Part shown: positions 1 to 38,614 of the stretch, one piece after another
Layout of the letters: the number at the start of each line of letters is the position of its first letter
Numbering within the stretch: position 1 is the first letter of the stretch
Source of the DNA: Dongia mobilis
GTDB lineage: Bacteria; Pseudomonadota; Alphaproteobacteria; Dongiales; Dongiaceae
NCBI RefSeq assembly: GCF_945906275.1
Contig: NZ_CAMDRA010000014.1
Location: 1 to 38,614, forward strand
Direction: 5' to 3'
Length of the DNA: 38,614 nt
The notes under the pieces: generated by a model
Database searches by the model: none
Told to the model about the DNA's origin: nothing
What the model saw: the letters and a program-made list of their open reading frames with translations, nothing else
Program-made: the position numbers and the translations under genes

Positions 1-900
1 GAACTCAACGCCGCCTTGCTGTCCCGGGCCCAGGTCTTCGTCCTCAACCGGCTTGACGTCGCTGCGGAGGAACTGCTGCTGACCAGGGCCGAGGATCTGA
101 TGGGCTACCGCCTGCCGCTTGACGATGCGGCGCGGGCTGTCCTGCTCGACATGGCTGATGGCGACGGCCGCTATCTGCTCAACCTCGCTGAAGAACTCTT
201 CCGCCTGCCACCTGACGTGCTGCTCGATCCGGCCGGCCTTGGCCAGGCGGTGCAGCGCCGGGCGCCGCTCTATGACAAGGCGCAGGAGGGCCATTACAAC
301 CTCATCTCCGCGCTTCACAAATCGCTGCGCGGTTCCGATACCGACGCCGCCCTCTATTGGTTTGCCCGCATGCTGGACGGCGGCGAGGACCCGCTCTACA
401 TCGCCCGCCGCCTTGTGCGTTTTGCGGCCGAAGATATCGGCCTCGCTGACCCCCAGGCTCTCACCCAGGCCCTGGCCGCCTGGGATACCTACAAGCGGCT
501 GGGCTCGCCAGAAGGCGAATTGGCGATCGCACAGGCGGTCATCTATCTGGGTACTGCGCCCAAATCGAATGCCGCCTACCGCGCCTATAATGCGGTGCGC
601 AAAGCGGCAAAACTGCATGGGTCATTGATGCCGCCCAAGCACATCCTCAATGCCCCCACCAAGCTGATGCAGCAGCTCGGCTATGCTGCCGGCTATGCTT
701 ATGACCACGATGCCGAGGACGGTTTTTCAGGTCAGAACTACTTTCCCGATGGCATGCGGCGCGAGCGCTTCTACAAGCCGGTCGAACGTGGCTTCGAGCG
801 CGATTTGATCAAGCGCCAGGAATATTGGGACAAGCTGCGTGCCAAGCGTCAGCAGCCGAAGACGCTGGCCAGCAAGCCTGATGATGAGAACGATGTTTGA
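1..900 (+). CDS. rarA: Replication-associated recombination protein A (RarA/MgsA), C-terminal part
   Basis: The reading frame is open to the first base, so the start and the N-terminal AAA+ ATPase core lie outside the window. The visible part begins in the sensor region: E-L-N-A-A, then L-L-S-R-A-Q-V-F-V-L, a sequence typical of RarA. It continues into the MgsA C-terminal tetramerisation region, including Y-D-K-A-Q-E-G-H-Y-N-L-I-S-A-L-H-K-S-L-R-G-S-D, the A-E-D-I-G-L-A-D stretch and P-K-S-N-A-A-Y. From family knowledge, RarA is a clamp-loader-like ATPase that acts at stalled replication forks and single-strand/double-strand DNA junctions. The C-terminus ends in a charged, disordered-looking tail. 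The next gene is about 320 bp away, so rarA probably ends its transcript here. Identification is secure; only the missing N-terminus limits it. Confidence 0.95.
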   Translation, partial: ELNAALLSRAQVFVLNRLDVAAEELLLTRAEDLMGYRLPLDDAARAVLLDMADGDGRYLLNLAEELFRLPPDVLLDPAGLGQAVQRRAPLYDKAQEGHYNLISALHKSLRGSDTDAALYWFARMLDGGEDPLYIARRLVRFAAEDIGLADPQALTQALAAWDTYKRLGSPEGELAIAQAVIYLGTAPKSNAAYRAYNAVRKAAKLHGSLMPPKHILNAPTKLMQQLGYAAGYAYDHDAEDGFSGQNYFPDGMRRERFYKPVERGFERDLIKRQEYWDKLRAKRQQPKTLASKPDDENDV

Positions 901-908
901 ACATTCGT

Positions 909-944
909 GTGCGACTGAACTGCCCGGTGCAGTTGATGGCGCAC
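909..944 (+). terminator. Imperfect stem-loop just after rarA; only structure seen in the 901-1220 gap
   Basis: Nine bases after the rarA stop, GTGCG (909-913) pairs with CGCAC (940-944). After a small internal loop, AACTGC (918-923) pairs with GCAGTT (929-934) around a 5-nt loop. There is no T-run after it, so it is at best a weak or Rho-assisted terminator or an mRNA 3'-end stabiliser. In the rest of the 320-bp gap (to 1220) I see no gene and no convincing promoter. Confidence 0.35.
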
Positions 945-1220
945 GTGATCGACGGGCTGGCTGCAAGGGTTAACGCCCCGTCGGCTCGGAGCAACTCGGG
1001 CGAAAAAGGCAAGGGGCAAGGTCTGCAATGAGGGCGGCTTCGCCATGCAAGATGAAGGGCTTGTCGCTGGAAACAGGCTTGGTTAGGGTCCCCGAAGAAA
1101 GCTTGGCATCAAGGCAATTGACCACCGAGCGATCCAACAGAGGTGACCGGCCGGCCTCGCGGGCCCGGGTTATCTAAACTGGGTGGCGGCCAAACCGCCG
1201 AATAGAGGCGAGCTCTTAGA

Positions 1221-1877
1221 ATGCAAGATTATCTTTCGCCTGAACGTGATCGTGTAGCCCTCATCACCATCGACGCGCAACGCGACTTCGTCCTGCCCAA
1301 TGGACCTGCGGCCGTCAGCGGTTCGATGTGCGCCGTTCCCCAGATGCAGAGGCTGACCGAGGCCTTCCGTCAATTGGGCGCGCCGATTGTCCATATGGTG
1401 CGGCTCTACCGCTGCAACGGCTCCAATGTCGACCTCTGTCATCGCGCCCAGATCGAATCCGGCCAGCGTATCGTCATGCCGGGTACCCTGGGGTGCGAGC
1501 TCATTGACGAGTTGAAGCCCGATGCGGCGCAGCGGATCGAGCCGGAATTGCTGCTCGACGGCAAGCTGCAGGAGATCGGCCCCCGGGAGTGGATCGGCTA
1601 CAAGCCGCGTCTCTCCGCCTTCTTCCAGACCCCGGTCGAGGAACATCTGAAAGCGCTCGGCATCAGCACCATTGTCATCTGCGGAACGGATTTCTCCACT
1701 TCACCGCGCTCCAGCGTGTATGCTGCGGCCAACCGCGACTTCCGCATGGTGCTGGCGACCGACGCGATTTCGGGCGCCACCGATGTCGGTCTCAATGAAT
1801 TGGCGCAGATTGGTGTTTACCTGATGGCGACGGAACAATTGCTCGATTGGTTGTCACGCAGCCGGCAAGCTGCCTGA
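1221..1877 (+). CDS. Cysteine-hydrolase (isochorismatase-like) family protein with Ser in place of the catalytic Cys
   Basis: The 218-residue product has the isochorismatase-like alpha/beta fold. A hydrophobic strand leads into I-D-A-Q-R-D-F (Asp18 is the expected catalytic acid), and Lys128 in G-Y-K-P-R is the expected catalytic Lys. The nucleophile segment reads C-G-T-D-F-S-T-S-P-R. In relatives I recall with F-P-N-C-P-R at this point, the nucleophilic Cys aligns with Ser161 here. Cys154 lies seven residues upstream and does not align with it. Members usually hydrolyse amides, ureas, N-carbamoyl groups or the isochorismate vinyl ether; the substrate here is unknown. Residues 28-45 and 60-90 are rich in Cys and polar residues. 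GAGGCG lies about 9 nt before the ATG. The gene sits between rarA and rluC, 25 bp before the latter. The family call is solid, the activity is not. Confidence 0.8.
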   Translation: MQDYLSPERDRVALITIDAQRDFVLPNGPAAVSGSMCAVPQMQRLTEAFRQLGAPIVHMVRLYRCNGSNVDLCHRAQIESGQRIVMPGTLGCELIDELKPDAAQRIEPELLLDGKLQEIGPREWIGYKPRLSAFFQTPVEEHLKALGISTIVICGTDFSTSPRSSVYAAANRDFRMVLATDAISGATDVGLNELAQIGVYLMATEQLLDWLSRSRQAA

Positions 1878-1902
1878 TGAAATTCTTGTCCGCCGACGCA
1901 CG

Positions 1903-2913
1903 ATGAGTGGCGTCCAGCAATTCACCATCACCGCAGCCGATGGCGACCAACGCCTCGATCGGTGGTTCAAGCGCAAGTTCCCGCATCTCACCCATGGTCG
2001 CCTGGAAAAGCTGCTGCGCACCGGCCAGGTGCGCATCGACGGCAAGCGCGCGAAAGCCGCGGATCGCCTGACCGCCGGGATGATCGTCCGCGTACCGCCT
2101 TTGGGTGATGCCGCGGAGCCGCGTCCCGACGATCTGCCCGGCGGCCCCAAGCCGGTCACCGCCAAGGATGCCGAGGCTCTCCGCAAGGCAGTCCTGTTCA
2201 AGGACGCCGACGTCATCGTGATCAACAAGCCGGCTGGCCTCGCCGTCCAGGGTGGCACCGGTCTCGACAAGAATATCGATGCGATGCTGGAAGCGCTGCA
2301 ATTTGACGCGCCCGAGCGGCCTCGATTGGTGCACCGGCTTGACCGTGACACCTCCGGCTGCCTCGTGCTGGCGCGCAGCCAGGCTGCGGCCAGGAAGCTC
2401 GCCGAGGCCTTCCGCCACAAGACCGCCCGCAAGATCTATTGGGCCGTCACGGTGGGTGCGCCGAAGATGAACGAGGGCAAGATCGACGCCCCGTTGGTGA
2501 AGCAAAGTGTTGCCGCCGTCGGCCGTCGCTCTGCCGAGCGCGTGCAGATCGACGAAGACGAAGGCAAGAAGGCGATCACCTATTATGCCGTGGTCGAGCG
2601 CGCCCATGACAAGGCGGCCTGGCTTGCCCTGATGCCGGTGACCGGGCGCACCCATCAGCTGCGCGCCCACTGCGTGGCCTTGGGCACGCCGATTCTGGGC
2701 GATGGCAAATATGCCGGCGCCAAGGCCTATTTCGCGCGCGAGGCGCTCGACAATCAGCTTCATCTCCATGCGCGCTCGATCCGCATGCCGCATCCGACCC
2801 GTGGCATCATCAATGTGACGGCGCCGCTGCCGCCGCACATGCAGAAGACTTGGAAGTTCTTCGAGTTCGCCGACGAGCCGGATGAGGATCCCTTTGCCGG
2901 CCTCGAGCTCTGA
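1903..2913 (+). CDS. rluC: RluA-family 23S rRNA pseudouridine synthase (RluC-like)
   Basis: The 336-residue protein has an N-terminal S4 RNA-binding domain (about residues 17-65, with R-L-E-K-L-L-R-T-G-Q-V-R-I-D-G). The RluA-type catalytic domain follows. The signature H-R-L-D-R-D-T-S-G gives Asp147 as the catalytic nucleophile, and the later G-R-T-H-Q-L-R-A-H and I-L-G-D-G-K-Y-A-G motifs are intact. Family members isomerise uridines in 23S rRNA (RluC: positions 955, 2504 and 2580 in E. coli), acting in the cytoplasm on ribosome precursors. Distinguishing RluC from RluD by eye is not certain, but the N-K-P-A-G-L-A-V-Q-G-G-T-G stretch and the alphaproteobacterial neighbourhood (rarA before, HAD phosphatase and ATP12 after) favour RluC. 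The gene is followed after 10 bp by the HAD gene, suggesting co-transcription. Confidence 0.9.
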   Translation: MSGVQQFTITAADGDQRLDRWFKRKFPHLTHGRLEKLLRTGQVRIDGKRAKAADRLTAGMIVRVPPLGDAAEPRPDDLPGGPKPVTAKDAEALRKAVLFKDADVIVINKPAGLAVQGGTGLDKNIDAMLEALQFDAPERPRLVHRLDRDTSGCLVLARSQAAARKLAEAFRHKTARKIYWAVTVGAPKMNEGKIDAPLVKQSVAAVGRRSAERVQIDEDEGKKAITYYAVVERAHDKAAWLALMPVTGRTHQLRAHCVALGTPILGDGKYAGAKAYFAREALDNQLHLHARSIRMPHPTRGIINVTAPLPPHMQKTWKFFEFADEPDEDPFAGLEL

Positions 2914-2923
2914 CCGCACCGTG

Positions 2924-3604
2924 ATGCCAGCCGGGCATTACCGCCTCGTCATCTTCGATTGCGACGGTACGCTGGTCGACAGCCAGCACAACATCATTGC
3001 CGCCATGCAGAGTGCCTTCGATCAGTTCGGCAGGCCGCTGCCGACGCCTGAAGCAGTGCGCAGGCAGGTCGGCCTCAGCCTGGAGATCGCCATCACGCGT
3101 TTGCTCCCGGCAGAAGAGCAAAGTGCTGCCGACGAGATCGTCGAGGCGTACCGGGTGATCGTGCGGGCCTTGCGCAGCGGGGGTGGCATAGCCGAGCCGC
3201 TCTATGATGGTATCCGCGATCTGATCCTGTCCCTTGACCATCCGGAAATGTTCCTGGGTGTGGCGACGGGCAAGAATCTGGTCGGTCTTGAGCATACCCT
3301 TGCCCTGCACGGCCTCCGGGAGCGCTTCCATACCCTCCAGACCGCCGATCGGGCCTTGAGCAAGCCACATCCCGACATGGTGCTTCGCGCCATGGCGGAG
3401 ACCGCCTGCGAACCGCAGGAAACGGTCATGATTGGCGATACCAGCTTCGATATCGAGATGGCCCGCGCCGCTGGGGTGACCGCCATCGGGGTCGCCTGGG
3501 GCTATCATCCGGCGGAGGAATTGACCGCTGCCGGCGCACATCATGTGCTTAAATCGCCCGCCGAGCTCATCGGCTGTTTGCAAAGCCTTTCCGCCAACCG
3601 CTAA
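2924..3604 (+). CDS. HAD-superfamily hydrolase, phosphoglycolate-phosphatase-like
   Basis: This 226-residue HAD phosphatase begins almost directly with motif I, F-D-C-D-G-T-L-V-D (nucleophile Asp12, acid/base Asp14). A helical cap (about 25-90), motif II T-G in V-A-T-G-K-N, motif III in S-K-P-H-P-D and motif IV M-I-G-D-T-S-F-D follow. Such proteins dephosphorylate small phosphoesters, including 2-phosphoglycolate, but substrate cannot be read from sequence. I chose ATG 2924 because the preceding gene stops at 2913 and family members start just before motif I. An in-frame ATG at 2882 would add 14 residues and overlap rluC. In several alphaproteobacteria this gene sits between rluC and the ATP12 chaperone gene, as it nearly does here. 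Confidence 0.85.
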   Translation: MPAGHYRLVIFDCDGTLVDSQHNIIAAMQSAFDQFGRPLPTPEAVRRQVGLSLEIAITRLLPAEEQSAADEIVEAYRVIVRALRSGGGIAEPLYDGIRDLILSLDHPEMFLGVATGKNLVGLEHTLALHGLRERFHTLQTADRALSKPHPDMVLRAMAETACEPQETVMIGDTSFDIEMARAAGVTAIGVAWGYHPAEELTAAGAHHVLKSPAELIGCLQSLSANR

Positions 3605-3636
3605 AATCCCCACCGGATAATGGGAGGAAGCACCCG

Positions 3637-5703
3637 ATGCGGCTGAAAACGATTCTGGCCGGCTTGGTGATGCTGGCGGTAGGCCTGGCCGTGACGCTGG
3701 TCGCCATCGTCAAATCGACCGATTTCAATGCCTACAAGGACGTCATCGCGGGCCAGGTGAAGGCGGCGACCGGGCGTGACCTGGTGCTGGCCGGCAATGT
3801 CGAACTCGGCATTTCCCTCACCCCGACATTGACCGTGAGCCAGGTGACCTTCCGCAATGCCGATTGGGGCTCGGAGCCAGCCATGTTCAAGTTCGGCCGG
3901 CTGGCGGCCGAGATTGAATTGCTGCCGCTTTTCTCCAGCGAGATCGTGATCAAGCGGCTGATCCTGTCGGATGCCGATGTGCTGTTGGAAACGAGCGCCG
4001 ATGGTACCGGCAATTGGGTCATGGGCAGCGGCGGCAGTGGTTCGGCGCCGTTGCCCCATGTCGCCGACGTACTGGTCGAGCGGCTGAGCATTCGCTACCG
4101 AGATGGCGAGACCGGCGTCACGCGCCGGGTCGACATCGACAATCTCGTTGCCCAGACCACGGCCCCAGGCGCGCCGATCACGCTGGCCCTGCGTGCCGCC
4201 ATGGCGGGCGAACAATTGACGGCGGAGGGCCAGATCGGCGCTTTGCGCCAGTTCACGCAGGGGCCGTTCCCAATCGACCTCAAGGGCAATGTCGGCACGG
4301 TGGCATTTACAGTGGCCGGCCTGGTAGCCGATCCCGCGCACTTCGAAGGTATCGATGTCGACCTCTCGCTGATTTCGCCCGGTGCCGTTTCCTTCGGCGA
4401 ATTCAAGCTGCCGGGTTCCGGACCCTATCGCCTGGCCGGCCATCTCAGCGGTGCCAAGGGCAGTTACAAGCTCACCGCGGCCAGTGGCCGCGTCGGGGGC
4501 AGTGATTTCACCGGCGATCTTGAATATGCACTTGGCGAGAAGCGGCCATTCATCGGCCTGCGCCTCGCATCCACCAAACTCGACAGCAAGGATTTCGGCC
4601 TCGAACCGGTGCTTTCCGGCCCCGATAAAGGCCCCCAGGACGGCCGCGCTTTCTCCGGCGAAGCCTGGATCATCCCGCAACTCGACATGCTCGATGCCGA
4701 CGTCCTGTGGACGGCGCAGGAATTTGCGCATGGTCCCTATCCATTGAAGAATGCCAGCATCGAATTGCACCTGCGTGATGGCAAACTCAACCTCACCAAC
4801 GTGACCGGCAATCTGGTCGATGGACGTTTCTCCGCGGCGGGCTCGCTCGACACGATGCAGTCGCCAGCGCCCTTGGTGGCGCGGGTGCGGGCGGACGAGG
4901 TGGCGGCGGTGCCATTGCTGGAAACCATGGGCCTTGCCGGTGTCCTCCAGAGCAAGAATGCCAATCTCGAAGTTGAACTGGCAGGCCCGGCTCAATCCCT
5001 GCGTGCCCTGCTGGCCGGCGCAAACGGCACTGTCCTGTTTGAAACCGGCAGTGGGCGCTTGCAGAACGACTTTGTGCGCCTGCTGTTCGCCGACCTCTTC
5101 GGCATCATCTCGATCGGTGGCAACAATGATTCATCCCAGGTCAATTGCCTGGTGACGCGCTTTGCCATCGAGAACGGCATCGCCCAGTCGCGCGGCATCG
5201 TGCTCGACACGCCGGGCGCTACGATTCTGGGCTCGGGCAATATCGATCTTCGCAACGAGCGACTGAACCTGCATATCGATTCACAGTCGAAGCAGGTCAA
5301 TCTCGCCAATCTCGCCGTGCCGATGAATGTCGGCGGCACGCTGTCAAATCCGAGCGTCACGCCGGACGCCGTCGGCACGGTCGAAAACACGGCTGGCTTC
5401 GCAACACGAGCCGCGAATTTTGCTACCTTCGGCGCGCTTGAAGCCGTGACCGGTCTGGGACAATCCAACGATCTCGGCCCCAATCCCTGCCGTACGGCTC
5501 TCGATGCCGGCGTCAAGGCCGGGAAGTCGGCGACACCCGGCGAGAAGATCATCGAGGGCACGGGACAGATCATAGAAGGTGTCGGTGAAGGTGCCGGCCA
5601 GGTGATCGAGGGTGTGGGGGAGGGCGCCAAGGAGATTGGCAAGGAAACCGGCAAGGCTCTGGAATCGATCGGCGACGGACTCAACGACCTCTTCGGGAAC
5701 TGA
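3637..5703 (+). CDS. AsmA-family envelope protein with an 11-residue-repeat C-terminal tail
   Basis: The 688-residue protein starts with a single membrane anchor (about residues 5-27), then the AsmA N-terminal pattern K-S-T-D-F-N-A-Y-K-D-V-I-A and K-A-A-T-G-R-D-L. A long beta-rich periplasmic stretch follows. The AsmA C-terminal region lies around 440-600, with R-L-Q-N-D-F-V-R-L-L-F-A-D-L-F and the N-I-D-L-R-N-E-R-L-N-L strand. AsmA/YhdP-type proteins are bridge-like and implicated in lipid movement between inner and outer membranes and in outer-membrane homeostasis. The last 51 residues are unusual: successive 11-residue units rich in Gly, Glu, Ile and Val (see the repeat entry). GGGAGGA precedes the ATG at good spacing. 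The gene lies 5 bp before the ATP12 gene and 32 bp after the HAD gene, so it is probably in one transcript with them. Confidence 0.85.
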   Translation: MRLKTILAGLVMLAVGLAVTLVAIVKSTDFNAYKDVIAGQVKAATGRDLVLAGNVELGISLTPTLTVSQVTFRNADWGSEPAMFKFGRLAAEIELLPLFSSEIVIKRLILSDADVLLETSADGTGNWVMGSGGSGSAPLPHVADVLVERLSIRYRDGETGVTRRVDIDNLVAQTTAPGAPITLALRAAMAGEQLTAEGQIGALRQFTQGPFPIDLKGNVGTVAFTVAGLVADPAHFEGIDVDLSLISPGAVSFGEFKLPGSGPYRLAGHLSGAKGSYKLTAASGRVGGSDFTGDLEYALGEKRPFIGLRLASTKLDSKDFGLEPVLSGPDKGPQDGRAFSGEAWIIPQLDMLDADVLWTAQEFAHGPYPLKNASIELHLRDGKLNLTNVTGNLVDGRFSAAGSLDTMQSPAPLVARVRADEVAAVPLLETMGLAGVLQSKNANLEVELAGPAQSLRALLAGANGTVLFETGSGRLQNDFVRLLFADLFGIISIGGNNDSSQVNCLVTRFAIENGIAQSRGIVLDTPGATILGSGNIDLRNERLNLHIDSQSKQVNLANLAVPMNVGGTLSNPSVTPDAVGTVENTAGFATRAANFATFGALEAVTGLGQSNDLGPNPCRTALDAGVKAGKSATPGEKIIEGTGQIIEGVGEGAGQVIEGVGEGAKEIGKETGKALESIGDGLNDLFGN
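5569..5700 (+). repeat. Protein-level 11-residue repeat at the AsmA C-terminus
   Basis: Residues 645-688 read as four consecutive 11-residue units: IIEGVGEGAGQ, VIEGVGEGAKE, IGKETGKALES and IGDGLNDLFGN. A partial unit, IIEGTGQ, precedes them. Each unit starts with Ile or Val and carries regularly placed acidic and Gly residues, the spacing expected of an 11-mer amphipathic helix. The codons differ between units (for example ATA GAA GGT against ATC GAG GGT), so the repeat is kept at protein level and is not a recent DNA duplication. Confidence 0.8.
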
Positions 5704-5708
5704 TCATC

Positions 5709-6422
5709 ATGGTGGTTTCGGCGCCGCGCCGCTTCTACAAGAACGTCGCTGTCATTCAGACCGAACTGGGCTGGGGCGTCACGCTGGATGGCAAGGTCCT
5801 GCGCTCACCAGCGAAGAATGCTCTCGATCTGCCGAGCCGTGCCTTGGCACATGCCATCGCCGGTGAATGGGACGCGCAAACCGAAAAGATCCACCCACAC
5901 AGCATGCCCCTCATGCAGTTTGCCGCCACGGCGATCGATCGCATCGGGCCGGCGCGGGCAAGCATTGTGGTGGATTTGGCCGGCTATGCCGGCACCGATC
6001 TCATCTGCTACCGCGCAACTGAACCAGCCACCCTGGTGGAGCGGGAGAGCCAGACCTGGGACCCGCTGCTCGACTGGCTGCGCCGGCGCTACGATGTGTC
6101 GCTCGCCGTCACCAGCGGCATCGTTCCCATCCCGCAGCCTCAGGCAAGCCTGGAGGCCCTGACGCGTGCCGTCGACGGGTTTGGCGATTTCGCCCTCTCG
6201 GCGCTCGCGACCTTGGTCTATGCCGCGGGATCCCTGGTGATCGCGCTGGCCGTCGCGGAGGGCGAGCTCACGGCGGAGCAGGCTGCCCATGCCGCCCAGC
6301 TCGACGAGCTTTACCAAGCCGAACGCTGGGGCGAGGACAAGGACGCGCTCGAGCGCCGCGTCGGCCAGTTGGCAGAGTTGGTGGCGGCCCGTCGCTTCCT
6401 CGACTTGTTGAACCAGCCTTAA
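5709..6422 (+). CDS. ATP12-family F1-ATPase assembly chaperone
   Basis: The 237-residue protein matches the ATP12 family throughout. R-R-F-Y-K-N-V-A-V and W-G-V-T-L-D-G-K-V-L-R-S-P-A-K lie near the N-terminus, then W-D-A-Q, H-S-M-P-L-M-Q-F-A-A-T-A-I-D and the D-L-I-C-Y-R-A motif. A helical C-terminal half contains W-D-P-L-L-D-W and E-R-W-G-E-D. In mitochondria Atp12 binds the F1 alpha subunit during assembly. The bacterial relatives are almost confined to alphaproteobacteria, which is a useful taxonomic pointer here. The gene starts 5 bp after asmA. A small inverted repeat follows the stop at 6425-6443. The family is clear; a role in bacterial ATP synthase assembly is inferred. Confidence 0.9.
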   Translation: MVVSAPRRFYKNVAVIQTELGWGVTLDGKVLRSPAKNALDLPSRALAHAIAGEWDAQTEKIHPHSMPLMQFAATAIDRIGPARASIVVDLAGYAGTDLICYRATEPATLVERESQTWDPLLDWLRRRYDVSLAVTSGIVPIPQPQASLEALTRAVDGFGDFALSALATLVYAAGSLVIALAVAEGELTAEQAAHAAQLDELYQAERWGEDKDALERRVGQLAELVAARRFLDLLNQP

Positions 6423-6424
6423 GC

Positions 6425-6443
6425 CCATTCCTACGACGAATGG
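6425..6443 (+). terminator. Short stem-loop after the ATP12 gene
   Basis: CCATTC (6425-6430) and GAATGG (6438-6443) form a 6-bp stem with a 7-nt loop two bases after the stop codon. No T-run follows, so this is only a weak candidate for transcript end formation. Confidence 0.25.
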
Positions 6444-6501
6444 ACCGGTTGAAATCTCCCGGAAAGCGGCGTTTTTGACGGGGTGAGCCGACGCTTCGGT
6501 C

Positions 6502-6530
6502 TTGGGTTCGCCAATTCTTCGTGCTATCCA
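6502..6530 (+). promoter_or_regulatory. Candidate promoter for pccB
   Basis: TTGGGT (6502-6507) and TATCCA (6525-6530) are separated by 17 bp and lie about 87 bp before the pccB ATG, in the 194-bp gap after the ATP12 gene. The -35 is fair and the -10 is weak. It is offered because a new transcript probably begins in this gap. Confidence 0.28.
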
Positions 6531-6616
6531 GAACACGCTTTTCGCACCTGCGGAAAAAAGCGCGGGGCGAAACCTCCCGGTCCCTGGGGCCGGCATGTAA
6601 TCAGGGGGACGGGCCG

Positions 6617-8149
6617 ATGCAGGAAATCCTGAAACAGCTTGAAGACAAGCGCGAGGCGGCGCGCGCCGGCGGCGGCAAAAAGCGCGTCGAGGCGCAGCAT
6701 GCCAAGGGTAGGCTTACCGCCCGAGAGCGCATCGACCTGCTGCTCGATCCCGATTCGTTCGAAGAATGGGACATGTTTGTCGAACATCGCTGCCATGATT
6801 TCGGCATGGGGTCGCAGCGTGTCCCTGGCGACGGCGTGGTGACGGGCTATGGAACCGTCAATGGTCGCCTCGTGTTCGTGTTCAGCCAGGATTTCACGGT
6901 CTTCGGCGGTTCGCTCTCCGAGGCCCATGCCGAGAAGATCTGCAAGGTGATGGACCAGGCCCTGCGAGTCGGTGCGCCGGTCATCGGCATCAACGATTCC
7001 GGCGGCGCTCGAATCCAGGAAGGCGTTGCGTCCCTGGCCGGTTATGCCGAAGTGTTCCAACGCAATATCATGGCATCGGGTGTTGTGCCGCAGATCAGCG
7101 TCATCATGGGGCCATGCGCCGGTGGTGCTGTCTATTCCCCGGCCATGACCGACTTCATCTTCATGGTGAAGGACAGTTCCTACATGTTCGTCACCGGGCC
7201 CGAGGTGGTGAAGACGGTGACCCACGAAACCGTCACCTTCGAGCAACTCGGTGGCGCCGTCACCCACAGCCAGAAATCAGGCGTCGCCGATCTCGCTTTC
7301 GAGAACGATGTCGAAGCGCTCCTGGAAGTGCGCCGCTTCGTCGACATGCTGCCGGCCTCGAACCGTTCGAAGGCACCGGCGCGGCCATCGCCCGACCCGA
7401 TCGACCGCGACGAGATGTCGCTCGACACGCTGATTCCGTCTAATCCCAACAAGCCCTATGACATGAAGGAACTCATCCAGAAGGTGGTGGATGAAGGCGA
7501 CTTCTTCGAATTGCAGCCAAATTATGCGCGCAATATCCTCACCGGCTTTGCCCGGATGGGTGGCGAAACAGTCGGTATCGTCGCCAACCAGCCGATGGTT
7601 CTGGCTGGTTGTCTCGACATCGATTCATCACGCAAAGCCGCACGCTTCGTGCGTTTCTGCGATTGCTTCGAGATTCCCATCGTGACCTTTGTCGATGTTC
7701 CGGGCTTCCTGCCGGGCACCACGCAGGAACACGGCGCCATCATCAAGCACGGCGCCAAGCTGCTGTTTGCCTATGGCGAAGCGACCGTGCCCAAGGTCAC
7801 CGTCATCACGCGGAAGGCCTATGGCGGTGCCTACGACGTCATGAGTTCGAAGCACCTGCGCGGTGATGTGAACTTCGCCTGGCCCACGGCCGAGATTGCG
7901 GTGATGGGCCCCAAGGGTGCCGTCGAGATCATCTTCCGCGCCGATGCGGGCGACGCCGACAAGATCGCCGAGCGCACCGAGGAGTACCGACAGAAATTCG
8001 CCACGCCCTTCGTGGCGGGGGCGCGCGGTTTCATCGACGATGTCATCATGCCCCACTCGACCCGCAAGCGCATCTGCCGGTCCTTGGCCATGCTCAGGGA
8101 CAAGAAGGTCGAGAATCCCTGGAAGAAGCACGACAACATCCCGCTTTGA
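6617..8149 (+). CDS. pccB: Acyl-CoA carboxylase carboxyltransferase (beta) subunit, propionyl-CoA carboxylase type
   Basis: The 510-residue protein is a two-crotonase-domain carboxyltransferase. The N-terminal region has the [16 protein letters not shown] motif. The acyl-CoA and biotin oxyanion-hole segments are present: [12 protein letters not shown] in the first domain and A-Y-G-G-A-Y-D-V-M in the second. It moves the carboxyl group from carboxybiotin to an acyl-CoA, with propionyl-CoA to methylmalonyl-CoA most likely. ATG 6617 is preceded by a GGGGGAC-type ribosome site. An upstream in-frame ATG at 6521 would add 32 residues that do not look like this family and would run through the likely leader. 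The gene is 22 bp before pccA, and the two subunits form one holoenzyme. Substrate choice between propionyl-CoA and related acyl-CoAs is inferred. Confidence 0.93.
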
Positions 8150-8171
8150 GCCGGGGCGGGAGAAGCAGATC

Positions 8172-10157
8172 ATGTTCAAGAAGATTCTGATTGCCAATCG
8201 CGGCGAGATCGCCTGCCGCGTCATCAAGACTGCCAAGGCCATGGGCATCAAGACCGTGGCCGTCTATTCGGAACCCGATGCCGACGCGCTTCACGTGCGC
8301 ATGGCCGACGAGGCCGTGGCGATCGGCCCGGCGGCAGCGCGCGATTCCTATCTCGTCATCGAGAAGATCGTCGAGGCCTGCAAGGCCACGGGCGCCGAGG
8401 CCGTGCATCCGGGCTATGGATTCCTGTCGGAGAACATGAAGTTCGCCGAAGCGCTCAAGAAGGCCAAGATCACCTTCATCGGCCCCGATCCCCATGCCAT
8501 TCATGCCATGGGCGACAAGATCGAATCGAAGAAACTCGCCAAGGAAGCCGGCGTCAACATGGTTCCGGGTTTCCTCGACGTCATCAAGGACGGCGATCAT
8601 GCTGTCAAGATCGCCAGAGAGATTGGCTATCCGGTCATGGTCAAGGCGTCGGCCGGTGGTGGCGGCAAGGGCATGCGCGTTGCCTATAACGATGCCGAGG
8701 CCAAGGATGGGTTCCGTTCGGCGACGTCGGAAGCCAAGGCGAGCTTCGGCGACGACCGTATCTTCATCGAGAAGTTCATCGAGGAGCCGAGCCATATCGA
8801 GATCCAGGTGCTGGCCGACGGCCACGGCACCTGCCTCTATCTGGGTGAGCGCGAATGTTCGATCCAGCGCCGGCACCAGAAGGTGATCGAGGAGGCACCC
8901 TCGCCATTTCTCGACGAGAAGACCCGCGCCGCCATGGGCGAACAGGCGGTGGCGCTGGCCAAGGCTGTCAAATACAAATCCGCCGGCACGGTTGAGTTCA
9001 TCGTCGATGGCAAGCGCAATTTCTATTTCCTCGAGATGAACACGCGGCTCCAGGTCGAACATCCGGTGACCGAAATGGTGACTGGGCTCGATCTCGTGGA
9101 ACAGATGATCCGTGTTGCCGCCGGCGAGAAGCTGAAGCTCAAGCAAGCCGACGTGAAGCTGAATGGCTGGGCCATCGAAGCGCGCGTCTATGCCGAGGAT
9201 CCGTTGCGCAACTTCCTGCCGTCGACAGGCCGACTGGTGCGCTACCGCGAGCCGGTTGCCGGCAGCAGCGTGCGCGTTGATTCCGGCGTCTATGAAGGCG
9301 CCGAGATCAGCATGTTCTACGACCCGATGATCGCCAAGCTGGTAGCCTATGGCCCGGATCGCAAGAGTGCGACGCAGACCATGCGTGACGCGCTGGATGC
9401 ATTCTATATCCGCGGCCTCAACCACAACATGCCGTTTCTCTCGGCGCTGATGGCGCATGAACGCTTTGCCGCCGGCAGGCTCACCACCGGATTCATCGCC
9501 GAGGAATTCCCCGACGGTTTCCATGGGGTCAATCTGCCGGCACAGGCCCATGCGGATCTGGTTGCCGTCGCGGCCATCGTGCATCATCGCTACGAGCTCC
9601 GCGCCCATGGCCGCGTGCCGCATTTCCACGCCAACGGCAGCGCCGTCGACGGCAAGTGGATGGTGAAACTCAATGACACCATGCATGAGGCGACCGTCGC
9701 CGAGACCGCGGCCGGCTTCGCGGTCATTGCCGACAAGAAGAGCCATGAACTGGTCAGCGACTGGAAGCTCGGCGACGTATTGTGGCGTGGCCGTATCGAT
9801 GGCCGCAACATCACCATCCAGATCGACCGGGTCGGTATCGGCTATCGCCTGACCTATTCCGGCGCCCAGGCCAAGGTGCTGGTGCTGGCGCCGCGCGCAG
9901 CTGATCTCGATCGGCACATGCTGGTGAAGCAGCCACCAGACATGTCGAAATACCTGCTTTCCCCGATGCCGGGCCTGCTTGTCTCGCTCGCTGTCAAGGA
10001 AGGGCAAGAAATCAAGGCCGGCGAGGAACTCTGCGTCGTCGAAGCCATGAAGATGATGAACATCCTCAAGGCCGAGCGCGACGGAACGGTCGCCAAGATC
10101 CATGCCAAGTCCGGTGACAGCCTCGCCGTCGATCAGGTCATCGTGGAATTCGGCTGA
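8172..10157 (+). CDS. pccA: Acyl-CoA carboxylase biotin carboxylase/biotin carrier (alpha) subunit
   Basis: The 661-residue protein opens with [15 protein letters not shown], the canonical biotin carboxylase start. The ATP-grasp glycine loop [12 protein letters not shown] follows, then [14 protein letters not shown] and the biotin carboxylase C-terminal domain (P-S-T-G-R-L). A linker domain typical of propionyl-CoA carboxylases comes next. The C-terminal biotinyl domain carries E-A-M-K-M, with Lys627 the biotinylation site. It uses ATP and bicarbonate to carboxylate its own biotin, then passes the group to PccB. The reading frame is open much further upstream (to 7917), but that part overlaps pccB in another frame and lacks family similarity. 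The stop codon shares a base with the next gene's ATG. Confidence 0.95.
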
Positions 10158-10453
10158 TGCCGTCGCTTCCTGCCGGCTGGGTTGCCAAACGCTGCCTGGT
10201 CAGCGGCAAGGTGCAGGGTGTCTGGTTTCGCGCCTGGACGATTGAGCAGGCGCAAGCGCGTGGCCTCAGGGGTTGGGTGCGCAACCTTGCCGATGGCTCG
10301 GTGGAAGCGCTCTTCGCCGGACCGCAGGCCAAGGTCGAGGATATGATCGCTGCCTGCCATCAGGGGCCGCCAGCCGCGCGTGTGGTGGAGGTCGGCGTTG
10401 AGGATTTCGCAGGCGACATTCCCGACTCGTTCGCGAAAAGATCCGGCTCCTGA
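10157..10453 (+). CDS. acyP: Acylphosphatase
   Basis: This 98-residue protein has the complete acylphosphatase pattern: [10 protein letters not shown] with phosphate-binding Arg25, and [13 protein letters not shown] with catalytic Asn43. The spacing matches the Arg23/Asn41 pair of animal enzymes. It hydrolyses carboxyl-phosphate bonds of small acyl phosphates such as acetyl or carbamoyl phosphate. The ATG overlaps the pccA stop by one base (TGATG), which suggests translational coupling. Carboxyphosphate is an intermediate of the biotin carboxylase reaction, so the coupling is intriguing, but any link to PccA is inference. The C-terminal eight residues extend a little past the usual domain end. 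Confidence 0.93.
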
Positions 10454-10474
10454 AACAAGACGAGCGAGAGTGAC

Positions 10475-11251
10475 ATGGACCTGGGATTGAGCGGCAAGCG
10501 TGCCTTGGTGCTGGGCGCCAGTCAGGGCCTCGGCGCTGCCTCCGCCGCCGCATTGGCTGCCGAAGGCGCCGAAACCGTGTTGCTCGCGCGCAGCAACGAC
10601 AAACTTGCAACACAAGTCAAAGACATCATCGCAAAGGGTGGCAAGGCTTCGGCGCTGGTTGCAGATCTCGGCCGTCAGGCGGATCTTGTATCGATCATGG
10701 ATGACCCGCGCGGCTATGACATCCTGGTGCTGAACTCGCCGCCGCCACCGCCAGTCAAGGCCGGCGCCGTCGACCGTGCCGCCTGGGTAAGCCAGTTCGA
10801 TGCGATGTTCCTGAACCAGATCGATCTTGCCGCCCATTTGGCCAAGGGCATGGCCGCGCGCGGCTGGGGCCGCATCATCTCGATCGCCTCCACGAGTGTT
10901 CAGGAGCCGATCGCCGGCCTCGTCTACTCCAACGCGCTGCGTGCCGGTCTCAATGGTTGGCTGAAGTCGCTCTCCGACGAACTGGCGGGGCAGGGCGTCA
11001 CCGTCAACACTGTGGCGCCGGGCGCCTTTGCGACGGAACGGACTCATTCGCTGGATGCGGCCGCGGCGAAACGTGCCGGCCGCCCATTGGCGGATGTGGC
11101 CGCCGAAGGTGCCGCCAGCATTCCAACCGGCCGCTACGGCGATCCGGCCGAATTCGGCGCCATGGTGGCCTTCCTCGCTGGAAAGCAATCCGCCTATACG
11201 ACAGGCGCCTTCTTCCGCCTCGATGGCGGAGCCAGCCGCGGCAGCAGCTGA
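10475..11251 (+). CDS. SDR-family oxidoreductase lacking the usual YxxxK lysine
   Basis: The 258-residue Rossmann protein starts with L-V-L-G-A-S-Q-G-L-G (nucleotide-binding TGxxxGxG variant). It also has D-I-L-V-L-N-S in place of the usual N-N-A-G, the I-I-S-I-A-S-T-S Ser region, and N-T-V-A-P-G-A. The expected catalytic Y-x-x-x-K is Y-S-N-A-L (Tyr151 to Leu155) followed by Arg156, so the active-site lysine is absent at its normal place. This pattern occurs in a 3-oxoacyl-reductase-like SDR subgroup with a S-N-A-L-R-x-G signature, whose reaction is poorly defined. The run P-P-P-P-P after N-S is also characteristic of that group. GAGCGAGAG precedes the ATG. It follows the acylphosphatase by 21 bp and ends four bases from the convergent DUF6455-like gene. 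Confidence 0.85.
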   Translation: MDLGLSGKRALVLGASQGLGAASAAALAAEGAETVLLARSNDKLATQVKDIIAKGGKASALVADLGRQADLVSIMDDPRGYDILVLNSPPPPPVKAGAVDRAAWVSQFDAMFLNQIDLAAHLAKGMAARGWGRIISIASTSVQEPIAGLVYSNALRAGLNGWLKSLSDELAGQGVTVNTVAPGAFATERTHSLDAAAAKRAGRPLADVAAEGAASIPTGRYGDPAEFGAMVAFLAGKQSAYTTGAFFRLDGGASRGSS

Positions 11252-11255
11252 GCGG

Positions 11256-11531
11256 CTATTTGCGACGCGGCGTGCCCGGCCGTGCCAGGGCCAGCACAGT
11301 CGCATTCGGACAGAAGCTGCGCCAGGCATCCGCGCGTCGCGCAGTATCGGCCATCCAGCGCGAGCAGGTCGCATGTGTGGGGCAGGCGAGGCACCGCTCG
11401 ATGGCGGTTCCTAACGCATTCGTGCCGCAGCAATCCTCCACGGTTTCCGGCCTGAGATCGAGCAGGATCAGCAAGGTGCCAAGAGATGCACCGGAGGCAA
11501 AGCGCGTGCGCGGAACGTCACGGAGGTTCAT
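11256..11531 (-). CDS. Small Cys-rich protein, DUF6455-like
   Basis: This 91-residue protein has a helical N-terminal half (S-L-G-T-L-L-I-L-L-D-L-R-P-E-T-V-E-D-C). A compact C-terminal half follows with C-L-A-C-P-T-H-A-T-C-S-R-W, then W-R-S-F-C-P-N-A. The C-x-x-C...C...W...F-C-P-N-A arrangement is the hallmark I associate with the DUF6455 family of alphaproteobacteria. Its function is unknown; the cysteines could bind a metal or form a redox centre, but that is inference. AGGAGA lies 8 nt before the ATG on the minus strand, a good ribosome site. It is downstream of lipB on the same strand with a 107-bp gap, so shared transcription is possible. It ends four bases from the convergent SDR gene. 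Confidence 0.72.
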   Translation of the reverse strand: MNLRDVPRTRFASGASLGTLLILLDLRPETVEDCCGTNALGTAIERCLACPTHATCSRWMADTARRADAWRSFCPNATVLALARPGTPRRK

Positions 11532-11638
11532 GTCGGTTTTCTCCTATCGCTCTCCTGGGCGGCCGGATGCGTTGAAATTAGACGCCCAATAAGGGGCGAC
11601 TGCGCTGCGGAGCTTTGTCCCGCGACGATGCGTCGCTG

Positions 11639-12292
11639 TCAGTCGCCAAAGACGTCCGCAAAGGCCGCCTTCAACGCCATATCAAGTTCCGGCATCGTCA
11701 CCATCTGCCCGAGTTTGGCGAGGGAGGTGACGCCATAAGGTGTCGCGGCGCTTTCGCTGATGCCGCAGGGCACGATCCCTTCGAAGTGCGAAAGCTCCGG
11801 GTCGACATTTATGGAAATGCCATGAAAGCTGATCCAATGCCGCAGGCGGATGCCGATGGCGCCAATCTTGTCTTCGCGGCCCCCGTCGGCCACCCAGATG
11901 CCGACCCGCCCCTCGCGCCGCTCGGCCCGCACATTGAAGCGGTCGAGAGTGCGAATGACCCATTCCTCCAGATCATGCACGAAATGCCGGACGTCACCGC
12001 CGCGCTTCTTCACGTTCAGCATGGCATAAGCCACGCGCTGACCGGGCCCGTGATAGGTGAACTGTCCGCCGCGGCCAGATTGATAGACGGGGAAGCGGTC
12101 CGGGGCGAGGAGATCACCCGGTTTGGCGCTGGTGCCGGCGGTATAAAGCGGGGGATGTTCAAGCAACCAGATCATTTCCGACGCCGTCCCGGCGCGAATC
12201 TCAGCCACCCGTTGCTCCATGAAATCGACCGCATCCGGGTAAGGAATGCGCTCTTCACTGATCCGCCACGTCAATTCGCTCAATTCACCCAC
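11639..12292 (-). CDS. lipB: Octanoyl-[acyl-carrier-protein]:protein N-octanoyltransferase
   Basis: The 217-residue protein shows the LipB signatures: [12 protein letters not shown], the [12 protein letters not shown] stretch, K-I-G-A-I-G-I-R and H-G-I-S-I-N-V, then I-V-P-C-G-I. The catalytic pair is Lys142 and Cys176, 34 residues apart as in E. coli LipB (Lys135/Cys169). LipB transfers octanoate from acyl-ACP to the lipoyl domains of 2-oxo-acid dehydrogenases and the glycine cleavage H protein, the first step of lipoate synthesis. The start used is GTG at 12292. The gene is divergent from tRNA-Leu. Confidence 0.94.
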
Positions 12293-12323
12293 GGCAAGCC
12301 CTTTGAATGGTTGGGTTTTTTGT

Positions 12324-12353
12324 TTGCTTGATCCCCACGCCCCGATTTGCTAT
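12324..12353 (+). promoter_or_regulatory. Candidate promoter of tRNA-Leu
   Basis: TTGCTT (12324-12329) and TGCTAT (12348-12353) with an 18-bp spacer lie about 43 bp before the tRNA 5' end, in the lipB/tRNA divergent gap. A start near 12361 would give a leader of about 35 nt containing the hairpin at 12374-12391. Neither hexamer is a full consensus match. Confidence 0.35.
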
Positions 12354-12373
12354 TCCCCGCGGCGCTGTCTGGC

Positions 12374-12391
12374 AAGGGTCAAGTGACCCTT
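12374..12391 (+). other. Perfect hairpin in the tRNA-Leu leader
   Basis: AAGGGTC (12374-12380), loop AAGT, then GACCCTT (12385-12391) form a perfect 7-bp stem ending five bases before the tRNA 5' end. It may mark the precursor for 5' processing or simply insulate folding of the leader from the tRNA. Confidence 0.5.
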
Positions 12392-12396
12392 CGGGC

Positions 12397-12481
12397 GCGG
12401 TCGTGGCGGAATTGGTAGACGCGCAGCGTTGAGGTCGCTGTGGGGCAACCCGTGGAAGTTCGAGTCTTCTCGACCGCACCA
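12397..12481 (+). tRNA. tRNA-Leu (anticodon GAG)
   Basis: The acceptor arm GCGGTCG (12397-12403) pairs with CGACCGC (12471-12477), followed by discriminator A (12478) and an encoded CCA (12479-12481). The D-arm region contains GGTAGACGC. The anticodon stem CAGCG/CGCTG encloses loop TTGAGGT, giving anticodon GAG (12431-12433), which reads CTC and CTT leucine codons. A long variable arm (around TGGGGCAACCCG) and a GTTCGAG T-loop confirm a class II tRNA-Leu. No integrase or duplicated 3' end is seen nearby, so there is no sign of an integrated element. Confidence 0.97.
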
Positions 12482-12497
12482 TTCTTTTAGACGGTTT

Positions 12498-12548
12498 GGA
12501 CCCAACCTCAGGGTCCTTGGATAGTCCGGGCGCTGGCCCCGGCTATCC
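12498..12548 (+). terminator. Two successive stem-loops after tRNA-Leu
   Basis: The first stem is GGACCC (12498-12503) with GGGTCC (12511-12516) around a 7-nt loop. The second is stronger: GGATAG plus CCGGG (12519-12524, 12526-12530) pairs with CCCGG plus CTATCC (12538-12548), 11 bp with one bulged T. No clear T-run follows on the plus strand. They most likely end the tRNA transcript or define its 3' trailer before maeB. Confidence 0.5.
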
Positions 12549-12708
12549 CCATGAATAGAAATCCAAAAAATAGCCTTAACCAGCCCCGTCAGGGTGGCGC
12601 ATGCGCCACCCTTGGCTATAATCCGCGCCAATCATGAAGGTCGACGCGGCTTTTGCCGCGACAGTGGCATTTCCTGCGGGGCATTCCCCGCGGCATTTTG
12701 AGGGCGAC

Positions 12709-15012
12709 ATGGCGGACGACAGCATCAGAGAAGGCGCCCTCGAATATCACCGGCGTCCGAAGCCCGGCAAAATCGCGATCCAGGCCACAAAGCCCCTGGC
12801 CAACCAGCGGGATCTGGCCCTGGCCTATTCGCCGGGTGTTGCCGCAGCCTCCGAAGCGATCGCCGCCGACCCGGCCATGGCGGCGGAGTATACCAGCCGC
12901 GGCAATCTCATCGCTGTGGTCACCAACGGCACCGCCGTCCTCGGCCTGGGGGCGATCGGGCCGCTCGCCGCCAAGCCGGTCATGGAGGGCAAGGCTGTCC
13001 TCTTCAAGAAATTCGCCGATATCGACGTGTTCGATATCGAGATCAACGAGACCGACCCGCAGAAACTTGTCGATATCATAGCGGCCCTTGAGCCGACTTT
13101 CGGCGGCATCAATCTCGAAGACATCAAGGCGCCCGAATGCTTCGAGGTCGAGGGCAAGCTGCGTGAGCGGATGAAGATTCCGGTCATGCATGACGACCAG
13201 CATGGCACTGCCATCGTGGTGGCGGCAGCGCTCATCAACGCGCTCGAGGTCGTCGGCAAGAAGATCGGCGATGTGAAGCTGGTGACATCGGGTGCCGGTG
13301 CGGCGGCCCTCGCTTGCCTCGATCTCCTGGTGGCGCTGGGCCTCTCGGTCGACAATGTCACGGTAACGGATATCATCGGCGTCGCCTATGAGGGCCGCAC
13401 CGAACTCATGGATCCGCGCAAGGCCCGCTATGCGCGCAAGACCGATGCGCGCACGCTGGGCGATGCCATCAAGAATGCCGACATCTTCCTGGGCCTGTCC
13501 GCACCGCGCGTGCTTAAGCCGGAGATGGTGGCGCAGATGGGTCCGCGCCCGATCATCTTTGCGCTCGCCAATCCGACGCCCGAGATTTTGCCGGAAGAAG
13601 TGAAGGCGGTGCGGCCCGATGCCGTCATCGCCACCGGACGCTCCGACTATCCCAACCAGGTCAACAACGTCCTCTGCTTCCCCTTCATCTTCCGCGGTGC
13701 TCTGGATGTGGGTGCGACACAGATCAACGAGGCGATGAAAGTCGCCTGCGTCTATGCCATCGCCAAGCTGGCGCGCGCCGAGAGCAGCGATGTAGTAACT
13801 TCGGCCTATGGCGGCCAGGAGATGCAGTTTGGTCCGGAGTTCCTGATTCCGAAACCCTTCGACCCGCGGCTCATCGTGGAGCTGGCGCCAGCCGTGGCGC
13901 GCGCTGCCATCGACAGCGGCGTGGCCACGAGGCCGATCACTGATTGGGACGGCTACCGCACCAACCTCGAACAATTCGTGTTCCGTTCGGGCCTGGTCAT
14001 GAAGCCGGTGTTCGAACGCGCCCGCGCCGACAAGCGCCGCCTGGTCTATGCCGAAGGCGAGGACGAGCGCGTGCTGCGTGCCGCGCAATCGGTGGTCGAT
14101 GAACGCCTTGCCTTTCCCATTCTCGTCGGCCGCCGCGCCGTGGTGGAGCGCCGCATCGCCAAGATCGGTTTGCGCCTCAAGGAAGGCGTCGATTACGAGC
14201 TGTGCGATCCGGAAGGCGATCCGCGCTACAATGAATATTGGGCGCTCTATCTATCGTTGACCGAGCGGCGCGGGGTTACACCGGATTCGGCACGCACCCT
14301 GGTGCGTACGAGCAGCACCTTGATCGCAGCCCTCATGGTGCGCCGTGGCGAGGCCGACGCGCTCATTTGCGGCACGATCGGCCGCTTCGAGCGGCATCTG
14401 GGGTACGTCAATGAAGTGATCGGGCGAAAGCCAGGCCTGCGCGCCTATTCGACGCTGACGGCCGTGCTGTTGACCTCCGGCACCTTCTTCATCACCGACA
14501 CCGATGTGACGGCTAACCCGACCGAAGACGAAGTGGCGGAAAGCGCCATTCTCTCGGCCGCGTGGTTGCGGCGCTTCGGTATCGTGCCGAAGGCGGCTTT
14601 GCTGTCCCATTCCAATTTCGGCAGTTCCGACTCAGATTCCGCGCGCAAGATGCGCCGCGCGCTTGGCCTCATTCTGCAGCGCGACCCGGAGCTTGAAGTC
14701 GAAGGCGAAATGAAGGGTGATTCGGCAGTATCCGAAGCGATCCGCGAACGCATGTTCCCATCCTCGCGCCTGTCGGGACGAGCCAATCTGCTCGTCATGC
14801 CAAATCTGGACGCGGCCAACATCACCCTCAATCTGTTGCGTGTCCTGGGTGAGGGCCTGGCCATCGGGCCCATTCTGCTCGGCACGAATCTGCCGACCCA
14901 TATCGTTTCGCAGAGTATCTCCGTGCGCGGCCTCATCAATATGAGCGCCGTTGCGGCCGTCGAGGCCCAGGACAAGAAGTCGCGCGAGGCGGTTGGCCAT
15001 GGCCGGCCCTGA
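12709..15012 (+). CDS. maeB: NADP-dependent malic enzyme with C-terminal phosphotransacetylase-like domain
   Basis: The 767-residue protein has two parts. Residues 1 to about 430 are the malic enzyme: L-A-Y-S-P-G-V-A with catalytic Tyr40, G-K-A-V-L-F-K-K with Lys95, metal ligands in N-L-E-D-I-K-A-P and H-D-D-Q-H-G-T-A, and nucleotide-binding T-S-G-A-G-A-A-A. Residues from about 440 resemble phosphate acetyltransferase ([13 protein letters not shown]). It converts malate to pyruvate and CO2 with NADP. In studied MaeB proteins the C-terminal domain is regulatory, responding to acetyl-CoA, and not a working transacetylase. The start at ATG 12709 has GAGGG just upstream; an in-frame ATG at 12634 would add 25 residues without family similarity. 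It overlaps mgtE by 14 bp. Confidence 0.94.
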
Positions 15013-16426
15013 GGCGCGCGCACCGCAGCCTGGTGATGATTCCGACAGGACGACTGTTGTCGAGACGGTCGATGAAGAGGAGCTCTACGGTCCTTCCGAG
15101 GAGCTGCTGGAGAATGTAAATGCGGCCCTGAGCGCCGGCGACATCCCTCTGGTAGAAGCGCTGATCGAGCCGCTGCACCCGGCCGATGTCGCCGATCTCA
15201 TCGAACATCTCGAACCGGATCAGCGCAAACTGTTTCTCGACATCACCCGGCACGCCTTGGAGCCGGAGACGATCTCGCATCTCGACGAAGCCTTGCGTGA
15301 CGAGGTTGTCGACCAGATGGCGCCCTCGGAACTGGCCGAGATGGTCACCGAGCTCGATACTGACGACGCCGTCGACATTCTCGAAGACCTCGATGAGGAT
15401 ACCAAGCAGCAGGTCCTCGACGCCGTGCCGGCCGAGGACCGCGCCTATCTTGAGCAAGGCCTGACCTTCCCGGAAGACAGCGCCGGCCGCCTGATGCAGC
15501 GCGAACTGGTCGCCATCGCCTCGCATTGGACGGTGGGCGAGACGGTCGACTATCTACGCACCGCCGAAGACCTGCCGGACGATTTCTACGACCTGTTCAT
15601 TGTTGATCCGGCGCACAAGCCGGTGGGCTCGATTCCGCTGTCGCGCGCCATGCGGAGTGAACGGGCGACCAAGTTGACCGAGATCATGGACGAGGAATTG
15701 CGCCTGGTGCCGGCCGATACCGACCAGGAAGCGGTCGCCTATCTTTTCCGGCAATATGGGTTGGTGTCGGCACCTGTGGTTGACCCCGATGGGCGCCTAA
15801 TCGGTGTCATCACGGTGGACGATATTGTCCGCGTGATCGACGAAGAGGCCGAGGAAGATCTCCTCAACATCGTCGGTGTCTCCGACACGGACTTCCACGC
15901 CCCGGCCTACAAGACCGCTTTCCTGCGCGTGCGCTGGCTGGTGGTGACCTTGATCAACACGCTCATCGCCAGCTTCGTCATCTCGCGCTTCGAAGACACG
16001 ATCGGCCATTATCCTGCCTTGGCAGTCCTGATGCCGATCACCGCCGCGATGGGCGGCAATGCTGGCGTACAGGTCATCACCGTGACCGTCCGCGCCCTGG
16101 CCACCAAGGAAATCACGCCCTCATCCAATGTCATGCGCCTCGTCGGTAAGGAATTGGCGGTGGGTTTCATGAACGCCATCGTCTTTGCGGTCATCCTGGG
16201 GACGCTGGGCGGCCTGTGGTTCGGCCATCTGGGTCTTGGTGTCGTGCTGGGCGGCGCCATGATCTTCAATATGGTCTGGGCGGGATTTGCCGGCACCGTG
16301 ATTCCGCTCGCCATGGACAAGCTTGGCTTCGATCCCGCGACCGGCGCCGGCCCGTTCCTTACCACCACCACGGACTGCCTAGGCTTCTTCGCCTTCCTCG
16401 GCCTCGCAACCTTGTTCCTGACCTGA
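14999..16426 (+). CDS. mgtE: Magnesium transporter MgtE
   Basis: The 475-residue protein follows the MgtE plan. A cytosolic N domain of helical repeats comes first (about 30-150, with [13 protein letters not shown]), then two CBS domains (about 150-270; [19 protein letters not shown]). A connecting helix and five transmembrane helices follow. The pore segment [13 protein letters not shown] and the late G-F-D-P-A with its Mg-site Asp are both present. MgtE is a Mg2+-gated inner-membrane channel homodimer that closes when cytosolic Mg2+ fills sites between the CBS and N domains. The ATG lies 14 bp inside maeB, so translation may be coupled; malic enzyme needs a divalent metal. Longer upstream extensions of the frame lie within maeB and were discarded. 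Confidence 0.94.
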
Positions 16427-16467
16427 TCGGGTGGCAGGATGGCTCGCCTGCAATGCGAGGTCACCAC

Positions 16468-17631
16468 ATGAACTTCCCGACCCTCGATTTTGATCTCGGC
16501 GAAACTGCGGATGCGCTGCGCGAGAGCGTTGCTGCTTTCGCGGCTGCCGAAATTGCGCCGCGGGCGGCCGATATCGACCGTGACAATGATTTTCCAGCCG
16601 ATCTCTGGCGAAAATTCGGCGAGATGGGATTGCTCGGTATCACCGTCGAGCCGGAATATGGCGGCGCCGGCATGGGCTATCTCGAACATGTGATTGCCAT
16701 GGAAGAGATCAGCCGCGCCTCTGCTTCGGTCGGCCTGTCCTATGGTGCGCACAGCAACCTCTGCGTCAATCAGATGCGCCGCAACGGCACCGACGCGCAG
16801 AAGCGCCGCTATCTGCCAGGCCTCATAGATGGCAGTAAGGTCGGTGCCTTGGCGATGAGCGAGCCGGAAGCTGGATCGGACGTCGTCTCCATGCGGTTGA
16901 AGGCGGATGTCAGCAGCGGTGGCTTCACGCTCAACGGCGCCAAGATGTGGATCACCAACGGGCCGGATGCCGATGTGGTGATCGTCTATGCCAAGACCGA
17001 CATTGCCGCAGGTCCCAGCGGCATCAGCGCCTTCATCGTCGAGCGCGGTGACAGAGGCTTCTCCTGCGCCCGCAAGCTCGACAAGCTCGGCATGCGCGGC
17101 TCCAATACCGGCGAACTGGTGTTCGAGAACTGCTTCATCCCCGAAGACCGACTGCTGGGTACCTTGAACGGCGGCGTCCGCGTGCTGATGAGCGGCCTCG
17201 ATTACGAGCGCGCGGTGCTGTCGGGCGGGCCGCTCGGCATCATGCAAGCCTGCCTCGACCTGGTGTTGCCCTATGTTCACACCCGCCGCCAGTTCGGCCA
17301 GCCGATCGGCACCTTCCAGCTGATGCAGGGCAAGGTCGCGGACATGTATACGCTGGCAAGCGCGGCCCGCGCCTATGTCTATGCCGTCGCCAAGGCCTGC
17401 GACAAGGGCAAGACCACGCGCAAGGATGCCGCCGGCGCCATCCTGTTCTCGGCGGAAAAGGCCACCCTGCTGGCACTCGATGCCATTCAATGTCTTGGCG
17501 GAAACGGCTATATCAATGACTATCCAGCCGGCCGGCTGCTGCGCGATGCCAAGCTCTATGAAATCGGAGCTGGGACGTCTGAAATCCGTCGCATGCTGAT
17601 CGGCCGTGAACTATTCGAAGAATCCGCCTGA
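16468..17631 (+). CDS. ivd: Isovaleryl-CoA dehydrogenase (acyl-CoA dehydrogenase family)
   Basis: The 387-residue protein is a complete acyl-CoA dehydrogenase. It has [12 protein letters not shown] (FAD/acyl binding), [23 protein letters not shown], and the C-terminal [12 protein letters not shown] and G-A-G-T-S-E-I-R-R. Glu247 in [12 protein letters not shown] is at the position of human isovaleryl-CoA dehydrogenase Glu254, and most straight-chain enzymes lack a Glu there. This and the [12 protein letters not shown] segment point to isovaleryl-CoA, in leucine degradation. Electrons pass to ETF. GCGAGG sits before ATG 16468; ATG 16453 would add five residues. No methylcrotonyl-CoA carboxylase genes are adjacent, unlike many liu/ivd clusters, so the rest of the pathway must lie elsewhere. 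Confidence 0.9.
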
Positions 17632-17669
17632 CCTCACTTCACTGCAACAAGTACAGGAAAACTGCGATC

Positions 17670-18056
17670 ATGCCGCGCCAATTGATTTCGTCCGGATCCG
17701 CCTTTGAAAAGACCGCCGGCTATTCACGCGCCGTCGTCGATGGCGACTGGATCTTCGTCTCCGGCACCACCGGCTTCGACTATGCCAAGATGAGCATCTC
17801 GGATGACGTGGTCGAGCAGACCCATCAGACCTTCCGCAATATCGAAGCCGCCCTGAAGCAGGCGGGCTCGAGCCTCAAGGACGTGGTGCGGGCGCGCTAT
17901 ATCATTGTCAACCCGGCCGACTGGCCGATCGTAGCGCCGGTTTTCGGTCAGTATTTCGGCGAGATCCGCCCGGCGTCGACCGCCATCGTCTGCGGCCTGG
18001 TCGATGCCAAGATGAAGATCGAGATCGAAGTCACTGCCAAGCGCCAGGTGTCCTGA
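17670..18056 (+). CDS. Rid-family (YjgF/YER057c/UK114) protein without the archetypal Arg
   Basis: This 128-residue Rid-fold protein has a G-Y-S-R-A-V-V-D-G-D-W-I-F-V-S-G-T-T-G start and a E-Q-T-H-Q-T-F-R-N-I-E-A-A-L-K-Q-A-G-S-S-L-K-D-V-V helix. It ends in R-P-A-S-T-A-I-V-C-G-L and I-E-I-E-V-T-A. Archetypal RidA deaminates reactive enamines and imines and needs an Arg in a R-P-A-R motif (Arg105 in E. coli). Here that position is Ser103, as in the Rid4-7 type subfamilies, whose functions are less clear. It lies 38 bp after ivd and one base before the SDR gene, so it belongs to that transcript. RidA-like imine deamination should not be assumed. Confidence 0.88.
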   Translation: MPRQLISSGSAFEKTAGYSRAVVDGDWIFVSGTTGFDYAKMSISDDVVEQTHQTFRNIEAALKQAGSSLKDVVRARYIIVNPADWPIVAPVFGQYFGEIRPASTAIVCGLVDAKMKIEIEVTAKRQVS

Positions 18057-18057
18057 G

Positions 18058-18738
18058 ATGCCGACAATCCTCATTACCGGCGCCAATCGCGGCATCGGCC
18101 TGGAACTCACGCGCCAGTATGCTGCGGCCGGCTGGGACGTCATTGTCTGCTGCCGCAAACCCAAGGAAGCGGCGGCTCTGCTCAAGATCAAGGGCAAGAT
18201 CGAGTTGAAAGCGCTCGACGTCGCCAAGCCCGCCTCGATCAAGAAGCTGGCAGTCAGTCTCAACGGCCGCGCCATCGACGTGCTCCTGAACAATGCCGGC
18301 ATTCTTGGCCGTCGCGCCGGCTTCGGCAAGGCGGAGAGCAAGGAATTCCTCGCTGTCATGCAGGTCAACGCCTTGGGCCCGCTGCTGATGACCGAGGCCT
18401 TCGCCGGCCATGTCAAGCGCTCCAAGATGAAGAAGATCGTCGCCATCACCAGCGGCATGGGCTCAATCGCCAGCGGTGCCAATGGCGGCTCCTATGCCTA
18501 TAGAAGCTCCAAGGCGGCACTCAACATGGTGATGGCCAATGCCGCGCGCGATCTCAAGGAAAAAGGCCTTGCCGTTGCCGTGATCAGTCCAGGCTGGGTT
18601 CAGACAGATATGGGCGGCAAGCAGGCCCCGCTGAAAGTGACTGACAGTGCTGCCGGCATCATCAAGGTGATCGAAAAGCTGGATATTTCTGCCAGCGGAA
18701 GTTTCTTCAATTACAGCGGTGAAACTCTGCCCTGGTAG
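18058..18738 (+). CDS. SDR-family NAD(P)-dependent oxidoreductase, C-factor-like
   Basis: This 226-residue classical-fold SDR has I-L-I-T-G-A-N-R-G-I-G for cofactor binding, V-L-L-N-N-A-G-I, the Ser segment A-I-T-S-G-M-G-S, a complete Y-R-S-S-K active site, and I-S-P-G-W-V-Q-T-D-M-G-G. The last motif and the short length resemble the CsgA/C-factor-like group of SDRs. Substrate is unknown. It starts one base after the Rid gene's stop and ends 15 bp before the next gene. Unlike the SDR at 10475-11251, its catalytic residues are all present. Confidence 0.87.
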   Translation: MPTILITGANRGIGLELTRQYAAAGWDVIVCCRKPKEAAALLKIKGKIELKALDVAKPASIKKLAVSLNGRAIDVLLNNAGILGRRAGFGKAESKEFLAVMQVNALGPLLMTEAFAGHVKRSKMKKIVAITSGMGSIASGANGGSYAYRSSKAALNMVMANAARDLKEKGLAVAVISPGWVQTDMGGKQAPLKVTDSAAGIIKVIEKLDISASGSFFNYSGETLPW

Positions 18739-18753
18739 TATGGGAGACAGCGC

Positions 18754-19356
18754 GTGGCTGGTCCGATCGAGTTCTATTTCGACTTTTCGTCGCCCTATGG
18801 CTATCTCGCCGCCCATCGCATCGAGGCGGTGGGCGCCGAGTTCGGGCGGCAGGTGCTGTGGCGACCGATCCTGCTCGGCGCTGTGTTCAAGGCGACCGGG
18901 CAAAGCCCGCTGGTGAGCCAACCCTTGCGCGGTCCCTATCATCTCCACGATCTGCAACGCACCGCGCGGCGTCTGAAACTGCCGTTTCAGCTGCCTGCGG
19001 ATTTCCCGATGGCGACCATCGCGGCGGCGCGCGCCTTCTACTGGGCCGATGGCCAATCGGCGCTTGAAGCAAAGCGACTGGCCCTAGCCCTGTTCGATGC
19101 GCCATTCGCGCGTGGTATCAACATCAGCAGTACCGACAGCGTTGCGTCGATTGCGCTGGAGGCGGGGTTCGAACCAGACCAGATCCGAGCCGGCATCGGT
19201 GCGCCTGACATCAAGGAACGCCTCAAGGCAGAAACCGACCGCGCCATCGAACGTGGCATCTTCGGCTCGCCCTTCTTCATCGTCGACGGCGAAGCCTTCT
19301 GGGGCAATGATCGGATCCCCGATCTGCGCGACTGGCTGAAATCCGGCGGCTGGTGA
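18754..19356 (+). CDS. 2-Hydroxychromene-2-carboxylate isomerase-like, GST-kappa/DsbA-fold protein
   Basis: The 200-residue protein begins I-E-F-Y-F-D-F-S-S-P-Y-G-Y-L-A, the thioredoxin-fold start of the HCCA isomerase/GST-kappa group, in which a Ser in this segment activates glutathione. It ends with F-G-S-P-F-F-I-V-D-G-E-A-F-W-G-N-D-R, also diagnostic, with a helical insertion between. The named enzyme isomerises an intermediate of naphthalene catabolism, but most chromosomal members have unknown substrates, and no aromatic degradation genes are nearby. A glutathione-dependent isomerase or transferase is the safest reading. The start codon is GTG at 18754, with GGGAGA just before it. Confidence 0.85.
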   Translation: MAGPIEFYFDFSSPYGYLAAHRIEAVGAEFGRQVLWRPILLGAVFKATGQSPLVSQPLRGPYHLHDLQRTARRLKLPFQLPADFPMATIAAARAFYWADGQSALEAKRLALALFDAPFARGINISSTDSVASIALEAGFEPDQIRAGIGAPDIKERLKAETDRAIERGIFGSPFFIVDGEAFWGNDRIPDLRDWLKSGGW

Positions 19357-19381
19357 CCAATCTCTTTCCAAGGAACATCTC

Positions 19382-20656
19382 ATGCTTGATCAATCGCTTG
19401 CCAAGGACATCATCACCGCCGTCTCCGCCGGGTTCGACACCCAGGTGAGGGAGACCCAGGCGCTGACGGCGCTGCCATCCCTGCGTGGCCAGGAAGCGAC
19501 CGCGCAGGATTTCATGGCGCAGCATTACCGCGCCCGTGACCTCAGCGTCGATCACTGGAAAATCAATGTCGAGGATATCCAGCATCTCCCTGGCTTCTCA
19601 CCAGTGGCGGTGTCCTACGAGAATGCCTTCAACGTCGTGGGCGCCTACCGGCCGCGTGAGGTCAAAGGGCGTTCGCTCATCCTGAATGGCCATATCGATG
19701 TGGTGCCAACCGGTCCCCACGACCTCTGGGCACGGCCGCCTTTTGATTCATACATATCCGGTGACTGGCTCTATGGTCGCGGCTCCGGCGACATGAAGGC
19801 TGGGCTCTATGGCTGCCTTGCCGCGTTCGATGCGCTTGACCGGCTCGGCCTGCGTCCGGCAGCGCCGGTCTACCTGCAATCGGTTGTCGAGGAGGAATGC
19901 ACCGGCAATGGGGCGCTTGCCTGCCTGCAGCGCGGTTACCGGGCCGATGCCGCGATCATCCCGGAACCGATGGGTGATTCACTTCTGACCGCCCAGCTCG
20001 GCGTCATGTGGTTCCAGGTAAAATTGCGCGGCAAGCCGGTCCATGTCGCCTATGCCGGCAGCGGGTCAAATGCGATCGAAGCAGCTTATCCAGTCATTCA
20101 GGCACTGCATGCGCTGGAGGAGCGCTGGAACACCGAGAAGCATGAGATCTGGCAGGAGCACCGCCACCCGATCAATTTTGTTGTCTCCCGGATCGAAGGC
20201 GGGGATTGGACTTCCAGCGTCCCGGCCTGGTGCACCTTCGACATGCGCATCTCCTTCTATCCCGGGATGGAGCTCGCGCGCGTGCGCCGCGACATCGAGG
20301 AGACGGTGCGGTCAGCCGCCGCCGGCCATTCCTACCTCGCCAACAACCCGCCGCAAGTCGTCTATCATGGCTTCCAGGCGGAACCCTATGTGCTCATGAA
20401 CGGAGATGCCGCGATCGCCTGCCTGGAACCGGCCCACCGGCTCGCCTTCGACGCCGATTTGCCGAAGGTCGCCACGACCGCCACCACCGATGCACGTTTC
20501 TTCGGCCTTTATGCGGACACGCCGGCCCTCGTTTATGGCCCGCTCTCGGAAGACATCCATGGCTTCGATGAACGCGTGTCCTTGAGCTCCCTCAAGAAGA
20601 TCACCGCCGGCATGGCCCTCTTCATGGCCGACTGGTGCGGCGTGGAGAAGAAGTAG
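19382..20656 (+). CDS. M20-family ArgE/DapE-type metallo-deacylase
   Basis: The 424-residue protein has the M20 zinc site: L-N-G-H-I-D-V-V-P (His104, Asp106), Y-G-R-G-S-G-D-M-K-A-G (bridging Asp137), V-V-E-E-E-C-T-G-N-G (Glu general base and ligand near 170-172), and the C-terminal D-I-H-G-F-D-E-R-V histidine. The lid domain (about 205-320) contains G-K-P-V-H-V-A-Y-A. Such enzymes hydrolyse N-acyl amino acids, dipeptides or N-succinyl compounds; the genes for arginine and lysine biosynthesis are not adjacent, so a scavenging deacylase is plausible. It begins 25 bp after the isomerase gene and closes this plus-strand run. A palindromic repeat lies just after its stop. Confidence 0.88.
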   Translation: MLDQSLAKDIITAVSAGFDTQVRETQALTALPSLRGQEATAQDFMAQHYRARDLSVDHWKINVEDIQHLPGFSPVAVSYENAFNVVGAYRPREVKGRSLILNGHIDVVPTGPHDLWARPPFDSYISGDWLYGRGSGDMKAGLYGCLAAFDALDRLGLRPAAPVYLQSVVEEECTGNGALACLQRGYRADAAIIPEPMGDSLLTAQLGVMWFQVKLRGKPVHVAYAGSGSNAIEAAYPVIQALHALEERWNTEKHEIWQEHRHPINFVVSRIEGGDWTSSVPAWCTFDMRISFYPGMELARVRRDIEETVRSAAAGHSYLANNPPQVVYHGFQAEPYVLMNGDAAIACLEPAHRLAFDADLPKVATTATTDARFFGLYADTPALVYGPLSEDIHGFDERVSLSSLKKITAGMALFMADWCGVEKK

Positions 20657-20676
20657 CAGTAGAGGACAAGAAACGC

Positions 20677-20707
20677 CGTCACCCTTCGTGAAGGCGGTGG
20701 ATCCACG
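20677..20707 (+). repeat. REP-like palindromic element, copy 1
   Basis: CGTCA (20677-20681), 19 nt, then ATCCACG (20701-20707) match the spacing and ends of the copies at 29.3 kb. The inner segment shares GAAGGCG with the 29.3-kb left copy and can form CACC/GGTG or CCTTC/GAAGG stems. It lies in the 150-bp gap between two convergent genes (stops at 20656 and 20807). I see nothing else in that gap. Confidence 0.6.
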
Positions 20708-20806
20708 CGTTGCTCTCGTCAGTCGCCCACAGGCTCGCGGTTGGTCCGCCTCAATGCTTTCAAGAATGGGCGGCCCATGACAGCGAGGTAAAGAGCGTCG
20801 GCGCCC

Positions 20807-21157
20807 TTATGGGAGTAGGATATACGTCTTTCTGACCGTCTCATGGATTTCCCAGATACCGAGGCTCTCGGCGGGAAAATAGAGGGCGTCGCCGGCCTTG
20901 ATTTCGATGACCTGGCCGTTGTCGGCGTGGAAGGTGCAGTGTCCGGCGACGAAGTGCGCGAATTCGGCCTTGCGGATCTGGCGCTTCCATTTGCCCGGGC
21001 TGCATTCCCAGATACCGAAATCCGGTTCCTTGTCCTTATCCGTGGGCGATGTGCCGCGCAGTTGTGCCACCGGCTCGCCGACCGGTTCCGCGACCTTGCC
21101 CCAATCTTCGAGGGCCGCCGAAGTGAGGCCGGCGGTGTTGGCAAGGCGCTTGATCAT
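20807..21157 (-). CDS. Small cupin-domain protein (Cupin_3/DUF861-like)
   Basis: This 116-residue single cupin has the W-E-C-S-P-G-K-W-K-R start of the barrel and E-F-A-H-F-V-A-G-H-C-T-F-H, then K-A-G-D-A-L-Y-F-P-A and W-E-I-H-E-T-V-R-K-T-Y. The pattern is that of the DUF861/EutQ-like cupins, often uncharacterised sugar- or amine-related enzymes or binding proteins. His residues are present in the first motif, but the usual second-motif His is not clear, so metal binding is uncertain. It lies downstream of nothing obvious on its own strand and is convergent with the M20 gene. A longer overlapping frame at 20719-21144 was discarded because it has no domain and is Arg/Ser-rich. Confidence 0.8.
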   Translation of the reverse strand: MIKRLANTAGLTSAALEDWGKVAEPVGEPVAQLRGTSPTDKDKEPDFGIWECSPGKWKRQIRKAEFAHFVAGHCTFHADNGQVIEIKAGDALYFPAESLGIWEIHETVRKTYILLP

Positions 21158-21191
21158 GGATGGGCTCCTGGGGCGAGATTGGTGAGATTGC

Positions 21192-21719
21192 TTAGTGGCT
21201 TTCCGGGACCGGCTGGAAAGCCATCGCTTCGGCGAGGGCGGCGTTGAGTTCGGCGGTCGACAATTCGCCTTTGTACATGTCGCGCAGGCCGTTCACTTCC
21301 TTGATTTCTTTTGGATTCTTGAGGAGCCCGGAAGCGATCGTCAACCAGGTAAATGCGGTCTTCTTGTCGACCGGACTACCCTGCCCGCGCGCGTTCATGA
21401 CGGCAAGCCCCAGCATGGCATCAGGGAAGCCTTGTTTGGCGGCGCGGCCATACCATTCGCGCGCCAGCGCAAAATTGGCAGGCCCGGCATCGCCATAATG
21501 ATAGTAACCGGCGAGCTTGAACTGCGCCACAGGGTCGCCTTCCGGCGCCATTTCCTTGAGTTTGAGATAGGCGCCGACCTTGTTGCCCTCAAGCTCCATC
21601 TTCAGCACGTCCTGGAGGTCCTCAGGGGCGGCTAGGGCGCGCGAGGGGGCAATGGCATGCGCCGCCACGACCAACAATAGCGCGGCGATGAAATGGGGAA
21701 TGAATCGCTTTTTTGACAT
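21192..21719 (-). CDS. Secreted Sel1/TPR-like repeat protein
   Basis: From ATG 21719 the product is 175 residues. It has a Lys/Arg-rich start and a hydrophobic core ending A-L-A-A, a signal peptide, followed by helical repeats. One Sel1-type unit reads D-P-V-A-Q-F-K-L-A-G-Y-Y-H-Y-G and continues A-R-E-W-Y-G-R-A-A-K-Q-G. A second reads D-A-M-L-G-L-A-V-M, then A-F-T-W-L-T-I-A. Such proteins act as periplasmic scaffolds or regulators, but no partner is evident. The frame stays open to 21842, but the extra 41 residues include a His-rich run with no secretory character, so the start before M-S-K-K-R is preferred. It lies 34 bp before the cupin gene on the same strand. Confidence 0.78.
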   Translation of the reverse strand: MSKKRFIPHFIAALLLVVAAHAIAPSRALAAPEDLQDVLKMELEGNKVGAYLKLKEMAPEGDPVAQFKLAGYYHYGDAGPANFALAREWYGRAAKQGFPDAMLGLAVMNARGQGSPVDKKTAFTWLTIASGLLKNPKEIKEVNGLRDMYKGELSTAELNAALAEAMAFQPVPESH

Positions 21720-21941
21720 GGCCGGAGAATTGCCGATCTTGGCGCGTCGTGCAACCGCGACGGCAAGGCTTCCGATGCCAACGTGATGGTGGTCACAATG
21801 ACCCCCCATCCGATTGCCCCGACCGATTACTCCGTCCGGCATTTTCTACCCGGCAAAAAGATCCCGGTCCCGGCGCCTGGGGTGGCGACGGGCTTGACCA
21901 TGTCCGTCCCGGTGGCATCCCACCAGGGCGTCAGCCGTGTA

Positions 21942-22214
21942 TCAGTTGTCCTTGCGGACGCTGGTGAACTGATCCTCAAGGATGCTCTTCACCAGATCCT
22001 GGACGAACTCCGCCGTTGTCTCGGTGCCATGCTTGGCGACCAGGGCGAACAAAGCCGCCGAAATCGACATGGTGCCGATGGTGTCGAACGGAACGCCCTT
22101 CTTGAAAGCGTCTTCCCAGAAGGCGTTGAACATCTCGAAGCACAGCTTGCGCTGCTCTTCGTCGGTAATCGGGGGCGCGCTCATTTTCTGCCCTTGTGCC
22201 AATGCGGTCTCCAT
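21942..22214 (-). CDS. Small conserved-looking helical protein of unknown function
   Basis: I do not recognise this protein. From ATG 22214 it is 90 residues, acidic and largely helical: E-E-Q-R-K-L-C-F-E-M-F-N-A-F-W-E-D-A-F, an Ala/Ser-rich middle (M-S-I-S-A-A-L-F-A-L-V-A) and a helix ending E-D-Q-F-T-S-V. There is no signal peptide and no metal motif. AAGGAG lies 6 nt before the chosen ATG, which decides the start; ATGs at 22220 and 22265 are less well placed. A 222-bp gap separates it from the Sel1 gene downstream, and I see no gene in that gap. Confidence 0.6.
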   Translation of the reverse strand: METALAQGQKMSAPPITDEEQRKLCFEMFNAFWEDAFKKGVPFDTIGTMSISAALFALVAKHGTETTAEFVQDLVKSILEDQFTSVRKDN

Positions 22215-22245
22215 AGCCATCTCCTTGATCGAACGGTTGACCGCG

Positions 22246-22254
22246 TTATCCACA
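22246..22254 (+). promoter_or_regulatory. Single perfect DnaA-box sequence
   Basis: TTATCCACA matches the DnaA-box consensus TTATNCACA. It lies about 32 bp upstream of the small gene at 21942-22214. Only one copy is seen here, with no AT-rich unwinding region, so it could be a regulatory DnaA site or chance. Confidence 0.3.
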
Positions 22255-22419
22255 GCAAGCCCCATGCCATCGTTGAATCATTACAGGATGTTGGGGTGAT
22301 TGATGCCCGTTCGACGAGTCGTGGTAGTGATTTGACCCGTAGCCTCATAATAGCTGATTAACGAACGACCCAGGTCCTTCGATTCGGGGAAAATACTGCC
22401 GACTTGCCTGACCGAGGCT

Positions 22420-24015
22420 CTATTTCAGGAAATCGGCTGCTTCATGTACTTCGATAACTGTCGGCCCATCTTCCTTGAGGGCCTGCCCGATGGCGATCTT
22501 CAGCTCTGCGAGGCTGCCCGGTTTCACCGCCTTGGCGCCGAAAGCCAGGGCCAGGGCCTGGTAATCCGGGTTGCGCGGCTTGACGCCCAGTTCCGGGATG
22601 TCGAGTTCGATCATGTCCTTGGCGATCTGGCCGAAGGCGTCATTGTTCCACACCAGGATGGGCAGGGGTAAGTGCTGCTCGACCGCGGTCCCCAGATCCT
22701 GCACCGTGAACATGAAGCCGCCGTCGCCGGCCAGCGCCACGACGGGTTTTTCGGGGCAGGCGATCTTGGCCCCGATCGCGGCGGGCAGGGCATAGCCCAG
22801 CGTGCCGAAGCCGCATGGGTGGAACCAGCCACGCGGGCCCTCGAACGGAAAGGTCAAATTGCCCGTATAGGCAATCTGGGTCATGTCGCTGACGACGATT
22901 CCGTCGGCCGGCAGGACTTCGCGCAGGGCGTCCAGCACCTTGACATGCTTCTGTTGCAGCGGCGTCAGATCGGCGCGGATCAAGCCTCGCAGCTCGGACG
23001 CGGTGGCAAGGTCAGGCTTGCGGCCCGCCCTGATCCCGTCGGTCAGTGCCTTCAAAGTCGGGCCGGCATCGGCCAGCAGACCGATGCTGGGCGCATAATC
23101 CCGAGTCAACGTATAGGCGTCGAGATCTATCCGGATAAGCTTGCCGCTCAGGTTCAGGCGGTCGACCCAGGAATCCGTCTCCGCCATCTCGGTCCCGGCG
23201 GCTATGACCAGGTCGGCATGCTCCAGAAGCTTCTGGGTGGCTGGCAGTACCAGTGTGCTGCCCAGGCTCTGCGCGTGGCTGTGCGGCAGGACGCCCTTGC
23301 CAGCGGTGGTGGTGACGCACAGCGCCCCTGATTTCTCCACAAAGGCCTTTACCTCCGCTGCACAATCCAGGGTGCCGCCACCGACGATGAGGATCGGCGC
23401 CTTGGCGCCGTCAATGAGCGCGATGGCGGCTGCGATATCGGCTGCGCTGGCCTTCGGTCGCTGCGCGATCTGTCGCTTCGGCTGGCCGATATTGGCCGGA
23501 GCCGCCAGCATGTCGAGCGGAAATTCCAGCACCACGGGGCGCGGCCGGCCGGTTTCAAACAGTCTGTAGGCATCGGCCATCGCCTGCGGCAGTTCGGCAG
23601 CAGATTTCACGGTCTGGGCGAAACCGGTCAGCGGTGCAATGGCCGCGCGCTGATCAGTGATTTCATGGAGGCGACCACGGCCCTTGCCAAGATCGCCAGT
23701 CGCGTTGACGCTGCACAGGATCAGGACCGGCACGGAATCGGAATAGGCCTGGCCGATCGGTGTCGCCGCGTTCATCAGGCCCGGCCCGGTGATCAGGCAG
23801 GCAACGCCCGGCTTACCGGATGCGCGCGCATACCCATCGGCCATGAAGCCGGCACCCTGCTCATGCCGCACGCCGATATGGCGCATCTTGCGATCGGCCA
23901 GGCCACGATAGAGGTCGAGGGTGTGCACACCCGGTATGCCGAACACGGTGTCGACGCCATAGGTCTCGAGCAATGCAATGGCGGCATGGCCGCCGATCTG
24001 ATTGGCACTCATCAT
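22420..24015 (-). CDS. TPP-dependent decarboxylase, 5-guanidino-2-oxopentanoate decarboxylase-like
   Basis: The 531-residue enzyme has the three domains of the acetolactate synthase/decarboxylase family. The pyrimidine domain begins G-V-D-T-V-F-G-I-P-G-V-H-T-L-D-L-Y-R-G-L, with Glu52 in R-H-E-Q-G-A-G-F-M-A-D-G-Y-A. A central domain (about 190-330) follows. The pyrophosphate domain has G-D-G-G-F-M-F-T-V and, after about 25 residues, W-N-N-D. The P-G-V-H-T-L-x-L-Y-R-G-L sequence is the one I associate with the AruI type, which decarboxylates 2-oxo-5-guanidinopentanoate (2-ketoarginine) in the arginine transaminase pathway. No AruH-like transaminase is adjacent, but a D-amino-acid dehydrogenase, which can yield 2-oxo acids, lies 5 kb away. 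Other 2-oxo acids are possible. It is divergent from an AEC transporter gene. Confidence 0.82.
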   Translation of the reverse strand: MMSANQIGGHAAIALLETYGVDTVFGIPGVHTLDLYRGLADRKMRHIGVRHEQGAGFMADGYARASGKPGVACLITGPGLMNAATPIGQAYSDSVPVLILCSVNATGDLGKGRGRLHEITDQRAAIAPLTGFAQTVKSAAELPQAMADAYRLFETGRPRPVVLEFPLDMLAAPANIGQPKRQIAQRPKASAADIAAAIALIDGAKAPILIVGGGTLDCAAEVKAFVEKSGALCVTTTAGKGVLPHSHAQSLGSTLVLPATQKLLEHADLVIAAGTEMAETDSWVDRLNLSGKLIRIDLDAYTLTRDYAPSIGLLADAGPTLKALTDGIRAGRKPDLATASELRGLIRADLTPLQQKHVKVLDALREVLPADGIVVSDMTQIAYTGNLTFPFEGPRGWFHPCGFGTLGYALPAAIGAKIACPEKPVVALAGDGGFMFTVQDLGTAVEQHLPLPILVWNNDAFGQIAKDMIELDIPELGVKPRNPDYQALALAFGAKAVKPGSLAELKIAIGQALKEDGPTVIEVHEAADFLK

Positions 24016-24034
24016 ATCCCCTGACTTGATCTAT

Positions 24035-24054
24035 GGACCGTTTTCGGCCGGTCC
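24035..24054. promoter_or_regulatory. Inverted repeat between the TPP enzyme and AEC transporter genes
   Basis: GGACCG (24035-24040) and CGGTCC (24049-24054) are perfect 6-bp arms 8 nt apart, 20 bp upstream of the decarboxylase start within the 131-bp divergent gap. A second small repeat, AGCTG-AAAG-CAGCT, follows near 24072. Either could be an operator for the divergent pair. No regulator gene is adjacent. Confidence 0.35.
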
Positions 24055-24146
24055 GAATTGGTGCCGGACTTTAGCTGAAAGCAGCTGTATGCAGCAATAG
24101 ACGCGGCAGCACTTTTCCGGCTAGAAATGGCTTCTCAGGAGAGCTT

Positions 24147-25028
24147 ATGGATCTGTTGCATCAACTTGCCGCCATCATCCTGCCGGTGCTGGTTGTGCCG
24201 GCCATTGGCTTTATCTGGGCACGATCAGGCAATACCTTCGACAATCGCTTTGTCACGCAACTGGTCACCAATATCGGAACGCCCGCGCTCGCAGCCGACG
24301 CACTCACGCGCATTCGCGTCGAAACCGGCGCTCTCGTGGAAATGGCTGGCCTGACAGCGATTTGCTTTGCGGGGTTCCTGGTCCTCGGCCTCATCGTACT
24401 GAGGGTAATGCGGCTGCCGAACCATTCCTATCTGCCCGCCCTGATCTTTCCAAATACCGGCAATATGGGCCTGCCGCTGGCCTTGTTCGCCTTCGGCAAT
24501 GAGGGCCTTGCTTTCGCCGTCGTGTTCTTCGCCATTTCCATCACGGCGCAATTCACGATCGGCATGTCACTCGCTTCAGGCAGCTTCAGCATTGCCCGCC
24601 TGGCGCGCATGCCCCTCATCTACGCCATCATCTTTGCACTGGTGGCGCTGTCCTTTGGCTGGCAATTGCCGGCCTATGCCAGCAACACGCTGCAATTGCT
24701 GGGCGGCGTTACCATTCCCCTGATGCTGCTGGCACTCGGCGTGTCGCTGGCACAACTCCGCGTCACACGCCTGCCGCGCAATCTCTTGCTGTCGCTGGTG
24801 CGCCTGGGTGGTGGTGCCGTGGTCGGCTTCCTGGTCGGTCATTTCATCGGCGCATCCGACCTGGCGACCGGTGTGCTGATCATCCAGAGCACCATGCCTG
24901 TGGCGGTCTTCAACTATCTCTTCGCCCAATACTACAACCGCGAACCGGCCGACGTTGCCTCGATGGTGGTCATCACGACCGCCCTGTCCTTCGTCACCTT
25001 GCCGCTGTTGCTCTATTTCGTCTTGTAG
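24147..25028 (+). CDS. AEC-family (auxin efflux carrier-like) transporter
   Basis: The 293-residue, highly hydrophobic protein has about ten transmembrane helices. The typical AEC segments F-P-N-T-G-N-M-G-L-P-L-A and L-G-V-S-L-A-Q-L are present, as is the C-terminal S-T-M-P-V-A-V-F-N-Y-L-F-A. Bacterial AEC members export or import small organic acids such as malate or malonate. The cargo is unknown here, but divergence from a 2-oxo-acid decarboxylase and proximity to a hydrolase suggest an organic acid or amine made or used locally. CAGGAGAG precedes the ATG. It ends 24 bp before the CocE-like gene, suggesting co-transcription. Confidence 0.88.
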   Translation: MDLLHQLAAIILPVLVVPAIGFIWARSGNTFDNRFVTQLVTNIGTPALAADALTRIRVETGALVEMAGLTAICFAGFLVLGLIVLRVMRLPNHSYLPALIFPNTGNMGLPLALFAFGNEGLAFAVVFFAISITAQFTIGMSLASGSFSIARLARMPLIYAIIFALVALSFGWQLPAYASNTLQLLGGVTIPLMLLALGVSLAQLRVTRLPRNLLLSLVRLGGGAVVGFLVGHFIGASDLATGVLIIQSTMPVAVFNYLFAQYYNREPADVASMVVITTALSFVTLPLLLYFVL

Positions 25029-25052
25029 ACGGTTTTCCCAGGGGACATCACC

Positions 25053-27080
25053 ATGCGTATCGTCAATGAGTTTCCGCACGCCGTGCGGCATGTCGAGAAT
25101 ATCTGGATCCCCGTGCCGGCCAATGGCACGGATGGCGCCGCCAATCTCGCCGCACGCATGTGGCTGCCGCAGGATGCCGAGCAGAATCCGGTGCCCGCAA
25201 TCATCGAGTGCGTACCCTATCGCAAACGCGACGGCCTGCGCTTTCGCGACGATGAAATGCATCCTTACACCGCCGGCCATGGCTATGCGGTCCTGCGCAT
25301 TGATCTGCGCGGCACCGGTGAATCGGAAGGCCTGCCGGATGACGAGTACACGGTGGCGGAACAGGATGACCTTATCGCCGCCATTGCCTGGATCGCGGCG
25401 CAGCCCTGGTGCAGCGGCAATGTCGGCATGATGGGTATTTCCTGGGGTGGCTTCAACAGCCTGCAGGTGGCGGCGCGCCAACCGGAAGCCTTGAAGGCGA
25501 TCATCACGGTCGACGCCTCGGACGACCGCTACAATGACGATGTCCATTACATGCAGGGCGTGCTGCTGCACGATAATTTTTCCTGGGCGTGCGCGATGTA
25601 TGCGTATGCCGTGCTGCCGCCTGACCCGGAACTGGTGGGCGAACGCTGGCGGCAGATGTGGCAGGGCCGCCTGCGGCATTACAGGTTTCCGTTCCGAATC
25701 TGGGGCGGGCATCAGCGGCGCGACGCCTATTGGCGCCAGGCCTCGGTGATCGAGGATTACAGCGCCATCAAATGCGCGGTCTTCGCCGTGGGTGGTTGGG
25801 AAGATGGTTATTCCAATGCCGTGCCACGCCTCTGCCAGCACATCAAGGGGCCGGTCAAGGGTTGGGTCGGTCCCTGGGGTCATACCTATCCGCATAACGG
25901 CCTTCCGGGACCAGCCGCGGGCTTCCTGCAGGAGGCGCTCCGTTGGTGGGACCAATGGCTGAAGGACAAGGATACGGGCGTCACGAAGGATCCGAAGATC
26001 ATCGCCTGGATGAATGATTCATATGCCCCGGACCCCTGTGCCATGGAACGGCCCGGCCGCTGGATCGCCGAGAACGCATGGCCGAGCCCGCGCATCGCGA
26101 CCGAGACGGTCAAGTTCGGCCGGCATACGCTGGGCCATGCGCCGGAAGCGGTCAGCCTTTCCGTGAACTCGCCGCAGACCTGCGGCCTCAGTTCGGTCGA
26201 ATGGTGTTCCTATGGCGGCAGCGACGGTGACTATCCATCGGAGCAGCGCGGTGATGACGGCATGTCGCTCTGCTTCGACGGCTTGCCGCTCAAGGATCGG
26301 TGCGAGATTTTCGGCATGCCGGTGGTGGAACTGGCCTTCGCCGTCGACAAGCCAGTGGCGCGGGTCGCTGTGCGCCTCAATGATGTGGCACCGGACGGTG
26401 CCTCGACGCGCGTTACCTTCTGCGTGTTCAGCCTCAATCACAAGGACGACCAGGCCAATCCGCAGGACCTGGTGCCGGGGCAGCGCTACGTGGCGCGCAT
26501 ACCGCTCAACTATATCGCCCACGCCTTCCTGCCGGGCCATCGCCTGCGGGTGGCCGTCTCGACCAATTACTGGCCGATGATGATGCCGGCCCCGGAAGCG
26601 GTCACGCTGACCCTCTTCACGGAAGGCTGCCATCTGGAATTGCCGGTGCGGCCAACCGCTGCGAAGGATCCGGCTTTCGACCTTGCCGAACCCGAAAAGG
26701 CGCCGCATGCGCCGGGCCATGTGACGCGCGAAGGTTCATCGAAGCGCGAGGCGCGGATCGATATCGCCACGGGCGAGACAGTGCTCATCAATCACAAGGA
26801 TGCCGGCGGCTATCATTTCTCGGATATCGGAATCACCTCGGATTGTCGGGTGATCGAAACCTATCGCATCAAGCCCAACGACCCTCTCAGCTATCATGTC
26901 GAGATCAGCTATGAGCAGATGCTGAAAGGTCCGGATTGGGAGGCCAGGACCGTCAGCGTCGCCAGCCTCACCACACGGAAGGATGTGTTCCGCATCGCCG
27001 CCCGCATGGACGCCTATGACAACGGCACGCGCATTTTCAGCGACCAGGAAGCTTACGATCTGAAGCGGGACTATTGCTGA
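25053..27080 (+). CDS. CocE/NonD-family serine hydrolase
   Basis: The 675-residue protein has an X-Pro dipeptidyl-peptidase-like alpha/beta hydrolase domain. It includes A-I-I-E-C-V-P-Y-R-K-R-D, L-R-I-D-L-R-G-T-G-E-S-E-G, the nucleophile G-I-S-W-G-G (Ser130), and the acid and base in G-G-W-E-D-G-Y-S-N and G-P-W-G-H-T-Y-P-H. A C-terminal jelly-roll domain starts about residue 420, with A-R-V-A-V-R-L-N-D-V-A-P-D-G. The family includes cocaine esterase, glutaryl-7-ACA acylases and peptidases. There is no signal peptide, so it acts in the cytoplasm. The last 130 residues (after about 545) are longer than in cocaine esterase and may add a function. Substrate cannot be read from sequence. It is convergent with the DUF4136-like gene, 19 bp away. 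Confidence 0.88.
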   Translation: MRIVNEFPHAVRHVENIWIPVPANGTDGAANLAARMWLPQDAEQNPVPAIIECVPYRKRDGLRFRDDEMHPYTAGHGYAVLRIDLRGTGESEGLPDDEYTVAEQDDLIAAIAWIAAQPWCSGNVGMMGISWGGFNSLQVAARQPEALKAIITVDASDDRYNDDVHYMQGVLLHDNFSWACAMYAYAVLPPDPELVGERWRQMWQGRLRHYRFPFRIWGGHQRRDAYWRQASVIEDYSAIKCAVFAVGGWEDGYSNAVPRLCQHIKGPVKGWVGPWGHTYPHNGLPGPAAGFLQEALRWWDQWLKDKDTGVTKDPKIIAWMNDSYAPDPCAMERPGRWIAENAWPSPRIATETVKFGRHTLGHAPEAVSLSVNSPQTCGLSSVEWCSYGGSDGDYPSEQRGDDGMSLCFDGLPLKDRCEIFGMPVVELAFAVDKPVARVAVRLNDVAPDGASTRVTFCVFSLNHKDDQANPQDLVPGQRYVARIPLNYIAHAFLPGHRLRVAVSTNYWPMMMPAPEAVTLTLFTEGCHLELPVRPTAAKDPAFDLAEPEKAPHAPGHVTREGSSKREARIDIATGETVLINHKDAGGYHFSDIGITSDCRVIETYRIKPNDPLSYHVEISYEQMLKGPDWEARTVSVASLTTRKDVFRIAARMDAYDNGTRIFSDQEAYDLKRDYC

Positions 27081-27099
27081 GAGGTGCCGTTGCCGTCGG

Positions 27100-27705
27100 C
27101 TATTCGGTCAGCGTAATGGTGACTCCGGTGGCTGTCTCGCCAAAATGGTCGAGCAGCGCCGGCAGCATCTCGCGCATGGCCATCGCGGCGTCGAGGGAAG
27201 CATCACTGCGTTCGACCGTGCCGCGCCAGACGAAATGGCCGCTCGGCCGATCATAGACTGTCAGGTTGATGCGGAATACCCGGTCCGTGGTGTTGATCGG
27301 GTCCTGTGGGTTGAGCAGCGTACCACCCTCGGTGCTGAAGAGACGGGCGTTCTTGGGATCGCTCTTGTCGGCATTGACATCACTTACCGCCCGATCAGCC
27401 GACAGGCGCGAGACCAGCTGGGTGGCGACGGTCACGACCAGATCGCTCTCCCCGCTGATGCTGTAGCCCCGTGCGCTCAAATCCGCATCGACCTGCCGCC
27501 AGGCATCGTCATCCATCTGGCTCTGGGTTTCCGGCTGGGTCAGCAGCCGGGCGCCGGGCGGTATCGGCTGGTAGGCAATTGTCTCGATCGAGGCAGAGCT
27601 TTCCACCTTTTCCTGCGCCAGGGCCGGGGTCACCATGACACATGCCATCGCCAACAGCGCAGCGAGGGCTGGTTTTCGGAGATTGGGCAGGCAAATCGCA
27701 CGCAT
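27100..27705 (-). CDS. Secreted DUF4136-like protein
   Basis: From ATG 27705 this is a 201-residue protein with a signal peptide (hydrophobic core L-A-A-L-L-A-M-A-C-V-M, cleavage after T-P-A-L-A). A single alpha/beta domain follows: W-R-Q-V-D-A-D-L-S-A-R-G-Y, D-L-V-V-T-V-A-T, then V-F-R-I-N-L-T-V-Y-D, W-R-G-T-V-E-R-S and a final helix. That order resembles the DUF4136 family of Gram-negative envelope proteins of unknown role. It lacks a lipobox Cys, so it is probably periplasmic. GAGGG lies 8 nt before the chosen start; a longer frame to 27789 adds 28 residues without secretory character. Confidence 0.72.
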   Translation of the reverse strand: MRAICLPNLRKPALAALLAMACVMVTPALAQEKVESSASIETIAYQPIPPGARLLTQPETQSQMDDDAWRQVDADLSARGYSISGESDLVVTVATQLVSRLSADRAVSDVNADKSDPKNARLFSTEGGTLLNPQDPINTTDRVFRINLTVYDRPSGHFVWRGTVERSDASLDAAMAMREMLPALLDHFGETATGVTITLTE

Positions 27706-27898
27706 GGGCTGATCCCTCAACGCGGCGCCTTGCGCCGACATGTGTTCCTGTTGTTCCACATAGCGGAAAGCGACCATGTCTGACAACACGCGGCATTTGC
27801 TTTAGTTTCCGCCTCAAGCCATCATATTCGCCATGGTCGGCCTTGCCCCATGCCGGTTTGGCATGGCTCGCCGCACGAAAATGAAGGGAGACGCTGGC

Positions 27899-28705
27899 AT
27901 GCCCCCCGTTCAGGCCCCGACTTTGGAGGCCCAGACTTCCGCCGGATTGCTGGTCAACCTCACCCACATGCCCTTCGTCCTCGATGGCGGCGTCGCTGCA
28001 CGGGCCCGGATCGGCCTCATCGTGCTGGCGACCGACCACACATTGGAACATGAGTTCCGCCAGATCTTCCGAATTCCTGGCGTGGCGCTCTATGCCACCC
28101 GCATCCGCAACGCCGCCGAGATCAACTCCACCACCTTGGCCGCGATGGAAGCGGGCCTCGCCGCCTGCGCTGATGTCATCCTGCCCGGCACACCCTTCGA
28201 CGTCGGGGCCTATGGCTGTACCTCAGGCGCCGTCGTGATCGGCGAGGAAAATGTCTTCAAGCGCATCCACGAGACGCGGCCAGAAGCCAAATGCACGACG
28301 CCCATCACCGGCGCGCTCGAAGGCCTGCGTGCTTTGAAAGCCAGGCGCATCGCCTTGCTCACCCCCTATATCGACAGCGTCAACCAGAAGCTCAAAGCCT
28401 ATATCGAAGCACGCGGGATAGAAGTGCCGGTGATCGGCAGCTTCAACCACGAAGACGATAACGAGGTGGCGCGTATCTCGACCCAGTCGATCTATGACGC
28501 GGCGCTGGAGTTGGGTCGGCATCCTTCGGTCGACGGCGTCTTCGTGTCGTGCACGAGCTTGCGCGTCGCCGAAATCGCCGACCCGCTGGAACGCGAACTC
28601 GGCAAGCCCGTCACTTCCTCGAACCACGCCATGGCCTGGCACTGCCTGCGCCTCGCGGGCGTGACGGAGCCAATCGAGGGCTGGGGCAGGTTGTTCCGGG
28701 TATGA
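27899..28705 (+). CDS. Asp/Glu racemase superfamily protein, maleate isomerase/arylmalonate decarboxylase-like
   Basis: The 268-residue protein has the two-domain racemase fold. Its Cys pair lies at the expected positions: A-Y-G-C-T-S-G-A (Cys107) and F-V-S-C-T-S-L-R (Cys218). Between them are I-T-G-A-L-E-G-L-R-A-L and L-L-T-P-Y. The two cysteines and the T-H-M-P-F segment favour the maleate cis-trans isomerase/EutA-like branch over classical aspartate racemase. The reaction could be isomerisation, racemisation or decarboxylation of a C4-like acid. GGGAGA lies 7 nt before ATG 27899; in-frame ATGs at 27833 and others upstream lack this. Its stop overlaps the next gene's ATG (ATGA). The nearby D-amino-acid dehydrogenase is a tempting functional partner but is on the other strand. 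Confidence 0.85.
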   Translation: MPPVQAPTLEAQTSAGLLVNLTHMPFVLDGGVAARARIGLIVLATDHTLEHEFRQIFRIPGVALYATRIRNAAEINSTTLAAMEAGLAACADVILPGTPFDVGAYGCTSGAVVIGEENVFKRIHETRPEAKCTTPITGALEGLRALKARRIALLTPYIDSVNQKLKAYIEARGIEVPVIGSFNHEDDNEVARISTQSIYDAALELGRHPSVDGVFVSCTSLRVAEIADPLERELGKPVTSSNHAMAWHCLRLAGVTEPIEGWGRLFRV

Positions 28706-29313
28706 GGTTGCGGGCGCTGTTGCTTGGAGCCGCGTTGAATTTCATCGGCGGCGCGGCTATTGCAGATCAAGACGTCGTCGCCGGCGACGTGAAAGCGTGT
28801 CATCTCAAGATCGAGTACGAAGCCAAGGAGCAGATGCTGCATCTTCGGCCCATAATTCCAATGGGGTCGGCTTGCGACATCACACCCTTGATGGTTCAGA
28901 CTGCTCTCTATCAGGCGCTCGATAATCGCCGCGGCAAAGGAAGTGTGCGCTCTATCTTTCTGGGAAGGCTCGTTGACTACCCTTGGTTATCGAACGCTCT
29001 CAGGAACTATGCCATCGACACCAGCGGTAGGTTGGGTTTCTGGAATGCAGATACGGGTCGCTCAGTTGACGGCGATGACAATGCATTCGTTGCCTACGCA
29101 ATAGCGTGGAAGTTTGGAAGTTCGACGCCGCCCTTTGGCGATGTTCTTGCCGAACATGGATATCGCGTCGTCGGGACTTCTGCCGAGAAGGTGTTAGTTA
29201 AGCCGATGACGATTCCAGCGTCGAGCGGCATCGTAAGTCCACCGCAGCCTGAACGGAAGGGACGTTTCCCCTATGATGCGCTGCTGCATCTGCGTATCGC
29301 GAAAACGCCGTAA
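28702..29313 (+). CDS. Small secreted protein of unknown function, lower GC than neighbours
   Basis: I do not recognise this 203-residue protein. It has an Arg-containing start, a hydrophobic core and G-G-A-A-I-A-D, a likely signal peptide cut around residue 21. The mature part has two Cys (K-A-C-H-L-K, G-S-A-C-D-I), a Y-Q-A-L-D-N-R-R-G-K-G-S-V-R-S-I-F-L-G-R-L helix-strand, and W-L-S-N-A-L-R-N-Y-A. Its codon use is visibly more A/T-ended than the flanking genes (for example runs such as GTGTTAGTTAAG), suggesting a different history. ATG 28702 overlaps the racemase stop as ATGA, so translation is probably coupled. A longer frame to 28549 lies inside the racemase gene and is Arg-rich, so it was discarded. 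An inverted repeat pair follows the stop. Confidence 0.65.
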   Translation: MRLRALLLGAALNFIGGAAIADQDVVAGDVKACHLKIEYEAKEQMLHLRPIIPMGSACDITPLMVQTALYQALDNRRGKGSVRSIFLGRLVDYPWLSNALRNYAIDTSGRLGFWNADTGRSVDGDDNAFVAYAIAWKFGSSTPPFGDVLAEHGYRVVGTSAEKVLVKPMTIPASSGIVSPPQPERKGRFPYDALLHLRIAKTP

Positions 29314-29316
29314 CCT

Positions 29317-29356
29317 CAATCGTCATGGTACGCGAAGGCGTACCATCCACGAGTTT
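29317..29356 (+). repeat. REP-like palindromic element, copy 2 (left arm of an inverted pair)
   Basis: This 40-nt arm matches the reverse complement of 29386-29425 at 34 of 40 positions. It contains an inner hairpin: GGTACGC (29327-29333), loop GAAG, GCGTACC (29338-29344). The CGTCA-N19-ATCCACG frame (29321-29351) equals that of the copy at 20677. Confidence 0.8.
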
Positions 29357-29385
29357 CTTTCCGCGAAAACTCAGTAGTTGCAGGC

Positions 29386-29425
29386 AAACTCGTGGGTGGT
29401 CGGCCTGCGCCGACCATGACGATTG
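29386..29425 (-). repeat. REP-like palindromic element, copy 3 (right arm of the inverted pair)
   Basis: Read on the minus strand this is a 40-nt copy of the left arm. Its inner hairpin is GGTCGGC, loop GCAG, GCCGACC. Relative to the left arm, the two middle pairs changed from A-T and C-G to C-G and G-C, so both stems remain perfect. The two arms are separated by 29 nt (29357-29385). The pair fills the 127-bp gap between convergent genes. Confidence 0.8.
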
Positions 29426-29440
29426 GGTGTGTTCGAACGC

Positions 29441-30691
29441 TCAATACCTCGCGTACTGAAACGGCTCCGCGTCTATCTCCGGTTTTCTCCCCAACATCTG
29501 ATCTACCAGCAACCGCGATGAGCCGCAGGCCATCGTCCAGCCCATATGGCCATGTCCAGAGTTGAGCCACAGATTGGAAACCGGTGACGGCCCCATGATC
29601 GGCGGGCCGTCCGGCGTCATGGGGCGGAGGCATGACCAGTAATCCGGCCGGTCATAGAGGGCGGCCTTGGGGAAGAGGTCGCGTGCCACCCGCAGCATGT
29701 GCGAGAAATTGCCTGGCTCGAACTCGGTGTCATAGCCGGCGAAATCGGCCGTGGCGGTCAAACGCAGCCGGTTGCCCAGACGCGAGAACGCCACCAGATG
29801 TTCCTCATGCACGCCGCCGATGGTGGGTGTTTCCGCCGGATCGGCGATCGGCAGGGTGACCGAATAGCCTTTCACCGGAAAGATCGGCAGGTTGAATCCG
29901 ATCGTCCGTGAGAGTAGCGGCGCATAGGAGCCGAGCGCCATCACATATTGATCGGCGCTGTACTTGCCCTTGTCCGTCACGATCTCCGTGATGCGCTTGC
30001 CCTGCTTCTCGATGCGCTGGATGGTTTCGCCGAACTGGAAGGTGACGCCCATGGCCTTGGCGCGTTCGGCAAGGCCCAGCGTGAATTTCCGTGCATCACC
30101 CGATTCATCGTTGGGCGTGTGCATGCCGCCGGCGAGCTTGTCCTTGGCATGTTTGAGGCCCGGCTCCAGCGCCACCAGCTGGTCGGGATCGAGGAAGTTC
30201 ATCTCGACCCCCTGATCCATCAGGAAGCGCATGTTTTCCTTGCCGGCGCGATAAGCACCGGCATCGCTATAGATATAGATGGCGCCCTTGGCGATACGGT
30301 CCCATTCCAGGCCTTCTTCGCGCCCGACGCGCAAGGTTTCGGCTTGGCTGTAGACGCAGAGCTTGATCTTGGTTTTGGTGGCGGCGCGGTTGCGCGCCGT
30401 GGTGCAGTTGCGCAGGAATTGCAGGCTCCACAGCCACATGCGCGGATCGAGGCGCAGGCGATAGCGCAGGGATGTGTCATTTCGCCACAGCGATTTCAGC
30501 AGGATCATCGGCGCCCGGGGGCTGGCCCAGGAACTGGCGTGGCCGGGCGTCACCAATCCCGCATTGGCAAAGCTGGTTTCCCTTGCTGCTTCCGGTCGCC
30601 GGTCGATGACCACGACCTCATGGCCTTCCTTGGCCAGATAATAGGCGCTGGTGACGCCCAGCAACCCGGCACCCAAGACGACGATCCGCAT
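29441..30691 (-). CDS. dadA: D-amino-acid dehydrogenase (DadA-like flavoprotein)
   Basis: The 416-residue protein opens with R-I-V-V-L-G-A-G-L-L-G-V-T-S-A-Y-Y-L, the FAD-binding Rossmann motif, then E-V-V-V-I-D-R and S-F-A-N-A-G-L-V-T-P-G-H-A, typical of DadA. Later segments match too: V-F-P-V-K-G-Y-S-V-T-L-P, R-L-T-A-T-A-D-F-A-G-Y, and the C-terminal R-P-M-T-P-D-G-P-P-I-M-G with N-S-G-H-G-H-M-G-W-T. DadA oxidises D-amino acids, often D-alanine, to 2-oxo acids and passes electrons to the respiratory chain at the inner membrane. No alanine racemase gene (dadX) is adjacent, although a racemase-fold gene lies on the other strand just downstream. The start at 30691 places the Rossmann motif at the N-terminus; an open extension to 30820 adds 43 unrelated residues. 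Confidence 0.9.
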   Translation of the reverse strand: MRIVVLGAGLLGVTSAYYLAKEGHEVVVIDRRPEAARETSFANAGLVTPGHASSWASPRAPMILLKSLWRNDTSLRYRLRLDPRMWLWSLQFLRNCTTARNRAATKTKIKLCVYSQAETLRVGREEGLEWDRIAKGAIYIYSDAGAYRAGKENMRFLMDQGVEMNFLDPDQLVALEPGLKHAKDKLAGGMHTPNDESGDARKFTLGLAERAKAMGVTFQFGETIQRIEKQGKRITEIVTDKGKYSADQYVMALGSYAPLLSRTIGFNLPIFPVKGYSVTLPIADPAETPTIGGVHEEHLVAFSRLGNRLRLTATADFAGYDTEFEPGNFSHMLRVARDLFPKAALYDRPDYWSCLRPMTPDGPPIMGPSPVSNLWLNSGHGHMGWTMACGSSRLLVDQMLGRKPEIDAEPFQYARY

Positions 30692-30731
30692 ACCTGCCCC
30701 GTTCGCTTTTTGTGTTTTATCCGCCGCAACA

Positions 30732-30759
30732 TTGCCATAAACCGCCCCTACAGCATAAG
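30732..30759 (+). promoter_or_regulatory. Candidate promoter for the secreted gene at 30795
   Basis: TTGCCA (30732-30737) and CATAAG (30754-30759), spacing 16 bp, match the -35 and -10 consensus at 5 and 4 of 6 positions. Transcription would start near 30766. That leaves too short a leader for an ATG at 30774 but suits the ATG at 30795. Confidence 0.45.
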
Positions 30760-30794
30760 GTCTGCTCCGCAGAATGAAAGACGGAACCCCCTCG

Positions 30795-31268
30795 ATGACA
30801 TACCGGTTTGCGATGATCACGCTATCGGCCCTGATCCTTTGTTCAGGTGCTGCCTATGCGCAGGAAGCAACGCCGATCCCGGCCGGCCCGGCGCTGTCGG
30901 TCGACGAGTTGCGCGGCTGTCTGTGCGAGGAGCCGAAGCTTGAAGCGGCCCGCCAGGATATCGCCATGCGTCGCGCCATTCTCGACGAGCGGCAGGCGCA
31001 GCTGACGGCACTCGACGGGCAGATCGCGCAGCGCCGCAAGACCCTCGACCCGAACGATCTCATCGGTCAGGAGCTGCTGAAGAATTCGATGGCTCAGGCA
31101 GCGGCCTTGCGCGACCTCATCCAATCCGATGTGCGCCTCTCGCTCAACCAGGCGGTGAGCGATTACAACGCCATGGCATCGAACTATACCGCGACCTGCG
31201 TCAATCGCCCGCGCTATGCCTATGATGTCGACATGGCGAAGAAGGATTTGGTCTGCCCGCTGCCTTGA
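30795..31268 (+). CDS. Small periplasmic protein with a coiled-coil-like helix, unknown function
   Basis: From ATG 30795 this is 157 residues: a signal peptide (T-Y-R-F-A-M-I-T-L-S-A-L-I-L-C-S-G, cut after A-Y-A), then a mature domain I do not recognise. The mature part has R-G-C-L-C-E-E-P near its start and C-V-N-R-P plus V-C-P-L-P near its end, four cysteines that could form two disulfides. Between them is a long, charged helix (A-R-Q-D-I-A-M-R-R-A-I-L-D-E-R-Q-A-Q-L) with heptad-like spacing. An in-frame ATG at 30774 would add seven residues with an acidic start and is less suited to secretion. It is convergent with the glycosyltransferase gene, nine bases away. Confidence 0.7.
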   Translation: MTYRFAMITLSALILCSGAAYAQEATPIPAGPALSVDELRGCLCEEPKLEAARQDIAMRRAILDERQAQLTALDGQIAQRRKTLDPNDLIGQELLKNSMAQAAALRDLIQSDVRLSLNQAVSDYNAMASNYTATCVNRPRYAYDVDMAKKDLVCPLP

Positions 31269-31277
31269 CGCGCTTTC

Positions 31278-32438
31278 CTAGCGCCGCGCCAGGCCCAGCA
31301 CGCCCTTGAAGAAGGCGGTGAAGGCCAGTTGCAGGCCGACGCACAAGGCCGTCGATGAGGGCACCAGCAAGCGCATCATGCTGCCGGTATCAAGATTGCC
31401 GAAGCCCGCCTCCCGCCAGGTGAGGATGGCGACGGCGATGCCGATCATGCCTGCGACCGTCAGCACGCCGCCGATCACCAGCAGGAATTCCAACGACAAG
31501 CGATCGGCCAGCGAACGAAACCTTGCACTGGGCGGCAGCAGCCGATTGGCGATGCAGAATTGCTTGGCCAGCACTGCAAGCCCCACCGCCTGCACGCCGA
31601 CGATGACCGCGACCCCGGCCAGCAGCAGCGTGTTGATGTCGAAGGTGATGTTGGCGATGCGGATCGGGCCGACCGACAGCGCCATGAGGACGATGAGGCC
31701 GAACAGCGCCAGCAACAAGCCGGGATAGAAGAACAGCCATTCGGGGCTCAGCATCAGCAGGAAGCGGAGATGCCGCCAGCCATCGCGCCAGCTCCGAAGA
31801 TGCGGCGGTCGTGACCGTCCATCGGGCGAGAGCGTCGTCGGCACTTCGGTGACCTTGAGGCCGTTGAGCGTCGCCTTGACGATCATCTCGCTGGCAAACT
31901 CCATGCCGGTGGTCCTGAGATCGAGGGCGCGAATGGCATCGCGCGAAAAGCCGCGCAGGCCGCAGTGAAAGTCGCGCAAGGGGCTCTTGAACAGGATGCG
32001 GCCGATGCCGGTCAGCACAGGATTGCCGAAATAGCGGTGCAAGGGCGGCATGGCGCCGGGCTCGATGCCGCCCGCGAAGCGATTGCCCATGACCAACTCA
32101 TGGCCCGCCCGCAAGCGTTCGACAAAGGCCATCAGATTGGAGAAATCATAGCTGTCGTCGGAATCGCCCATGATGATGAAGCGCCCGGCAGCAGCCTCGA
32201 TCCCGCCGATGAGCGCTGCGCCATAACCCTTGACCGGGATATCGACCACGCGCGCCCCGGCAGTCCGTGCCAGATCCTGTGATCCGTCGGTGCTGCCATT
32301 GTCGGCGATCAGCACCTCGCCACTGACCCCATGCGTGTCCAGGAACTGCCGCGCCTTGCGCACGCAGACTTCAAGTGTCTCTGCCTCATTGAGGCAGGGC
32401 ATCAGGATGGTGAGTTCGCACGAACTGGCTGTCGTCAT
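31278..32438 (-). CDS. Membrane-anchored family 2 glycosyltransferase
   Basis: The 386-residue protein has a GT-A catalytic domain: L-T-I-L-M-P-C-L-N-E-A-E-T-L, V-L-I-A-D-N-G-S-T-D-G-S, metal-binding G-D-S-D-D (Asp92, Asp94), and F-H-C-G-L-R-G-F. About four hydrophobic C-terminal segments follow (roughly 225-385). The layout resembles dolichol-phosphate-mannose/polyprenyl-phosphate glucosyltransferases, which load a sugar on a lipid carrier at the cytoplasmic face of the inner membrane. Sugar and carrier are not determinable. ATG 32438 shares its A with the TetR stop (TGATG), so the two genes are translationally coupled. A longer frame to 32531 lies within the TetR gene. Regulation through the TetR operator upstream is likely by position. 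Confidence 0.87.
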   Translation of the reverse strand: MTTASSCELTILMPCLNEAETLEVCVRKARQFLDTHGVSGEVLIADNGSTDGSQDLARTAGARVVDIPVKGYGAALIGGIEAAAGRFIIMGDSDDSYDFSNLMAFVERLRAGHELVMGNRFAGGIEPGAMPPLHRYFGNPVLTGIGRILFKSPLRDFHCGLRGFSRDAIRALDLRTTGMEFASEMIVKATLNGLKVTEVPTTLSPDGRSRPPHLRSWRDGWRHLRFLLMLSPEWLFFYPGLLLALFGLIVLMALSVGPIRIANITFDINTLLLAGVAVIVGVQAVGLAVLAKQFCIANRLLPPSARFRSLADRLSLEFLLVIGGVLTVAGMIGIAVAILTWREAGFGNLDTGSMMRLLVPSSTALCVGLQLAFTAFFKGVLGLARR

Positions 32439-33073
32439 CAGTTGACCTGCGCGCGTGCGGTCTGTGATTGCTTGGCCCGGCTCGACCCTTCGACCTTGAA
32501 GGGGGGTGGCGCCGCGGTGATCTTCAAGCAAGCTGCCACGGCCTCTGACTCGACCCGTTGCATGCCGGGCGCCAGCAGCCCATAGACCATGAAGGTGGCG
32601 GGCTGCAATATGAGGCCTAATATCTGTGCCGTCAGCAGATCGGCATCAGCGATCACGATATCACCCTGCTTCTTTGCCTCGCTGACCAATTTGTGCAGCG
32701 CCTGTACCGGCGATTGCGATTTCGCGCGCAGCTTCGGCAGTTCCTGGTGCTGGGTCAGCAGCAGGAAGCGGAACATCAAAGGCTCCTCATCGAAGAAGCG
32801 GCAGAAGCGGTGGATCATCGCACCGAGCCGGCTGGCGAAATCGCCCTTCGCCTTGGCGAGGTCGTGCAGCTCCTTGGCCAATGCTGCGTAATTCTCCGAG
32901 AAAAGTTTCCAGGCGAGGTCTTCCTTCGAGGCGTAATGGCGATAGAGTCCCCCCTCGGCGATCCCGGCCAGGGTCGCTATGTCGCGCACCGAGGTGCCGA
33001 TGACGCCCTTGGTGACGAAGAGTTCCAGGGCCGCCTGTTTGATCCGGTTTCGTGTCGCCACGCCGCGCGGCAT
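32438..33073 (-). CDS. TetR/AcrR-family transcriptional regulator
   Basis: The 211-residue protein has the TetR DNA-binding domain at residues 5-50: R-I-K-Q-A-A-L-E-L-F, T-S-V-R-D-I-A-T-L-A-G-I-A-E-G-G-L-Y-R-H-Y and K-E-D-L. A helical ligand-binding half follows, and the Pro-rich tail is probably disordered. TetR proteins are usually repressors released by a small ligand, often acting on their own gene and on a divergent one. A perfect 8-bp-arm inverted repeat 17 bp upstream of its ATG is a likely operator. GGGGGAAG precedes the ATG. The coupled glycosyltransferase and the divergent EF-G-like gene are the natural candidate targets. The ligand is unknown. Confidence 0.92.
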   Translation of the reverse strand: MPRGVATRNRIKQAALELFVTKGVIGTSVRDIATLAGIAEGGLYRHYASKEDLAWKLFSENYAALAKELHDLAKAKGDFASRLGAMIHRFCRFFDEEPLMFRFLLLTQHQELPKLRAKSQSPVQALHKLVSEAKKQGDIVIADADLLTAQILGLILQPATFMVYGLLAPGMQRVESEAVAACLKITAAPPPFKVEGSSRAKQSQTARAQVN

Positions 33074-33089
33074 GCTTCCCCCGAAGCTG

Positions 33090-33109
33090 CTGTGAACGAA
33101 TGTTCACAG
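33090..33109. promoter_or_regulatory. Probable TetR operator palindrome
   Basis: CTGTGAAC (33090-33097), spacer GAAT, GTTCACAG (33102-33109): perfect 8-bp arms with a 4-bp spacer. It lies 17 bp upstream of the TetR ATG, over or just after the candidate minus-strand -10 box. The size and symmetry suit a TetR-family dimer site. Confidence 0.75.
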
Positions 33110-33136
33110 GATGCCCGATCGCGCACCGCTTGCCAA
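33108..33136 (-). promoter_or_regulatory. Candidate tetR promoter
   Basis: On the minus strand, TTGGCA (plus positions 33131-33136) and CATCCT (33108-33113) are 17 bp apart. The -35 matches 5 of 6; the -10 is weak. The -10 abuts the palindrome at 33090-33109, so a bound repressor would block it, consistent with autorepression. Confidence 0.4.
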
Positions 33137-33159
33137 GCGTCAGCAAGACTCACCTTCAT

Positions 33160-33172
33160 ATTGCGGCGCAAT
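33160..33172. promoter_or_regulatory. Second perfect palindrome in the tetR/EF-G-like gap
   Basis: ATTGCG-G-CGCAAT is a perfect 13-nt inverted repeat. It ends just before the candidate plus-strand -35 box at 33177, so it could be a binding site for a second regulator of the EF-G-like gene. Confidence 0.35.
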
Positions 33173-33176
33173 GGAA

Positions 33177-33206
33177 TTGATCGAATTTTGTTCTGCCTTT
33201 TATCCT
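33177..33206 (+). promoter_or_regulatory. Candidate promoter of the EF-G-like gene
   Basis: TTGATC (33177-33182) and TATCCT (33201-33206), spacing 18 bp, each match consensus at 4 of 6 positions. A start near 33213 would leave an untranslated leader of about 100 nt before ATG 33314. Confidence 0.33.
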
Positions 33207-33313
33207 TGCCAGTTGGCCATCGCCCCTGAAACACTTGGCGCATACCGGCCCCGCAGAAGACCGGACCTCTCCCGCGCCATCCTGCATGGCACATCAGCGA
33301 AAAGGAGGTCGAG

Positions 33314-35395
33314 ATGGCTACAGTCACTCAACATGCTGGAACTCAAAACGGCAGAGAACCGGGGGCGCCGCGCTGCGCCGCCATCGTTGGTCCCTATCTC
33401 AGCGGCAAGTCCGCGCTTCTTGAAAGTCTGCTCTTCGTCACCGGGGCCACCCATCGCAAGGGAACCGCCAAGGAAGGCAATACAATCGCCGACAGCTCCG
33501 CCGAAGCACGCGCCCGCAAGATGTCGGTCGAAGTCACCGCCGCGACCACCGACTATCTAGGGGAACGCTGGTGCTTCCTGGATTGCCCTGGCTCGGTCGA
33601 ACTGGCGCAGGAGGCGCGCAATGCGCTGATGGTGGCCGATGTCGCCATCGTCGTCTGTGAACCGGTGATCGAAAAGGCGCTGATGCTGGCGCCGACCCTG
33701 AAATTCCTCGACGATCATCAAATTCCGCACATCCTCTTCATCAACAAGATGGATGTCTCGACCCACCGCGTGCGCGAGATGCTTGACGCATTGCAGGCAG
33801 TCTCCAGCCGCCCACTGGTGCTGCGCCAGGTGCCGATCCGCGGCGCGGGCAAGGATGGCGGCGAAGTTACCGGCTATGTCGATCTGGTGAGCGAGCGCGC
33901 CTATAAATACCATCCGGGCCAGGAATCCGACCTCATCCAGATGCCGGAGGAAGTCCTGCCGCGCGAACAGGAAGCGCGCGGTCGCATGCTGGAATCGCTG
34001 GCTGATTTCGACGACCATCTGATGGAGAAAATCCTCAGCGACGTGGTGCCGCCGAAGGTGGAGATTTATCAGCAGTTCGCCAAGGATCTGGCGGCCGATC
34101 TGATCGTGCCCGTTCTGCTCGGTGAAGCCGAACGCGATGGCGGTGTGCGCCGTCTGTTGAAGGCGTTGCGCCACGAGGTTCCAGGACCGGAGGCCCTTGC
34201 ACAGCGCCTCGGCATTTCGAGTTATGATGCCTCGACCCTCGTCTTCAAGACCTATCACCAGCCCCATGCCGGCAAGCTCTCGCTGGCGCGCATCTTCGGC
34301 GGCCGCGTCAGCGAAGGGTCCGTGCTCAACGGTGCCCGGGTTGCCGGCGTTCTGCGGCCCAAGGGCAATGCCTTTGAGAAAGTGCCGCATGCCAATACCG
34401 GCGAAGTGGTGGCGCTGGCGCGGATGGAGGAGGTGCGGACCGGCGATCTTCTCACCGCTTCAGGCAAGAAAAACCCCGACTTCACCTGGCCTACTCCGCT
34501 CGAGCCGCTCTTTGTCCTGGCGATGGATGCCGAGAACCGCGCCGATGAGGTGAAATTGACCACGGCGCTGGCCAAGCTTACCGAGGAAGATACCTCGCTC
34601 ACCTTCACCCATGATCCGGACACGCATGAACTTCTGCTCTCCGGCCAGGGGGAGATTCATCTGCACATTGCCTTCGATCGGTTGAAATCGCGCTTCAGCC
34701 TGCCAATGAAACATCGCCGCCCGCAGGTGAGCTACAAGGAAACCATCCGCAGCGGCGTGAAGCAGCATGCCCGCTTCAAGCGGAAATCGGGCGGCCATGG
34801 CCAGTTCGCCGATATCCATATCGAGGTCTGGCCGCTCGCGCGTGGCACCGGATTTGAATTCCATGATCGCGTCGTCGGCGGCTCGGTGCCGCGGCAGTTC
34901 ATCGGCTCTGTCGAGGAGGGAGCGCGGGAATCACTGGCGCGTGGTCCGCTTGGCTTCCCCGTGGTCGATGTCGCTGTCGCCCTGTTCGATGGCCAGTTCC
35001 ATGCCGTCGACAGTTCCGACATGGCTTTCAAGACGGTGGCGCGCCAGGCCATGCAGGAAGCCCTGCCGCAATGCGGGCCGATCCTGCTGGAGCCGATCTT
35101 CTCGGTCGAGGTCTCAGCGCCGGCGGAATTCACCGCGCGCGTCCACAACCTCGTCACGGGCCGCCGCGGTCAGATCCTTAGCTTCCAGGCCAAGGAAGAT
35201 TGGACGGGGTGGGAAGTTGTGCAGGCCCTGGTGCCGCAATCGGAGCTCCATGACATGATCATCGAACTCCGCTCCCTCACCTTGGGGGTCGGCAATTTTT
35301 CGTACCAGTTCGATCATCTGCAGGAGTTGAGCGGAAGGCTTGCGGATAAGGTCATCGAGCAGCGCCAAGCGGTGCCGCACAAGGGCGCTGCCTGA
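33314..35395 (+). CDS. EF-G-like translational GTPase paralogue with altered G-domain motifs
   Basis: The 693-residue protein has the EF-G domain order: GTPase (about 20-270), domain II, domain III with S-G-Q-G-E-I-H-L-H-I, domain IV with G-H-G-Q-F-A-D and G-G-S-V-P-R-Q-F-I, and domain V ending near F-S-Y-Q-F-D-H-L. The GTP motifs differ from EF-G. The P-loop is G-P-Y-L-S-G-K-S (26-33), and switch II is D-C-P-G-S (90-94) in place of D-T-P-G-H, so the His needed for GTP hydrolysis in canonical EF-G is Ser94. N-K-M-D (144-147) is intact. Alphaproteobacteria often carry such a divergent copy; it is not the housekeeping FusA, which normally sits in the rpsL-rpsG-tuf cluster. The ribosome site is very strong: AGGAGG (33303-33308), 5 nt before the ATG. 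Its role is unknown. Confidence 0.87.
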   Translation: MATVTQHAGTQNGREPGAPRCAAIVGPYLSGKSALLESLLFVTGATHRKGTAKEGNTIADSSAEARARKMSVEVTAATTDYLGERWCFLDCPGSVELAQEARNALMVADVAIVVCEPVIEKALMLAPTLKFLDDHQIPHILFINKMDVSTHRVREMLDALQAVSSRPLVLRQVPIRGAGKDGGEVTGYVDLVSERAYKYHPGQESDLIQMPEEVLPREQEARGRMLESLADFDDHLMEKILSDVVPPKVEIYQQFAKDLAADLIVPVLLGEAERDGGVRRLLKALRHEVPGPEALAQRLGISSYDASTLVFKTYHQPHAGKLSLARIFGGRVSEGSVLNGARVAGVLRPKGNAFEKVPHANTGEVVALARMEEVRTGDLLTASGKKNPDFTWPTPLEPLFVLAMDAENRADEVKLTTALAKLTEEDTSLTFTHDPDTHELLLSGQGEIHLHIAFDRLKSRFSLPMKHRRPQVSYKETIRSGVKQHARFKRKSGGHGQFADIHIEVWPLARGTGFEFHDRVVGGSVPRQFIGSVEEGARESLARGPLGFPVVDVAVALFDGQFHAVDSSDMAFKTVARQAMQEALPQCGPILLEPIFSVEVSAPAEFTARVHNLVTGRRGQILSFQAKEDWTGWEVVQALVPQSELHDMIIELRSLTLGVGNFSYQFDHLQELSGRLADKVIEQRQAVPHKGAA

Positions 35396-35419
35396 TTTGA
35401 ACTGGCGATGAACGCAGAA

Positions 35420-35449
35420 CGTCATCCCCCGCCAGCGCGGAGGATGACG
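35420..35449. terminator. REP-like hairpin/bidirectional terminator between convergent genes
   Basis: CGTCATCC (35420-35427) pairs with GGATGACG (35442-35449). After one mismatch, CCGC (35429-35432) pairs with GCGG (35437-35440) around loop CAGC, giving 12 bp in a 30-nt hairpin. It starts with the same CGTCA as the elements at 20.7 and 29.3 kb and has the same 19-nt inner length, though its right end differs. It lies in the 64-bp gap between convergent stops (35395 and 35460). A short TTCTTG follows on the plus side. Confidence 0.65.
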
Positions 35450-35459
35450 CTTCTTGTGG

Positions 35460-36119
35460 CTACGGCTTGATTACATTCAAACGGAACAGCAGCCCGCCGA
35501 TCACGGCGCCGATGGCTGGTGCGATGATGAACAGCCAGACCTGCGCCAGCGCCTGCCCCCCGACGAAGACCGCCGGGCCGATGCTGCGTGCCGGGTTGAC
35601 CGAGACGCCGGTCACCTGGATTCCGACGATGTGGATGACAGCCAGGGTGATGCCGATGGCAAGCCCGGCGAAACCGGGGCTGGAGCCTTCGCCTGTGGCG
35701 CCGAGGATGACGATCACGAACAAGGCGGTCATCACGATCTCGAAGACGAGTGCCTGGCCCAGGCCATACTCACCAAGATAACCTGGCCCCCAACCATTCT
35801 GGCCGAGACCGCCATCGGTACCGCCGGCAATGATCATGAGAATGAGGGCGCCGGCGAGTGCGCCCAGCACCTGCGCCACCCAATAGGAGACCATGTCCTT
35901 CGCCTCCATGCGCCCTGCGATGAAGGCGCCGAGACTGACTGCCGGATTGACGTGGCAACCGGACACCGGGCCGATCCCATAGGCCATGGCAACGATGGCA
36001 AATCCAAAGGCGAGGGCAATGCCCAGTTGCCCGACATGTTCGCCGCCCAGCACGGCCGCGCCGCAGCCGAACAGCACCAGCGTAAGCGTGCCGATGAATT
36101 CCGCGATCAGCTTGTTCAT
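35460..36119 (-). CDS. aqpZ: Aquaporin Z-like water channel
   Basis: The 219-residue membrane protein has six transmembrane segments and both NPA loops: H-V-N-P-A-V-S (Asn58) and S-V-N-P-A-R-S (Asn175). The aromatic/Arg filter positions correspond to Phe38, His163 and Arg178, as in the water-selective E. coli AqpZ (Phe43, His174, Arg189). The fourth filter position, Thr183 there, is Val172 here; its contribution in AqpZ is through the backbone, so water selectivity is still expected. It passively equilibrates water across the inner membrane. The gene stands alone, convergent with the EF-G-like gene and about 150 bp upstream of the phaC stop, with no visible operon partner. Confidence 0.92.
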   Translation of the reverse strand: MNKLIAEFIGTLTLVLFGCGAAVLGGEHVGQLGIALAFGFAIVAMAYGIGPVSGCHVNPAVSLGAFIAGRMEAKDMVSYWVAQVLGALAGALILMIIAGGTDGGLGQNGWGPGYLGEYGLGQALVFEIVMTALFVIVILGATGEGSSPGFAGLAIGITLAVIHIVGIQVTGVSVNPARSIGPAVFVGGQALAQVWLFIIAPAIGAVIGGLLFRLNVIKP

Positions 36120-36267
36120 TGCGGTGCCTCCCAGATGGTTTGATGTCTGGTCAAACTATCAGAAAGTGTCCTTGCCGACAAAGACAGTCGGATGAAATGC
36201 GCTTTCGCTGGAGTGTCGCCGCCATGGCACCAGTCGAATGGCCACCGGATGTGAGCGGCGCACGAAA

Positions 36268-38142
36268 TTACTGCGCCGTCACCTTCACGTAGGAGCCCGG
36301 CGCGTCTTCGATCACCTTCAGCTTACCAGCACCAGGCTGGCGGGCATCGACGCTGCCATCGCTGAAATTGCTGCTCCATTTCTGCCATTCCGGCCACCAG
36401 GAACCAGGGCGATGCTCGGCCGATTCCAGCCAATCTTCGGGCTTTGCCGGGTAGATCTTGTTGTTCTTGCCGACGTTCGCATCTTTGCTGATCCAGTGGC
36501 TGTACTTGCCGGCAGCCGGCGGGTTGACGACGCCGGCGATATGCCCGGAAGCCGCCAGGACGAAAGTAACCGGTCCCTTATAGGTCTGCGTCGCGGCATA
36601 GGCGGCAACCCAGGGGGCGATATGATCCTCGCGCGTCGCCAGAACGAAGCTCGGCTGCGCGATCCTGGTGAGGTCGATCTTTACCCCATCAAGTTCGATG
36701 CCGCCCGGCTGTATGAGCAGATTCTTCTGGTACATGTTGCGGAGATAGAAGCTGTGCATAGCGGCCGGCATGCGCGTGGAATCGGAATTCCAGTAAAGGA
36801 GATCGAACGGGAACGGCTCCTTGCCGAGCAGGTAGTTGTTGATGACGAAGGACCAGATAAGATCGTTGGCGCGCAGCATGTTGAAGGTGGCCGCCATCTC
36901 ATGCCCTTCGAGATAGCCGCGCTCGTTCATCTTGTCTTCCAGGGCGGTGAGCTGCTCCTCGTCGATGAAGATGGAAAGCTCGCCTGCCTCTGCAAAATCG
37001 ATCATCGTCGTGAGGAAAGTCGCGCTGGCAATGATATCGCTGCGCTTCTTGGTTTCGAGATAGGAGAGCAGACATGAGAGCAATGTCCCACCGAGGCAAT
37101 AGCCGATGACATTGACGCTCTTCTCGCCAAGCCCCTTCGTGATCGCCTCGATGGCGGCAAGCGGTCCCTGCAGCATGTAATCGACAAATGATTTCTGGGC
37201 CAGTTTCTCATCCGGATTGACCCAGGAGATCATGAACACGGTCTGGCCCTGGTCGACCGCCCATTTGACGAAGGAGTTCTGCGGCTTCAGATCCAGGATG
37301 TAGTATTTGTTGATCCATGGCGGAATGATCAGCAGCGGCCGCTTGGCGACTTTCTCCGTCGTCGGCGTGTACTGGATAAGCTGCAGCAGCTCGTTCTGGA
37401 ACACCACCTTGCCCGGCTGCACGGCCACGTTCTTGCCGATCTCGAAGGCTTCCTGGTCGGTCATCGAGATCTTGAGCTTGCCATTGCCGCGCTCCAGATC
37501 TTCGAGCAGGTTCTCCAGTCCCTTGACCAGGTTCTCGCCGCGGCTCTCGATCGTGGTGCGGAGCACTTCGGGATTGGTCATGACGAAATTGCTGGGCGCC
37601 ATCGCATCGACGAACTGGCGGGTATAAAAATCAACCTTCTTCGCCGTCTTGTCGTCGAGCCCCTCGACCGTGCGCACGGTGTTCTGCATCCAGCGCGCAG
37701 TCAGCAGGTAGGACTGCTTGATATAGTCGAACACCTGATTGTCGTTCCAGGCGGCATCCTTGAAGCGGCGGTCATCCTTGGCCGGGGCGATGACAGGTTC
37801 GGGCTCATGGCCCATCATGCGGGCGGCCGTGGATTGCCAGAGATTCATGTAATCCTGCCACAGCGAGACCTGGGCCTCGAGCAGCTTGCCTGGATCGCCC
37901 ATCATCCGCGTGGTCATTTCCAGGAAGGCGCGGCCGAGACTGGTGGCATCCGGCCCGATGCTGAAATCATGGGCGTGCCGGCTCAGGAATTCCTGCATCA
38001 GCCGCTGCGACTGTTCAGCGATGCGACTCATCGACTCAGCCATGACCTGAGGGTCCGGCGTTTGCTGGTCCGGCATACTTGACCTGCCCTCTTGGCTGCT
38101 TTTTTCGCTCTGCGGGCGGGTTCCAGGGTCGCTCTTGGCCAT
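36268..38142 (-). CDS. phaC: Class I poly(3-hydroxyalkanoate) synthase
   Basis: The 624-residue protein has the PhaC N-terminal region (about 60-270, with S-L-W-Q-D-Y-M-N-L-W and F-K-D-A-A-W). The alpha/beta hydrolase core has L-L-I-I-P-P-W-I-N-K-Y-Y-I-L-D-L and the lipase-like box G-Y-C-L-G-G with nucleophile Cys349. The triad is completed by Asp506 (R-E-D-H-I-A-P-W) and His534 (S-G-H-I-A-G-V), in the order and spacing of Cupriavidus Cys319/Asp480/His508. It polymerises (R)-3-hydroxyacyl-CoA into storage polyester on the granule surface; length and lack of a PhaE/PhaR partner indicate class I. The first 35 residues are polar and probably disordered. AAGGA lies 8 nt before the ATG. No phaA, phaB or phasin gene is in the window. 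Confidence 0.95.
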   Translation of the reverse strand: MAKSDPGTRPQSEKSSQEGRSSMPDQQTPDPQVMAESMSRIAEQSQRLMQEFLSRHAHDFSIGPDATSLGRAFLEMTTRMMGDPGKLLEAQVSLWQDYMNLWQSTAARMMGHEPEPVIAPAKDDRRFKDAAWNDNQVFDYIKQSYLLTARWMQNTVRTVEGLDDKTAKKVDFYTRQFVDAMAPSNFVMTNPEVLRTTIESRGENLVKGLENLLEDLERGNGKLKISMTDQEAFEIGKNVAVQPGKVVFQNELLQLIQYTPTTEKVAKRPLLIIPPWINKYYILDLKPQNSFVKWAVDQGQTVFMISWVNPDEKLAQKSFVDYMLQGPLAAIEAITKGLGEKSVNVIGYCLGGTLLSCLLSYLETKKRSDIIASATFLTTMIDFAEAGELSIFIDEEQLTALEDKMNERGYLEGHEMAATFNMLRANDLIWSFVINNYLLGKEPFPFDLLYWNSDSTRMPAAMHSFYLRNMYQKNLLIQPGGIELDGVKIDLTRIAQPSFVLATREDHIAPWVAAYAATQTYKGPVTFVLAASGHIAGVVNPPAAGKYSHWISKDANVGKNNKIYPAKPEDWLESAEHRPGSWWPEWQKWSSNFSDGSVDARQPGAGKLKVIEDAPGSYVKVTAQ

Positions 38143-38256
38143 CGTTGATCCTTGGAAAGGACAAAAATAACAAAGATTTAGGACCTAACGCTTTTTCACG
38201 TCCATGATCTCACTTGTTTGTTATAGTAGCGCAGTCTAAAAAATCGGAACTTTTAT

Positions 38257-38276
38257 TTTGCGCCAGTAGTTTGCGC
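38257..38276. promoter_or_regulatory. Tandem TTTGCGC repeat in the phaC upstream gap
   Basis: TTTGCGC occurs at 38257-38263 and again at 38270-38276, 13 bp apart, in an AT-richer part of the 224-bp divergent gap between phaC and the lipoprotein gene. Short, repeated TGC-containing sites upstream of pha genes are known targets of PhaR-type regulators in some alphaproteobacteria; the link here is inference. Confidence 0.3.
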
Positions 38277-38366
38277 ATTAGGATGGCATACTTGGACGAG
38301 AGCGCGGCCGGGACCGGACAGGTCCCGCAAGACGCGGTCGGTCCTGGGGCCCTGGGGAGGATGTAA

Positions 38367-38614
38367 ATGGTTGATTTTTCGGATCTGGCCGCGTCGCGCG
38401 GTGTTGCCGTCGCCGAGGCAGTCGGCCGTCTGGCGCTGAATTCCGGCTCGGCCCTCCGGCCCTTCCTGCCGCATTCAAGACATTCGATGCGCCGGTGGGC
38501 TGCCGTCGCGGCGTTCGTCGCCATCAGCGGTTGCTCGTCCTGGTTCGGCAGCGATGTCCAGCAGCCGGCCAAGGAAGCCGCCGCAAAGCAGGCGGCCGCC
38601 GATGCTGCCAAGGA
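38367..38614 (+). CDS. Putative lipoprotein, N-terminal part (runs off the window)
   Basis: The frame starts at ATG 38367, with GGGGAGG (38354-38360) 6 nt before it, and is open to the last base, giving 82 residues so far. The first 40 residues are an unremarkable cytosolic-looking stretch. Then R-R-W-A-A-V-A-A-F-V-A-I-S-G-C-S-S forms a signal peptide with a lipobox (I-S-G-C), so Cys56 would be lipidated. The following part, rich in Ala, Lys and Gln, looks helical. Either the extra N-terminus is a real extension or the functional start is ATG 38487; the strong ribosome site favours 38367. Between that site and the start lies a second ATG followed at once by TAA (38361-38366). The rest of the gene is needed to name the family. 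Confidence 0.6.
   Translation, partial: MVDFSDLAASRGVAVAEAVGRLALNSGSALRPFLPHSRHSMRRWAAVAAFVAISGCSSWFGSDVQQPAKEAAAKQAAADAAK

Follow-up and report, generated by a model that had tools for sequence, protein, structure and literature searches.

What are the short palindromes that occupy the longer spaces between converging genes in this stretch of DNA, and why do they stand there? The window, that is, the whole analyzed stretch of 38,614 nt, contains six convergent gene pairs with gaps of 4, 9, 19, 64, 127, and 150 nt, as listed in a preliminary description, and a CGTC palindrome is indeed present in each of the three longest. The three tiny gaps, said to leave no room for a copy, have the reported sizes; one of them depends on a weak 91-aa ORF (11256-11531, coding score 6.6), and were this ORF no gene, the next minus-strand stop would lie at 11639 and the gap would span 387 nt without a copy.

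Three palindromes between convergent genes

The occupied gaps are bounded by the following genes.

19382..20656, plus strand: ArgE/DapE-family deacylase, running into gap 20657-20806
20807..21157, minus strand: cupin-domain protein, facing gap 20657-20806
28702..29313, plus strand: protein without a family match, running into gap 29314-29440
29441..30691, minus strand: D-amino acid dehydrogenase, facing gap 29314-29440
33314..35395, plus strand: elongation factor G-type GTPase, running into gap 35396-35459
35460..36119, minus strand: aquaporin-type channel of the MIP family, under the NCBIfam cut-off for aquaporin Z, facing gap 35396-35459

Within these gaps, the elements are arranged as follows.

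29318..29360, plus strand: left monomer of the dimer in gap 29314-29440 (model R1, 69.7 bits, covariance-model search without filters)
29382..29424, minus strand: right monomer of the same dimer (R1, 64.2 bits)
29356..29386, no strand: spacer of the 29318-29424 dimer, variable in 17 of 31 columns among four species
20677..20711, plus strand: putative decayed left monomer in gap 20657-20806 (R1, 22.8 bits, E 6.6e-4, hit 20674-20716)
20734..20782, minus strand: putative decayed right monomer of the long-loop type in gap 20657-20806, its limits and 15-nt-expanded loop type assigned by eye
35420..35449, no strand: symmetric 30-bp CGTC...GACG palindrome in gap 35396-35459, found by pattern search

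At 29318-29424, two monomers form a cleanly inverted pair (dimer). The left monomer is composed of the CGTC tag, a 9-bp stem with a GAAG loop, and a CCACG tail followed by AGTTT, while the right monomer has the stem ATGGTCGGC and the loop GCAG. The predicted fold of 29321-29351 has an energy of -15.7 kcal/mol (z -4.65) and that of the whole dimer -60.3 kcal/mol (z -8.8). The sequence at 20677-20782 reads as a decayed dimer: the orthologues of this gap hold clear dimers in genomes G002 and G004, with which the position of 20734..20782 agrees. The palindrome at 35420-35449 is likely a collapsed dimer, a full dimer being present in the orthologous gap of G006. Such a pattern is expected 0.13 times and occurs in 12 of 100 shuffles; the palindrome scores weakly with R1 (11.7 bits, E 0.47) and has a predicted fold of -22.1 kcal/mol (z -5.5).

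No further convincing copy was found in the window, where the best remaining matches reach 10.8 bits with R1 (E 0.8) and 12.8 bits with model R2 (E 0.015, 15976-16006, inside a gene). Rfam at gathering thresholds returned one tRNA in the window and left the palindromes unmatched. A simple promoter/terminator scan of 19000-38614 gave 18 terminator-like sites (14.6 in shuffles), and none coincides with any of the three elements.

Family membership of the palindromes

Model matches in the same genome number at least 93 for R1 and at least 135 for R2 and cluster into at least 126 loci, these lists being lower bounds since 150 scored candidates were retained per genome. The genome-wide count leaves out 8 of the 93 R1 and 11 of the 135 R2 hits (partial, overlapping, or near-threshold) as well as one of the eight symmetric loci (C140), and the taxonomic spread seen by scanning named genomes is likewise a lower bound. 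The exact motif matches 10 times, versus none for the reversed control; in a 727-kb sample, at a score of 6.5, the CGTC tag gives 42 monomers versus 0-7 for eleven permuted tags. Stem positions covary: 97.1% of the cells are paired, with 13 double-change cells versus 3.2 in shuffles. The stems, of 8-9 bp, open with AT, although the scan demanded AT and the first A-T pair is missing in 6 of 17 type A rows.

Two types are distinguished. Type A has a 9-bp stem and a 4-nt loop, with variants whose loop is 15 or 27 nt longer, and carries the tail CCACG in all 17 alignment rows, which were selected for CCACG. Type B has a 9-bp stem, a 5-nt loop, and mostly a CTG, CAG, or CGG tail. Tag-outward (HH) dimers with both arms sequenced comprise 27 A+A- and 47 B+B- among the 126 loci, the remainder being single, symmetric, mixed, or without sequence. 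Identical arms are avoided in type B dimers (5 of 47 versus 11.0 in shuffles, p = 0.003), whereas no such avoidance is seen in type A dimers (1 of 27 versus 1.2). The RIME elements of rhizobia are also intergenic, about 100 bp long, and made up of two palindromes; they may be comparable to the present elements.

Judged by these sequence features, the palindromes are CGTC-tagged REP elements, a superfamily already described, whose terminal tag may also read TGTC or CCTC. The published text (Di Nocera, De Gregorio, and Rocco 2013, PMC3733652) describes the same CGTC tag, AT at the stem start, hairpin, and HH dimers with spacers, mostly in convergent and same-direction gaps near stop codons, with no dedicated transposase, and places them mainly in alphaproteobacteria; it also gives a CCA-type tail, to which the CCACG of type A may correspond. 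The same text assigns 8-bp stems to families 1-2 and 9-bp stems with 5-nt loops to families 3-4, with some loop exceptions. As the families are described there, type A, with its 9/4 architecture and expansions, fits none of the four, and type B (9/5) would be family 3 or 4 by size but has mostly CTG/CAG instead of CCA tails.

Distribution over the genome

Once 17 loci too near a stretch end, 2 without data, and 5 inside called ORFs had been set aside from the 126, 102 could be placed; three gaps hold two loci each, so that these correspond to 99 gaps. They lie in 47 convergent, 51 same-strand, and 4 divergent positions, versus 15.5/71.0/15.5 expected by gap count (p = 1.5e-13) and 31/71/0 by the number of 3' ends (p = 0.001). 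The first gene caller overlooked atypical genes such as 28702-29313, and gap filling with ORFs of at least 100 aa was added; the two gene-call versions nearly agree (49/50/4 and 47/51/4). In the congener G002, 12/12/0 elements are found in 187/766/187 convergent, same-strand, and divergent gaps (OR 4.3, p = 7e-4). A wider scan gives 12/13/1 occupied gaps in G000 (OR 4.6) and 16/17/0 in G002 (OR 4.1); in its controls, the real tag marks 26 gaps in G000 versus 0-5 per permuted tag and 33 in G002 versus 0-6. Thus, the map of elements against gene orientation, set beforehand as the refuting test, shows strong convergent enrichment, also in the congener. That REPs gather between convergent genes is already published (text of PMC3733652 and PMC1525189).

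Half of the elements lie outside convergent gaps. The reported lack of same-strand and divergent copies holds in the window and is lost genome-wide. Convergent and same-direction gaps together account for 98 of the 102 placed loci and for all 24 intergenic elements of G002. In same-strand gaps, the median distance is 27 nt to the upstream stop versus 55 nt to the downstream start, and 3 of 9 type A singletons there, read from the rows by eye, run along transcription, indicating no consistent orientation.

The further claim that no sufficiently long convergent gap lacks a copy fails beyond the window. In the 727-kb sample, the strict scan finds 10 of 41 convergent gaps of at least 50 nt occupied, the wider scan 12, and reading by eye 15; for gaps of at least 90 nt, the wider scan gives 10 of 22 and reading by eye 12 of 22. 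The strict scan misses TGTC-tagged, decayed, and some symmetric copies, including that at 20677 in the window, and reading the 41 gaps by eye adds five (C14:20657, C4:2037, C4:26339, C12:34097, and C20:942). In 1.2 Mb of G002, the wider scan marks 16 of 74 gaps of at least 50 nt and 14 of 49 of at least 90 nt.

This distribution bears on a purely parasitic origin, in which CGTC dimers insert anywhere, are purged from genes and promoters, and persist behind genes as functionless DNA, as the text of PMC3733652 allows. Purging would be expected to yield both the divergent depletion and the rarity within genes: of the 126 loci, 2 lie in genes of the coding model and the other 3 of the 5 ORF-internal ones in gap-filling ORFs. 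In same-strand gaps, 16 of the 51 elements are closer to the downstream start. The convergent excess nevertheless persists even per 3' end, 47 versus 31 expected. We consider this explanation possible but on the whole doubtful, also in view of the gap lengths and arm conservation described below.

History of individual gaps

Orthologous gaps were compared with and without an element. The gap at C26:19678 measures 2 nt in G000 and 118 nt, with a dimer, in G002; at C142:2212, 9 nt in G000 correspond to 116 nt and a dimer in G002. Conversely, where G000 has a gap of 510 nt containing two elements plus other DNA, the orthologous gap of G002 measures about -3 nt. One same-strand gap of the window can be added.

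16427..16467, no strand: same-strand gap, copy-free here and in G006, with a dimer in G002 and G004

These orthologous gaps show the reverse of the order implied by "long enough to hold it": convergent gaps are long because an element has inserted. Element-free convergent gaps have a median below 20 nt and element-bearing ones are mostly of about 100-150 nt; with the dimer subtracted, occupied convergent gaps have a residual median of 32.5 nt (n = 32). Such short residual gaps speak against the parasitic explanation, as random per-base insertion would favor long gaps.

At C26:19678, the gap is of 2, about 13, about 19, and about 23 nt in G000, G001, G004, and G005, respectively; a single gain fits best, because G002 alone of the five genomes holds the dimer. 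The phylogeny of this site favors insertion into a genome in which no Y1 (RAYT-class) transposase was detected. One hypothesis put forward in the text of PMC3733652 is that the CGTC families are dying out; this one site points instead to a recent insertion.

Occupancy is shared across species: 8 of 19 gaps occupied in G000 are also occupied in G002, versus 10 of 110 (OR 7.3, p = 9e-4), and the gaps filled in both are partly filled by different hairpin repeats. This pattern could reflect an enzyme that targets supercoiled or single-stranded DNA behind genes, the bias then arising at insertion and not through selection or function; the text of Tobes and Pareja (PMC1525189) argues that spaces between convergent genes are favorable targets. 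Common ancestry, or selection favoring a hairpin at the gene end concerned, would also account for shared occupancy, however, and we regard a preference of this kind as an unlikely source of the bias.

Conservation of the arms and drift of the spacer

In the gap 29314-29440, the arms of the dimer are nearly invariant among four species, with 2 of 70 variable columns versus 17 of 31 in the spacer (p = 4e-9) and 230 of 417 third codon positions (p = 7e-19), the spacer drifting like the latter. In one species the dimer is inverted in place. The arms in the gap 20657-20806 are not conserved among G000, G002, and G004, so that a single site shows strong arm conservation, which ectopic gene conversion could also produce. 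From the substitution pattern we infer that selection keeps at least some copies, and a dimer with near-invariant arms and a drifting spacer is at odds with purely parasitic DNA.

Relation to transcription terminators

Intrinsic bidirectional terminators, in which a hairpin and a U-tract end both transcripts, would account for elements near both stops and have a precedent in Zymomonas, where, according to the text of PMC7566282, convergent gene pairs have more than their share of mapped ends at intrinsic terminators. Like these terminators, the present elements are sited between two stops; unlike them, they have no U-tract and form a dispersed multicopy family. The letters behind the type A tail are T-rich (5.3 T per 12), but none of the 184 monomers (0 of 70 type A, 0 of 114 type B) has an inner T-tail score of at least 2.5, and on the outer side 1.4% of the 70 type A and 2.6% of the 114 type B monomers reach it, versus 1.9% of intergenic 12-mers. 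Type B, with 2.3 T per 12 on the inner side, is equally frequent. Type A hairpins combined with their AGTTTCTTT tail were also considered as intrinsic terminators and rejected on these scores.

T-tailed hairpins and elements tend to exclude each other, which would suit a 3'-end role in general as well as intrinsic terminators. In convergent gaps of at least 50 nt of G000 and G002, 56 of 87 element-free versus 7 of 28 element-bearing gaps have a T-tailed hairpin by the wider scan (p = 4e-4). The strict scan gives a weaker contrast, 43 of 69 versus 5 of 18 (p = 0.015). This exclusion is confounded by length, because element-subtracted gaps are short and short gaps rarely hold terminators: among gaps of 0-49 nt without an element, 7 of 102 have a T-tailed hairpin, as do 3 of 18 bearing gaps once the element is removed. 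A U-tract terminator role is not supported by the sequences, and this explanation appears very improbable. A role as a 3'-end hairpin is plausible, the predicted hairpins being strong and lying near both stops; termination, insulation of opposing transcripts, and mRNA stabilization, as proposed in the preliminary description, are candidate forms of it.

Search for a mobilizing enzyme

The elements resemble the GTAG REPs and REPINs of RAYT transposases, being short palindromes with a 4-nt tag and an inverted-pair unit, enriched behind genes. They differ in their tag, CGTC, and in that the two genomes richest in type A, G002 and G006, have no detected Y1 transposase (PF01797). Matches to this domain were found in 5 of 17 family genomes (8 genes), and element counts did not differ significantly with its presence (Mann-Whitney p = 0.71 for R1 and 0.10 for R2), these counts being lower bounds taken from 150 scored candidates per genome. 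Flanks were scanned for four of the eight genes (L019 in the window's own genome, L309, L310, and L311; L399-L402 were left out). A type B dimer lies 73 nt behind the stop of L019, one element about 560 nt from L309, and elements about 400 and about 1300 nt from L310; the flanks scanned for L311 hold none. The dimer beside L019 made the Y1 transposase a promising mobilizer, a candidate that was dropped as the element-rich G002 and G006 gave no match and as Di Nocera et al. (PMC3733652) report no such association for CGTC REPs.

Discussion

The account that we consider probable is that REP dimers insert, survive behind stop codons, and then serve as two-way 3'-end barriers, some of which are selected. 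The inserting unit, to judge from sites with and without a dimer, would be the HH dimer of about 80-140 bp with both tags outward. Insertions would persist mostly behind stop codons, where they interrupt neither a promoter nor a gene, and above all in convergent gaps, where each side is a 3' end; a normally tiny convergent gap thereby comes to measure mostly about 100-150 nt. Some dimers would later collapse to a symmetric 30-bp palindrome, others decay, and one has flipped in place. Each incoming transcript would gain a stable predicted hairpin close behind its stop codon, and the dimer may act on both through pausing, Rho-type termination, or an exonuclease block, and not through a U-tract.

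A more speculative reading, which we hold only tentatively and think unlikely to be right in full, joins these observations: CGTC dimers would be live mobile units that spread in genomes lacking a Y1 (RAYT-class) transposase, and convergent ends would be exchangeable "hairpin slots." An empty slot, usually of a few to about 20 nt, could over evolutionary time receive any of three occupants, namely a CGTC dimer, a C-rich palindrome of another kind, or a T-tailed terminator; selection would then maintain the hairpin arms, even when the element is inverted in place.

Among the titles and abstract openings searched, we saw none that described, for CGTC REPs, empty sites at orthologous positions, an inversion in place, or substitution rates of arms versus spacers. 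The present analysis adds a locus-level history, in which the same gene ends with and without an element show that the element makes the gap, one site whose phylogeny favors insertion in a lineage without a detected RAYT-class gene, in tension with the extinction hypothesis, and one site where the spacer accumulates changes at the silent rate and the arms stay fixed. Should further sites prove alike, the question of whether REPs are parasites or 3'-end parts would become testable by counting substitutions in arms and spacers.

Structure and family of the elements

The palindromes that the preliminary description placed in the three long convergent gaps of the window are real, as confirmed by reading the sequence, and belong to the superfamily of CGTC-tagged REPs, which were defined, with their tag-outward (HH) dimers and without a transposase, by Di Nocera et al. 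2013 (PMC3733652); the type A found here is a small structural variant. Two of them are as follows.

29318-29424, dimer of two 43-nt monomers that face each other, tags outward, with a spacer between
35420-35449, symmetric palindrome of 30 bp with CGTC at either end, found by pattern search (fold z -5.5)

Each monomer of the dimer reads CGTC, 9-bp stem, 4-nt loop, stem, CCACG, AGTTT. The predicted fold of the whole dimer reaches -60.3 kcal/mol (z -8.8) and that of the single monomers about -16 kcal/mol each. The palindrome at 20677 is decayed (22.8 bits, E 6.6e-4), and the fold of 20674-20790 barely beats its own shuffles (z -1.1); comparison identifies it as the left arm of a dimer that has decayed, since clear dimers occupy the same gap in the congener G002 and in the relative G004.

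The own genome, G000 (3.72 Mb in 271 contigs, GC 63% in the sample), carries 10 matches to the exact motif and none to the reversed control. Separate models for two types of monomer, A (R1, built on 17 sequences) and B (R2; stem CCCGGG, loop CTTGA), gave at least 93 and at least 135 matches, respectively, which cluster into at least 126 loci after 8 R1, 11 R2, and 1 symmetric rows were dropped from the input and seven symmetric forms added. The type-A stem covaries, with four pairs changed on both sides (reached in 12/500 shuffles) and 13 double-change cells against 3.2 in shuffles (0/500 reach 13). Its loops are either short or carry one of two recurrent enlargements of 15 or 27 nt; 19 own-genome type-A monomers are 56–70 nt long, the +27-nt loop contains an inner hairpin, and dimers often combine one long and one short arm. 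In the named genome collection, the type-A motif occurs in at least 115 stretches, the listed matches including Rhodopila, Acidisphaera, Defluviicoccus, Methylobrevis, Oryzibacter, Ferrovibrio, Dongia, Devosia, and other records; judging by these names, G000 is presumably alphaproteobacterial. TGTC-tagged dimers or a symmetric palindrome, outside both models, lie in more convergent gaps (L023:2037-2165, L051:14097-14258, and L038:942-1021), and a third monomer type may exist. One type-B dimer (L139:2290-2373, contig C40) is inserted in frame within a 586-aa ORF, upstream of its MobA-like NTP transferase domain (residues 392–551).

Placement relative to neighbouring genes

Genes were called with a home-made codon model and a gap-filling step, and 102 of the 126 listed loci fell between two called genes; of the others, 5 lay in called ORFs, 17 too close to a stretch end, and 2 were without data.

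Elements by orientation of the flanking genes (convergent, same-strand, divergent)
Loci in G000: 47, 51, 4
Expected by gap number: 15.5, 71.0, 15.5 (727-kb sample with 104, 476, and 104 gaps; convergent excess, binomial p 1.5e-13; divergent deficit, p 4.7e-4)
Expected by intergenic bases: 8.2, 61.5, 32.4
Expected by 3' ends: 31, 71, 0 (p 0.001)
G000 sample, 727 kb, strict scan: 10/104, 11/476, 0/104 gaps (OR 4.5, p 0.0014)
G000 sample, wider scan: 12, 13, 1 gaps (OR 4.6, p 4e-4; each permuted tag, 0–5 gaps in total)
G002, 1.2 Mb: 12/187, 12/766, 0/187 gaps (OR 4.3, p 7e-4)
G002, wider scan: 16, 17, 0 gaps (OR 4.1, p 1.3e-4; permuted tags, 0–6)
Type-A dimers: 15, 7, 1
Type-B dimers: 17, 26, 3 (convergent versus same-strand, type A against type B, Fisher p 0.038)

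The enrichment between convergent genes is thus real. The stronger claim, that every convergent gap of sufficient length is filled, does not hold: among sample gaps of at least 50 nt, 10/41 are occupied by the strict scan, 12/41 by the wide one, and 15/41 by eye, and among those of at least 90 nt, 10/22 (wide) and 12/22 (by eye); the values for G002 are 16/74 and 14/49. Type-A dimers lean more towards convergent gaps than type-B dimers. In same-strand gaps, the element is closer to the upstream stop in 35/51 cases, and at 25/47 convergent loci, it lies within 25 nt of both stops.

A weak 91-aa minus-strand ORF of the window (11256-11531) may not be a real gene, since the alignments flanking it are 28 nt apart in G002 against about 420 nt in G000. 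A 203-aa protein (28702-29313) is secreted-looking, differs from its neighbours in codon usage, and has no Pfam or NCBIfam match; nothing aligns to it in the syntenic stretch of G001, where the neighbouring genes are close together.

Origin of the long gaps

Element-free convergent gaps have a median of 15.5 nt in G000 and 18 nt in G002 (strict scan), and dimer-bearing ones, with the dimer subtracted, 32.5 nt (n = 32). The order of gap and element is settled by orthologous gaps, the sizes in the relative being extrapolated from flank alignments. The gap C26:19678 (contig:position in G000) measures 2 nt in G000 but 118 nt in G002, where it contains a dimer; it is about 13, 19, and 23 nt long in G001, G004, and G005, and in G006 holds 356 nt of other DNA and no monomer. 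Of the compared genomes, the one closest to G002 is G004 (85.4% identity over the syntenic stretch), so that a single gain in G002 is the simplest history. Likewise, C142:2212 is 9 nt long in G000 but 116 nt, with a dimer, in G002, and has no dimer in G006 (about 5 nt) or G005 (about 19 nt) either; one flank only was found in G004. The reverse is seen at C26:13637, which spans 510 nt in G000, where it holds two elements plus other DNA, but about -3 nt in G002. A same-strand gap of the window (16427-16467) is 41 nt long, and 43 nt in G006, but reaches 142 nt in G004 and 160 nt in G002, in both of which it contains a dimer. Most simply, then, each of the window's three long gaps owes its length to its element.

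Later fate of the copies

In G006, the site of the 35420 palindrome is occupied by a full 103-nt dimer, a hint that the symmetric forms arose from dimers by collapse. By eye, a dimer in G000 corresponds to a symmetric or near-symmetric form in G002 at C60:3197, C19:13457, and C87:1452, with the reverse at C39:4819.

In the gap 29314-29440, the same 101-nt element (CGTC to GACG) is present in G000, G002, G004, and G006. The dimer of G006 (C3:387751-387857) is inverted in place between the same two convergent genes, as testified by its spacer, which matches the other three at 24, 21, and 20 of 31 positions as reverse complement but at 8 in each case in its present orientation; shuffles average about 7.8 matches and reach 17 at most. 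With G006 turned, 2/70 columns of the arms vary among the four species against 17/31 of the spacer (p 4e-9), and 230/417 third codon positions vary in the adjacent gene (against the arms, p 7e-19). At this one site, substitutions accumulate at the silent rate in the spacer but not in the arms. Arms could also be kept alike by gene conversion from other copies, and in the gap 20657-20806 those of G000, G002, and G004 show wide differences.

Other hairpins and possible function

A second, C-rich palindromic family (CCCTCCCC...GGGGAGGG), often in inverted pairs, is exemplified by C19:6326-6458 in G000 and the G002 orthologue of C113:4291. It occupies 5/104 convergent, 3/476 same-strand, and 1/104 divergent gaps of the G000 sample (convergent versus same-strand p 0.006) and 6/187, 10/766, and 2/187 in G002 (p 0.10). 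By eye, a CGTC dimer in G000 faces a C-rich palindrome in G002 at C113:4291, C112:6756, and C142:3827, with the roles reversed at C19:6325; a pattern count gives three such pairs. G002 has a T-tailed hairpin at C87:12879, and at C19:32860 and C128:765 the gap of the other species holds nothing of note. Over 129 orthologous convergent and same-strand gaps, G002 is occupied in 8/19 of those occupied in G000 versus 10/110 of the unoccupied (OR 7.3, p 9e-4), or 7/15 versus 3/32 where both gaps reach 60 nt (p 0.007); the pattern was loose, and shared ancestry explains part of the result.

In convergent gaps of at least 50 nt, both samples pooled, T-tailed hairpins occur in 56/87 element-free versus 7/28 element-bearing gaps (p 4e-4; in a first version of the count, 43/69 versus 5/18, shuffles 9/69). 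This fits a division of labour between elements and T-tailed hairpins, but is confounded by length, since short gaps seldom hold such hairpins (7/102 element-free gaps of 0–49 nt; 3/18 element-bearing gaps once the element is removed).

The elements themselves are not U-tract terminators: no monomer (0/70 type A, 0/114 type B) has a T-tail score of 2.5 or more on its inner side. This favours a role of at least some copies as a two-way RNA barrier, for which Rho, an exonuclease, or pausing would be candidate partners.

Relation to Y1 transposases

The Y1_Tnp domain (PF01797) is present in 5 of the 17 genomes of the taxonomic family searched and was not found in G002 or G006. Because these two are element-rich (type A, at least 87 and at least 89 matches; type B, at least 148 and at least 70), no Y1 transposase need be present in the same genome, unless one was lost recently. 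Element counts do not differ significantly with PF01797 presence (p 0.71 for R1, 0.10 for R2; 17 genomes). A type-B CGTC dimer lies 73 nt past the stop of the only PF01797 match of G000 (C107:11262-11588, stretch L019), with, by eye, a GTPase-like gene opposite. Di Nocera et al. (PMC3733652) report no transposase gene flanked in this way; the adjacency is possibly chance, since about 4% of genes are estimated to have a dimer behind them, assuming about 3500 genes.

Relation to published work

The main claim of the preliminary description is already known, since PMC3733652 describes CGTC REPs as lying close to stops, both where genes converge and where they run in the same direction, and Tobes and Pareja 2006 (PMC1525189) state that REPs are common between convergent genes. 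In Bradyrhizobium, a different REP is reported where two convergent genes overlap at their 3' ends (PMC5082802), and the main text of RepRanger (PMC12306157) does not mention convergent genes. According to one hypothesis in PMC3733652, the CGTC families are heading for extinction. The present analysis adds the histories of individual sites.
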